Source of the DNA: Streptococcus sp. HSISM1
GTDB taxonomy: Bacteria > Bacillota > Bacilli > Lactobacillales > Streptococcaceae
Direction of reading: 5' to 3'
NCBI RefSeq assembly: GCF_000448565.1
Contig: NZ_CM002128.1
Location: 1,047,114 to 1,095,149 of the forward strand
Length of the DNA: 48,036 bases
The notes below the pieces were generated by a model, which saw only the letters and a list, made by a program, of their open reading frames with translations, was not told the DNA's origin and searched no databases. This document shows, one piece after another, positions 1-48,036 of the stretch. The stretch's first letter is position 1, and each line of letters opens with the position of its first letter. Made by a program: the position numbers and the translations under genes.

Positions 1-105
1 AGAGAGCATGATCGTATCTGCTGGGAAATCGGCCATAGTATTCAAATCAAACCACAACTTCTAGCAGACTTCGTACAAGCGACTTTTGCAGATATTTTAG
101 AATAA
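1..105 (+). CDS. 3' end of an unidentified gene (partial)
   Basis: The first 34 codons of frame 1 are open and end at TAA 103-105, directly followed by TGA. The other two forward frames contain stops within this stretch. The visible tail is a mixed hydrophobic/charged segment containing CWEIGHSIQIKP and ending FADILE. I do not recognise the family. The gene runs off the left edge and its stop lies 22 bases before the next start, so the two genes may be co-transcribed. Confidence 0.5.
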   Translation, partial: REHDRICWEIGHSIQIKPQLLADFVQATFADILE

Positions 106-127
106 TGACAGAGAAGGAGACAAGATT

Positions 128-750
128 GTGAAACTATATTTATTCGACACGGACGGACAGAATGGAATGAAGAAGGACGTTTTCAGGGATCAAATGGCGA
201 TTCTCCGCTGTTACCGGCCTCTATTCATCAGCTTGAAAAATTAGGAAAGCACCTAGCTACTGTTCCTTTTGATGCAGCCTTTGCAAGTGATCTGCCACGA
301 ACAGTCCATACCGCACAGATCATTCTCGATCAATTGGAGACACCTCTAGAATTGCAAGCAACGCCTGCTCTTCGTGAATGGAATTTGGGAAAATTAGAAG
401 GAGCTAAAATTTCTACCATTTCAGCTATCTATCCCCAACAAATGGATGCCTTTCGCCATAACCTAGCTCGCTTTCAAAATGAAATCTTTGATGCAGAATC
501 TGTCTATGAAACGACCAAACGTACCTGTGATTTTATAAAAAGCCTGAAAGGAAAAGAGCTCGATACTGTTCTCATCGTTGGACATGGGGCTAATTTGACA
601 GCTTCTATTCGAACCTTGCTTGGTTATGAAACAGGAGAACTCCGCAAAAATGGCGGACTAGATAATGCCAGCGTGACGATTCTGACAACAGATGATTTTG
701 AGCATTATCACTTAGATACTTGGAACGACACCTCTTATATGGAAGACTAA
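128..750 (+). pseudogene. Histidine phosphatase / phosphoglycerate mutase family protein, frameshifted near its start
   Basis: The start is GTG 128 behind an AAGGAGA-type ribosome site (113-120). The opening V-K-L-Y-L is in frame 2, but the catalytic R-H-G motif (codons from 145) and everything downstream to TAA 748-750 are in frame 1. One missing base near 143 (for example TTT read as TT) restores a 207-residue protein, the usual size for this family. The phosphohistidine motif RHGRTEWNEEGRFQG and the late GHGAN motif are intact. Members hydrolyse phosphate esters or act as cofactor-dependent phosphoglycerate mutase-like enzymes; the substrate cannot be told. It ends in a terminator shared with lysS. 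The frameshift is probably a base-call error, because eleven other genes here show the same kind of lesion. Confidence 0.8.
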
Positions 751-778
751 AAAACACTGATCTTGCGATCAGTGTTTT
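751..778. terminator. Bidirectional terminator between the mutase-like gene and lysS
   Basis: A perfect hairpin, AAAACACTGATC / GATCAGTGTTTT with a TTGC loop, begins immediately after the stop of the upstream gene. It has T-rich sequence on both sides, so it can end both convergent transcripts. Confidence 0.9.
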
Positions 779-786
779 CTTTTAGC

Positions 787-2492
<1,706 letters not shown>

Positions 2493-2495
2493 GCA

Positions 2496-2541
2496 AAAAG
2501 GAGCGTGGAGAATCTTAAACCATTCATCCTGACTCGCTCCT
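2496..2541 (-). terminator. Terminator of the MacAB-like ABC operon
   Basis: On the minus strand, AGGAGCG (2535-2541) pairs with CGCTCCT (2498-2504) across a long loop and is followed by TTTTTG. It lies just after the permease stop. Confidence 0.75.
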
Positions 2542-2546
2542 ATTTT

Positions 2547-3884
2547 TTATTCATAACGCAGTGCTTCGATCGGATTTAACTTAGAAGCCTTATTCGCTGG
2601 TAAAATTCCAAAGATGATGCCTACAAAAGCAGAGAAAATAATACTACCGATAGCAACATTTAAGGAAATAATCGGCGGGCCTTCTAGGGAGGATGCAGCA
2701 AGTGTAGTAATCAAGCTATTCACACCATAAGCAAGGCCAAGTCCAATCAGTCCACCAATGATGGTCAAGACCATCGACTCAATCAAAAATTGAACCAAAA
2801 TCTTACCTCGGGTTGCTCCCAATGCTTTGCGAAGTCCAATTTCTCTCGTTCGCTCAGTGATAGAAACCAACATGATATTCATGACTCCAATCCCACCAAC
2901 TAAGAGAGAAATCCCAGCAATAGCTCCGATGACTGATGTCATAATTCCTACTACTTTATTGGTTTCCTCTAGGATGCTATCCAAATTAAAGATTTGAAAT
3001 TCTCCCTGGCGAACACCTGAAAGTTCTGTTAACTTTTGAGCAGCTTCGATCCCAACAGATTTGATTTCTTTCACATTTGGAACATGAACGACAATGTTCT
3101 GAATCTCGTCTGTTCCAAATTCAGAAGCCAGCTGGGTATTGGCCATCAAGGCACTTCCACCTGAAGAAGCTCCATAGAGGGCTGTCCCTGCATTTGGATC
3201 CTTGAAAATTCCAACGACACGATAATTGTTGTCCCCAACAGAGACCACCTGATTCAGTGGATTCTCCGTTCCAAATAATTGTTGAGCCAATCCTTCATCA
3301 AGGAGCACCACCCGTGAGAAATTACTATAGTCTGAAGGGGTTAATTTTCGTCCAGATAAGAGCTCAACCTTTTTGACAGAAAAATAGGTCTCATTTACCC
3401 CTTGGATGTTCACACCGTCTGCTTTTTTCTTTTGAAAAGCAATGGTTGCATTGGAGGTATTGCTAACATAGTAACCATCGATGCCTTGAATCTTGGTTAA
3501 TTTCTTAACCCAAGATTCTTGCACAACTGGCGGTGCTTCTTGGACTTGACCATCAACATCTTCAGCGTTTTCTCCATCCATATCCGACGGAGCAGCCATC
3601 CCTCGGTCTTCAGCTGCAGGGCCACTTTCGCCTCCGCCTTCTCCTGTATCTTCAGAAGGGCCAATATTGATCCCAGTCACATAGCCACTCTTGTTGGGAG
3701 AATAAGAGATTTGTACATACTCTTGGTCCTTGGTGAAGGTCTTGGTGACACCAGCTTTCATACCATCTCCCAGAGCCATGATGACAACGACAGAAGCAAC
3801 CCCAATAATGATCCCCACCATGGTCAAGAAAGACCGTAATTTATGGCTCATAATTGAGCTGATCGCAAATTTCCAATTTTGCAT
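2547..3884 (-). CDS. ABC transporter permease, MacB/FtsX type
   Basis: This 445-residue membrane subunit belongs to a MacAB-like efflux pump. It has an N-terminal transmembrane helix (about residues 18-40), a long extracytoplasmic MacB-type domain, and three C-terminal helices (about 315-440). The conserved TERTREIGLRKALGATR coupling segment and the terminal P-I-E-A-L-R-Y-E signature are present. The extracytoplasmic domain carries a low-complexity Gly/Glu/Asp/Pro-rich insert (about residues 75-118). The start overlaps the ATPase stop (shared base 3884), so translation is coupled. From memory, the equivalent pneumococcal operon (SP_0785-0787) exports antimicrobial peptides and drugs; substrates here are inferred. 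Confidence 0.92.
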   Translation of the reverse strand: MQNWKFAISSIMSHKLRSFLTMVGIIIGVASVVVIMALGDGMKAGVTKTFTKDQEYVQISYSPNKSGYVTGINIGPSEDTGEGGGESGPAAEDRGMAAPSDMDGENAEDVDGQVQEAPPVVQESWVKKLTKIQGIDGYYVSNTSNATIAFQKKKADGVNIQGVNETYFSVKKVELLSGRKLTPSDYSNFSRVVLLDEGLAQQLFGTENPLNQVVSVGDNNYRVVGIFKDPNAGTALYGASSGGSALMANTQLASEFGTDEIQNIVVHVPNVKEIKSVGIEAAQKLTELSGVRQGEFQIFNLDSILEETNKVVGIMTSVIGAIAGISLLVGGIGVMNIMLVSITERTREIGLRKALGATRGKILVQFLIESMVLTIIGGLIGLGLAYGVNSLITTLAASSLEGPPIISLNVAIGSIIFSAFVGIIFGILPANKASKLNPIEALRYE

Positions 3885-4579
3885 TAGGTCCCCCTTTCCA
3901 GCTTGCTATCTGAGGAGATCAGTCCATCACGAATGACAATGCGACGATGCGCAAAGGCTGCAATTTCTGGCTCGTGTGTAACCATGATAATGGTTTTTCC
4001 TTCTTGGTTTAGCTTGGTTAACAAGTCCATTATTTGCTCCCCTGTCTTGGTATCTAGGGCTCCAGTCGGCTCATCTGCTAAGACAATGGCTGGCTGATTG
4101 ACGAGAGCTCGAGCGATCGCAACCCGCTGTTTTTGACCCCCTGAGAGCTCTGAAGGCAAATGGTGCATGCGAGAATGGAGCTCTACCTTTTCAAGGTACT
4201 GCTCAGCTAATTCTTTCCGTTTAGCAGGATGAACTCCTGCATAAATGAGAGGCAGTTCCACATTTTGAAAGGCATTGAGCTTAGAGAGAAGAAAGAATTG
4301 TTGAAAGACAAAACCGATCTGTTCATTTCGAACACGTGCTAATTTTTTCTCACTGAGATTTCCAACCTCCTGACCTTCTAGGAAATACTCTCCGCTGGTC
4401 GGGCGGTCCAACAAGCCAATGACGTTCATCAAGGTCGATTTCCCTGAGCCAGATGGACCCATAATGGCCACAAATTCTCCCTCTTCGACTTCTAAATCGA
4501 TGTCTTTTAAGACACGAAGTTCCTGGTCCCCGTTTTTATAGGTTTTATTGATTCCTTTTAGTTCAATCAATTTTGTCAT
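3884..4579 (-). CDS. ABC transporter ATP-binding protein, MacB/LolD type
   Basis: This 231-residue ATPase powers the pump. Visible motifs are Walker A GPSGSGKST, the Q-loop FVFQQF, the signature LSGGQKQR, Walker B IVLADEPTGALD and the switch H (VTHE). I chose ATG 4579 (MTKLIELKG) rather than an in-frame start 12 codons earlier because family members begin at this point. Its start lies inside the end of the adaptor gene (17-base overlap), which supports translational coupling. It forms an operon with the adaptor upstream and the permease downstream. Confidence 0.93.
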   Translation of the reverse strand: MTKLIELKGINKTYKNGDQELRVLKDIDLEVEEGEFVAIMGPSGSGKSTLMNVIGLLDRPTSGEYFLEGQEVGNLSEKKLARVRNEQIGFVFQQFFLLSKLNAFQNVELPLIYAGVHPAKRKELAEQYLEKVELHSRMHHLPSELSGGQKQRVAIARALVNQPAIVLADEPTGALDTKTGEQIMDLLTKLNQEGKTIIMVTHEPEIAAFAHRRIVIRDGLISSDSKLERGT

Positions 4580-5720
4580 ATTTTCCGATCTCTTTTCCAT
4601 CTTCCAGTTTCTCATTAGGATTCACAATAACTTGAGCATCTTTCTTCAAGCCTGACAAGATTTCCTGGTTTTCAGCATCGGCGTTACCAAGCGTCACTTT
4701 TACTTTCCTAGCCTTGCCATTTTCGACCGTCCATACATAGCTGGTATCCCCATCAGCCATGACACTTGTCACGGGAACAAGGGGATGTTGAGTAGAACTT
4801 TTGACTTCAATATTGACAGAAAATCCTTGTTTGAGTTCCCCAATCTCACTGGTAATATCCACTGTGAATGGGTACTTGGCTCCACCGCTTCCTTGTGTTC
4901 CACCCGCTGCATTGGCACCTGCTTGACCCGCGTCGGTCGGATAGTTGGCTACATAAGAAATCTTTCCTGTCCAGGTTTTATCCGGATAAACCTTGGAAGT
5001 GAGGACCACTTCCTGACCTTCAGAGATATTGGCCAAATTGTATTCAGACAACTCCCCTTTGACTTGTAAATTCCCGTTGCTCACAATGTGAACCAGAGTT
5101 TGGTTGGTCCCTGTAGTCGATTTTGAAACATCTTTATTGACTTCGACCACGGTACCATCTGTATTACTCCTAACTGTTGTCGCATCCAGAAGAGCTTTAG
5201 CCTTGTTCATATTATCAACCGCATCTGACTTGGCATCTCGTAAATCGCTAGCTTGAGAATCGACTGTTCGTTGGGTCTGCGAAGCTGATTTGGCATCTGC
5301 TTCTTCATCGCCTGTCGTATCAATGGTCACACCATTTGTCAGTAAGTCATTTAACTGACGGTCTGCCTTATTGACAGCACGAACGGCTGCATCATAAGCG
5401 GTTTGGGCCTCTGTACTACTATACTGAACAATTGGCTGACCGGCCGTCACTTGATCTCCTACATTGACCAAAATCGACTGCAAATCCCCTTTGGTTCCAT
5501 CAAAATAGACATACTGTTCCTGGTTGGCAGTGACTTTCCCAGTTAACAAGACCGAAGAAGCGATCGATCCATCCTTGACCGTTTGCACCATTGGAGTTTC
5601 TTTCGTGATTGCTTGATCAGGAGTACTTGGGTGCGAAAACATCATCACACTTCCTGTTCCAATCACCACAATTGCTGCACCTGCAGCCGTAAATAGTTGC
5701 CATTTTTTCAATTTCTTCAT
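4563..5720 (-). CDS. Efflux adaptor, HlyD/MacA-like membrane fusion protein
   Basis: This 385-residue protein has a single N-terminal membrane anchor (about residues 8-30), then a lipoyl-like half (VNVGDQVTAGQPIV), an alpha-helical hairpin (about residues 105-180) and the returning lipoyl half (TVRSNTDGTVVEVN). Beta-barrel and membrane-proximal domains complete it. It contains an Ala/Gly-rich loop near residues 265-282. In Gram-positive bacteria such adaptors sit on the outer face of the membrane and link the MacB-like permease to the envelope. It is the first gene of the three-gene operon. Confidence 0.92.
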   Translation of the reverse strand: MKKLKKWQLFTAAGAAIVVIGTGSVMMFSHPSTPDQAITKETPMVQTVKDGSIASSVLLTGKVTANQEQYVYFDGTKGDLQSILVNVGDQVTAGQPIVQYSSTEAQTAYDAAVRAVNKADRQLNDLLTNGVTIDTTGDEEADAKSASQTQRTVDSQASDLRDAKSDAVDNMNKAKALLDATTVRSNTDGTVVEVNKDVSKSTTGTNQTLVHIVSNGNLQVKGELSEYNLANISEGQEVVLTSKVYPDKTWTGKISYVANYPTDAGQAGANAAGGTQGSGGAKYPFTVDITSEIGELKQGFSVNIEVKSSTQHPLVPVTSVMADGDTSYVWTVENGKARKVKVTLGNADAENQEILSGLKKDAQVIVNPNEKLEDGKEIGKYDKID

Positions 5721-5760
5721 CGTTTTTCTCCATCAAAGAAAGCGTTTTATTCTATACCAT

Positions 5761-5769
5761 AGTATACCA
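5761..5769 (-). promoter_or_regulatory. Extended -10 promoter of the ABC efflux operon
   Basis: On the minus strand TGGTATACT forms an extended -10 (TGn-TATACT) about 40 bases before the adaptor ATG. The -35 is poor. The stretch AGAAAGCGTTTTAT (5737-5750), between promoter and start, has the core of a catabolite-response element but mismatches at its ends, so I give that only low weight. Confidence 0.6.
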
Positions 5770-5841
5770 TATTTCCTTACTTTTCTATCTAAATTTGACA
5801 CGGCAAAATGAAATTTAAATGCTTGGTAACATGCTAAACCC

Positions 5842-5870
5842 TTGACTTTTGTAACAGTTGATATTACAAT
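5842..5870 (+). promoter_or_regulatory. gor promoter with an overlapping dyad
   Basis: TTGACT (5842-5847), a 17-base spacer and TACAAT (5865-5870) form a near-consensus sigma-70 promoter. An inverted repeat TTGTAA-N9-TTACAA (5849-5854 / 5864-5869) fills the spacer and overlaps the -10, a position expected for a repressor site. Confidence 0.85.
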
Positions 5871-5899
5871 CAAACTGAAATCCCATTTAGGAGGAAAAC

Positions 5900-7249
5900 A
5901 TGAAAGAATTTGATATTATTTCAATCGGTGGAGGTAGTGGAGGAATCGCTACAATGAACCGGGCTGGGGAGCACGGAGCTCAGGCTGCCGTCATTGAAGA
6001 AAAACAATTGGGTGGCACCTGTGTCAACAGAGGATGTGTGCCTAAAAAGATTATGTGGTACGGTGCACAAATTGCAGAAGCTATTCGCGATTATGGACCA
6101 GACTATGGATTTACTTCTGAACAAACAAGATTTGATTTTGCAACCTTAAGAAAGAATCGCGAAGCCTATATTGACCGTTCCCGTAATTCCTATGATGGCA
6201 GTTTCAAACGCAATGGGGTTGAACGAATTGAAGGACGTGCCCGTTTTGTGGATGCTCATACGGTTGAGGTAAATGGAGAAACCATTAAGGCCAAGCATAT
6301 CGTAATTGCGACCGGTGCCCATCCCTTTATTCCTTCTGTTCCTGGAGCTGAATTTGGCGAAACTTCTGATGATGTCTTTGCTTGGGAAAAACTGCCAAGT
6401 TCCGTTGCCATTATTGGAGCTGGCTACATCGCGGTGGAGCTAGCTGGTGTGCTCCATGCCCTTGGTGTTCAGACCGATCTCTTCGTTCGCGGTGATCGTC
6501 CCTTAAGAAAGTTTGATTCCTACATTATCGATGGCTTAATGGAAGAAATGGAAAAACAAAACCTTCCGCTTCACAAACATAAGGTTCCTATGAAGCTTGA
6601 AAAATTAGCAGACGGTCGTGTGAAGATTTATTTTGAGGATATGACCAGCCACGTGGCAGATCATGTTATCTGGGCAACAGGACGAAAACCAAATGTCCAG
6701 GATCTCAATCTAGAAGCTGTAGGCGTCACCTTAAATGAAAAAGGATTCATTGCAGTGGATGAATACCAGAACACAGTTATTCCAGGAATCTATGCTCTTG
6801 GGGATGTCACAGGAGAAAAAGAGTTGACTCCTGTCGCTATTAAAGCTGGACGCACTCTTTCTGAACGACTATTCAATGGAAAAGTCAATGCCAAAATGGA
6901 TTATACAAACATCCCAACCGTTGTCTTTTCTCACCCTGCTATTGGAACCGTTGGCCTAACGGAGGAAGAAGCCCAGCAAACTTATGGTAAAGAGAATATC
7001 AAAGTCTATACTTCTCAATTTGCTTCCATGTACACCGCTGTTACCCAACACCGCCAGCAAGCAAAATTCAAACTCATCACTGTTGGTCCCGAAGAAAGGG
7101 TCGTTGGCCTTCATGGTCTTGGCTACGGAGTCGATGAAATGATCCAAGGATTTGCAGTTGCTATCAAGATGGGAGCGACAAAAGCCGATTTCGACGCAAC
7201 CGTCGCCATTCACCCAACCGGATCCGAAGAATTTGTGACAATGAGATAA
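5900..7249 (+). CDS. gor: Glutathione-disulfide reductase
   Basis: This 449-residue FAD/NADPH enzyme reduces glutathione disulfide to glutathione in the cytosol. Visible are the FAD-binding GGGSGG near the N-terminus, the redox-active pair in [13 protein letters not shown], the NADPH-binding [11 protein letters not shown], the second FAD motif YALGDVTG, and the C-terminal catalytic HPTGSEE. The ATG at 5900 follows AGGAGG (5889-5894). It diverges from the MacAB-like operon, a neighbourhood that (from memory) matches pneumococcus. The first 175-bp repeat copy lies 7 bases after its stop and can supply its terminator. Confidence 0.96.
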
Positions 7250-7255
7250 AAATAA

Positions 7256-7430
7256 GAGGCTGGGACAAAAGTCCTAGCCTCTCAATTGTCTTTGAATTGT
7301 CGAGCAAGACGCAGTGGTTAAGTGGGCTCTACTACGCTGATTTCATCAGCTTTTACAGCCCTACTTAACTGTGCGGAGGTGGGACGACGAAATCGAATTC
7401 TAACGAATTACCGATTTCTGTCCCACTCTC
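7256..7430 (+). repeat. 175-bp structured intergenic repeat, copy 1
   Basis: This is one of three near-identical copies (others 15377-15551 and, inverted, 40588-40762). The ends are imperfect inverted repeats (GAGGCTGGGACA / TGTCCCACTCTC). It folds as three hairpins: an 11-bp stem with AAAA loop at the 5' end; a central stem GTTAAGT/ACTTAAC enclosing GCTGAT-TTC-ATCAGC; and a long 3' stem (GTGGGAC...GAAATCG / CGATTTC...GTCCCAC) followed by a T-rich run, which is a good intrinsic terminator. It sits just behind gor in the same orientation. Confidence 0.93.
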
Positions 7431-7441
7431 TTTTTCTTTGT

Positions 7442-8173
7442 TTATGGTAAGATGGCAATGGCACGGACAGGTGAACCAGTTGCCTTGTCCCAGTGAGGGA
7501 AAGCAATCGAAATCAAGGCACCTACAGCTGGAACTTGGTCCAATTGGTTCAAGACTTCAACTTGGTAGATATTTTGTTCCAAGAGGTAGTATTCATTGAC
7601 CAAGCCATGCTCTGCTGCTGGAATACCTGCATCTGTATCGAAGGTTTCATGACCCACAGCCTTAACATGGCGTTCATGAATCAAGAATTCCAAGGCTTCA
7701 CGGCTCCATCCTGGACTTTGTTGAACCCCATTTTCATCAAGATTGCGCATAGCATCTTGATCTGGCCAACGTTTTGACCAATCACTGCGGAAGGCAACAA
7801 AAGCACCCTCAGCAATTTGTCCATGCTCTGCCTCAAAGTCTAAGATATCTTGTTTACTCAAGATAAAGTTTGGATTGGCAGCAACTTCTTTAGACTTGTC
7901 GATAACATAGAGTGGCAAGAGGAGATCTTTGAGGTCAATCTCATCCAACCAACGACCACCTTCTACAAAGTGAATCGGTGCATCAATATGCGTTCCGTAT
8001 TGACCAACCACTGTAAATTTTTGAACATGGAAACCATCTTTTAATGTGAAAAGATCTTCTTGTTGCAAAGCAGGAAGGGCTGGGAAGTGTGGACTTTCCG
8101 CATTGATTTGGTGACTCAAGTCCACCCATTTTTTAGCTTGCAATTCTTTATAAATACTTAGTAAATCTGACAT
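7442..8173 (-). CDS. Cyclase-family (kynurenine formamidase-like) metal-dependent hydrolase
   Basis: This 243-residue protein belongs to the cyclase/KynB-like family (PF04199). The diagnostic metal-binding motif is present as YGTHIDAPIHF near residue 60, with a second histidine cluster around AVGHETFDTDAG near residue 172. Characterised members hydrolyse amide or lactone bonds (N-formylkynurenine, for example), but the substrate here is unknown. It lies 12 bases downstream of the MetE-like gene on the same strand and is probably co-transcribed from the promoter at 9378-9406. No other kynurenine-pathway gene is nearby, so a formamidase role is doubtful. Confidence 0.85.
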   Translation of the reverse strand: MSDLLSIYKELQAKKWVDLSHQINAESPHFPALPALQQEDLFTLKDGFHVQKFTVVGQYGTHIDAPIHFVEGGRWLDEIDLKDLLLPLYVIDKSKEVAANPNFILSKQDILDFEAEHGQIAEGAFVAFRSDWSKRWPDQDAMRNLDENGVQQSPGWSREALEFLIHERHVKAVGHETFDTDAGIPAAEHGLVNEYYLLEQNIYQVEVLNQLDQVPAVGALISIAFPHWDKATGSPVRAIAILP

Positions 8174-8185
8174 GTTTCTTCCTCC

Positions 8186-9328
8186 TTATTCGCCCCAAAC
8201 TTCAGCGACAATTTCCTTAATCAAACCGATTTTTTTCCATTGGTCTTCTTCTGTCAAAATGTTTCCTTCTTCTGTCGAAGCAAAGCCACACTGAGTAGAC
8301 AGGTAAAGATTTTCCAACGGTACATACTGACTCGCTTCTTTAATACGAGCAATCACTTCGTCCTTATTCTCCAGTTGACCACTCTTAGATGTCAAGAGGC
8401 CTAACACCACTCCTTTACCAGGGGTTACTTCTGCAAGTGGTTCAAAACCACCAGCCCGATCGGTATCAAACTCTAGGAAGTAAGCATTAACGGCTTCTTC
8501 TCCAAGGAGTTCTTTGGCAATCGGCGCATAGCCACCTGATGAAGCCCAAGTGGAATGGAAGTTCCCACGACAAACGTGCGTATTGACGGTCAAACCAGCT
8601 GGAACATTTTGGTAGACATCGTTGTTAAAGGTCAAGAAGAGATCAGCGAGTTCCCGGCGAACCTCATCTTTTGACTTGCCTTGAGCTGCTCCCCAAGCCG
8701 TCAAGAAATTATCATCTACCAAGACACCCCAAGTACAATCATCTACTTGAAGAGTCCGAAGACCTGCATCATACAAATCTTGAATCACTTGAAGATAGGC
8801 TTGCTTGATGTCTTCACGAACAGCCGCAAAATCAGGATAGATGGTATTCAATTGTTCTACATGTTCTGCATCACGGATCAATTCAAAATAGAATTGTGCA
8901 GGTGCTGGAATGGTATATTTAGCCTCTACACCATCTACATCTGCCACAAGATCCCGCAAGAACTTGTAATGCTCTACAAATGGATGATTGGCTCCTGTGA
9001 TTTTTCCAACGACAAGCGCTGAGTCCGCCTTGGTTGTTTCATCATGGAATTGATAGCCTTGAGCAGCTTGGACATGATCAATGCCCCCAAAGCCCCAGAA
9101 GAAATCCAAATGCCAATAAGCTCGGCGGAATTCTCCATCAGTTACTGACTTCAGACCAGCGGCAATTTCTTTTTCAACGAGGTCACGAATCGCCTGATCT
9201 TCTACTTTTGTTAAGTCAGCCTGACTGATTTTTCCAGCTGCGAAATCTTCACGAGCCTGAACCAAAGTAGCTGGACGAAGAAATGAACCAACATGGTCTA
9301 CGCGATAAGGTGCATGTGTATGTGTCAA
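8186..9328 (-). CDS. MetE C-terminal-like cobalamin-independent methyltransferase (YxjG/YxjH type)
   Basis: This 380-residue single-domain protein corresponds to the catalytic C-terminal half of methionine synthase MetE. The family's zinc ligands can be placed in NTHVCRGN (His and Cys, about 251 and 253), a glutamate in YFLEFD, and Cys in STQCGFAS (about 347). Family members transfer a methyl group to homocysteine or a related thiol; short forms lacking the N-terminal half may use a different methyl donor. The start is TTG 9328, preceded by GAGGG at 7 bases; no in-frame ATG lies nearby. A MET-box-like site upstream supports a role in methionine metabolism. Confidence 0.88.
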   Translation of the reverse strand: MTHTHAPYRVDHVGSFLRPATLVQAREDFAAGKISQADLTKVEDQAIRDLVEKEIAAGLKSVTDGEFRRAYWHLDFFWGFGGIDHVQAAQGYQFHDETTKADSALVVGKITGANHPFVEHYKFLRDLVADVDGVEAKYTIPAPAQFYFELIRDAEHVEQLNTIYPDFAAVREDIKQAYLQVIQDLYDAGLRTLQVDDCTWGVLVDDNFLTAWGAAQGKSKDEVRRELADLFLTFNNDVYQNVPAGLTVNTHVCRGNFHSTWASSGGYAPIAKELLGEEAVNAYFLEFDTDRAGGFEPLAEVTPGKGVVLGLLTSKSGQLENKDEVIARIKEASQYVPLENLYLSTQCGFASTEEGNILTEEDQWKKIGLIKEIVAEVWGE

Positions 9329-9377
9329 TATGATTCCCTCTTTCCTATAAGTTTTACATTAATTCATCAATGCAACC

Positions 9378-9406
9378 ATTATAGCAGTCCAACACCTGAT
9401 AAACAA
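9378..9406 (-). promoter_or_regulatory. Promoter of the MetE-like/cyclase operon
   Basis: On the minus strand TTGTTT (9401-9406), exactly 17 bases, then TATAAT (9378-9383), with an upstream TGC that also makes it an extended -10. Confidence 0.85.
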
Positions 9407-9439
9407 GGGTTTGGGATAATCTAATATCTTTGATATCTA

Positions 9440-9456
9440 TATAGCCTTAGACTATA
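9440..9456 (-). promoter_or_regulatory. MET-box-like regulator site (MtaR/MetR type)
   Basis: The minus strand reads TATAGTCTAAGGCTATA, matching 13 of the 16 defined positions of the streptococcal MET box TATAGTTTNAAACTATA. It is centred about 45 bases upstream of the -35, a position compatible with activation by a LysR-type regulator. It sits between the MetE-like gene and the ydbC terminator. Confidence 0.6.
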
Positions 9457-9457
9457 A

Positions 9458-9481
9458 CAAAAAAAGAAGTCCTTGAAGGAC
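9458..9481 (-). terminator. Terminator of ydbC
   Basis: The minus-strand hairpin GTCCT-TCA-AGGAC is followed by TTCTTTTTTTG, 9 bases beyond the ydbC stop. Confidence 0.8.
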
Positions 9482-9489
9482 CCCTTTTC

Positions 9490-9702
9490 TTAATTTTTAA
9501 ATGCATCGAGCATGACTTGGAACTCTTCGTTTGTGAGTGTAATGCCTTTCCCCATTTTTGTATGGTCGGGACTCCAGGTCCGGATATCATACTTAGCAGG
9601 AGCACCATTAAAACTCACACGGTTCAATTCTTTGGTCCAACCCTTGTCATTTTCTGACAAGACCAGCAAATGTTCTTCGATTTGGAATGAAAATTCTGCC
9701 AT
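9490..9702 (-). CDS. YdbC family protein, PC4-like single-stranded DNA-binding fold
   Basis: This 70-residue protein matches the YdbC/PC4-like family, homodimers that bind single-stranded nucleic acid. Typical features are the F-x-I-x-E-H-L-x-V-L-S opening, the GWTKELNRVSFNG and KYDIRTWSPDH strands, and the C-terminal helix GKGITLTNEEFQVMLDA. I chose ATG 9702 because AAGGAG precedes it and family members begin M-A-E-F; the open frame extends 29 codons further upstream without support. From memory, a pneumococcal homologue (SP_0782) lies in the same neighbourhood. It is transcribed divergently from the small gene at 9808. Confidence 0.85.
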   Translation of the reverse strand: MAEFSFQIEEHLLVLSENDKGWTKELNRVSFNGAPAKYDIRTWSPDHTKMGKGITLTNEEFQVMLDAFKN

Positions 9703-9740
9703 TTCACGACTCCTTTCTTGCCTTCTCATCTCTAATATTC

Positions 9741-9777
9741 GTAAATCATTTACAAAATCGTTTAAATTATCTATAAT
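9741..9777 (+). promoter_or_regulatory. Promoter of the 9808 gene with a palindrome over the -35
   Basis: TTTACA (9749-9754), 17 bases, TATAAT (9772-9777). The 13-base perfect palindrome GTAAATCATTTAC (9741-9753) overlaps the -35 hexamer in the divergent region between ydbC and the small gene, a plausible operator. Confidence 0.7.
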
Positions 9778-9807
9778 ATATTGTATCAAGTTATGGAGAA
9801 TTTAGCT

Positions 9808-10124
9808 ATGAAAAAATTTCTCGAGATCGTTAAAGACCGAGCAAATGAATTTTTCAATGGAAAAGTCAGTACCCCTGCCCCATTAGAAGATGAGAGAATT
9901 ATTGACATCATTCAACAAGCATTGCGAAAAAACAAGGGGTTCATGTTATTTTTTCAAACAAGAGTTTTACAGGCGATATTGTCAAGTATGACCAAGAACG
10001 CCGACAACTGATCGTGAAAAATTTTAAAAAGAGTATGTCCACGATTATTCGGATTTCTGAGATCCAGAAAATCAGTTTGGTCCCCAATAATATTCGCATC
10101 GCCCAACAAAAAGGAGAGGTTTAA
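9808..10124 (+). pseudogene. Small conserved hypothetical protein (possibly YolD-like), frameshifted
   Basis: The start is ATG 9808 with GGAG 9795-9798. The first half (MKKFLEIVKDRANEFFNGK...) is in frame 1; the remainder, from about KQGVHVIFSNKSFTGDIVKY to the terminal K-G-E-V and TAA 10122-10124, is in frame 3. One extra A in the A6 run at 9927-9932 joins them into a 105-residue protein. The second half alternates beta-strand-like segments (ERRQLIVKNF, TIIRISEIQKISLVP) and weakly resembles YolD-like proteins, but I am unsure of the family. It has its own promoter and is divergent from ydbC. Confidence 0.65.
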
Positions 10125-10135
10125 CCCTCTCTTTT
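10114..10135 (+). repeat. Left copy of a 22-bp direct repeat, also a terminator hairpin
   Basis: The sequence is GAGAGG followed by TTTAACCCTCTCTTTT and overlaps the stop codon of the preceding gene. The same 22 bases recur with one mismatch at 12513-12534. Each copy folds as GAGAG/CTCTC with a short loop and a T-run. The two copies bracket the AT-rich HxlR/MFS segment. Confidence 0.8.
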
Positions 10136-10144
10136 ATATTGAAG

Positions 10145-10173
10145 ACAAACGTCATTTTTGGCGTTTGTTTTTA
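10145..10173 (+). terminator. Intrinsic terminator
   Basis: ACAAACG (10145-10151) pairs with CGTTTGT (10162-10168), followed by TTTTT. It is a second terminator behind the small gene, the first being the hairpin in the direct repeat. Confidence 0.8.
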
Positions 10174-10231
10174 TTACTTTTAATCTCATTTCTAAATTTA
10201 TTAGAGTATCAAAAAAATTCTATCAAATTTT

Positions 10232-10267
10232 AACTTTAACTTTTGAACCTAGTAAAAAGTTAAAGTT
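10232..10267. repeat. 13-bp perfect inverted repeat in an AT-rich gap
   Basis: AACTTTAACTTTT (10232-10244) and its exact complement (10255-10267) are separated by 10 bases. There is no adjoining T-run on the plus strand, so it is not an obvious terminator. It lies about 120 bases beyond the hxlR-type gene stop inside the presumed insert; no gene is visible in 10174-10387. Confidence 0.7.
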
Positions 10268-10387
10268 CCAGTACATACTACTAGTATTGACGTTGCCTTG
10301 ATTAAAAAGGTCACCAAATCTTTCATAATTACATTATCTATTTAAAGAAAAATATTAGTAATAAATTATGTAAATTCAATCTAATCT

Positions 10388-10717
10388 CTAAGCACCATAA
10401 GTATGCTCCCATTTTTTCATTTCTTCAACGATACTTCTTAGAGCAATACCTTTTTTTGTCATTTTATATTCAACCTGTGGAGGCGATGTCGGTAAAACTT
10501 TTCTTGATAAAATACCTTCTTGCTCAAAATCATGTAATCGTTGAGCTAATATTCTAGGATTAATACCTTCTACACTACGCAAAAGACTACTATAATGTAT
10601 ATTACCATCAATAATTTCAGATAAGATCTCAAGAGTAAATTTACCTTTTAGTAAATTCAAGACCCTTCTTGCTGGACAAATTGATTTTTTCAAAGATTGC
10701 TTCTTGCAAGTCTCCAT
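10388..10717 (-). CDS. HxlR family winged-helix transcriptional regulator
   Basis: This 109-residue protein has the HxlR core: N-terminal cysteines (METCKK, ICPAR), the helix LLKGKFTLEILSEIIDG, the recognition helix INPRILAQRLHDFEQEG, and the wing PPQVEYKMTKKG. Such dimeric regulators often sense electrophiles or oxidants through the conserved N-terminal Cys. The ATG is preceded by AAGGAGG. It is divergent from the MFS transporter, which it probably controls, and a palindrome over its own -10 suggests autoregulation. AT-rich codon use sets it apart from the housekeeping genes around it. Confidence 0.92.
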   Translation of the reverse strand: METCKKQSLKKSICPARRVLNLLKGKFTLEILSEIIDGNIHYSSLLRSVEGINPRILAQRLHDFEQEGILSRKVLPTSPPQVEYKMTKKGIALRSIVEEMKKWEHTYGA

Positions 10718-10735
10718 TCATTTCCTCCTTTTTTG

Positions 10736-10746
10736 ATAGTTACTAT
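10736..10746 (-). promoter_or_regulatory. Palindrome over the hxlR -10 (candidate operator)
   Basis: ATAGT-T-ACTAT is an 11-base perfect palindrome. On the minus strand it overlaps TATAGT, the likely -10 of the regulator gene, immediately upstream of its ribosome site. A second dyad, ATGATA-N9-TATCAT (10781-10801), lies on the MFS side of the gap. Confidence 0.5.
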
Positions 10747-10819
10747 ACTTTTTTTCCCTTCTTGTTTCAGAAATTATTACATGATAAGCTAATTATATCA
10801 TTTGAAAGGGGAAATTACT

Positions 10820-10945
10820 ATGGATATTACAACTAAGTTTGACCGTATCAAAGATATTCTCGGTTGCGCTGATGGTAGATACTTTGGCACTGGATATACT
10901 CAAGTAAAATATTTTCAGAAAGTTAAATATATTGCTTTTGATTGA
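10820..10945 (+). CDS. Small open frame between HxlR and MFS genes, possible gene remnant
   Basis: ATG 10820 is preceded by AAAGGGG and reads 41 codons to TGA 10943-10945, beginning M-D-I-T-T-K-F-D-R-I and ending Y-I-A-F-D. It ends 40 bases before the MFS start. I do not recognise it. It could be a leader peptide, a small protein, or the joined ends of an internally deleted gene. Confidence 0.35.
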   Translation: MDITTKFDRIKDILGCADGRYFGTGYTQVKYFQKVKYIAFD

Positions 10946-10985
10946 TAAATGAAAATTGGTTTGATGAAATAACGGAGGAAGCTTG

Positions 10986-12356
10986 ATGAAAAAAACAAAT
11001 ACAAAAGCGCCAGCTTATCTACTTTTTATTCTTTCACTAGGATACATTATGGCGGTCCTAGATACAACCGGAGTGGTTCTTGCTGTTCCCCATATTGAAA
11101 CAGCTATGAGCGTCTCATTAGAGCAATCCATTTGGATTATTAACGCCTATACACTAGCTTTAGGCTCTTTACTCCTACTTTCAGGAAATCTAACAACAAA
11201 ATATGGTGCTAAACGAATTTTATTATTTGGAATGACAATTTTTACACTTGCCTCATTTGGGTGCTCTTTTTCACCAAATATTGAAACATTAATCATACTT
11301 AGATTCGTTCAAGGTTTCGGTGCTTCTTTGTTTATGCCTAGTTCATTAGCACTTTTATTCATTTCATACCCTGATTCTACTAAAAGAGCACGTATGTTAG
11401 GAATTTGGACAGCAATTATTTCTGTTGCAACCGGTACTGGTTCTTTTATTGGTGGACTAATTATTAACTACTTCGGATGGAGGGGTATTTTCTTAATCAA
11501 TATTCCATTGGGAATTTTGACAGTAATTTCAATATTACTTCTTGTGAAAAACAATATTGCCAATCCAAAGACTAGAATTGACATTTTCAGTAATATATTT
11601 CTTGTTGCAACTATCGGAAGTCTAGTTATTTACCTTGTTGAAGGGAATCAATATGGCTATAGTAACCTAAATCTTTTATTGTTTCTTCTCCTATTTATAT
11701 TATTTACTGTTGGTTTAGTAGTCCACGATAAAAAAAGTAAAGCACCTATTGTTCCCCACCAACTATTAAAAAATGCTAAGTTTATTGTCTCTAATCTGTT
11801 AGGTTTAGTAGTTAACATTTCATTATATGGTATTGTTTTGGTGCTAGGACTTTATTTTCAAACTTATTTAAACCTCTCCTCAATGGTTTCTGGACTCCTC
11901 ATTCTACCAGGAATGATTGTCTTAATTATTGGTAATTTATTTTACGCACGTGCTATAAAACGATTTTCCGTGGGAAGCCTCGCTACTGTCTCAATTATTT
12001 TTGCCATTGTAGGAGCAGCAGGAATTTTTGGAATGGGAGTCCTTTTTCATGAAATTCAACTATACATCCTAATCCCTTTATTTTCTTTAATGAGCCTTGG
12101 TATCGGAGTGTTAACTCCAGCAACTACTACCATTCTTATGGAAGCTGCTGGTCAAGAATTATCTGGAATTGCTGGTGCAACTTTAAACGCTAACAAACAA
12201 ATTGGTGGACTTTTTGGTACAACAATTATGGGGATTCTAACTACTAATTTATCCCATAATTGGAATATGGTTATCGTTGTCGCATTTTTGGTTAACGTGA
12301 TAATGTATATTGCTACTTGGTTAATTGCTAGTCGTTACCTTTATGGAAAAGAATAA
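10986..12356 (+). CDS. MFS drug efflux transporter, DHA2 (EmrB/QacA-like) family
   Basis: This 456-residue membrane protein is predicted to have about 14 helices. Helix 1 carries the family signature MAVLDTTGVVLAVPHIE (a D in TM1 followed by V-x-x-A-V-P-x-I), and the loop 2-3 motif is present as GNLTTKYGAKRILLFG. These proton-driven exporters expel hydrophobic or cationic drugs. ATG 10986 follows GGAGGA (about 7 bases); the TTG one codon earlier is not needed. Divergence from an HxlR regulator implies inducible expression. Strongly AT-rich codon use and flanking direct repeats suggest horizontal acquisition. Confidence 0.93.
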   Translation: MKKTNTKAPAYLLFILSLGYIMAVLDTTGVVLAVPHIETAMSVSLEQSIWIINAYTLALGSLLLLSGNLTTKYGAKRILLFGMTIFTLASFGCSFSPNIETLIILRFVQGFGASLFMPSSLALLFISYPDSTKRARMLGIWTAIISVATGTGSFIGGLIINYFGWRGIFLINIPLGILTVISILLLVKNNIANPKTRIDIFSNIFLVATIGSLVIYLVEGNQYGYSNLNLLLFLLLFILFTVGLVVHDKKSKAPIVPHQLLKNAKFIVSNLLGLVVNISLYGIVLVLGLYFQTYLNLSSMVSGLLILPGMIVLIIGNLFYARAIKRFSVGSLATVSIIFAIVGAAGIFGMGVLFHEIQLYILIPLFSLMSLGIGVLTPATTTILMEAAGQELSGIAGATLNANKQIGGLFGTTIMGILTTNLSHNWNMVIVVAFLVNVIMYIATWLIASRYLYGKE

Positions 12357-12395
12357 AACCAAACAGAATGCATTCAATTAAAAGTTGATTATACA

Positions 12396-12440
12396 GATTG
12401 AAGAAAAAGTCCATTTAGACAATTTTCTTCAATCTTTTTT
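12396..12440 (+). terminator. Terminator of the MFS gene
   Basis: GATTGAAGAAAA (12396-12407) pairs perfectly with TTTTCTTCAATC (12423-12434), followed by a T-run. Confidence 0.9.
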
Positions 12441-12455
12441 CATAATTATATAAAG

Positions 12456-12500
12456 AAAAAACTCTAAAGGAGAAGTTTTTCTAGTCCTAATAGAGTTTTT
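12456..12500. terminator. Second hairpin downstream of the MFS gene
   Basis: AAAAACTCTA (12456-12465) pairs with TAGAGTTTTT (12491-12500) across a 25-base loop, with T-rich tails in both directions. It could end transcripts from either side. Confidence 0.55.
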
Positions 12501-12512
12501 CTATATTCTGAA

Positions 12513-12534
12513 GAGAGATTTAACCCTCTCTTTT
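12513..12534 (+). repeat. Right copy of the 22-bp direct repeat, also a terminator hairpin
   Basis: GAGAGA followed by TTTAACCCTCTCTTTT matches 10114-10135 with one mismatch. It folds as a small terminator (GAGAG/CTCTC, T-run) and abuts the U32 peptidase gene end. It marks the right boundary of the presumed 2.4-kb insert. Confidence 0.8.
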
Positions 12535-12537
12535 TTG

Positions 12538-13824
12538 TTATACTCGAACAGTTTTACTTGCCCCATCTTTTGAGTAGAGATTGATTAAACCTTCCTGGCA
12601 AGAACGAATCATATCTCCTGGCTTGACTTCTTGTGGAACGGTGATCGTGAGAAGCTCCATCGGATTTGGTGCGCGATCAATCTTCACTCCATCCTTATCA
12701 TGCAAGTCTTGGATCTGGCATTCAAAATGACGGAAGCCTGGTCCGTAGAATTCCACTTGGTCGCCTTCATTGATGACATTCCGTTGGCGAATCGTCGCAG
12801 TCATGGTAGATGGATCAAAGTCAACCACTTCTCCTACAAATTTGTATTGAGGAATCTTACGACGTGCCCCAAACAATTGTTCATTTTCAGTCGGTGTTTG
12901 GTAGTAGAATCCAGTTGCTAATTCACGTTGAGCAACCTTCCACAATTCATTGATCAAATCATCCTTGATGGCATAAAAGGCTTCTGGACTTTCCATATAG
13001 GCATCACAAGCTGCCTTGTAACAGTTGGCTACTGTTGATACGTAATGGACAGATTTCATCCGGCCTTCAATCTTCAAGCTATCAACCCCATTGTCAATCA
13101 TGTCTGGAATATTTTCGATCATACACATGTCCACGGCTGACATAGAGTATTCTTCTGGGACTTGTCCTTTGATACTCTTGCGTTCTTGGCCAAATGGCAT
13201 ATCGTAGAGATCGTATTTCCAACGACAAGATTGAGAACAGCCACCACGGTTGGCATCCCGGTCAGACATGTGGTTAGAAAGGGTACAACGTCCGGAATAG
13301 GAAATACACATGGCTCCATGAACGAAGGCTTCGATCTCAAGATCGGTACGCTTACGGATCTCTGCCAACTCTTCCATGGATACCTCACGGGCCAAAACAA
13401 CACGGGTCAAGCCATATTCTTTCCAGAAATGGAAGGTCTCCACATTGGTTGCGGAAGCTTGCGTAGACAAGTGAATATTGAGGCCAGGTGCATAGGTTGC
13501 ACAGATTTCAATCAAGGCCGGGTCTGAGACGATCACGGCATCAAGGCCCATATCCCGCAATTCACGGAACCATTCACCAGCCCCTTGTTCATTTCCCTCA
13601 TGGGTCACCATGTTTGAAGCAACGTGAACATCAACGCCACGTGCATGAGCATATTCGATACCTTCACGAAGCTCATCCATGGTAAAGTTTCCGGCACGGC
13701 TACGCAAACCATAGGCTTGTCCACCAACGAACACAGCGTCTGCCCCATAATTAACGGCAACTTTTAATTTTTCTAATGTTCCAGCAGGTACCAAGACCTC
13801 TGGACGTTTTTTTGTATTTGTCAT
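12538..13824 (-). CDS. U32 family peptidase-like protein, TrhP2/YrrO-type tRNA hydroxylation protein
   Basis: This 428-residue protein carries the U32 signature around residues 165-205 (EAFVHGAMCISYSGRC, then GGCSQSCRWKYDL) with the clustered conserved cysteines, followed by the C-terminal U32-associated domain. Bacillus YrrO and E. coli TrhP/YegQ relatives are needed for 5-hydroxyuridine formation at the wobble position of tRNA, so that is the best-supported function; older annotations call it a collagenase-like protease. It pairs with the 309-residue U32 gene 94 bases upstream on the same strand, as yrrN-yrrO do. Confidence 0.9.
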   Translation of the reverse strand: MTNTKKRPEVLVPAGTLEKLKVAVNYGADAVFVGGQAYGLRSRAGNFTMDELREGIEYAHARGVDVHVASNMVTHEGNEQGAGEWFRELRDMGLDAVIVSDPALIEICATYAPGLNIHLSTQASATNVETFHFWKEYGLTRVVLAREVSMEELAEIRKRTDLEIEAFVHGAMCISYSGRCTLSNHMSDRDANRGGCSQSCRWKYDLYDMPFGQERKSIKGQVPEEYSMSAVDMCMIENIPDMIDNGVDSLKIEGRMKSVHYVSTVANCYKAACDAYMESPEAFYAIKDDLINELWKVAQRELATGFYYQTPTENEQLFGARRKIPQYKFVGEVVDFDPSTMTATIRQRNVINEGDQVEFYGPGFRHFECQIQDLHDKDGVKIDRAPNPMELLTITVPQEVKPGDMIRSCQEGLINLYSKDGASKTVRV

Positions 13825-13860
13825 GTTTTCTCCAATTTACAAGATTGTCGATATGATGAA

Positions 13861-13910
13861 TAGCCTCTTCGTTCCCTGAAAAAGGAAAACTCACAAACGA
13901 AGAAGCCCTA
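13861..13910 (-). other. Hairpin between the two U32 genes
   Basis: CTTCGTT (13867-13873) and AACGAAG (13896-13902) pair, with partly complementary flanks. In the direction of the U32 transcript no U-run follows, so it is not a clear terminator. It may be an RNA-processing or mRNA-stabilising structure. Confidence 0.45.
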
Positions 13911-13918
13911 GTTTTTTA

Positions 13919-14848
13919 TTATTTTACACGATCTGGTTCGTAATCATAGAAACCAGTATCCAAACCACGATTAGCTGGATGTAATTTGCGGATTTCTTCA
14001 TCAAACAGATAGGCTTGATCCTGTGTAAATGTTCCTTTTTGAATCAAATCACGGGCCTTGACAAAGTACTCTGTAATCTTGACAAAGTTTTCCCCCGGAC
14101 AGTAGACACCATCGAGTTTCCAATGATCAAATCCATGTTCTACCAACTCAGACAATTTGGTCATCATATTCAAGTCATTATTTGAGAAGATATGGGTTCC
14201 ATGTTTGTCCTCATAGACTGAATAATGAGAATTGGGATCTCCTGGTTCTGCTAAGAACAGGTCGCGATCTTTGGTTACAGAGTCCTCTGTCTTGATAAAG
14301 TTGTAATAATTCTGAAGAAGAGGTCGTTTCGAATGGTGAATAATGCTAGCGCCATAGACCAAGACTTCTGCAGGAATCTGAAGATTCTCAGCCATTACGA
14401 ATAATTCGGCAGATGGAATCTCACGAGCCAAAACAGCTTCAGAAGCCCCGGCTTGTTTTCCCCAGAAATTGATCTGGCGGCTAGAAGTGACCATGGTTGA
14501 GGCATCGTAAATCGTTTTGAATGGATAGCCATCTCGTTTCAAGACATAAAAAACGCCCGCATCTCCGACAGTAATATAATCAGCCTGAATTTCCTTTAGA
14601 AAATCTAGGAAAGGCTTGATTGAATCCATCATCGATTGGTGCATCAGTGCATTTACAGCTACTGTCAATTCTTTGCCAGCAGCATGGACCAGTTGGGCAA
14701 TTCGATTTATTTCGTCATAGCTTAAAGTTTGAGGCAATCGTAATCCGTAGTCTTTTTCACCGACATAGATTCGGTCAACCCCTGCATCAATCAGGGCTTG
14801 CGCTTGCTCAACACTCTCTGCTGTTGCTGTAATAATAATATTTTTCAT
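13919..14848 (-). CDS. U32 family peptidase-like protein, TrhP1/YrrN-type
   Basis: This 309-residue protein is the shorter partner of the U32 pair and has the length of Bacillus YrrN. It shows a TIM-barrel-like pattern (GVDRIYVGEKDYGLR, EAVLAREIP, EVLVYGASIIHHSKRP) but lacks the cysteine cluster of the longer partner at the equivalent place (GASIIHHS instead of GAMCISYS). Together they probably act in wobble-uridine hydroxylation of tRNA. There is no ribosome site: a -10 box ends only 6 bases before the ATG, which suggests a leaderless mRNA. Confidence 0.87.
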   Translation of the reverse strand: MKNIIITATAESVEQAQALIDAGVDRIYVGEKDYGLRLPQTLSYDEINRIAQLVHAAGKELTVAVNALMHQSMMDSIKPFLDFLKEIQADYITVGDAGVFYVLKRDGYPFKTIYDASTMVTSSRQINFWGKQAGASEAVLAREIPSAELFVMAENLQIPAEVLVYGASIIHHSKRPLLQNYYNFIKTEDSVTKDRDLFLAEPGDPNSHYSVYEDKHGTHIFSNNDLNMMTKLSELVEHGFDHWKLDGVYCPGENFVKITEYFVKARDLIQKGTFTQDQAYLFDEEIRKLHPANRGLDTGFYDYEPDRVK

Positions 14849-14854
14849 AGAACC

Positions 14855-14860
14855 ATTATA
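14855..14860 (-). promoter_or_regulatory. -10 box 6 bases before a start codon (leaderless promoter candidate)
   Basis: Minus-strand TATAAT (14855-14860) is followed by GGTTCT and the ATG at 14848. Initiation 6-7 bases after the -10 would start the mRNA at the AUG. The -35 is weak (TTTAGA, 16-base spacing). No Shine-Dalgarno sequence fits in the gap. Confidence 0.65.
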
Positions 14861-14977
14861 ACAAAAATTCCGATATTCTAAAAAAATTTATTCATTTTGT
14901 AAAATTTGTAACATTTTTGTAACATTTATATACCTGAATTCATGATAGAATAATAGAGTACTGTTAGGAGAGAGAAA

Positions 14978-15271
14978 ATGCCCGTAAGAAATTTAAGACA
15001 CTATGATGAAGAATTCGATTATATCGAATTAACCAAACAAACCCAAGAAACCCCTATTCAGGACTATGCTCCTGAAGTTGAACCCGCACCTCAATTAAGT
15101 GAATTGCTATATTTTTTAAATATCGCTATTTTCTGTGTGTTGACGGTGGTATTTAGTTTTATCTTTTTAGCAACAAAAATGAATACCTTCTTTGCGTTCG
15201 CTTTAGCGATTGGTTCTAGCTTTGCTAGTATTCAAGGGTTCCGAATTTACTACAATAAACGAAAAAAATAA
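14978..15271 (+). CDS. DUF3270-type streptococcal membrane protein
   Basis: This 97-residue protein has a charged N-terminal half (about 45 residues rich in E, D, T and Q) and two transmembrane helices (about residues 44-66 and 68-86) with a basic tail (YYNKRKK). It matches the pattern I recall for the streptococcal DUF3270 family, whose function is unknown. ATG 14978 is preceded by AGGAGAG. It is divergent from the U32 pair and ends in its own terminator. Confidence 0.75.
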   Translation: MPVRNLRHYDEEFDYIELTKQTQETPIQDYAPEVEPAPQLSELLYFLNIAIFCVLTVVFSFIFLATKMNTFFAFALAIGSSFASIQGFRIYYNKRKK

Positions 15272-15296
15272 AAATCAGGTTCGCCTGATTTTTTTA
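15271..15296 (+). terminator. Terminator of the DUF3270 gene
   Basis: AAAATCAGG-TTCG-CCTGATTTTTTT: a perfect 9-bp stem with a stable UUCG loop and a T-run. Confidence 0.92.
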
Positions 15297-15376
15297 TTTA
15301 CTCGAATTTTTTTAATTGGAATAACAATTGGAAGACAAAACTTAACTGCCAATTGCCATCTTACCTTCCATAAAAA

Positions 15377-15551
15377 GAGACTGGGACAAAAGTCCTAGCC
15401 TCTCAATTGTTTTTGGATTGTCGAGCAAGACGCAGTGGTTGAGTGGGCTCTACTACGCTGATTTCATCAGCTTTTACAGTCCTACTCAACTGTGCGGAGG
15501 TGGGACGACGAAATCGAATTCTAACGAATTACCGATTTCTGTCCCACTCTC
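15377..15551 (+). repeat. 175-bp structured intergenic repeat, copy 2
   Basis: Same length and orientation as copy 1 with a handful of differences. In the central stem, the A-T pair of copy 1 (7320/7366) is a G-C pair here (15441/15487), a compensatory change that supports a selected RNA or DNA structure. The 3' hairpin again runs into a T-rich tract (CTCTTTTTT). It lies about 105 bases behind the DUF3270 gene and 4 bases before the convergent YtxH gene end, so its terminator separates the two. Confidence 0.93.
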
Positions 15552-15555
15552 TTTT

Positions 15556-16014
15556 TTATGCTTCTTTTGTTTCTTCTTCAGCTGCTTCTTCAGAATCTTT
15601 TTCATCCAACTCTAACACGATGTCTTCTGATTCTGTTTGTTTGCGAATGGATTGAACCAAGTCATTGCCACTTAGATTTTCTTTTTGAAGTTTATCCTTA
15701 AATGAGTGATAGACTTCTTGAGATTTTTCAACCACATCTTGCGTCTTTTCTTTGACAGATTCCAAAACAGTTCCTGTCGTAATTTCTCCAGAACCAACTT
15801 TTTCTTTGGTTTGTTGGATCACTTCTGCTGCTTGTTTTGAAACATCCTTAGCAGTTTGTTTCACCGATTCATGTACTTCTTGAGGATCTTCTTGATAATC
15901 TTTTACGAAGCGCACCACTTTTTTAGTGACTTTCTTTCCTTGCTCTGTTGATAAATAGTAGGCTGCTGAAGCACCTGAAATCACACCAATTAATAAACTA
16001 GATAAACGTCCCAT
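15556..16014 (-). CDS. YtxH domain-containing protein
   Basis: This 152-residue protein has an N-terminal membrane or glycine-zipper-like segment (SLLIGVISGASAAYYLS) with the YtxH pattern G-x-x-G-A-x-x-x-Y-x-L-x-T-x-x-x-G-K-K. A long amphipathic, Lys/Glu/Gln-rich helical region follows (about residues 35-120), then a very acidic tail. YtxH-like proteins are linked to general stress in Bacillus; the molecular role is unknown. It ends the hprK-lgt-DUF948-ytxH cluster, 14 bases after the DUF948 gene, with AGGAAG before its ATG. Confidence 0.85.
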   Translation of the reverse strand: MGRLSSLLIGVISGASAAYYLSTEQGKKVTKKVVRFVKDYQEDPQEVHESVKQTAKDVSKQAAEVIQQTKEKVGSGEITTGTVLESVKEKTQDVVEKSQEVYHSFKDKLQKENLSGNDLVQSIRKQTESEDIVLELDEKDSEEAAEEETKEA

Positions 16015-16028
16015 ATTCTTCCTCGATT

Positions 16029-16411
16029 CTATTTAAATAATTTTGAAGCCATCTTAATCGCTTTTAATCCGATAGAGGCTTTCACTGTTTTTCCACCAGC
16101 TGATACAGCTTTGACACTCAATTGACGGGCTTGATCATTCAAATCTGAAACAGACTCTGAAAGATCCGCCACGGCTGTAAAGAGTGGGTCAATCGTTGCA
16201 ACTTTTTGATTCAAATCATCCGTTAAAACATTGACTTTTGCCAATAGATCATTGGTCTGATGCAAGGTGACATTGACATCTGATGTCAAAACTTGGATGG
16301 TTTTTTGCGTCTCATCTACAACTTTTCCAATCTTTGAGAGGAAAAAATCATATAAATGACAAGTGCTACTAAGGCAAGGCCTAAGAGACCGTAGGCAATT
16401 TCAATAAACAT
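16029..16411 (-). pseudogene. DUF948 family protein, frameshifted
   Basis: The start is ATG 16411, 3 bases after the lgt stop, with AAGGAG inside the lgt end. The N-terminal membrane helix (IAYGLLGLALVALVIYMIF) is in one frame and the remainder (FLSKIGKVVDETQKTIQVL and on to KMASKLFK) in another. One extra A in the A6 run at 16342-16347 restores a 127-residue protein. DUF948 proteins are small, single-helix, coiled-coil-like proteins of unknown function that usually sit beside YtxH proteins, as here. The lesion is probably a base-call error. Confidence 0.85.
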
Positions 16412-16414
16412 ATA

Positions 16415-17197
16415 TTACTCCTTTGCTTCTACATAATAAGGGGCTTTTTTGCGACGTTGATAGATGATGATGGCGAGTCCAACTAGAATCAGGATCATCG
16501 ACAACCACTGGGAAACACGTAAGCCCGCAAACATCAGGCTATCTGTCCGCATTCCTTCGATGATCATCCGACCAAAACCATACCAGATAAGGTAAAAGGC
16601 TGTGATCTCACCTTGTCGCAAAAATTGGGGCTTCCTACGAAGAATCAAGATCAAGATAAATCCTAGCAGATTCCAACTGGATTCATATAAGAAGGTTGGT
16701 TGACGATAACTGCCGTCTATATACATTTGATCTCGAATAAAAGAGGGTAGGTAGTTGAGACTTTTGACAGCAGCTCCATAAGCTTCCTGGTTAAAGAAGT
16801 TTCCCCAGCGTCCAATACTCTGTGCAATCATGACGCTTGGGGCCGCAATATCTAAGAAATCAATTGGCTCAATCAAGCGTCTACGAGAGAATAGATAGAG
16901 GACAAGGGCACCTGTCAAGAGGCCACCATAAATCGCGATTCCTCCGTTCCAGATGGCGAAAATCTCACCAAGATGCTGGCTATAATAGCCCCATTCAAAA
17001 ATAACGTAATAGAGTCGGGCACCCACAATCGCAAGCGGAAAAGCGATCAAAATGAAATCAATGATATCATCTGGATCAATTTTCTTACGGGGCGCTTCTT
17101 TCATGGAAAGATAAACGGCTAGAATTAAGCCAGAGACAATACAAATCGCATACCAACGAATACTGATCGGACCTAATTGAAGGGCTACTGGATTCAT
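16415..17197 (-). CDS. lgt: Prolipoprotein diacylglyceryl transferase
   Basis: This 260-residue, about seven-helix membrane enzyme transfers diacylglyceryl from phosphatidylglycerol to the lipobox cysteine of prelipoproteins. The Lgt signature appears as [13 protein letters not shown] (about residues 128-140), with the essential histidine region replaced in the usual Gram-positive way; the N-terminal P-I-S-I-R-W-Y-A motif is also typical. Its start overlaps the hprK stop by 4 bases (ATGA type), indicating coupling, a gene order common in streptococci and bacilli. Confidence 0.95.
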
Positions 17198-18126
17198 TCC
17201 TTCACCTCATTTTGACTAATCAACTGGGACAAACGTTCTTCAAAAGTTTTGGTAGCATCATAGCCCATTTCTTTGGCCCGAACATTCATCGCTGCGGCTT
17301 CGATCACGACCGAAATGTTCCGACCAGTCTTCACAGGGATGCGGATCCGAGGAATGGTCACACCACCGATTTCCAACTCTTCTGCATTATTACCAAGACG
17401 ATCATAAACTTGATCCTTAGCATAATTTTCCAAGTAAACGGCGATTTGGACTTGTGAAGAATCCTTGACAGCACTTGCACCGTAGAGACTCATGACATCG
17501 ATAATCCCGACACCACGGATCTCTAGTAAGTGGCGTAGGATTTCAGCTGGCTCTCCCCAAAGGGTCATCTCGTCTCTCGCATAGATATCGACTCGGTCAT
17601 CTGCTACGAGGCGGTGACCCCGCTTGACAAGTTCCAAACCTGTCTCACTTTTTCCGATTCCGCTATCTCCTTGAATCAAGACACCCATCCCATAAATATC
17701 CATCAAGACACCGTGTACACTCGTACGTTCTGCTAGCCGACTATCCAAATAGCTAGAAAGCTCTCCAGATAAACGACTCGTTGCAACATTGCTCTTTAAA
17801 ATGGCTAGTTGCTTCTCTTCCGCAGCACGCAACATTTCTTCTGGAATTTCTAAATTCCGCGCGACAATGATGACAGGTGTCTCTGGCTGGAACATCTTGC
17901 GCAGGACCTGATGACGGTTGTGAGAGCTCATCTTCACCAGGTAGGACCATTCTTTCATTCCTACAAGCTGAATCCGCTCAGGTGTGTAATAGTCGAAATA
18001 GCCCGTCATTTCAAGACCTGGACGTGAAATATCCGCAGTCGTAATTTCCTTGCTTAAGAGTTTATCATCCCCATAAACAACCGATAGACGAAGCTTTTCC
18101 TGTAGATCGCGAACAGTAACTGCCAT
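17194..18126 (-). CDS. hprK: HPr kinase/phosphorylase
   Basis: This 310-residue bifunctional enzyme phosphorylates and dephosphorylates HPr on Ser46, the sensor step of CcpA-dependent catabolite control. The P-loop [14 protein letters not shown] (about residues 153-166), the following [11 protein letters not shown], and the C-terminal HprK signature region [16 protein letters not shown] are all clear. I chose ATG 18126 (MAVTVRDLQ) because GGGAG lies 8 bases upstream; the longer frame starts with an unsupported TTG. It is the first gene of the hprK-lgt cluster. Confidence 0.96.
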
Positions 18127-18155
18127 ATCATTCTCCCTTTTCAAATTCTCTCTCT

Positions 18156-18164
18156 ATTATAGCA
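18156..18164 (-). promoter_or_regulatory. Extended -10 promoter of hprK-lgt
   Basis: Minus-strand TGCTATAAT about 30 bases before the hprK ATG. No good -35 is visible. Confidence 0.65.
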
Positions 18165-18235
18165 GATTTTCTCTTCAGACGAGAGACTGAAGTGTCATTT
18201 GAAAGATCCATTTTCAACTCCTTTTTAAGGCAAGC

Positions 18236-18268
18236 AAAAAGAGGCCAAGACAAAGGTCTCCAACCTCT
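18236..18268 (-). terminator. Terminator between the membrane-protein gene and hprK
   Basis: The minus-strand hairpin GAGG..AGAC-CTTT-GTCT..CCTC is followed by TTTTTG. Its base order (GAGGC..GACAAA.GTC..CCTC on the plus strand) resembles a worn copy of the first hairpin of the 175-bp repeat. Confidence 0.65.
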
Positions 18269-18298
18269 AGGAAATGATGGGAACATATGAAGAATGCT

Positions 18299-18672
18299 CT
18301 AGCCTTGGCCTTGCAAGAAATCTTTGATCATAGATTTGATTCCGATAGAGACCGCATAGACCACCGCATTGAAGGAAATGCGATCAAGCCGTGCATAAAG
18401 GCGAAAGGACCTCCCCCCAACAAGGAGAAAACCAGATACAAAACCGGCAGAAATAAAATCGAAAACCGATAAATTTGTGGCTTTCTAGCCATTTCTGTTG
18501 GCAGAAACAAGAGGTAGAAGAGACTATTCCAAATGCCCAGTGGAAAAAGGAGCATCCCGATCAAAACTGTTCCAACTCCTTCCCCAAAAAAACGATTTAA
18601 AATGAAAAACTGTCCTATAAAACTGAAGAAGAGGTATAGAATAAAAGCAAGGTAATAGAACTTCTGCTTCAC
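18299..18672 (-). pseudogene. Small multi-helix membrane protein, frameshifted near the C-terminus
   Basis: The first 97 or so residues (MKQKFYYLAFILYLFFSF...) hold three membrane helices. In the current frame the protein ends abruptly in a polar tail at 18328. One extra A at 18376-18378 continues it as SFNAVVYAVSIGIKSMIKDF and on to TAG 18299-18301, giving a fourth helix and 124 residues. The hydrophobicity of the restored tail is good evidence for the shift. I do not recognise the family. It follows pspC by 12 bases and is probably in its operon. Confidence 0.65.
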
Positions 18673-18684
18673 TCGGATCTCCTT

Positions 18685-18966
18685 TTAGAAAAATGGACTA
18701 TCATTCTGATCATGAATGGGTTCAGCCTCTTTTCTTCGACGAGGTCGAGAGCCATAGTCAAACATTTTCTGCTCCTCCTCGTCCTTATAAGGCAAGGTCG
18801 TATCTAACAGCAAGTAGATAATCACACCGATAAAGGCATGAGAGACCGTAAAAAGAATAAACAAGAAGCGTAGGAGAGTTACACTAAGACCAAATTTATC
18901 AGCTAAGCCAGCTAGCACACCTGAAACCAGGCGATGTCGTTTTAATTTGTAAAATGATGATGTCAT
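18685..18966 (-). CDS. PspC domain-containing protein
   Basis: This 93-residue protein has the PspC core: a basic N-terminus (FYKLKRHRLVSGVLAGLADKFGLSVTLLRFLF) leading into one or two membrane helices (FILFTVSHAFIGVIIYLLL), then a charged tail. PspC-type proteins act in envelope-stress (phage shock or LiaFSR-like) responses. A minus-strand extended -10, TGCTAAAAT, lies about 45 bases upstream, so it probably starts its own transcript with the small membrane-protein gene behind it. Confidence 0.9.
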   Translation of the reverse strand: MTSSFYKLKRHRLVSGVLAGLADKFGLSVTLLRFLFILFTVSHAFIGVIIYLLLDTTLPYKDEEEQKMFDYGSRPRRRKEAEPIHDQNDSPFF

Positions 18967-19040
18967 TTGATTTTCCTCTTTCTAGTTAGACCTATTTTAG
19001 CAGAGTCGAACTGGAAAGAGATCCGCCTAAAGACTGATTC

Positions 19041-19496
19041 TTACACTTGTCTCATTTCAAGAAATTGCAGGCGGCTGTGACAGCGACCGCAGGCATATTT
19101 CTTCAGATCGATTTTTCGCTTTCGTCTATACTCTTGGCCACAATGGGGACATTGATAGAGATAGATCCGCTTGACTCGCCCAGTTCTATCTGGTAGAGGA
19201 GGTGTGAAACGAAGACCGTCCACTTGCTGGAGAAGTTGCTTAAAGTCTAGATCTTTGTGGCGATAGCCTTTACCTTGATCGTAAAGATGGTAATGGCAGA
19301 GCTCGTGACGGACGATTTTACGAAAGATCTCTAACCCGAAAGCTTGGTATATTTTCGGGTTGAAATCAAGGTGTCGATCTTTGGGAAAGAAACGACCCCC
19401 AGTAGTTTGAAGACGTGAATTCCACTCTGCTTGATGGCGGAATTCTCTCCCAAAATCTTCTAGGGATACTTGGCGTACATACTCAGTCAGATTCAT
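19041..19496 (-). CDS. SprT family protein (putative zinc metallopeptidase)
   Basis: This 151-residue protein has the zincin motif HELCHYHLY (about residues 65-73) and, in the C-terminal third, a zinc ribbon CPHCGQ...CGRCH. SprT-like proteins resemble the protease domain of Spartan, but bacterial function is uncertain. The ATG lies inside the last codons of tex (14-base overlap in another frame), so its translation is probably coupled to tex. Confidence 0.9.
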
Positions 19497-21608
19497 TCGG
19501 AGCTACCAAACTGAGATTGACTTTTTCGCGTTCCACATCAATCTTCTTCACCCAGACGGTTACCAAATCACCTACTGAGACGACCTGGCTTGGATGCTTG
19601 ATAAACTGCTTGCTCATATGGGAGATATGAATCAAGCCATCCTCGTGAATGCCAATATCGACAAAGGCTCCGAAATCAACCACATTGCGCACAACCCCTT
19701 CTAATTTTTGACCAATGTGGAGATCTTTAATATCCAAGACATCCTGACGGAGCACTGGTGCATCAAAGGAATCTCGCAAATCACGACCTGGTTTTAGGAG
19801 ATCAGCAATGATATCTTTCAGGGTTTCCGGCCCCAGTTCTAGCTGGGTCGACATTTCCTCTATCTTGACAGCTTTTAATTTTCTTGAGCAGATTCATCCA
19901 GTTCGGTAATCCCAAGGAGTTCAAAAAGTTTTTCAACTTCCTTGTAACTTTCAGGGTGGACGCCAGTATTGTCCAAGATGTTTTTACTTTCAGGAATGCG
20001 TAAGAATCCCGCTGCCTGCTCGAAAGCCTTGGCTCCGAGACGAGGGACTTTTTTAATCTGCGCGCGTGAAAGGATCATTCCTTCTTCTTCCCGGTATTTC
20101 ACGATATTTTCAGAGATGGTCTTATTAAGCCCTGCTACATGCGCTAAGAGAGAGGGACTAGCGGTATTGATATTAACCCCAACTTGGTTGACGACCGTAT
20201 CTACCACGAAATCCAAACTTTCCGTCAATTTTTTCTGATTGACATCGTGCTGGTATTGACCGACACCGATGGATTTGGCATCGATTTTCACCAATTCTGC
20301 TAAGGGATCTTGCAGACGACGGGCAATGGAGATGGCCGAGCGTTTTTCAACGGTTAATTCTGGGAACTCATGACGGGCCAACTCACTAGCTGAGTAGATA
20401 GAAGCTCCGCTTTCATTGACAATGACATAGCGAACCCCTGGATGGTCATGAAGCACTTCAGCGACGAAGGCCTCACTTTCACGGCTAGCTGTTCCATTTC
20501 CAATTGCAATAATCTCTACGCCAAACTCCTTGATCAAGGAGGACAGATCCTTTTTAGCCTGCTCGATCTGAGCTGGTTTTGCAGGAGCAACTGGATAGAT
20601 GACCTGGGTAGCGAGCATCTTTCCTGTCTCATCGACAACGGCTAGTTTAGCACCAGTCCGAAAGGCTGGGTCAAATCCAAGGACCACGCGCCCTTTTAAT
20701 GGAGGAATGAGCAATAGATTCCGTAGATTCTCAGAGAACAATTGAATGGCCCCGTCTTCTGCCACCTCCGTCAACTCTGTCCGAATCCGACGTTCAATCG
20801 CAGGAACGATTTTTTTCTTAACCGCTTGTTGAATAACCTCATCGACATAGGCATTTTTCGTTTTAAAACGAGCCTCAAAAATACGAATGATCCGATCCAG
20901 TTGGTGCTCGAATCCGACTTTGAGAACGCCCAATTTTTCCCCACGATTGAGAGCTAGAGTCCGGTAGCCCTGCATACTCTTGATCTTCTCAGAAAAATCA
21001 TAGTAGATTTCAAAGGTTCTCTTAGGGTCTAGACTTTCATCCTTCAAGGTTGACGTCATAAGGGAATGACCATGAATTTCTTGATAGGTGAGGGCCCGCA
21101 ATTGGGTATCCTCTGAAATGGCCTCTACCAGAATATCCACTGCACCAGCTAAAACCGCTGTTTCAGTTGGGAAGGTCTCACAGGTAAATTTCTGTGCCTC
21201 TACTTCCAAGTTTGGACTATTCTGCAGGATGAGACGTGCCAAGGGGAAAAGTCCTGCTTCACGGGCAATTGTCGCCTTGGTCCGCCGTTTTTCCTTATAA
21301 GGTAGATAAAGCTCTTCGACATCCGCTAATTTTTCAGCAGCTTCAATGGCCTGCTTGAGGGCCTCTGTCAGTTTACCTTGTTCCTCAATCTTAGCAAGGA
21401 CGGTTTCCTTTCGTTCAGCTAGAGCCGTTAAGGATTTATCCCGATCAATAATAGCCTTGATCGCTACTTCATCTAAATTTCCGGTCATATCTTTTCGATA
21501 GCGAGCAATGAAGGGAATGGTTGAGCCTTCTGCGGTCAGACTCAATACGGTATCGATTTGTTTTAAGCTAACACCCAATTCTTGGGCTATTTTTTCATAT
21601 TTATCCAT
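19483..21608 (-). pseudogene. tex: Tex family RNA-binding transcription accessory protein, frameshifted
   Basis: Two adjoining frames make up Tex. The first 577 codons carry the Tex N-terminal helical domain, the YqgF/RNase H-like core (GFDPAFRTGAKLAVVDETGK) and helix-hairpin-helix motifs (NINTASPSLL, RAQIKKVPRLGAKAF). The second holds the linker and C-terminal S1 domain (VVRNVVDFGAFVDIGIHEDG). One extra T in the T4 run at 19879-19882 joins them into 708 residues, the family size. The start is ATG 21608; a TATAAT box ends 7 bases before it and no ribosome site is present, suggesting a leaderless mRNA. sprT follows with overlap. Confidence 0.92.
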
Positions 21609-21615
21609 AGCTTCT

Positions 21616-21624
21616 ATTATAGCA
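21616..21624 (-). promoter_or_regulatory. Extended -10 seven bases before tex ATG (leaderless candidate)
   Basis: Minus-strand TGCTATAAT (21616-21624) is followed by AGAAGCT and the ATG at 21608. This leaves no room for a 5' leader if initiation is at the usual distance. Confidence 0.65.
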
Positions 21625-21763
21625 TATTTTACCGTAGCCAAGGCTTCTAGCCACCTATTTGCTAGGGTTTTGTAGAAGTTTCCTCCTTGTCTTTTATGCT
21701 CTATTTCCCCCTTGATCTTTCCTTTTTGTTATAATGATAGAAAACGAAAAAGGAGGCCCAAAA

Positions 21764-21909
21764 ATGGCTATTAAATTTTCTAAGACAGATGATCTTGATA
21801 AAATGTTTGAAAACTTTGCAAGTTTTCCAGATCTAGAAAAAACAGTTGAATTCCCCGAAGAAAAAAGAAAGCAGAAACGGCTGCTAAAGATGCAAAGAAG
21901 GCTAAGTAA
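21764..21909 (+). pseudogene. Small charged SPJ-type hypothetical protein, frameshifted
   Basis: The start is ATG 21764 with AGGAGG 21751-21756 and an extended -10 (TGTTATAAT) about 30 bases upstream. The frame runs MAIKFSKTDDLDKMFENFAS and on to P-E-E-K. One extra A in the A6 run at 21861-21866 then gives a Lys/Ala-rich tail, KAETAAKDAKKAK, ending at TAA 21907-21909. This makes a 48-residue protein whose stop overlaps the next start as TAATG. I do not recognise a family with known function. Tight coupling to the permease suggests a shared role. Confidence 0.6.
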
Positions 21910-22814
21910 TGACATTCTTTCAACACCTTCCCTCTAGCGTCTTGCAGGCTGGGGCTATTTTTCTCTCGATTATCATTGAGGCCCTGCCCTTTGTCCTGAT
22001 CGGAAGTATCATTTCAGGAATGATTGAGGTTTATGTCACACCTGAGAAGGTTTACCGTTTTCTTCCCAAAAATAAATTTGGGCGAATCTTCTTTGGGAGC
22101 TTTGTCGGCTTTATCTTTCCTTCCTGTGAATGCGGAATTGTTCCCATTATCAATCGCTTTCTAGAAAAGAAAGTCCCAAGTTATACTGCTGTTCCCTTTT
22201 TGGTGACAGCACCGGTCATCAATCCCATCGTTCTCTTTGCGACCTATTCAGCCTTTGGGAATTCTATTAAGATGGCCCTCTACCGCGCCCTTGGTTCCCT
22301 ACTGGTCGCAACGGTACTAGGGATCTTCCTTGGCTTTATTCAGACAGATTCGATCCAAAAAGAGCATCGCAAGCCTGTGCATGAACATGATTTTAGCGAT
22401 TTAAGCAAAGGCCAAAAGCTCTTTCAAGTCTTGGTGCAGGCGATTGATGAATTCTTTGATACAGGACGCTACTTGGTATTCGGTTGTATTTTTGCAAGCC
22501 TCGTCCAAGTCTATGTCCCAACACGGATCCTCACTTCGATCAGTGCGACGCCGGTTATTGCTATTCTCCTCCTTATGGCCTTGTCCTTCCTCCTCTCACT
22601 TTGTAGCGAGGCGGACGCCTTTATCGGCTCCTCTCTTCTGAGTAGTTTTGGAGTAGCGCCGGTGCTGGCCTTTCTGGTGATTGGACCCATGCTTGATGTC
22701 AAGAATCTCCTCATGATGAAAAATTATCTCAAGACCCGTTTTATCTGGCAATTTATCGGAATTGTCTGTGGAGTTGTGCTCCTATACTCTTGGATTGTGG
22801 GGGTAGCTTTATGA
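21909..22814 (+). CDS. UPF0718/DUF318 family permease
   Basis: This 301-residue membrane protein has about eight helices and two family half-motifs: PSCECGIVPIINRF (about residues 70-83) and SLCSEADAFIGSS (about 235-247), each with a conserved cysteine in a membrane-entrance loop. Members are predicted permeases, some tied to metal or arsenic handling, but the substrate is unknown. The start overlaps the small upstream gene (TAATG), and the stop overlaps the next gene (ATGA). This gives a three-gene translationally coupled operon with the TIGR03943 protein. Confidence 0.9.
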   Translation: MTFFQHLPSSVLQAGAIFLSIIIEALPFVLIGSIISGMIEVYVTPEKVYRFLPKNKFGRIFFGSFVGFIFPSCECGIVPIINRFLEKKVPSYTAVPFLVTAPVINPIVLFATYSAFGNSIKMALYRALGSLLVATVLGIFLGFIQTDSIQKEHRKPVHEHDFSDLSKGQKLFQVLVQAIDEFFDTGRYLVFGCIFASLVQVYVPTRILTSISATPVIAILLLMALSFLLSLCSEADAFIGSSLLSSFGVAPVLAFLVIGPMLDVKNLLMMKNYLKTRFIWQFIGIVCGVVLLYSWIVGVAL

Positions 22815-23626
22815 TACGATTTTTGATCTTAGCAGGTTATTTTGAGCTCACCATGTATCTTCAATTATCCGGTAAGCTCAATCAATACATCAACTTACAC
22901 TATTCTTACTTGGCTTATATTTCCATGTTTTTGTCCTTCGTTTTAGCTCTTGTGCAGCTGATTATCTGGGTCAAACAAATGAAAATCCATAGTCATCTAT
23001 CCGGCTTATGGGCAAAAGTGGCGAGTATCTTCTTGCTCTGTATTCCTTTGTTTGTCGGCTTATTTTTCCCAACAGTGACGCTGGATTCTCAAACTGTCTC
23101 TGCCAAAGGCTATCACTTCCCAGTGGCAGCAGGTTCTTCCAAAGAAATCCAACAGGATGAAGGGACAACAACCCAGTATCTCAAACCGGATACCAGTAGC
23201 TATTTCACTAAGTCCGCCTATGAGTCAGAGATGAAGCAGGCAGCTAAGAAATATGTTGATAAAAAGGTGATCCAGGTGACTACTGAAAATTATATGGAAG
23301 TCATGGAAGTTATTTATGATTATCCAGACCAATTTGCGGGAAAGACCATCGAGTTGACCGGTTTTGTATACAATGACCCTAATAACAAAGACAGTCAATT
23401 CCTCTTTCGTTTTGGGATCATCCACTGTATCGCAGACTCGGGTGTCTACGGTCTTTTAACAACCGGTGCTCCTCAACATTTTGACAACAATACCTGGATC
23501 CATGCAAAAGGAACCTTGTCCATTGAATACCACAAACAGCTCAAGCAAAGCTTGCCTGTCCTCCACATTACGGATTGTCAAACCATTACAAAACCATCTA
23601 ATCCTTATGTCTACCGCGTATTCTGA
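22811..23626 (+). CDS. TIGR03943 (DUF1980) family putative permease subunit
   Basis: This 271-residue protein has two or three N-terminal helices (about residues 1-90), then an extracytoplasmic domain with the family motif CIADSGVYGLL (about 204-214) and IHAKGTLSIEYH. It almost always accompanies a UPF0718 permease, as here, and the two probably form one complex. The transported substrate is unknown. ATG 22811 overlaps the permease stop by 4 bases and is preceded by a G-rich ribosome site (GTGGGGG). It ends in the terminator at 23667-23697. Confidence 0.9.
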   Translation: MIRFLILAGYFELTMYLQLSGKLNQYINLHYSYLAYISMFLSFVLALVQLIIWVKQMKIHSHLSGLWAKVASIFLLCIPLFVGLFFPTVTLDSQTVSAKGYHFPVAAGSSKEIQQDEGTTTQYLKPDTSSYFTKSAYESEMKQAAKKYVDKKVIQVTTENYMEVMEVIYDYPDQFAGKTIELTGFVYNDPNNKDSQFLFRFGIIHCIADSGVYGLLTTGAPQHFDNNTWIHAKGTLSIEYHKQLKQSLPVLHITDCQTITKPSNPYVYRVF

Positions 23627-23666
23627 TGGAGCTTCCATTGTAGATCCAATTACCTTATAACAGTTC

Positions 23667-23697
23667 AAGCTAGAATCCACATTGGTTCTAGCTTTTT
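23667..23697 (+). terminator. Terminator of the permease operon
   Basis: AAGCTAGAA (23667-23675) pairs with TTCTAGCTT (23686-23694), followed by TTTT. Confidence 0.88.
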
Positions 23698-23811
23698 CGA
23701 TGCTGTCTACTCAAATCCCATCGGAAAATATTAGGAACAACGATTCCAGCAAAGAAATCTTGTAGATTTTATGGTAAAATATGGTTAATAAAATAGGAAA
23801 TAGGTACTTAA

Positions 23812-25278
23812 ATGTCTTCAAAAGTTATTGTAACCATTTTCGGGGCCAGTGGAGATTTAGCCAATCGCAAACTCTACCCATCCCTTTTTAGACTCTATAA
23901 ATCAGGAAATCTATCTGAACACTTTGCGGTTATCGGAACAGCCCGTAGACCCTGGAGCAAAGAATATTTTGAATCAGTCGTGGTAGAATCCATCACAGAC
24001 CTCGCAGATAGCCCTCAACAAGCCCAAGAATTCGCCAGTCATTTCTACTATCAAAGTCATGATGTCAATGATACCGAACATTACATCGCCCTGCGCGAAT
24101 TGCAAAGCACTCTGGATGAAAAATACCAAACAGAACACAACAAGGTCTTCTTCTTATCTATGGCCCCTCAATTTTTTGGAACTATTGCCAAACACCTGAA
24201 ATCAGAAGGGATTGTCGATGGACAAGGTTTTGAGCGCTTGATCGTTGAAAAACCTTTCGGTACAGACCTAGAAACGGCTAGTCAGCTCAACAAAGAATTG
24301 GAAGAAACCTTTGATGAGGAACAAATCTTCCGGATCGACCATTACCTTGGCAAAGAAATGATCCAAAATATCTTTGCCATCCGTTTCGGCAATCTCATTT
24401 TTGACAACCTCTGGAACCGAGACTTTATTGACAATATCCAAATTACCTTTGCTGAACGCCTGGGGGTTGAAGAACGCGGTGGCTACTATGATCATTCTGG
24501 AGCCCTCCGAGACATGGTGCAAAACCATACCCTTCAGCTTTTGTCTTTGCTTGCTATGGATAAACCAGCTACCTTTACCAAGGATGCGATTCGAGCTGAA
24601 AAGATCAAAGTTTTTGAGCAATTGCACAATCCAACAGATGATGAGTTAAAGAAATTCTTTATCCGTGGTCAATACCATTCAGGGACCATCGAAGGCAAAA
24701 AAGATATCTCTTATCGCAGTGAGCCCAATGTCGACCCTGAATCTACTACAGAAACCTATGCTTCTGGTACGTTCTTTGTTGATAGCGATCGCTTCCGCGG
24801 AGTGCCTTTCTTCTTCCGTACCGGAAAACGCTTGACCCAAAAAGGAACCATGGTCAATGTGGTCTTCAAGCAAACCGATTCCATCTTTGGACATAGCTTG
24901 CAACCAAATGTCTTGACCATTTATATCCAACCAAATGAAGGTTTCTCATTGAGCATCAACGGAAAAGAGGTCGGGGAAAAATTCAGCATCGCACCTATTT
25001 CCTTTGACTATGAAACAGATGCGACCGCAACTGGGGCTTCACCAGAGCCTTATGAAAAATTAATTTTCGACGTTTTGAACAATGACTCAACCAATTACAG
25101 CCACTGGCACGAAGTTCGTGCTTCATGGCAATTGATTGACCGGATTGAAAAACTATGGGCCGAAAATGGAGCACCGCTCTATGAATACAAGTCTGGATCC
25201 ATGGGACCAACTGCATCCGATGATCTCCTTGCAGAATACGGAGCCGAATGGGTTTGGAAACCTGAACCTAAGAATTAA
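23812..25278 (+). CDS. zwf: Glucose-6-phosphate 1-dehydrogenase
   Basis: This 488-residue enzyme oxidises glucose 6-phosphate to 6-phosphogluconolactone with NADP, the entry step of the oxidative pentose phosphate pathway. The nucleotide-binding motif GASGDLANRKLYPSLF starts near residue 10, and the substrate motif RIDHYLGKEM holds the catalytic Lys/His region (about residues 172-181); C-terminal FFRTGKRL is also typical. An extended -10 (TGGTAAAAT, near 23772-23780) lies upstream. It supplies NADPH that glutathione reductase in this window would use. A monocistronic unit. Confidence 0.96.
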   Translation: MSSKVIVTIFGASGDLANRKLYPSLFRLYKSGNLSEHFAVIGTARRPWSKEYFESVVVESITDLADSPQQAQEFASHFYYQSHDVNDTEHYIALRELQSTLDEKYQTEHNKVFFLSMAPQFFGTIAKHLKSEGIVDGQGFERLIVEKPFGTDLETASQLNKELEETFDEEQIFRIDHYLGKEMIQNIFAIRFGNLIFDNLWNRDFIDNIQITFAERLGVEERGGYYDHSGALRDMVQNHTLQLLSLLAMDKPATFTKDAIRAEKIKVFEQLHNPTDDELKKFFIRGQYHSGTIEGKKDISYRSEPNVDPESTTETYASGTFFVDSDRFRGVPFFFRTGKRLTQKGTMVNVVFKQTDSIFGHSLQPNVLTIYIQPNEGFSLSINGKEVGEKFSIAPISFDYETDATATGASPEPYEKLIFDVLNNDSTNYSHWHEVRASWQLIDRIEKLWAENGAPLYEYKSGSMGPTASDDLLAEYGAEWVWKPEPKN

Positions 25279-25280
25279 GG

Positions 25281-25305
25281 AAAGCCACCTTCGGGTGGTT
25301 TTTTT
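25281..25305 (+). terminator. Terminator of zwf
   Basis: CCACC-TTCG-GGTGG with A and T extensions and a 7-T run. Confidence 0.92.
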
Positions 25306-25321
25306 GATAGCGCAAGGAAAC

Positions 25322-25358
25322 AAAAAGACAAATTGTCCTTCCAACAATTTGTCTTTTT
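25322..25358. terminator. Bidirectional terminator between zwf and ftsY
   Basis: A 15-bp perfect stem, AAAAAGACAAATTGT (25322-25336) with its complement at 25344-25358. It provides a T-run for both strands; mainly it serves ftsY on the minus strand. Confidence 0.9.
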
Positions 25359-25369
25359 CTATTTGACTC

Positions 25370-27018
25370 TTAAATCAAGCCTTCCAAGAGGCCTCTCATG
25401 AAGTTTTCTGAATGGAATGGTCCGATATCATCAATCTTTTCTCCGAATCCAATCAACTTCACTGGAATGTCCAACTCTTCACGAATCGCAAGGACGACCC
25501 CACCTCGAGCCGTTCCATCGATCTTGGTCAATACAATTCCTGTCACAGGCGTAATTTTTGAAAATTCTTTGGCTTGCACCAAGGCATTTTGACCGGTTGA
25601 AGCATCAAGGGCCAGCAAGGTTTCATGCGGTGCCTCTGGTACCACCCGTTTGATAATTCGTCCGATTTTTTCAAGCTCCGCCATAAGGTTGTCCTTGTTT
25701 TGCAGACGACCAGCCGTATCAATCATCAGAACATCGATGTTTTCAGCGATCGCGCGTTCCATCCCATCGAAGACGACACTAGCAGGATCTGATTTTTCAG
25801 GACCTGTCACAACTGGAACATCTACTCGGCGCCCCCATTCTGCCAGTTGAGCCACTGCTCCTGCACGGAAGGTATCTGCTGCAACCAACATGACTTTCTT
25901 GCCCTCTTGTTTGTATCGGTGGGCTAACTTCCCGATAGAGGTTGTTTTACCAACTCCATTGACCCCGACAAAGAGCATAACCGTGAGGCCTTCTTGAAAA
26001 CGAATGGCTTCATTAAATTGGCCATCCTTTTCATACAAGTCTACCAATTTTTCGATAATCACGCGCTTGAGAGCATCTGGTTTTTTGGCATTTTCCAAAC
26101 GGGCCTCATAGCGCAACTCTTCGGTTAAATTAGAGGCCACTTGAACCCCAACGTCACTCATGATCAAGAGTTCTTCCAATTCTTCAAAGAATTCTTCATC
26201 GACTGAACGGAAATTCGCAAAGAAGGCATTGAGACGTGCGCCAAATCCAGTCCGTGTCTTTTTCAAGCTACGATCATATTTTTCCTGGATGGTTTCTTGC
26301 TGAGGTGCGACCTCGTCTTGAATTGGCTCCTCTTCCTCTTCAACAGTTCTTTCCTCAATAGCTGATGCAGCTTCTCCTTTAGGAAAGCTAGACTCGGCTT
26401 CCGCTACTTCTGAAGTTTCCTCTACTTCAGCGATCGCTTCTGACACTTCAGGTTCTGGAACCTCATCCTGAGCGTTTACTAGTTCTGGAACCTTCTCTTC
26501 TGTCATGCTCACTTCTACTGGCTCAGCGTCCGGTGATGGTGACTCTTCTTCCAGTTTTATAACATCAATCTCATCTGCTTCTTCAACATGTTCAGTTTCT
26601 TCCGCTTCAGATTTCACTTCTTCAAGAGGCTCAGTTTCCGTTTCATCAGCTACAGGTGAAGCTTCTTCAGGAGTTGTTTCTGTTTGAGCGGGTTCAAAGA
26701 CAACCGGAGACTCCTCCCCCACTGCTTGGTCTTCATGAGTCTCTGAAGTCACATTTTCTTCAACAAGAGGTTCCTCTGATGGCTCTTCTTGAGTGACGGT
26801 TGAAACAGGTTGATGTGTGGCTGCAATCCGCGCTTTAAGCTCTTGGTAGTAAGCCTCCATATCAGCGATTTTTTGCTCTTCCTTGTCATTTGAGACAGCC
26901 GTCGTCGGCTCCTCTTTGACAACTTCTTCAATCTCATTACTTTCCGTCACTTCTTCAGTAGACGGAAGCACTTTTTCAGTTTCTTCTTTTTTCCAAATAA
27001 ACGATCAAATAATCCCAT
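25370..27018 (-). pseudogene. ftsY: Signal recognition particle receptor FtsY, frameshifted at codon 11
   Basis: The NG GTPase core (about the last 300 residues) is complete: VNGVGKTTSIGKLA, DTFRAGAVAQLAEWG, DTAGRLQNK and TKIDGTARGG. The family start MGLFDRLFGKK is present at ATG 27018, but it is out of frame with the rest; one extra T in the T6 run at 26987-26992 restores 549 residues. The N-terminal acidic A domain is unusually long (about 240 residues, mostly Glu/Val/Ser/Thr/Pro repeats). FtsY docks SRP-ribosome complexes at the membrane. The gene starts directly after the upstream HAD gene stop, at the end of the rnc-smc-HAD-HAD-ftsY operon. Confidence 0.93.
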
Positions 27019-27840
27019 TTATTCACTCTCCTTTAGCACATAATTTTCAATCGCCCATGCGACAGCATCTTGGTCATTGGTCACGGGTGCAACAAGCGCC
27101 GCCACCTCTTTCACTGCCGGGACCGCATTGCCCATGGCAACTCCTAGTCCAGCCCACTGGATCATAGACAGGTCATTGGCTTCATCTCCACAGGCCATGA
27201 CTTGATCAGATGTAAGACCCAAAATAGCTGCCAATGCCTCTAAACCTGTTGCCTTGTGAACATTTTTGGGGCACCATTCCAGCAACATTTCCCGAGATTT
27301 AAAAATTTCATAGTCTTGAAATAAGTCCGGCCTGATCTGCTTGATCGCTGCATCTAAAAAGTCTTGATCAACGGCTGTCACACACTTGTTGTAGGATATC
27401 GTGGATGGCAAGTCTTTAAAATCTGTCTCAATAAAGTTCAGGTAGGGATTGTAAATGGAATAGAGAGACTTTCGATCTGCATGAATCTCATAAACCGTTC
27501 CCTCACTGATCGCATCCAGCGGAAGGCCGAGACGAGCTGTTTCATCATGGATGGTTGCGACATCTTCTGGTGCCAAGACCACTTTTGAGAGAATCTCTCC
27601 ATTATTTCGCTGCACCAAGCCACCGTTGAAGGTAATCGTATACTCTTCTTTGAGGCCAGCTGTTCCCAATTCTTCCAAAAGAAAATCCATGGCTTTCAAG
27701 GGGCGACCAGTGGTTAGAACCACCTTGACACCTTGGGCCTGTGCAGCAGCGAGAGCTGCTCTATTGCGAGGGGAGATCTTTTTTTCAGAATTGAGAAGGG
27801 TCCCATCTAAATCCAGCGCAATCAAGGAAATCTTACTCAT
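27019..27840 (-). CDS. Cof-type HAD-IIB family sugar-phosphatase
   Basis: This 273-residue phosphatase has HAD motif I ALDLDGTLLNSEKKISP (nucleophile D), motif II TTGRP, motif III Lys region, and motif IV ACGDEANDLSMI near residue 212. Cof-like enzymes hydrolyse phosphorylated sugars or flavin precursors; the substrate is not predictable. It overlaps the preceding HAD gene by 4 bases and abuts the ftsY start, and so belongs to the smc-ftsY operon. Confidence 0.92.
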   Translation of the reverse strand: MSKISLIALDLDGTLLNSEKKISPRNRAALAAAQAQGVKVVLTTGRPLKAMDFLLEELGTAGLKEEYTITFNGGLVQRNNGEILSKVVLAPEDVATIHDETARLGLPLDAISEGTVYEIHADRKSLYSIYNPYLNFIETDFKDLPSTISYNKCVTAVDQDFLDAAIKQIRPDLFQDYEIFKSREMLLEWCPKNVHKATGLEALAAILGLTSDQVMACGDEANDLSMIQWAGLGVAMGNAVPAVKEVAALVAPVTNDQDAVAWAIENYVLKESE

Positions 27841-28643
27841 ACAATTTCCTCCATGTAGCGCAGGACAGAACCCGTCGCATGGTGGCCGATAACTGTTTCA
27901 GCAATCGCTAAGATTTCAGGACGTGCATTTTCTGGCGCTACAGGATGGCCCACGACCTGCATCATATGGAGGTCATTTAGGTTATCCCCAAAAGCCATTA
28001 CCTGATCCATCGAGATCCCTAGTTTATCCGCTAAGGCGGTAATCGCCACTCCTTTATCGACATAATCGAGGACAATATCAATCGATTCAAAACCTGTCGT
28101 CATTGCTTTGACGCCTGGGATATTCTCAGTGACCCATTGCTCTCCTTCAAGAACAAGAGTTGCATCGAAGTTGGTGGTCAATTTGAAGATTTCATCCTGA
28201 ATATCTGCTAAGCTTTTCACTTTTTGAATGTTTTCATTGTAGTGCTGACTTAAGGCCAGATAGTCGGGATCTACTGTTTCCAAGACATAGCTTCCCTTTT
28301 TCCCTGTCAAAAGCAATTTATTCGGATCTGCATAAGGGGAGGATTTCAGAGCTTCAAAAATACCTAAATAAAAGTCTTTGGACATGGTCGCTTCGTAGAG
28401 ATCGTCTCCATGAAATTCAACCACACTGCCATTTTCAGCAATGAAAATCATCTGGTCTTCAAACCCTTTAAAGAGGGATTTGAGAGAAAGGAGGGCACGG
28501 CCACTCGCAGCGGCAAAATAAATGCCTTTTTCTTTGCAACCTGCTAACACCTTGCGTAAAAGGTCTTGATCGTACTGATGTTGGTCATTTAAAAAAGTTC
28601 CATCCATATCCGTAGCGATCAATTTGATATCATTATTCTTCAT
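27837..28643 (-). CDS. Cof-type HAD-IIB family phosphatase
   Basis: This 268-residue paralogue of the next gene shows motif I ATDMDGTFLNDQHQY, motif II AASGRA and motif IV AFGDNLNDLHMM. Its start overlaps the smc end by 11 bases and its stop overlaps the following HAD gene, so it is embedded in a translationally coupled operon. Substrate unknown. Two tandem HAD genes between smc and ftsY are, from memory, a normal streptococcal arrangement. Confidence 0.92.
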   Translation of the reverse strand: MKNNDIKLIATDMDGTFLNDQHQYDQDLLRKVLAGCKEKGIYFAAASGRALLSLKSLFKGFEDQMIFIAENGSVVEFHGDDLYEATMSKDFYLGIFEALKSSPYADPNKLLLTGKKGSYVLETVDPDYLALSQHYNENIQKVKSLADIQDEIFKLTTNFDATLVLEGEQWVTENIPGVKAMTTGFESIDIVLDYVDKGVAITALADKLGISMDQVMAFGDNLNDLHMMQVVGHPVAPENARPEILAIAETVIGHHATGSVLRYMEEIV

Positions 28644-31600
28644 TTTCTAAGTCTTTCAATTTTACAGAGACGATTTTAGAAACCCCAGATTCCTGCATGG
28701 TCACTCCATAGATGGAATCTGCAGCTGACATGGTTCCCTTCCGGTGGGTCACGACAATAAATTGGCTTTCCTTATCAAAGCGGTTGAGATAATCACCAAA
28801 GCGCTTGACATTGGCTTCATCCAGAGCAGCCTCTACTTCATCCAGAATGACAAATGGAATGGTCTTGACTCGAATAATCGAGAACAAAAGAGCCAAGGCT
28901 GACAAGGCTTTTTCACCACCACTCATGAGATTTAAGGATTGAATCTTTTTACCAGGTGGCTGCACCGAAATTTCAACACCAGCTGTCAGAAGGTCTGGCT
29001 CTGTCAGAATCAAATCAGCAGAACCCCCACCAAACATTTGACGGAAAGTGACTTTAAAGGATTCACGAATGGCTTCAAAGGTTGATTTAAAGCGTTCCTT
29101 GACTTCGTCATTCATGTCGTTGATGGTAGACAGAAGCATGTTTTTCGCAGCCAAGACATCCTCCCGCTGGCTAGAAAGGAAATCAAAGCGTCCCTTCACT
29201 TCATCGTATTGCTCGATCGCATCCACATTGACTGGACCAAGTGCCTTAATGTCTTTTTCGATGCTCTTGAGCTGGTTTTCAGCTGCCGCAAGATTTTCAA
29301 CAGGTTTGGCCTGTTCTTTGGCTTGGTCAAAGCTTTGCATGAATTCATCAGTAATTTGCGTTAAAAGCTTGTTCAAGCGGTCTGCATGCTTTTCACGTGT
29401 CGCTTCAGCCTTGGCTTGTTGACGAATCCACTCTTCGTTTTTCTTGCGCGCTTGTTCCATCTGTTCTGCCACATCTTCGGCCTGGCCTTCCAAATCATCC
29501 AGCTCAAAGCGTTTCCGAATAACCCCTTGTTCCAAGTCCGTTTTCTTGGCTTGAGCCTGCGTCAATTGGTTGGCTAGCTGCTCCACATCGACTGTCTGAA
29601 CTTGAGCATCGCCTTGTTCAATCAGCAATTGCAACTGATGCTCTTCTACTTCCAACTGAGTGATCGTTTCTTCCAAACGCCGAGCATCTGTTTGCTCGTA
29701 ACTTTGTTGACTTTTATATTCCGTCTGTTGGAGTCGCAGTTCTGCCAATTGCTCTTGCAGGTTTTGCACCTTTTGTTGTAGGACATCTTTATCCGACTTC
29801 ATGGTTTCAATGTCGCGATTCAAATTTTCTTTTGAAGCTCAATCGCTGCCAATTGCTCAGTAAGGGACTCCTGCTCTTCTTGTAGAGATTGAGTCGCATC
29901 TGTTGCCAATTCTGACTTCAAAGCCTCTAAGAGTTCCTGAATTTCTTTCAGTTGCTCTTGGCTTTGTTGGTAGGCCAATTGGGCCCGCTGTTGCTCCAGA
30001 CGCGCTTGCTCACCCTGGCTTTGAATAGAGGCCAAGTATTCTTGCGCCTGCTTGAGCAGATTGTCCTTGGTCTCTACCTCCTGCTCTGCTTCTCTTAAAC
30101 GAGCATCCAGAGCTTGCATTTCCTGTTTCAAACTATCTAATTCTGGTTTGACAAAGACTGTATTTTGGGAACGATTGGCACCACCGGCGTAAGATCCCCC
30201 CGTCCGCAATTCGGTCCCATCTAGGGTCACGATCCGAACTTGATAGTTGACTGTACGAGCCGCCTCACGCGCATGCTCCGTCGTGTCAAAGATGGCCGTT
30301 ACTCCAAGCAAGTTTTGGAAAATCTGTTCAAAACGATGCTCATAGGTCACCAAGTCACTCGCAATTCCTAAAAATCCTGCACTGGTTTGAATCAACTCCA
30401 GATTACGAGAAGAGAGTTGACGGGCTTTGATCGTCGTGAGCGGTAAGAAAGTAGCCCGTCCTAAGCGATTGCGTTTCAAGAAATCAATCGCTCGTGTTGC
30501 GGCCTTTTCATCCTCGACAATGATCTGTTGGCTACTAGCTCCCAGAGCAATTTCAAGCGCTGTTTGGTAGTCTTTTGAAAAACTCAAATTCTCACTAACA
30601 GCCCCGCAGATGCCTCCTAGACGGTCTGCTTCTTGTAAGACGCTCTTGACGCCTGCATAGAAGTTACTATGGTTCTTCTGAATTGCTTCCAAGCTATTGA
30701 TCCGCGCCCGTTTGTTCTTGCTCTCATCCATCAAGTCAAACATGGCCGTTTGAGCCTCTTGGTAGGCAGCTTTGGCCTGCTCCACTTTTACCAATTGATT
30801 TTGGTATTCTGCTAATAGGCCTTTGACCGTCGCTTGTGCCTGATCCAACTCTTCCAATTGGCGAACTTCTTTTTCCTTGGCAGCTTCAAAATTGGATTGC
30901 GCCTTGATCAAGTCCTCTTGACGATGGCTAGATTCTTGCAGGAGTGCTTGGATCCGGCTCTCAATAGCTGTCCGCTCATTAGATTTTTCAGCTTCTGTCT
31001 GTAAGAGCTCCACATACTGCTCACGTAGATGCTCAATGACTTGTTCCGGATCTTCTTCATAGTTGGCTAATTCTTTTTCCAGCTTTTCTTGTTGCTGACG
31101 GTTCTCTATCAGTCTTTGTTGAAGAGTTGCTAGCGTCTCTTGTTTTTGAGACAGCTCTTTTTTCGCTTCTTCCAGACGGGCCAAAACAGCATCCAGTCGC
31201 TCTAGATTTTCCTTGCGACTATGGGCTGCTTGACTCGATTGCAACTTAGCGACTTCGATTTGCTTTTCCAAATCGCTAATCAAACGAGTGACCTCTAGCA
31301 AGCTCGCCTGGTCCTCAGCTAGACTTGCATCCAACTGATGGCGGGCTTTCTTAATGCGGAGGTTATCTTCTTCTAAAATCTGACGACGTTGGTAATAAGA
31401 GACCAACTGTTCTTGAATGGCTTTTTCTTCTTGGTCAGCCTTTTCATAAAGATCCTTTGTCAGATCTACTTGAGCGACCAAAACGTCCAGTAAGAGAACC
31501 TGCCGTTCTTGGTCTAATTCCAAGAAACGACGAGCAACCGTCGCTTGCTTTTCAAGAGGTTGGATTTGTCCTTCTAATTCATAGAGGATGTCCTCTAGAC

Positions 31601-32168
31601 GGTCCAAATTCTCCTGGGTTTGGTTGAGTTTGGTCTCCGTTTCCTTGCGCCGCGTCTTAAATTTCAAGACACCAGCTGCTTCCTCAAAGATAGCCCGGCG
31701 TTCTTCCGGTTTGGAGTTAAAGATTTCCTCTACACGACCTTGGGAGATAATCGAGAAAGAATCCCGTCCCAATCCCGTATCCATGAACAAATCATGCACA
31801 TCTCTGAGACGTACTTTCTTACCATCGATCTTGTACTCGCTGTCTCCCGAGCGATAAATATGGCGTTCGACCCGAATTTCTTTACCTGCCTGCTGGATAA
31901 AAGCATCCTGGTTATCTAAGACAACTGTGACACAAGCATAATTCAGCGGTTTACGCGATTCTGTCCCTGCAAAAATGACATCGGGCATCTTGCCTCCACG
32001 TAGACTCTTGACACTGGATTCCCCTAAGGCCCAGCGCAAGCTCTCCGTGATATTTGATTTTCCAGATCCATTTGGCCCTACAACAGCAGTGACTCCTTTG
32101 TCAAATACGACCTTGGTCTTATCCGCAAAGGATTTGAAGCCTTGGATTTCAATCTCTTTTAGATACAT
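28633..32168 (-). pseudogene. smc: Chromosome segregation ATPase SMC, frameshifted in the second coiled coil
   Basis: The first 782 codons carry the N-terminal ATPase lobe (Walker A GPNGSGKSN), the ascending coiled coil and the hinge (about residues 500-650). The remaining 396 codons carry the descending coil, the signature LMSGGEKALSALAL and Walker B PFVILDEVEAALDEAN. One extra T in the T4 run at 29830-29833 joins them into 1178 residues, the normal size. SMC condenses and segregates the chromosome with ScpAB. It overlaps rnc by 10 bases. A truncated protein could not close its ATPase, so either the lesion is an artefact or the strain lacks SMC. Confidence 0.95.
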
Positions 32169-32860
32169 GAGCCATCATTCCTCGTTTCAACTGCATTGCG
32201 GGCTGCTTCCTGTTCCGCTAATTTCTTGGAGCGACCATGACCGTGTCCTAGGGTTCTGCCGTTCACGAACACTTCCACTTCAAACTCCTTTGCATGAGCG
32301 GGACCAGACTCATTTACCACTTGGTACTGGATCTCCACATCTCCGTGAACCTGCAACAGTTCTTGCAGGCGGGTCTTGTAGTCAATAACTTGGGAAAATT
32401 GACCCGTTTCCACCTTGGGAATCATGACCTGATAGACAAAGCGCTTGACCGCTTCCACACCTTGATCTAAGAGCAAGGCACCTAAAAAGGCTTCAAACAA
32501 ATCGCCAAGAATCGTATCGCGGTCCCGACCGCCTGATTTTTCTTCGCCTTTGCCTAGTTTAATATAACGGTCAAATTGGCAATCCCGAGAAAAACCAGCC
32601 AGACTTTCTTCACGGACAATCATGGAACGGAATTTAGACAAATCTCCCTCCGGTCTGTTTGGGTGTTCCTTATACAAATATTCGGAAATAACTAATTGAA
32701 GAACAGCGTCTCCTAAAAATTCCAAACGTTCGTTATGTGAAATTTTTAAGAGGCGGTGCTCATTGGCATAAGACGTGTGTGTAAAAGCTGTATCTAATAA
32801 ACTGCTATCTGAAAAAACGATCTGAAACCGTTCCGATAACAGGGCTTGTAATTTCTCCAT
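32159..32860 (-). CDS. rnc: Ribonuclease III
   Basis: This 233-residue double-strand-specific endoribonuclease processes rRNA precursors and structured mRNAs. The catalytic motif [12 protein letters not shown] and second metal site [12 protein letters not shown] are present, followed by a C-terminal dsRNA-binding domain ([13 protein letters not shown] to [15 protein letters not shown]). I chose ATG 32860 (MEKLQALL), which matches usual family length and has AGTAGG upstream. An in-frame ATG at 32887 lies 7 bases after a -10 box and could be used if the mRNA is leaderless. It overlaps smc by 10 bases. Confidence 0.94.
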
Positions 32861-32894
32861 AGGAAGCCTACTTTCTAATAAATTCATACCTTTA

Positions 32895-32903
32895 AGTATA
32901 CCA
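32895..32903 (-). promoter_or_regulatory. Extended -10 promoter of rnc-smc
   Basis: Minus-strand TGGTATACT (32895-32903). Transcription would begin close to 32887, at or next to an in-frame ATG, giving either a leaderless longer RNase III or a 27-base leader for ATG 32860. Confidence 0.6.
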
Positions 32904-33118
32904 AAATTTTAATACGATTACCATTAGATATCCATTAGATACAGTTGATTGCTTTTACTATATTTTAGGTGTGTTTGGATATCGATCCAATAAGTTAAAT
33001 ACCACGTTTTGTAAAATTACTCCATGAATTTTAACTTTCTTCAACTGGCGCATTTCTATATCTTACCAACTTAACACCCATTTCTTATAGTAGGTTTTAT
33101 TTCTTCACCTCCTTATTA
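32904..33118. other. AT-rich gap between rnc and the 33191 gene
   Basis: I see no gene. It contains a tandem 10-base repeat CCATTAGATA (32921-32930 and 32932-32941). It marks the right-hand edge of rnc, where an accessory island begins. Confidence 0.4.
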
Positions 33119-33147
33119 TTTCATTCTCCTTCGTTATTTGATATAAT
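33119..33147 (+). promoter_or_regulatory. Promoter of the 33191 gene
   Basis: TTTCAT (33119-33124), 17 bases, TATAAT (33142-33147), then an AAGGAG ribosome site before ATG 33191. Confidence 0.6.
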
Positions 33148-33190
33148 TAAAACAAAATGTTTGGGGATTGAAATAATAAGGAGTATTAGT

Positions 33191-33652
33191 ATGAAAATAG
33201 GAGTTAGAAAGCCTAGTCTTTCAAAAAGTTTAAAAGCTCGGACAACATCTAAGTTAAAGAGACAGGTTAAACGAGCAGTCATACCAACTTACGGCCAAAA
33301 AGGGACAGGCCTTATTAAAGATCCTAAACGCGCCATATATAATAAGGTATACAACAAAACCACTGTGGATGCTCTCAGCAACGTTAAAAAAGGAAATATA
33401 AATTTCCAACGAACAAATCATAGCCTTTATACATATAAAGGGACAAAGGTATATCCAGCTTCTTCTTGGTATTTCCCTGTAGGGTTATCTGCTTTTTGTA
33501 GCCTTTTATACTTTATCATCAACCCTGTCATTGCTTGTATTATTTTGGTTATTACACTCATTCTCTTTGCTAAGAAAATAAAAAATAATCCTTTCAAGAC
33601 GCAAAAAGATATACAAGAAATGTTAGAAAAACTAACTGAGTTAGAACAATGA
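33191..33652 (+). CDS. Hypothetical protein with basic N-terminus and C-terminal membrane helices
   Basis: This 153-residue protein has a strongly basic first half (MKIGVRKPSLSKSLKARTTSK, then KRQVKRAVIPTYGQKGTGLI and DPKRAIYNKVYNKTT), followed by two adjacent membrane helices (about residues 97-130) and a polar tail. I recall similar proteins of unknown function in streptococci and their phages (the P-x-Y-G-x-K-G...D-P-K-x-A-x-Y-N-x-V-Y block) but can name no role. ATG 33191 has AAGGAG upstream. AT-rich, single gene, opposite in strand to its neighbours. Confidence 0.7.
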   Translation: MKIGVRKPSLSKSLKARTTSKLKRQVKRAVIPTYGQKGTGLIKDPKRAIYNKVYNKTTVDALSNVKKGNINFQRTNHSLYTYKGTKVYPASSWYFPVGLSAFCSLLYFIINPVIACIILVITLILFAKKIKNNPFKTQKDIQEMLEKLTELEQ

Positions 33653-33744
33653 TATAATAGGTACTTATCACGATAAAAGATAATTAACAAAAGATCTATA
33701 AGTAGATCTCTAATTTAAATTTCTTGAAGCGTAGTCAACACATG

Positions 33745-33771
33745 AAAACCCTAGATACACCAGGGTTTTTA
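33745..33771 (+). terminator. Terminator of the 33191 gene
   Basis: AAAACCCT (33745-33752) pairs with AGGGTTTT (33762-33769), followed by T's. Confidence 0.8.
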
Positions 33772-33782
33772 CTTTTATACAA

Positions 33783-33810
33783 AAAAAGAAGCACGAACGC
33801 ACTTCTTTTT
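33783..33810. terminator. Bidirectional terminator before the DUF454 gene end
   Basis: AAAAAGAAG (33783-33791) and CTTCTTTTT (33802-33810) pair, and both strands end in T-runs. It is best placed to end the minus-strand DUF454 transcript. Confidence 0.75.
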
Positions 33811-33838
33811 CTAGTTCTAGGGCCTGAATTCTCTATTT

Positions 33839-34225
33839 TTACTCAGGATGTTCTTCTGTTGGTTTTTCAGGCTTATTGGGGATCACTTTTAAGAGATAAA
33901 AGGTGATAAAAATCGTCAAAGCTCCTAAAGCAAGCTTCACCCAAATAATCGGGGCCAAATAGATGGAAATGACCATCAGAATGTAGATCTGAAGAAGGAT
34001 CCATTTCTTCCGTTCTTTGGCAATCGATTTGGTCTCTCGGTAATCCGCTACATAGGTTTGATAAAGCTTGGTTTGGTAAAGCCAAGCTTCAAAGCGTTTG
34101 GAACTTTTAGCAAAGCAAGCCATCGCCAGCAGTAAAAAGGGGGTTGTCGGTAAAATCGGCAAAGGAATTCCAATAATTCCTAGTCCCAATGATATAAAAC
34201 CAATCGTAAGATAAACAAGGCGCAT
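33839..34225 (-). CDS. DUF454 (YbaN) family inner-membrane protein
   Basis: This 128-residue protein has three or four membrane helices and the YbaN signature at the start: G-x-x-x-L-G-L-G-x-I-G-I-P-L-P-I-L-P-T-T-P-F-L-L-L-A, then CFAKSSKRFEAWL. Function is unknown. Members sometimes sit near heme or Fe-S genes, but no such context exists here. Intact, in contrast to the genes that follow upstream in the island. Confidence 0.88.
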   Translation of the reverse strand: MRLVYLTIGFISLGLGIIGIPLPILPTTPFLLLAMACFAKSSKRFEAWLYQTKLYQTYVADYRETKSIAKERKKWILLQIYILMVISIYLAPIIWVKLALGALTIFITFYLLKVIPNKPEKPTEEHPE

Positions 34226-34302
34226 TTTCTTCTCCTTTGTATGTTTCTTGTTTGTTAAAAGTCAGTTCATAGTTGACTCACTATCTTTTGCTATTCCTTT
34301 TC

Positions 34303-34841
34303 TCAATTTTTAAAAAAAGCAACTAACACCACAGCATAGACTAGAATAAGCAAGATTCCATAAAGGATTCCTGCCCATTTATAATAGCGATTCACACCAC
34401 AATAACGCTCCACATAAGCTCTACTTGGTTTTTCAGGATCATACCAAACCGTCATTGAAGAGCAAAGTGGAAATTGGGTCTGAAGGGCTGTATTGAAAGA
34501 AACAAATGAATTTCGATAAAAGGTAATCGAATTGGCTAACATATCTTCTCTAGTATAGATGTTTGGCACATTTCTAGGTCCCCATGGAGTAGAGATCGTT
34601 TTTACCAGAAAATAACGAAAAGATTTTTTATAAGCCACGCCATTTACCTCATATTCAACAATCGGAGGATTTCCCCTCTAAAGCGATTATAGCCCACAAT
34701 AGTTCCTTTGATGGATGATGTAGCAAGCCGAACCATCTTTTTATCACGGAAATAAAGATAAAAATAAGTACCACTCAAAAAAACTAAGGCTAAAAAGATA
34801 ACTATAGTTGAGAGCCAAAACAGTAGCATTTTAGTTGACAT
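34303..34841 (-). pseudogene. DUF3592-like membrane protein, frameshifted
   Basis: The N-terminal part (start 34841; one membrane helix, then SSIKGTIVGYNRFRGEI) and the C-terminal part (YEVNGVAYKKSFRYF, SSMTVWYDPEKPSRAYVE and a final helix) are in different frames. One extra G at 34667-34668 joins them through PPIVEYEVNGVAYKK into 179 residues. The layout of helix, beta-rich domain with V-x-V-W-Y-D-P-x-x-P and helix is that of DUF3592 proteins, whose function is unknown. It starts directly after the 35890-34842 gene. Confidence 0.65.
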
Positions 34842-35890
34842 TTATTTCTCCCCCAAATTTGATTGGTAGTACTCTAAAAACTCTTCTTCATTTTGAACTA
34901 TATGTTCTTTCCCATCTTTCGAACTACTCTCGGGAATGGTAAGATTCTTAAAGATGTTTTCACCTTTTGGAACAACCAATTTCAAAAAAGAGATTTTTAA
35001 ACGAACGTCTTCTGTTCCAAGGAAATACAATTCAGATAGCGAACCTTTACTCAATATATCATATACTTTTGGATACTTGCTTGCTAAAGAATCTGCTTGA
35101 ACTTTTTTAGTAAACCAAAACGCTGACCATACAAAATTAAAATGTTTGTTTGAAAGTTTATCGTTTTGATCGAGTATATCCTCAAGACCTTCTTTATTTT
35201 GCCATGCTTTTTGATTTACATCATAAAAGTCCTTACCTGTTTTTCCAGATGATGTTTTAGAAATAATTTTCCCCGTTTCTATATCTATGATACCAATAAA
35301 AGTTTTTGAGTTTGATTTACTATTCACTGCCATCTTTATAGGCAAATATGTTTTTCCTTCTTCAGATTGTAACAATTTTGGGGAATCCGCAACATTAATT
35401 GGAACATAATTTTTATTATATTCCCTCACCATCTTAAACACATCATAAGTTTTTGTTTAATCGTATTGTCTTTTGTATCGTAAACATCTAATAACCAGTA
35501 TTCTCCTTTTTCAGGGATATTACTCTTTAAATAAGGAACTTTATCATTTTCACTTAACCAGTACTTATATGCTGCCGACTTCAATTTGTAACTCTGCCGA
35601 ATAATAAAACGTTCACCATGCATCTCAATTCTATTGTTTCTGATGTCAATACGAGGATCATATTTCTTAGCCTCTTTCGCTTCCTTTAATTCAGCTTCGT
35701 TATCCCAGCTAATTGCTACCGCTTTATGATTAGCAATAAATTCATAATCCGTCATTTTTGCTCTCGGGCTCCACATGACAAACTGGGTTAGTTCATGTTT
35801 ACGATAAGCCTTATATGCAAGGCAAGCTCCTGTAATAGCAATTACAAGAAATAAAACTTGGACTAATTTGGATCTCATCAACTTTTTCAT
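34842..35890 (-). pseudogene. Membrane-anchored hypothetical protein, frameshifted
   Basis: The start is ATG 35890 with AAGGA. An N-terminal helix (LVQVLFLVIAITGACLAYKA) is followed by a polar, presumably external domain. The frame breaks after NTIKQK; one extra T in the T5 run at 35450-35454 continues it as TYDVFKMVREYNKNYVPINV, giving 349 residues. I do not recognise the family. Strand-rich segments (KTFIGIIDIETGKIISKT) suggest a folded extracytoplasmic domain. It stands between DUF443-like and DUF3592-like genes on the same strand, so it may belong to the same functional cluster. Confidence 0.6.
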
Positions 35891-35985
35891 TTCTATTTTT
35901 CCTTTCTAGTAATTGAATAAGATCTAACTACCATTCAGATTGATTTCATTTTGTTCAAACCGTAATTTTTATATGCACTTCTAGA

Positions 35986-36644
35986 TTATTTTATTTTAGC
36001 TTTGAAAGTTGACTCAGCTGAGAAATAAATTGTATTTCCAGACAATAAAAAATTGAGTGCAAAAACAAATAAACCTAAATGAACTACAAAGTTCGGAGCA
36101 AAATTAGTTATTACCGCATAACAAACCACCCCAACAATGATAAGAGAAATCGTTGGCATTAGAAGCGATAAAAAATAAATTTCAATGTTGTTGGGACACA
36201 ATATACTTTGATCAGATGATCATTATTCTCTAGCATGGACACAATTTTTCTTCTGCTCATCCACACGCGAATTCCCATCACAATACCAAAAACGAATAAC
36301 GTCAATCCAATATTGAGTAAATGAGAGTTGAAGTACAGATAATCTTCAATCGGAAACGCTCTCGATAAAAGCAATGCCACAAACGCAGCTCCAGAAGCTG
36401 TAATTCCTTTGTTATGTGTTAAACCATTCCTTTGCTTGTCGTTTCTAGATGTTGTTAATGTGTTAAATTCATCCTCAGTTAACCGAATAGCCCAATGGGA
36501 TGTAAAATACAAAAACCACGGGAAAAAGTATGAGATTATAAAAGGACGATCCACGTCTACTAAATAATGCTCATTATCTACATTTAGAATGCGATAGCGA
36601 AAATTTTTTTTTGCTAAATGTTCTATGTTTGCTTTTTTAAGCAT
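35986..36644 (-). pseudogene. DUF443 family (tandem five-TM) membrane protein, frameshifted
   Basis: The start is ATG 36644 with AAAGG. The opening K-N-F-R-Y-R-I-L-N, EHYLVDVDRPFIISYFFPW and TEDEFNTL follow the DUF443/TIGR01218 pattern. The first part ends out of frame after IKVYCVP; one extra G at 36193-36195 continues it as NNIEIYFLSLLMPTISLIIV through two or three further helices, giving 219 residues and about five helices. The Staphylococcus aureus protein TsaI, which protects against the type VII-secreted toxin TspA, belongs to DUF443; an immunity role here is inference. No toxin or type VII gene is visible in the window. Confidence 0.7.
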
Positions 36645-36688
36645 AAACAACCTTTCTATTCATATCAATTCATCAAGGAGATTTTTAA

Positions 36689-36808
36689 ATGATGAACCAC
36701 CCAAAATTTCTTGACCCATATTATCTACCATTAAATCACTTAGCAAAGATGCAATGTTTTCAGTCTATTGCAGTATTACATATTTTGATGGAATTATTGT
36801 CCGGATGA
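36689..36808 (+). CDS. Small open frame with a ribosome site, doubtful
   Basis: ATG 36689 (or ATG 36692) follows AAGGAG at 8 bases and reads 39 codons to TGA 36806-36808. It starts M-M-N-H-P-K-F-L-D-P and ends M-E-L-L-S-G. It runs against the surrounding minus-strand genes and overlaps the end of the 36794 gene by 15 bases. No family recognised; the ribosome site is its only support. Confidence 0.25.
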   Translation: MMNHPKFLDPYYLPLNHLAKMQCFQSIAVLHILMELLSG

Positions 36809-37329
36809 TCCCGTTTGACACTTCAATAGTTTAAGAATCTTTCTGGTCTTAATTTCCCGATGAAAATGCATCACACAAGCAAAAGCAAGAAGGTAGATCA
36901 TCAGACACAAAAAATCAGTTTCTCTGATAAAAGTAACCAAGAAAAAAATCCCTAAAAAAGCAAAAAGAATCTTCATAATAAAAATTGCAAGCACCTTTGC
37001 TCTAAGTGTTTTGCGCTCTTTTTCCTTCAAAACAACTGTTTTCCAATCAGTTCTCGGATCTTTTTTCTCGCCTTCGCTATCATCAACATTCCGAAAACTA
37101 TTAGAGTTCCAATCATTGCAATACTGATATTAATCGTATACGGTAAGGTCCCAAAGGCTGAATTTAAGGCACTTGCAATTCCTTTTAAAAGAAAGACTGT
37201 AAGTGGAGCAGCAACCATTATCCAATTAGAAGTATTTTTTTGATCTTGATATTGAAATACTTCGTTTTCTTCATCAAAATAAATCCATTTCAAATCCAAA
37301 TAACCGATATATGTTTTCACAATTAACAT
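36794..37329 (-). pseudogene. Small membrane protein, possibly a second DUF443-like protein, frameshifted
   Basis: The first 100 codons (MLIVKTYIGYLDLKWIYFDE...) carry two helices. One extra A in the A4 run at 37029-37032 joins them through KQLFLKEKERKTLRAK to a second part with two more helices (VLAIFIMKILFAFLGIFFLV, LCLMIYLLAFACVM), 178 residues in all. Helix number and size resemble the adjacent DUF443 protein, but sequence signatures are weak, so the family call is tentative. Read as two genes, the second would need a TTG start overlapping the first stop. Confidence 0.5.
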
Positions 37330-37432
37330 TTCTCCGTCAATTTATTAATGAGATAAAGTACTCTTATCATACACGAATTTAAGGTAAAGAGCAAATTCAT
37401 CACTAGATGAAGGGTTTTTAATCAGAAATCAA

Positions 37433-37454
37433 AAAACCACCTGCAGGTGGTTTT
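37433..37454. terminator. Terminator downstream of the membrane-protein island and before vicX end
   Basis: AAAACCACCTG-CAGGTGGTTTT is a perfect palindrome with A/T tails. On the minus strand it lies 6 bases past the vicX stop and so ends vicRKX. Confidence 0.88.
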
Positions 37455-37459
37455 CCATC

Positions 37460-38269
37460 TTATATCTTCGTCAAAGGGGTCGCGGTGTCTGGTGATGTAT
37501 CCAGCACCTCAAAATCGTGACCGACAGCTAGATCTGCTCTGGCCAGTTGGTTCTCCATGGTCATATGGGCCAATTCTTTGATATTGTTCTCTTTTGACAA
37601 ATGCCCCAGATAAATCTTCCTAGTACGATTCCCCAAGGTCCTGATCATGGCATCTGCCCCATCTTCATTAGAAAGGTGGCCTAGGTCAGACAAGATCCGT
37701 TGCTTCAAACGCCAAGCATACGAACCTGCTCGAAGAATTTCTACATCATGGTTGGACTCAATTAGATAGCCATCCGCATCCGCGACGATTCCTGCTAAGC
37801 GATCACTCACATAGCCCGTATCCGTCAGCATGACAAAGCTCTTCCCATCCTTCATCAAGCGATAGAATTGAGGGGCTGCAGCATCGTGACTGACCCCAAA
37901 ACTTTCGATATCGATATCGCCAAATGTTTTGGTCTTCCCCATTTCAAAGATATGCTTTTGAGCATCATCGACCTTTCCTAGATACTTGGTCCCTTCCATA
38001 GCCTTCCAAGTGGCTTCATTAGCATATAGATCCATCCCATATTTCCGCGCTAAAACACCCACACCATGGATATGGTCTGAGTGTTCGTGCGTAATCAGAA
38101 TGGCATCTAAATCTTCTGGTTTGCGATCAATTTCAGCCAATAGTCCCGTAATCTTTTTCCCTGAGAGCCCTGCATCAATGAGCAGTTTTTTCTTTGGTGT
38201 CTCAAGGTAGAAAGAATTTCCACTAGAACCTGAAGCTAAAATACTGTACTTAAATCCCTCTTCTGTCAT
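37460..38269 (-). CDS. vicX: VicX/WalJ/YycJ family MBL-fold metallohydrolase
   Basis: This 269-residue metallo-beta-lactamase-fold protein has the metal motif THEHSDHIHG (about residues 57-66), with further ligands in SHDAA, TDTGY and the C-terminal YLGHLSKEN. It is the third gene of the VicRKX system; YycJ relatives are implicated in DNA repair or nuclease activity and in fine-tuning the two-component system. I chose ATG 38269 (MTEEGFKYSILASG), 7 bases after vicK, since the open frame extends 49 codons further only because it runs through vicK. In other streptococci rnc and smc usually follow directly; here an island intervenes. Confidence 0.95.
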   Translation of the reverse strand: MTEEGFKYSILASGSSGNSFYLETPKKKLLIDAGLSGKKITGLLAEIDRKPEDLDAILITHEHSDHIHGVGVLARKYGMDLYANEATWKAMEGTKYLGKVDDAQKHIFEMGKTKTFGDIDIESFGVSHDAAAPQFYRLMKDGKSFVMLTDTGYVSDRLAGIVADADGYLIESNHDVEILRAGSYAWRLKQRILSDLGHLSNEDGADAMIRTLGNRTRKIYLGHLSKENNIKELAHMTMENQLARADLAVGHDFEVLDTSPDTATPLTKI

Positions 38270-38276
38270 TGACTCC

Positions 38277-39629
38277 TTATTCTTCCTCTTCTGTATCCCA
38301 GTCGTCTTTAATCGCATCTTTGTCGTACGGCAAGACAATGGTAAAGGTAGATCCCTTACCATATTCACTCTTGGCCCAAATAAAGCCTTTGTGCTGCTTA
38401 ATGATCTCCTTAGCAATGGCTAAGCCCAGACCAGTCCCACCTTGGGCCCGGCTACGCGCCTTATCCACTCGGTAAAAGCGATCAAAAATGCGTGGCAAGT
38501 CTTTCTTGGGAATTCCCAAGCCCTCATCTGAGATAGAGATAATCAACTGGGCATCTGTTGTTTTCATCCCTACCTTGATTTTCCCACCATCGGGTGAGTA
38601 TTTGATGGCATTGTTCAAGATATTGTCGATTACCTGGGTCATTTTATCCGTATCAATTTCAACCCAAATCGGGGTGATTGGATATTCACGGATCAGTTCA
38701 TACTTCTTGGTATCTTCTTGCGATTGACTCTTGATCTTATCAAACCGGTTTAAAATAAAGGTAATAAAGGCCGTAAAGTTGGTCAACTCGATGTCCAACT
38801 GACTAGTTTCATTATCGATTCGTGACAAGCTCAAAAGATCTGTGACCATACGCATCATGCGGTTGGTTTCATTGAGTGAAACCTTGACAAAATCTGGTGC
38901 CACCGGCTCTGACAAAGCGCCATCATCTAGGGCTTCCAGATAGGATTTTACACTGGTCAAAGGTGTTCGCAGTTCATGACTTACATTGGAGACAAAGAGG
39001 CGACGTTCCCGTTCTTCCTTGTCCTGCTCTGTCGTATCGTGCAAGACAGCTACCAGACCAGAGATAAAACCTGACTCGCGACGAATCAAGGCAAAGCGCA
39101 CACGAAGGCTTAAGTACTCCCCATTTTCATCCTGGGAATCGATGGTTAACTCTGGTACTTCAGTAATCAAGCTTCGCAGATCATAGTCGTCTCCGATAGA
39201 GAGCAAATCAAGAATACTGGTATTGAGAACCTCGTCCGGATTGACATTCAATTGCTTGGCTGCCATTTCATTGACCATGATGATCTGACCCCGTCTGTTG
39301 GTCGCAAGCACTCCATCTGTCATATAGGCTAGAATACTAGTCAGCCGCTTGGTTTCCTGCTCTAGGTTTTCATGCGTCAGACGAATGACCTCAGATAGAT
39401 CATTGATACTGTTGGTCATATCGGTCAGCTCTGGACTTCCTTGCATGTCGACCACTTCAGAGTAATCCCCAGCAATCAGATCTTTAATTTTGGCGTTTAG
39501 TTGTCGGAGCTTGATATTGTCCCTACGATTTTCTAGGAGAAGCAAGGCAACCACAATGATAAACCCAACCGTAATCAGAACAAAGACAAAGTTCGACGAC
39601 ATGACAAATTGTTTTATTAGATCAATCAT
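38277..39629 (-). CDS. vicK: Sensor histidine kinase VicK/WalK
   Basis: This 450-residue kinase has the streptococcal form with one transmembrane helix (about residues 12-33) and almost no extracellular domain. A HAMP region, a PAS domain (about residues 95-200), the H box [10 protein letters not shown] (phospho-accepting His), the N box NNAIKYSP, and G boxes DEGLGIP and GGTGLGLAI follow. It phosphorylates VicR and controls cell-wall hydrolase genes. Its start overlaps the vicR end by 8 bases. Confidence 0.97.
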
Positions 39630-40323
39630 TGTTTCTCATATAATATCCGACACCACGGCGGGTCAAGATATATTCTGGACGCCCCGGTGTGTCCTCGATT
39701 TTTTCACGCAAACGACGAACCGTCACATCCACCGTCCGAACATCACCAAAGTAATCATAGCCCCACACCGTCTCAAGAAGGTGCTCACGGGTCATGACTT
39801 GACCGACATGGGTCGCAAGGTGATAGAGCAATTCAAACTCACGATGGGTCAAGTCCAATTCTTTGTTGGCCTTTTGAACCAAGAAAGCGTCTGGAAGGAT
39901 GTGAAGATCACCAATTACAATTTCCGTATCGGCCTCATTTTCAAGCTGAGGATCAGCCGCAAACTCCGAACGACGCAACAAGGCCTTCACACGCGCTTGC
40001 AATTCTCGATTAGAGAAGGGTTTGGTTACATAGTCATCTGCCCCAATTTCAAGACCGATCACCTTATCAAATTCTGTATCTTTGGCAGAAAGGACAATAA
40101 TGGGCACATTGCTGGTCTTGCGAATGGTACGCGCTACTTCCAATCCATCAATCTCTGGCAACATCAAATCTAGAATAATAATATCCGGATTCTCAGCCAC
40201 AAAGACTTCCAAAGCTTCCCGGCCATCAAAGGCTGTCAAGACTTCATAGCCCTCTTTTGCCATGTTAAATTTGATAATATCTGAAATTGGTTTTTCATCA
40301 TCAACTACTAATATTTTTTTCAT
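39622..40323 (-). CDS. vicR: Response regulator VicR/WalR
   Basis: This 233-residue OmpR-family regulator has a receiver domain with acidic DDE residues at the N-terminus, the phosphorylated aspartate in [11 protein letters not shown] (about residue 52) and K in LSAKD. The winged-helix DNA-binding domain ends [10 protein letters not shown]. VicR is usually essential in streptococci because it drives pcsB and other wall-hydrolase genes. It is the first gene of vicRKX. Confidence 0.97.
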
Positions 40324-40374
40324 CTTACATACCTGTTTCTAATGCTTCTTTTCCTAATCAATCTCTATTTTCTT

Positions 40375-40380
40375 ATTATA
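40375..40380 (-). promoter_or_regulatory. -10 box of vicRKX
   Basis: Minus-strand TATAAT (40375-40380) about 50 bases before the vicR ATG; the -35 is weak. Confidence 0.6.
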
Positions 40381-40436
40381 TCAAACTTATGAAAAAATGT
40401 GGAGCCTCAATTGCTGGACTTTCCAATAAGAAAGGG

Positions 40437-40467
40437 AAAAAAAGACCGAGAAGTTAAAATCTCAGTC
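40437..40467 (-). terminator. Orphan minus-strand terminator upstream of vicR
   Basis: The minus strand reads GACTGAGA - 8-base loop - TCTCGGTC followed by seven T's. No intact minus-strand gene ends nearby; the nearest is the thrS-like fragment at 40862. It looks like the leftover end of a former gene. Confidence 0.8.
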
Positions 40468-40587
40468 TCAGAAAAAACGAATGATATGTAGAAGATAAAA
40501 TCACTTGAGTGATTCTAAAAAAAGTTAATTTCCTACTTGCTAGAATGAATGAATCATTTATTAAAAACTTTCCGTCGTGAGAAAAAT

Positions 40588-40762
40588 GAGAGTGGGACAG
40601 AAATCGGTCATTCGTTAGAATTCGATTTCGTCGTCCCACCTCCGCACAGTTGAGTAGGGCTGTAAAAGCTGATGAAATCAGCGTAGTAGAGCCCACTCAA
40701 CCACTGCGTCTTGCTCGATAATCCAAAGACAATTGAGAGACTAAAACTTCTGTCCCACTCTC
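40588..40762 (-). repeat. 175-bp structured intergenic repeat, copy 3 (inverted)
   Basis: The same element on the minus strand. Its ends are a perfect 12-base inverted repeat, GAGAGTGGGACA / TGTCCCACTCTC. The central stem carries the G-C version (GTTGAGT/ACTCAAC), and the 5' hairpin is kept through G-T pairs despite base changes. As with the other copies it lies behind a gene end in the same orientation, here the thrS-like fragment about 100 bases away. Confidence 0.92.
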
Positions 40763-40861
40763 ACTCGGGAGTTTTGGAACTTCATAGAAGTTCGCTGACG
40801 TTCTTACTCACCTAAGGAAGGTTTTTTAGATTGTTTTATCCTCAATCTTTTTATTTTTTCA

Positions 40862-40933
40862 TTATTTCTCAACACGTGATTTGTTGGAGATATCAGCTAG
40901 GATTGCTGCTACAAACTCATCATCTTTAAACAT
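40862..40933 (-). pseudogene. Fragment of a second thrS: last ~20 codons
   Basis: The minus strand encodes DEFVAAILADISNKSRVEK and a stop. The intact thrS at 42468 ends [18 protein letters not shown] and a stop, in the same orientation. About 15 of the last 19 codons, including the stop, agree at the protein level, while third positions differ; this points to a diverged copy rather than a recent duplication. Similarity is lost upstream at a hairpin (40937-40967). Confidence 0.8.
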
Positions 40934-40936
40934 TAA

Positions 40937-40967
40937 AACGGTATCTACTTTCAGAGGAGATACCGTT
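40937..40967. other. Hairpin at the edge of the thrS fragment
   Basis: AACGGTATCT (40937-40946) pairs perfectly with AGATACCGTT (40958-40967). On the minus strand it is followed by TTTTAATG, so it may be a terminator. It marks where thrS similarity stops. Confidence 0.6.
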
Positions 40968-41058
40968 CTCCTTCTTTGAATAAGGAATCTAAAATTTCTG
41001 ACTTTCTCTATCTGTTCAATTGATAGATTTCTTCAGAGAAAGAATGTAAAATTTTTGA

Positions 41059-41064
41059 TATAAT
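41059..41064 (+). promoter_or_regulatory. -10 box of the DUF389 gene
   Basis: TATAAT about 140 bases before the ATG, leaving a long leader in which I see no recognised riboswitch. The -35 is weak. Confidence 0.5.
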
Positions 41065-41206
41065 ATGCAGGATGGACTGATGGATATTTAAAAGATAATG
41101 TTCAAAAGAATTACAAATGAGAATTAAAAACATGTCAGTTTGGACAGAAGTCTCTCTACCATCATCCATGCAGAAACAAGATTATATGAAATAAAAGGAG
41201 TAACCA

Positions 41207-42256
41207 ATGTCCGGAAACTATTCAACACGTGAATTCCGCGAGAAACTATATGATGACCTTCATGTTCGATTAAGAGATACAGTGATTTTGATGTGTTCGA
41301 TTTTTATTGCCTCTATAGGTCTAAATATGAATTCAACAGCTGTCATTATTGGAGCCATGCTGATTTCCCCTCTTATGACACCGATTATTGGACTGGGGTT
41401 TGGTTTAGCTATTTTTGATACGCGTTTAATCAAGCAATCTCTAGGGGTTTTATTTACTCAAGTATTGGTCAGTTTGCTTGTCTCGACTCTATATTTCTGG
41501 ATTTCTCCCTTATCTTATGCAAGTAGCGAATTGATTGCACGAACCTCTCCAACCATTTGGGATGTTCTCATTGCTATTGCGGGTGGGATAGCAGGTGTCA
41601 TTGGTTCAAGAAAAAAAGAAGCAAACAATATCGTGCCAGGAGTAGCTATTGCAACAGCTCTGATGCCACCTATCTGCACTGCAGGCTATGGTTTAGCTAA
41701 TGGAAATGTACGATTTTTATTTGGGGCTCTCTATCTTTTCTTGATCAACTGTGTCTTTATCATGCTAATCAATATTGTTGGAACAAGAATTATGATGAGA
41801 CAATCTCCCTTAAGTTCATTTAAAGAGCTAAACATGAAAATGAGAATTGGGTTGATCTCCTTGATTGTATTATTGGTTCTTCCAGCCAGCTATTCAGCAG
41901 TCACTCTGACGATGGATCAAGCACGAAAAGAAGGGATCAAACAGTTTGTAGGAAAAGAGTTTGCCAATCATACGATCATTAATCAAGTCTACAAGTCAAG
42001 TAGCAATGAATTGGTCTTGACAGTTGTTGGAGATCCGATTTCAGAAGAAGAATTAGAAACCATTCGCCAAAAACAAGACTCTTACGGTATTCAATCTGTT
42101 CAATTGAAAGTCAATCAAGTCCATAATTCGACAAAATTAGACAGTGAGACGACCAAGGAATTTTACGAAAACATTGACAAGTATATCGATCAAAAACTCT
42201 CTGAAAAAGATTCACAAAACGATCTCGTAAAAGAAAATGAAGCAGACAAGGACTGA
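41207..42256 (+). CDS. DUF389 / TIGR00341-like membrane protein
   Basis: This 349-residue protein has the DUF389 core motif SIGLNMNSTAVIIGAMLISP followed by LMTPIIGLGFGLA, then GGIAGVIGSRKKEANNIVPG and a further ATALMPPICTAGYGLA, with about six helices in residues 25-245. A C-terminal soluble domain follows (about 250-345, TVVGDPISEEELETIRQ). Function of the family is unknown. ATG 41207 follows AAAAGGAG. It stands alone between the thrS fragment and intact thrS, on the opposite strand to both, as if inserted. Confidence 0.85.
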   Translation: MSGNYSTREFREKLYDDLHVRLRDTVILMCSIFIASIGLNMNSTAVIIGAMLISPLMTPIIGLGFGLAIFDTRLIKQSLGVLFTQVLVSLLVSTLYFWISPLSYASSELIARTSPTIWDVLIAIAGGIAGVIGSRKKEANNIVPGVAIATALMPPICTAGYGLANGNVRFLFGALYLFLINCVFIMLINIVGTRIMMRQSPLSSFKELNMKMRIGLISLIVLLVLPASYSAVTLTMDQARKEGIKQFVGKEFANHTIINQVYKSSSNELVLTVVGDPISEEELETIRQKQDSYGIQSVQLKVNQVHNSTKLDSETTKEFYENIDKYIDQKLSEKDSQNDLVKENEADKD

Positions 42257-42400
42257 GGATAGTCAACTTATCTAACTCATGGAAGCAAATCTTGGGAGGA
42301 TATCCTATATCCAAAAGTTAATGGATAGAAAGGATTGTTGATGAGGATACTATTTATGGTGGTTTGACCGATCACTACTGGCTCAGGTGAAACAAAATAG

Positions 42401-42434
42401 AAAAAGCAACAACTGAAATAGTTGTTGCTTTTTC
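42401..42434. terminator. Bidirectional terminator between DUF389 gene and thrS
   Basis: AAAAAGCAACAACT (42401-42414) pairs with AGTTGTTGCTTTTT (42420-42433), with T-runs on both strands. The rest of 42257-42467 shows no gene. Confidence 0.92.
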
Positions 42435-42467
42435 TTACTAATAAATATTTTTCAGACTGTGATCGTT

Positions 42468-44411
42468 TTATTTCTCAACACGGGATTTATTTGCAATATC
42501 TGCAAGAATCAATTCTACAAATGCATCTACCGGCATGGTTTCTGTTTCTTTTTGACCATAACGGCGAACGTTTACAGCCTGCTCTTCCATTTCCTTGTCC
42601 CCAACGATCAATTGGTAAGGAATCTTTTGTGTTTGAGAAGCACGGATCTTGAACTGCATTTTTTCATTGCGTTCATCCACATCGGCACGAACACCACGAT
42701 CACGAAGTTTCTTAGCTACTTCCCAAGCGTAGTCCACGTGTTTTTCGTTCGATACTGGGATGAGGGTTACTTGGTGTGGCGCAAGCCAGGTTGGGAAGGC
42801 ACCCTTGTAATTTTCAATCAAGATCGCTGTGAAGCGTTCCATGGTTGAGATAACCCCACGGTGGATCATAACTGGACGGTGTTCTTCTCCGTCTGCTCCA
42901 ATGTAATGAAGATCAAAGCGTTCTGGAAGCAAGAAGTCTAATTGGATAGTAGAAAGAGTTTCTTCTTTACCAAGAGCTGTTTTCACTTGGATATCCAATT
43001 TTGGTCCGTAGAAGGCTGCTTCCCCTTCAGCTTCATAGTACTCAACACCCATATCATCAACGGCTGCTTTCAACATGCGTTGAGCATTTTCCCACATTTC
43101 ATCGTTATCAAAGTATTTGTGTTTGTCTTCAGGATCACGGTAAGACAAGCGGAAACGGTAATCTATCAAGTTAAAGTCTTCATACACATCGATGATCAAT
43201 TGAAGGATCTTCTTGAATTCTTCCTCGATTTGTTCTGGAGCCACAAAGGTATGACCATCATTCAGAGACATTTCACGCACACGTTGAAGTCCTGTAAGGG
43301 CACCAGATTTTTCATAACGGTGCATCATACCGATTTCAGCGATACGGATTGGCAATTCGCGGTAAGAGTGCACATGATGTTTGTAGACTTCAATGTGGTG
43401 AGGACAGTTCATTGGACGAAGAACAAACTCTTCTCCATCCCCCATATCCATTGGTGGGAACATGTCTTCACGGTAGTGATCCCAGTGACCTGAAGTTTTA
43501 TAAAGTTCTACAGAAGCAATTGGTGGAGTGTAGACGTGTTGGTAGCCTGCTGCTACTTCTTTATCAACGATATAGCGTTCCAACTCACGACGGATGGTCG
43601 CACCATTTGGCAACCAGAATGGAAGACCTTGACCAACTTCTTGAGAAATCATGAAGAGATCCAATTCTTTCCCAAGTTTACGGTGGTCACGTTCCTTAGC
43701 TTCTTCACGCATTTGAAGGTAGTTCTTCAAGTCTTTCTTGTCAAACCATGCTGTACCGTAAATCCGTTGCATCATCGCATTGTCGCTATTCCCACGCCAG
43801 TAAGCACCAGCAACGTTCAGAAGGTGGAAGATTTGGATGCGACCAGTTGATGGGACGTGTGGGCCACGGCAGAGATCCACGTATTCCCCTTGACGGTAGA
43901 TGGTCAACCCACCTTCGTCTTCTGAATGTTCTTCGATCAATTCTAATTTGTACGGATCATTTTTGAAGATTTCACGCGCTTCATCTTTGGTCACTTCTTC
44001 ACGAACAGATGGGAAGTTTTCTTTCACGATTTTCTTCATTTCTTCTTCGATACGAGGAAGGTCTTCGTTAGAGATTTGACCAGCTTGGTTGTCTGTATCG
44101 TAGTAGAAACCATCTTCAATCGCTGGACCAACACCCAAGTGGATATCTGGGAAGAGGCGACGAGCTGCTTGGGCAAACAAGTGAGCTGCTGAGTGACGCA
44201 AGATTGGAAGAGCGTCTTCGTGATCAGGTGTCACGATTTCAATGCTTCCATCTTCGGTGATGGCACGAGTTGTGTCAATCAATTTGCCGTTGAATTTACC
44301 AGCAAGAGCTTTTTTAGAGAGGGAATTGCTGATAGATTGGGCAATTTCAAAAGTAGTAACGCCAGATTCGAATTCACGAACAGCGCCATCTGGGAAAGTA
44401 ATCTTAATCAT
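42468..44411 (-). CDS. thrS: Threonyl-tRNA synthetase
   Basis: This 647-residue class II synthetase has an N-terminal TGS domain (about residues 1-60) and an editing domain with [13 protein letters not shown] and the zinc/water-coordinating CRGPHV. The catalytic core contains motif 1, the MNCPHH zinc-site segment and motif 2 [17 protein letters not shown], followed by the C-terminal anticodon-binding domain. ATG 44411 follows AAGGAG. Expression is controlled by the T-box leader upstream, which senses uncharged tRNA(Thr). Confidence 0.97.
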
Positions 44412-44507
44412 GATTTTCTCCTTATAAAGTTTTTAGTAGCTAAATGGGTGGGAGGTGTCTTTGAACATTGTAATCGTCACTCCTTTTGATGTCTTCATGA
44501 AGAAATC

Positions 44508-44716
44508 AAAAAAGCGACCTCCTCGAAAGGACGTCGCAACGTGGTTCCACCTTCATTTATGTTCCTCAAAAAAGAGGGACACCTCTGATTGGCTCTAACG
44601 TAGCCACCGTTTTATGTTTGCATAAAAGAATCACGAGTAGTCCCAAACCTATCCTCTACGCGATTTCCAGCCCCACGCGCTCTCTATCAGATTTCCTAGA
44701 TTTGATATGTCTCTGT
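44508..44716 (-). promoter_or_regulatory. T-box riboswitch of thrS
   Basis: The minus-strand leader contains the T-box sequence AAGGTGGAACCACG (44540-44553), whose TGGA bulge pairs with the NCCA end of uncharged tRNA. Directly after it is a strong terminator, GCGAC...GTCGC (44514-44537) with six U's. The upstream part is long enough for Stem I; two consecutive ACT threonine triplets in GGGACTACTC (minus strand, 44636-44641) are candidate specifiers. Uncharged tRNA(Thr) should stabilise the antiterminator and allow thrS transcription. Confidence 0.93.
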
Positions 44717-44721
44717 CAGTT

Positions 44722-44749
44722 ATTATAGCACGATTGAAAAATTTTGCAA
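44722..44749 (-). promoter_or_regulatory. Promoter of the thrS T-box transcript
   Basis: Minus-strand TTGCAA (44744-44749), 16 bases, TATAAT (44722-44727), with TGC immediately before the -10. Confidence 0.8.
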
Positions 44750-44764
44750 GAAAAAGTTTCATTT

Positions 44765-46087
44765 TCAATCAAAGAAATGCGTGATTTTACGGATTTTCTT
44801 CACTTGTTTGACCGAAGCCTTCATCATCTTCACAGATCCATTGACCGGAAGAGCAATCACCTTGGTCGGGATTTTTACAATGGTCTTAGACATCCGCTTA
44901 ACCCGACTTTGCTCAGGATTCAAATCATTTGAAAAGTCTTTAGAGATGATTTTATCCAAGTAAAATTCGTAGACCCGACGGCCAAAGGTTGCTGCAGAAA
45001 TATCATCAATCTTTTCTGCCCACTTGGTCTCATCGATTGGAGGCATCTCCTCAATCGCTTCAAGAATCGCTTGTGCCAGATCACTCTCTTCATAAAAGAG
45101 CTTTCCAAACATAGGGTCATCAATCACATGATCGAGATAAGGATTGCCATGAGCGATGATCGGGGTACCACTCGCAATACTCTCTAAATAAGTCAACCCT
45201 TGCGTCTCACTCGTTGAAGCTGAAATAAAGAAGTCAGCCGCCTTATAGTAAAGAGCTGTCTCATTTGGTGGGATCATCCCTGTAAAGACAACCGCATCTG
45301 AAATCCCCAGTTTCGCCGCTTGTTTTTTCAAATCATCCAAATAAGGACCATCTCCAGCCACGATCAACTTAACTTTTGGATTGACCTTGAGGACATCAGG
45401 AAGAGCCGCAATAACAGCCTGAATATTCTTTTCATAAGAAACCCGCGACAGACTCAGTAAAAGCGTTTCATCTTCTGCGACTTCATATTTTTCACGAAGG
45501 GCTGCTGTCTCTGTCGGAGTGATTTCTGGTCGGTCAAACTTGGCCAAATCAATCCCTGTCGGAATAATGCGTTTTTCTGCCTTGACCTTGTACTTTTGGA
45601 GCAAGTCATAGACGATCTCACTAGGACAGATCACTCCATCCAGATCATTCATATAACTTCTCACAATGTATTTGACCATACTTGGGCGAATGACCATGCC
45701 TCTTGCAATATAGCGGACATAGTCCTCATACTGGGTATGGTAGGTATGAATGACTGGAATCCGCAACTCGCGTCCAATCCACACTCCCAAAAGGCCCAGT
45801 GAAAACTCAGTCTGGGTATGGATAATATCCAGCTGGTATTGCTTGGCAATGGCAAGCGCCTTTGAGAAGCCACGATATGCAACGCGGCGGTCCTTAAAGG
45901 CGAAGAAAGGCACACTTGGAATCCGAATGATCTGCCAATCTTCATAGCGGTTGACATCTTTATCCGTTGTCGTAAAGATAAAGACCGTGTGACCCAATTT
46001 TTCTAATTCTGTTTTGAGCGTCCGAATACTGGTCGCCACTCCCGAAACTTGCGGGAAATAGGTATCTGTAAATAACCCTACACGCAC
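44765..46087 (-). CDS. Family 4 glycosyltransferase, likely alpha-monoglucosyldiacylglycerol synthase
   Basis: This 440-residue GT-B enzyme has the N-terminal start MRVGLFTDTYFPQVSGVATS (a typical glycolipid synthase opening), the donor-site region VAGDGPYLDDLKK, and the E-x7-E motif in SETQGLTYLESIASG. A basic C-terminal tail (KKIRKITHFF) could bind the membrane. It follows the CpoA-like gene by one base and starts with GTG 46087 behind GGAG. Paired genes of this kind in pneumococcus make mono- and then digalactosyl-glucosyl-diacylglycerol, so this one probably adds glucose to diacylglycerol. Confidence 0.85.
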   Translation of the reverse strand: MRVGLFTDTYFPQVSGVATSIRTLKTELEKLGHTVFIFTTTDKDVNRYEDWQIIRIPSVPFFAFKDRRVAYRGFSKALAIAKQYQLDIIHTQTEFSLGLLGVWIGRELRIPVIHTYHTQYEDYVRYIARGMVIRPSMVKYIVRSYMNDLDGVICPSEIVYDLLQKYKVKAEKRIIPTGIDLAKFDRPEITPTETAALREKYEVAEDETLLLSLSRVSYEKNIQAVIAALPDVLKVNPKVKLIVAGDGPYLDDLKKQAAKLGISDAVVFTGMIPPNETALYYKAADFFISASTSETQGLTYLESIASGTPIIAHGNPYLDHVIDDPMFGKLFYEESDLAQAILEAIEEMPPIDETKWAEKIDDISAATFGRRVYEFYLDKIISKDFSNDLNPEQSRVKRMSKTIVKIPTKVIALPVNGSVKMMKASVKQVKKIRKITHFFD

Positions 46088-46088
46088 C

Positions 46089-47087
46089 TTACATCTCCAA
46101 AACTGTTTGATAGGCTTCGACCAATTGATAAGCCACTAAGTCGATCGAACGACTTTCAGCGACCTTGTAGCCCGCCTCCCGCTTGTCTACTTGTCCGTTC
46201 AAGACCTTGTTCAAGGAATCCACAAATTCGTCTACATTATGGCACAATTCAGAAGACGTCTCGTCGATCCAGCCATTGTATACTGGAATATCCCGCAAGA
46301 CCGTGTGCTGATGACTGGCCAAGGCTTCCAAAACAACGATTCCTTCTGTTTCTTCATAAGATGGGAAGAAGAAAGCATCTGAACCCGTCATGGCCCCTTG
46401 GAAGACCGCTCCCTTGAAGTAGCCAGGGAATTCCACATTACTTGGATGATCCTTTTCCACGATACGACGAATCTTACGCGGAATGATCCATTTGTTGATA
46501 GAACCTAGCCAGATAAAGCGCACATCCGGCATGCGACGAGCCACTTCTACGAAATCTTCAATCCCTTTGCGTTTAAAATAAAGCCCTGCACAGATGACAA
46601 CCTTTTGGCCTTCTTGGATATTAAAATGCTTGCGAAAGACTTCTTCTTTTTTCGGATCCTTCTTGTATTTTTCCAAATCAATTCCATTGGAAACCGCGAT
46701 AATCGGTGTGGTCACCCCATAAGACTGAATCAGGTGTTTGGAATACTCAGATGGCGTGATCACATAGTCTGCCTTTTGGTACATGTGAGCCAAATACTTC
46801 CCAAACAAGGGCGCAAAAAAGTTAGACCCGATAAAGGAATTTTCAAAATCCTCACGGGTTGAATGGCCATGCATGATGACTTTCTTTCCACGACGCTTTG
46901 CTGCATGGAGCAAAAGGAAACTCCGTGGGCCATAGGTATTGATATGCACCACATCATAATCTCCTAAAATATCTGTCGTATACGGAATCCCAGCCAAATC
47001 CAGCGCATGCATTTGATGCTGCAAGGCTCGACCAATTCCTGATTTTTGTAATACGGATTTTCCTTCTAAATACAGTAAAACTTTCAT
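46089..47087 (-). CDS. cpoA: Family 4 glycosyltransferase, CpoA-like glycolipid galactosyltransferase
   Basis: This 332-residue GT-B enzyme shows HINTYGPRSFLLLHAAKRRG, GHSTREDFENSF, CAGLYFKRKGIEDFVE, and the E-x7-E-type EETEGIVVLEALAS. In pneumococcus CpoA adds galactose to alpha-glucosyl-diacylglycerol, and mutations affect beta-lactam susceptibility. I chose ATG 47087 (MKVLLYLEG) because a full promoter lies directly upstream; an in-frame extension to 47123 would cross the -35. The promoter geometry implies a leaderless message without a ribosome site. Co-transcribed with the next glycosyltransferase. Confidence 0.85.
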   Translation of the reverse strand: MKVLLYLEGKSVLQKSGIGRALQHQMHALDLAGIPYTTDILGDYDVVHINTYGPRSFLLLHAAKRRGKKVIMHGHSTREDFENSFIGSNFFAPLFGKYLAHMYQKADYVITPSEYSKHLIQSYGVTTPIIAVSNGIDLEKYKKDPKKEEVFRKHFNIQEGQKVVICAGLYFKRKGIEDFVEVARRMPDVRFIWLGSINKWIIPRKIRRIVEKDHPSNVEFPGYFKGAVFQGAMTGSDAFFFPSYEETEGIVVLEALASHQHTVLRDIPVYNGWIDETSSELCHNVDEFVDSLNKVLNGQVDKREAGYKVAESRSIDLVAYQLVEAYQTVLEM

Positions 47088-47094
47088 ACTTTCT

Positions 47095-47123
47095 ATTATA
47101 CCGAAATAAAGAGTGCCCAGCAA
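47095..47123 (-). promoter_or_regulatory. Promoter of the glycolipid operon, abutting the start codon
   Basis: Minus-strand TTGCTG (47118-47123), exactly 17 bases, TATAAT (47095-47100), then AGAAAGT and ATG 47087. With normal start-site spacing the RNA begins at or within a base of the AUG. This is the clearest leaderless candidate in the window. Confidence 0.8.
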
Positions 47124-47144
47124 GTCTCTACCTGTTTGCAGTAT

Positions 47145-47171
47145 AAAAAAGAGGCTAGAACAGTTCTGTTC
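47145..47171 (-). terminator. Probable terminator of the methyltransferase gene
   Basis: The minus-strand hairpin GAACAG-AA-CTGTTC (47158-47171) is followed by TAGCCTC and six T's. The 7-base gap before the T-run makes it weak. Confidence 0.45.
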
Positions 47172-47189
47172 GAAATTTAAAATTCTATT

Positions 47190-47777
47190 TTATTTATATA
47201 CGGTATACAAAATCCAATTGCGATTCTGTTTTTCCTCAATTTTTGAAAAACCAATACTTGTTAGTAACTGACTAAATTCATGACTTGTACGATAATCTGT
47301 CATATGATAATGTATTTTTTCTTTTTCAGAAGCAATTATCAAAGTAGAATTGCTGGACATGACTCTATAAACTTCTTGAAAACTCTTTTTTATATCCTTC
47401 CAAAAAATATGGGTCTGAATAGCAAATATTCTATCAAAATAGTTATTTTGATAAGGCATATTCTCCACATTTCCAATCTTAAGTTGGACACTACCTTTTC
47501 TTATGGAATCTGAATGAACACGTTGGGCAGTTCTATATGATTCCTTAGAAATATCAATACCATGAATCTCAAGATTTTTATTTAAAGCAAGAAGGTTCTT
47601 GATAGTACTCCCGCCACCGTAACCAATTTCTAAAATTCTATAATTATCTGAAATAGTAGTCTGTTTAATCGCCCAAAGACTAAGTTTTTTAAAATAGAAT
47701 GACCATATTTTTGTGATGACTCTACCAATAAGACCACTAGGTTTTTGAGACTGCTTAATAAGAAATTCAGTTAACAT
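47190..47777 (-). CDS. Class I SAM-dependent methyltransferase
   Basis: This 195-residue protein has the SAM-binding motif I ILEIGYGGGSTIKNLL (about residues 49-64), motif II acidic residue in EIHGIDISKESYRTA, and the post-motif NYFDRIFAIQT. It resembles UbiE/COQ5-type small-molecule methyltransferases; the substrate is unknown. ATG 47777 follows GAGGGAAG. It is divergent from a TetR regulator, with a large palindrome over its -10, so it is probably under TetR control. AT-rich compared with the neighbouring glycolipid genes. Confidence 0.85.
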   Translation of the reverse strand: MLTEFLIKQSQKPSGLIGRVITKIWSFYFKKLSLWAIKQTTISDNYRILEIGYGGGSTIKNLLALNKNLEIHGIDISKESYRTAQRVHSDSIRKGSVQLKIGNVENMPYQNNYFDRIFAIQTHIFWKDIKKSFQEVYRVMSSNSTLIIASEKEKIHYHMTDYRTSHEFSQLLTSIGFSKIEEKQNRNWILYTVYK

Positions 47778-47796
47778 TAAATATCTTCCCTCAATT

Positions 47797-47836
47797 ATTA
47801 TAAGTTTGAAATATCATTAATTATATTTCAAACTTA
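47797..47836. promoter_or_regulatory. 28-bp palindrome between methyltransferase and TetR genes (candidate operator)
   Basis: TAAGTTTGAAATAT (47801-47814) and its exact complement (47823-47836) are separated by 8 bases. The left arm overlaps the methyltransferase -10 (minus-strand TATAAT, 47797-47802). A related half-site, AAATTTCAAAGTT, lies near 47890-47902 beside the extended -10 of the TetR gene (TGCTATAAT, 47902-47910). The geometry suits repression by the TetR protein. Confidence 0.7.
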
Positions 47837-47933
47837 ATTGTATTGTAAATATCAGATATCGTCAAGAATTAATGAAATAATCTGAGATAAATTTCAAAGT
47901 TGTGCTATAATTGATATCAAATGGAGTGTTCAA

Positions 47934-48036
47934 ATGAATCAATATCAAAAAACAACAGAAAAAAAGAAGCAAGCTATTATTCAGTCTGCTCTTTCTTTAT
48001 TTAAAGAAAAAGGGTTTAAAGAAACAAGTATACAAT
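47934..48036 (+). CDS. TetR/AcrR family regulator (N-terminal part, cut by the window edge)
   Basis: ATG 47934 follows GGAG (47923-47926). The 34 visible codons (MNQYQKTTEKKKQ, then AIIQSALSLFKEKGFKETSIQ) match the first helices of a TetR DNA-binding domain, including A-x-x-L-F-x-E-K-G-F. The effector domain lies outside the window. Divergence from the methyltransferase and the shared palindrome suggest that it controls that gene. Confidence 0.85.
   Translation, partial: MNQYQKTTEKKKQAIIQSALSLFKEKGFKETSIQ

What the first reader, a model, noticed from the sequence alone, without database searches (positions are those of the whole stretch)
7256..40762. A 175-bp structured element in three copies with inverted ends, covarying stems and a built-in terminator
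Copies at 7256-7430 (+), 15377-15551 (+) and 40588-40762 (-) are all 175 bp. Ends are inverted (TGGGACA / TGTCCCA, perfect over 12 bases in copy 3), as in a MITE. The central stem has an A-T pair in copy 1 (7320/7366) that is G-C in copies 2 and 3, and the 5' hairpin of copy 3 is kept by G-T pairs. The 3' hairpin is followed by a T-rich tract in each copy. All three lie behind a gene end (gor, DUF3270, thrS fragment) and in that gene's direction. I infer a mobile or once-mobile cassette that supplies transcription termination, perhaps with a separate RNA role for its first two hairpins. I cannot match it to the BOX, RUP or SPRITE families.
Basis: partly seen in the sequence, partly recalled or inferred. 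Interest (0 to 1): 0.75.

Follow-up and report, generated by a model that had tools for sequence, protein, structure and literature searches.

The report
Repeat that replaces gene-end terminator hairpins
Three copies of a 175-base DNA repeat in this Streptococcus window belong to a large, apparently still-moving family whose members usually swap themselves in for the small hairpin that ends transcription of a gene, instead of simply landing beside it.

Summary
The three 175-bp copies are real and structured. They belong to a large family: 70 full-length copies were aligned in this S. parasanguinis-like genome, and 207 of 284 Streptococcus species genomes match. A covariance model finds full-length relatives in 2 of 145 genera of the class: Streptococcus and one that is probably Staphylococcus. 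The three-hairpin fold covaries strongly.

The unexpected result is how copies sit. At orthologous sites without the element, relatives usually carry a 16-28 bp terminator-like hairpin at the exact spot. The element stands in its place, centred on the hairpin's dyad, with the outer A- and T-tracts kept. A strict automated rule passes at 12 of 15 sites, and 10 of 13 in the second half-sample; shifting the segment by 2 bp drops 22 of 28 to 2-4. No 3-9 bp target duplication was found. Flanking bases pair like the rim of a lost stem (54 of 68; 0 of 5000 shuffles).

I read it as a mobile cassette that replaces terminator stems and should itself terminate on both strands. Termination and mechanism are inferred; the enzyme is unknown.

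The parts
7256..7430 (+). Element copy 1 (175 bp); by register with copy 2: hairpin I 7256-7281, central stem II 7310-7375, hairpin III 7376-7430
   Evidence: (fold of copy 2)
7247..7255 (.). A-rich flank kept from the replaced terminator at gor (overlaps the gor stop codon)
   Evidence: relatives L146, L148, L152 and G224 (L353) carry a hairpin AAGCTTGAAG...CTTCAAGCTT here
7431..7439 (.). T-rich flank kept from the replaced terminator at gor
15377..15551 (+). Element copy 2 (175 bp): hairpin I 15377-15402, central stem II 15431-15496, hairpin III 15497-15551
15372..15376 (.). A-tract kept from the replaced terminator at the YtxH gene
   Evidence: relatives carry ATGAGGCTCACTGAGCCTCAT or a variant here
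15552..15557 (.). T-tract kept from the replaced terminator at the YtxH gene
40588..40762 (-). Element copy 3 (175 bp); by register: hairpin I 40737-40762, central stem II 40643-40708, hairpin III 40588-40642; inverted ends match over 14 of 14 bases
40566..40587 (.). Left part of another interspersed repeat whose own hairpin appears to have been replaced by copy 3
   Evidence: form with hairpin GTGCCTGAAAC...GTTTCAGGCAC seen at the copy-2 site of relatives (L228, L230, L236, L242); by eye
40763..40825 (.). Right part of that other interspersed repeat (right limit approximate)
   Evidence: by eye

Best explanation
The element is a non-autonomous mobile repeat that colonises intrinsic terminators by replacement. 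Shown: at most orthologous sites without it there is a terminator-like hairpin; the element stands exactly in place of the hairpin's inner 16-28 bp, centred on its dyad, in either orientation, without a 3-9 bp target-site duplication; the old A-tract, T-tract and sometimes outer stem pairs remain. Shown: its three-hairpin fold is maintained by compensatory changes. Inferred: because hairpin III is followed by the old T-tract, and hairpin I (read on the other strand) by the complement of the old A-tract, each insertion rebuilds a terminator on both strands, so the host tolerates it. Inferred: movement uses a trans-acting activity that recognises the base of a stem-loop on extruded or single-stranded DNA and swaps one stem-loop for another. 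The enzyme is not identified.
For: Replacement: with hand-placed breakpoints 17 of 18 sites show a hairpin, 15 of 18 strict. Automated rule (at least 6 pairs, dyad within 1.5 bp of the segment centre, stability in the top 2% of the locus): 12 of 15 sites in sample A, 10 of 13 in sample B (sample B holds copy 2, which I had already seen, so 9 of 12 unseen). Exactness: 22 of 28 sites pass at shift 0 but 4 and 2 at shifts of -2 and +2 bp, 0-1 further out; 115 of 9831 other windows pass. Flanking bases -1/+1 are Watson-Crick complementary in 54 of 68 copies, shuffled 41.8 +/- 2.2, 0 of 5000; offset controls null. Perfect direct repeats of 3-9 bp: 0 of 69 copies. The hairpin is the older state: it recurs in several relatives at one site, four of four at 196950 and 2186941. 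A relative has the opposite orientation at 13 of 66 sites. Gene ends: 53 of 54. Tracts: 3.68 A of 5 upstream and 3.65 T of 5 downstream, background 1.64. Covariation: 24 pairs with double changes vs 12.1 +/- 2.0 shuffled and 8-15 slid. Recent spread: best S. gordonii copy 99% identical although the gor protein is 84%.
Against: 6 of 28 clean empty sites fail the strict rule; two of them (742185, 1348366) show no convincing hairpin. 14 of 213 site-genome pairs are complex and 17 lacked a usable flank pair. The stability background is mostly coding sequence, so that part of the rule partly reflects lying at a gene end; the centring and shift controls do not. Direct repeats of 2 bp occur in 5 of 69 copies against 1.94 shuffled. 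In the one staphylococcal site read, the right junction is at the hairpin end but the 5' arm is kept, so replacement is not symmetric there. Insertion was never observed, only inferred from alleles. No transposase with matching ends was found (one family searched). Termination rests on sequence only.
Confidence: 0.8

Rival explanations
1. Ordinary MITE insertion next to or into a terminator by an unknown transposase, followed by selection or deletion that removes the now redundant old hairpin.
For: Inverted ends, many near-identical copies and presence/absence variation fit a MITE. 7 of 68 copies have another hairpin of -9 kcal/mol or better within 50 nt, which could be unreplaced terminators. 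A slight excess of 2-bp direct repeats (5 of 69, shuffled 1.94).
Against: The replaced segment is centred on the hairpin dyad at 22 of 28 sites and a 2-bp shift destroys this; separate deletions would leave ragged, asymmetric junctions. No 3-9 bp TSD.
Confidence: 0.15
2. Template switching or single-strand annealing between terminators during replication or transformation, with no dedicated enzyme: the A-tract and T-tract around any terminator give the short homology, and the hairpin between them is exchanged for a larger one.
For: Explains symmetry, lack of TSD, either orientation and retained tracts. A different BOX-like element occupies one site in a relative (141168 in G141).
Against: Junctions are equally exact where flanks are not A/T tracts: CAAGG|...|CCTT at 2186941, GAAAC|...|GTTG at 1198422. 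It does not explain why this one sequence, and not other stem-loops, spreads.
Confidence: 0.3
3. The element is an ancient host-encoded structured RNA or terminator family that is inherited vertically and has decayed to short hairpins in some strains.
For: Covariation over a whole genus and a second genus.
Against: The short hairpins differ from site to site, are shared by several relatives at one site, and mostly do not look like element remnants. Copies within one genome differ at 5.05 of 175 positions on average, and best copies in many other species genomes are 97-99% identical, which vertical inheritance would not give. The element lies opposite to the gene more often than along it.
Confidence: 0.05

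Closest known systems
S. suis BOX-type repeats: RepSU1 (boxA-boxC) and the boxE-boxF family (Croucher et al. 2011, PMC3049150; passages read by term search)
   Same: Interspersed modular streptococcal repeat with structured RNA and boxB-like inner modules. Our copy at G000:141168 carries an inner module that shares CTCAAAGCACTGCTTTGAGG with a BOX in L207. Two S. suis genomes hold divergent members of this family.
   Different: No terminator replacement is mentioned in the passages I read.
Pneumococcal BOX (boxA-B-C)
   Same: Small, structured, mobile by its distribution; shares an inner module with one of our copies.
   Different: Different ends. At the one site compared here (L209 against L204) BOX is inserted at a TA beside an intact terminator, not in place of it (by eye).
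SPRITE (S. [quoted passage not shown]
   Same: Terminator-like repeat near gene ends, enriched between convergent genes.
   Different: SPRITE is one 18-bp duplex plus U-rich tract, 28% G+C, with AAAA/TTTT ends; ours is three hairpins, 47% G+C. [quoted passage not shown]
Group IIC introns (recalled; papers seen in listing only)
   Same: Target intrinsic terminator stem-loops.
   Different: Large ribozymes that insert after the hairpin and keep it.
IS200/IS605 elements (HUH/Y1 transposase) and their MITEs (recalled)
   Same: Hairpins near both ends, single-stranded DNA, no TSD. The host genome has Y1 transposase genes, three of which begin just 3' of a terminator-like T-tract.
   Different: The left end of that IS200 does not resemble this element; IS200-type insertion is not known to me to remove a hairpin.

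Membership tests
BOX (pneumococcal) | BOX ends and boxA/boxC modules | tested here: not met
   Ends are GAGGCTGGGACA...TGTCCCACTCTC (consensus); BOX copies in L205, L207 and L209 read ATACTCAATGAAAATC...GATTTTCGAAGAGTAT
BOX (pneumococcal) | boxB-like inner module | tested here: inconclusive
   Seen in one own-genome copy (141168); not in the 70 full-length 175-bp copies
BOX (pneumococcal) | Insertion that adds to the target, with TSD | tested here: not met
   Element stands in place of the target hairpin; 0 of 69 copies with a 3-9 bp direct repeat, 5 of 69 with 2 bp
S. suis BOX-type E-F / RepSU1 | Match to the published S. suis module HMMs | not testable with these tools
   HMMs not held; module sizes taken from PMC3049150
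Classical MITE | Terminal inverted repeats | tested here: met
   11, 12 and 14 of 14 bases in the three copies
Classical MITE | Target-site duplication | tested here: not met
   None of 3-9 bp in 69 copies; 2 bp in 5 of 69 against 1.94 shuffled
Classical MITE | Ends shared with an autonomous transposon in the same host | tested here: inconclusive
   Only the Y1/IS200 family was searched; its left end differs
SPRITE | Single 18-bp duplex, AT-rich, AAAA/TTTT ends | tested here: not met
   Three hairpins, GC 0.47; SPRITE features from PMC3049150
RUP | About 107 bp, 27.5% G+C | tested here: not met
   175 bp, GC 0.47; RUP figures from PMC3049150
Intrinsic terminator | G+C-rich hairpin followed by a T-tract | tested here: met
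   Hairpin III plus on average 3.65 T in 5 bases; hairpin I on the other strand with 3.68 A in 5 upstream
Intrinsic terminator | RNA 3' ends at the hairpin | not testable with these tools
   No RNA-seq data on hand
Any Rfam family | Score above gathering cut-off | tested here: not met
   0 matches in the window; in six fetched loci only tsr24, outside the element

The most novel reading that the evidence does not exclude
A new mode of transposition: structure-directed stem-loop exchange, in which a mobile element recognises the base of a terminator hairpin, whatever its sequence, removes the hairpin symmetrically and puts its own stem-loop array in its place, so that each insertion restores the function it destroys.
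Probability: 0.45. Interest if true: 0.92.

Novelty: new variant of a known kind. Interest (0 to 1): 0.78.

Why it matters
Small interspersed repeats are generally thought to add DNA to their target. This one appears to replace a functional part of the host, the terminator stem, and to supply the same function, which would make insertion nearly harmless and could explain about 70 copies in one genome with none seen inside a called gene. If a dedicated enzyme swaps stem-loops by structure alone, it would be a new kind of DNA rearrangement. It would also mean that terminators in oral streptococci turn over by invasion, not only by mutation. How BOX-like repeats move is, as far as I know, an open question; the empty and filled allele sets here make one version of it directly testable.

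Tried and rejected
Rfam search of the window and of six loci: no family for the element. In the listings I saw no paper whose title or abstract start describes this element or a repeat that replaces terminators. One search searched five stretches of the sequence itself; the 20 papers listed (of 25) are, by title, mosquito studies and one cotton study. One search found nothing. Passages of three papers were read by term search: PMC3049150, PMC10969869 and PMC3329508 on S. parasanguinis FW213 (87 predicted small RNAs, no such repeat in the passages). Only open-licence papers are held.

Pneumococcal BOX as the same thing: rejected because its ends differ and the BOX in L209 lies beside an intact terminator (one site).

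IS200/Y1 transposase as the mobiliser: 16 matches to PF01797 in the own genome, but the left end does not resemble the element. Split matches surround N runs with duplicated sequence on both sides, which look like scaffold gaps. The element pairs 772292/773483 and 1402522/1403717 have the same look; they were left out of the orthologue test, but three of these four are among the 70 copies, so the true number may be one or two lower.

In-situ inversion by the inverted ends as the cause of opposite orientations: not settled. At 123204 the inverted copy in G141 differs at 17 positions and shares no variant with ours, so at least that one looks like an independent arrival. At 1087731 the inverted G148 copy shares two rare variants, which could mean inversion in place.

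Rows dropped: of 75 18-mer sites, 2 are not the element (1039153, 2300749) and 6 more were left out of the orthologue test (772292, 773483, 1402522, 1403717, 305220, 1729091), leaving 67. One of the 33 sites of sample B gave only repetitive-flank rows, which I left out; one further pair of 91 was not fetched. Relatives in this test were unnamed one-contig genomes, four for sample A, three for sample B. The automated rule was made after seeing sample A and before looking at the sample B sequences.

The staphylococcal replacement test used one site only. Strand of replication: 47 of 70 copies lie opposite to the prevailing gene direction of their chromosome half, but the halves were judged by eye and this is confounded with gene orientation; it is only a lead.
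Full report
WHAT WAS CLAIMED AND WHAT IS THERE. The three copies exist at the stated coordinates, each 175 bp, agreeing at 164-169 of 175 positions. Copy 2 folds into three hairpins: I (positions 1-26), II (55-120, the long central stem) and III (121-175). Its folding energy is far below shuffled controls for RNA on both strands and for single-stranded DNA (z -6.8, -7.5, -6.5). Rfam has no such family.

WHERE IT LIVES. The window is part of a 2.33-Mb one-contig genome; the gor-like protein at 5900-7249 is 98% identical to that of several named S. parasanguinis strains. I aligned 70 full-length copies in this genome (a few may be assembly duplicates); they differ from each other at 5.05 of 175 positions on average. 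In the genus, 207 of 284 species genomes match one copy at E 1e-5 or better. Among 14 genomes reached through named loci, 10 match: S. gordonii DD07 (42 matches with the first look capped, best 99%), S. sanguinis SK355 (12, best 98%), S. sinensis, S. anginosus, S. intermedius, S. massiliensis, S. pseudopneumoniae, Streptococcus sp. Marseille-Q0941 and two S. suis. S. pneumoniae 19F, S. mitis 321A, S. oralis CR140 and S. infantis SO had none. The 99% identity to an S. gordonii copy, against 84% identity of the gor proteins, points to spread between species. A covariance model from 31 diverse members, run over 398 genomes of the class with strict filters, matched 50 genomes in only 2 of 145 genera: Streptococcus and a second genus. 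The second is probably Staphylococcus, because one of its loci carries the S. aureus sRNA tsr24 and records named S. aureus matched the 3' half of the element.

THE FOLD IS UNDER SELECTION. On an alignment of 31 sequences, 89.7% of cells form standard pairs (shuffled 84.5%); 24 pairs show changes on both sides (shuffled 12.1 +/- 2.0; slid structures 8-15) and 99 cells do (shuffled 27.9 +/- 5.4; slid 13-39); none of 500 shuffles reaches the observed values. The structure came from one of the sequences, which favours it over the slid versions, and related sequences can beat shuffles. G-U pairs outnumber A-C mismatches 156 to 63, though most G-U cells lie in a few columns; this leans towards the plus strand as the folded one, as RNA or as single-stranded DNA.

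THE MAIN RESULT: REPLACEMENT OF TERMINATORS. At gor, two named S. parasanguinis strains without the element (L146, L148) and Streptococcus sp. F0442 (L152) carry a simple hairpin between an A-rich and a T-rich tract; in the window the tracts remain and the hairpin is gone, with the element in its place. At copy 2, nine relatives (L227, L229, L231-L233, L235, L237-L239) carry ATGAGGCTCACTGAGCCTCAT or a variant in the same place. Copy 3 appears to stand in place of the hairpin of a different interspersed repeat (by eye). To test this generally I took 67 of 75 18-mer sites (dropped rows are listed in the rejected section), split them alternately, and compared 34 with four one-contig relatives and 33 with three. 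In a first pass with hand-placed breakpoints on 18 sites (16 of sample A, copy 2, and one site from another Streptococcus, L191), 17 empty alleles were hairpins and 15 met the strict rule. Then one automated rule was applied to both samples: project the element boundaries onto the empty allele, fold the segment, and ask for at least 6 pairs, a dyad within 1.5 bp of the centre and stability in the top 2% of the locus. Of 123 pairs in sample A (34 sites): 77 filled (14 inverted), 27 clean empty, 7 complex, 12 without usable flanks; 12 of 15 sites with a clean empty allele pass. Of 90 pairs in sample B (32 sites): 56 filled (4 inverted), 22 clean empty, 7 complex, 5 without usable flanks; 10 of 13 pass. 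Sample B includes copy 2, which I had already seen. Of the six failures, four (1248146, 2195996, 133399, 1521191) look like weaker or off-centre hairpins by eye; 742185 and 1348366 do not look like hairpins. A shift control shows how exact the fit is: 22 of 28 sites pass at shift 0, 4 and 2 at -2 and +2 bp, at most 1 at larger shifts, and 115 of 9831 other windows pass.

INDEPENDENT SIGNS OF THE LOST STEM. Without any use of empty sites, the two bases that touch the element are Watson-Crick partners in 54 of 68 copies (shuffled 41.8 +/- 2.2, 0 of 5000), including 8 that are not A-T (shuffled 1.4); the next pair out shows a weak excess (44 against 40.0, 321 of 5000), pairs further out and offset controls none. 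I read these as the outer base pairs of the old stem. Perfect direct repeats of 3-9 bp flank 0 of 69 copies; repeats of 2 bp flank 5 of 69 (shuffled 1.94). Upstream and downstream tracts hold on average 3.68 A and 3.65 T in 5 bases against 1.64 in the background.

CONTEXT AND ORIENTATION. With a simple codon-usage gene caller, 54 of 70 copies had callable neighbours: 37 tandem, 16 convergent, 1 divergent (copy 3); in 47 of 53 the nearest stop codon is within 40 bp. In an earlier, stricter run no called ORF spanned a copy. In tandem settings 26 lie opposite to the genes and 11 along them (p = 0.02). At 13 of 66 sites a relative has the element in the opposite orientation; in sample A the breakpoints are then the same within a few bases except at 1198422, as expected if the target is a symmetric hairpin.

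HOW IT PROBABLY WORKS. Shown: the end products (replacement, symmetry, kept tracts, no 3-9 bp TSD, either orientation, difference between strains). Inferred: the element uses the target's tracts to terminate on both strands. Inferred: a stem-loop exchange, either by an enzyme that cuts at the base of extruded or single-stranded hairpins or by template switching between terminators. I favour an enzyme because junctions are equally exact where flanks are not A/T tracts (2186941, 1198422), but I have not found it; Y1 transposases of an IS200 type are present, with an unrelated left end.

KNOWN RELATIVES. Croucher et al. 2011 (PMC3049150; passages read) described BOX-type repeats in S. suis, including RepSU1 and a boxE-boxF family. 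Ours may be related: two S. suis genomes hold divergent members, and one of our copies carries a BOX-like inner module. The published module sizes do not fit 175 bp and the models were not available. True BOX elements in mitis-group loci have other ends, and the one compared site shows plain insertion beside an intact terminator. I therefore file the element as a new variant among streptococcal small interspersed repeats, with an insertion mode that I have not seen described; that statement rests on ten searches of open-licence papers and on memory.

LIMITS. Relatives in the main test are unnamed; gene calls are approximate; the assembly has N gaps; two sites show no hairpin; the staphylococcal case is one site and asymmetric; no RNA or mobility data exist here.

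Noticed in passing
window 40566-40587 and 40763-40825; also L228, L230, L236, L242, L299, L342: Another interspersed repeat of roughly 300 bp with ends like AAACTTTCC...GGAAAGTTT and, in several copies, its own hairpin GTGCCTGAAAC...GTTTCAGGCAC, present at several sites in relatives.
   Followed up: partly
G000:141168 (own genome, outside the window) and L368: One own copy is 235 bp with a BOX-like inner module; a relative carries a different BOX-like element (276 bp) at the same site.
   Followed up: partly
L405, L409, L410: IS200-type Y1 transposase copies in the own genome begin just after the T-tract of a terminator-like hairpin at these three loci (not at L406 or L408), suggesting that terminators are targets for that IS too.
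   Followed up: no
L440, L442 (probably Staphylococcus): In these relatives hairpin I is itself a terminator-like hairpin and in L440 resembles hairpin III, so the element may have arisen from two terminators around a conserved central stem.
   Followed up: no
L445, L446, L448: Tandem arrays of a unit like CAACTGCATAAGAGGCTCTAATAACTTAAGTTAA at the orthologous gene end in other genomes of that genus.
   Followed up: no
window 40862-40921: A 60-bp stretch 77% identical to the 3' end of thrS (42468-42527), a duplicated gene-end fragment beside copy 3.
   Followed up: no
own genome, the 70 copies: 47 of 70 copies lie opposite to the prevailing gene direction of their chromosome half, which could mean strand-biased insertion; halves were judged by eye.
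   Followed up: partly
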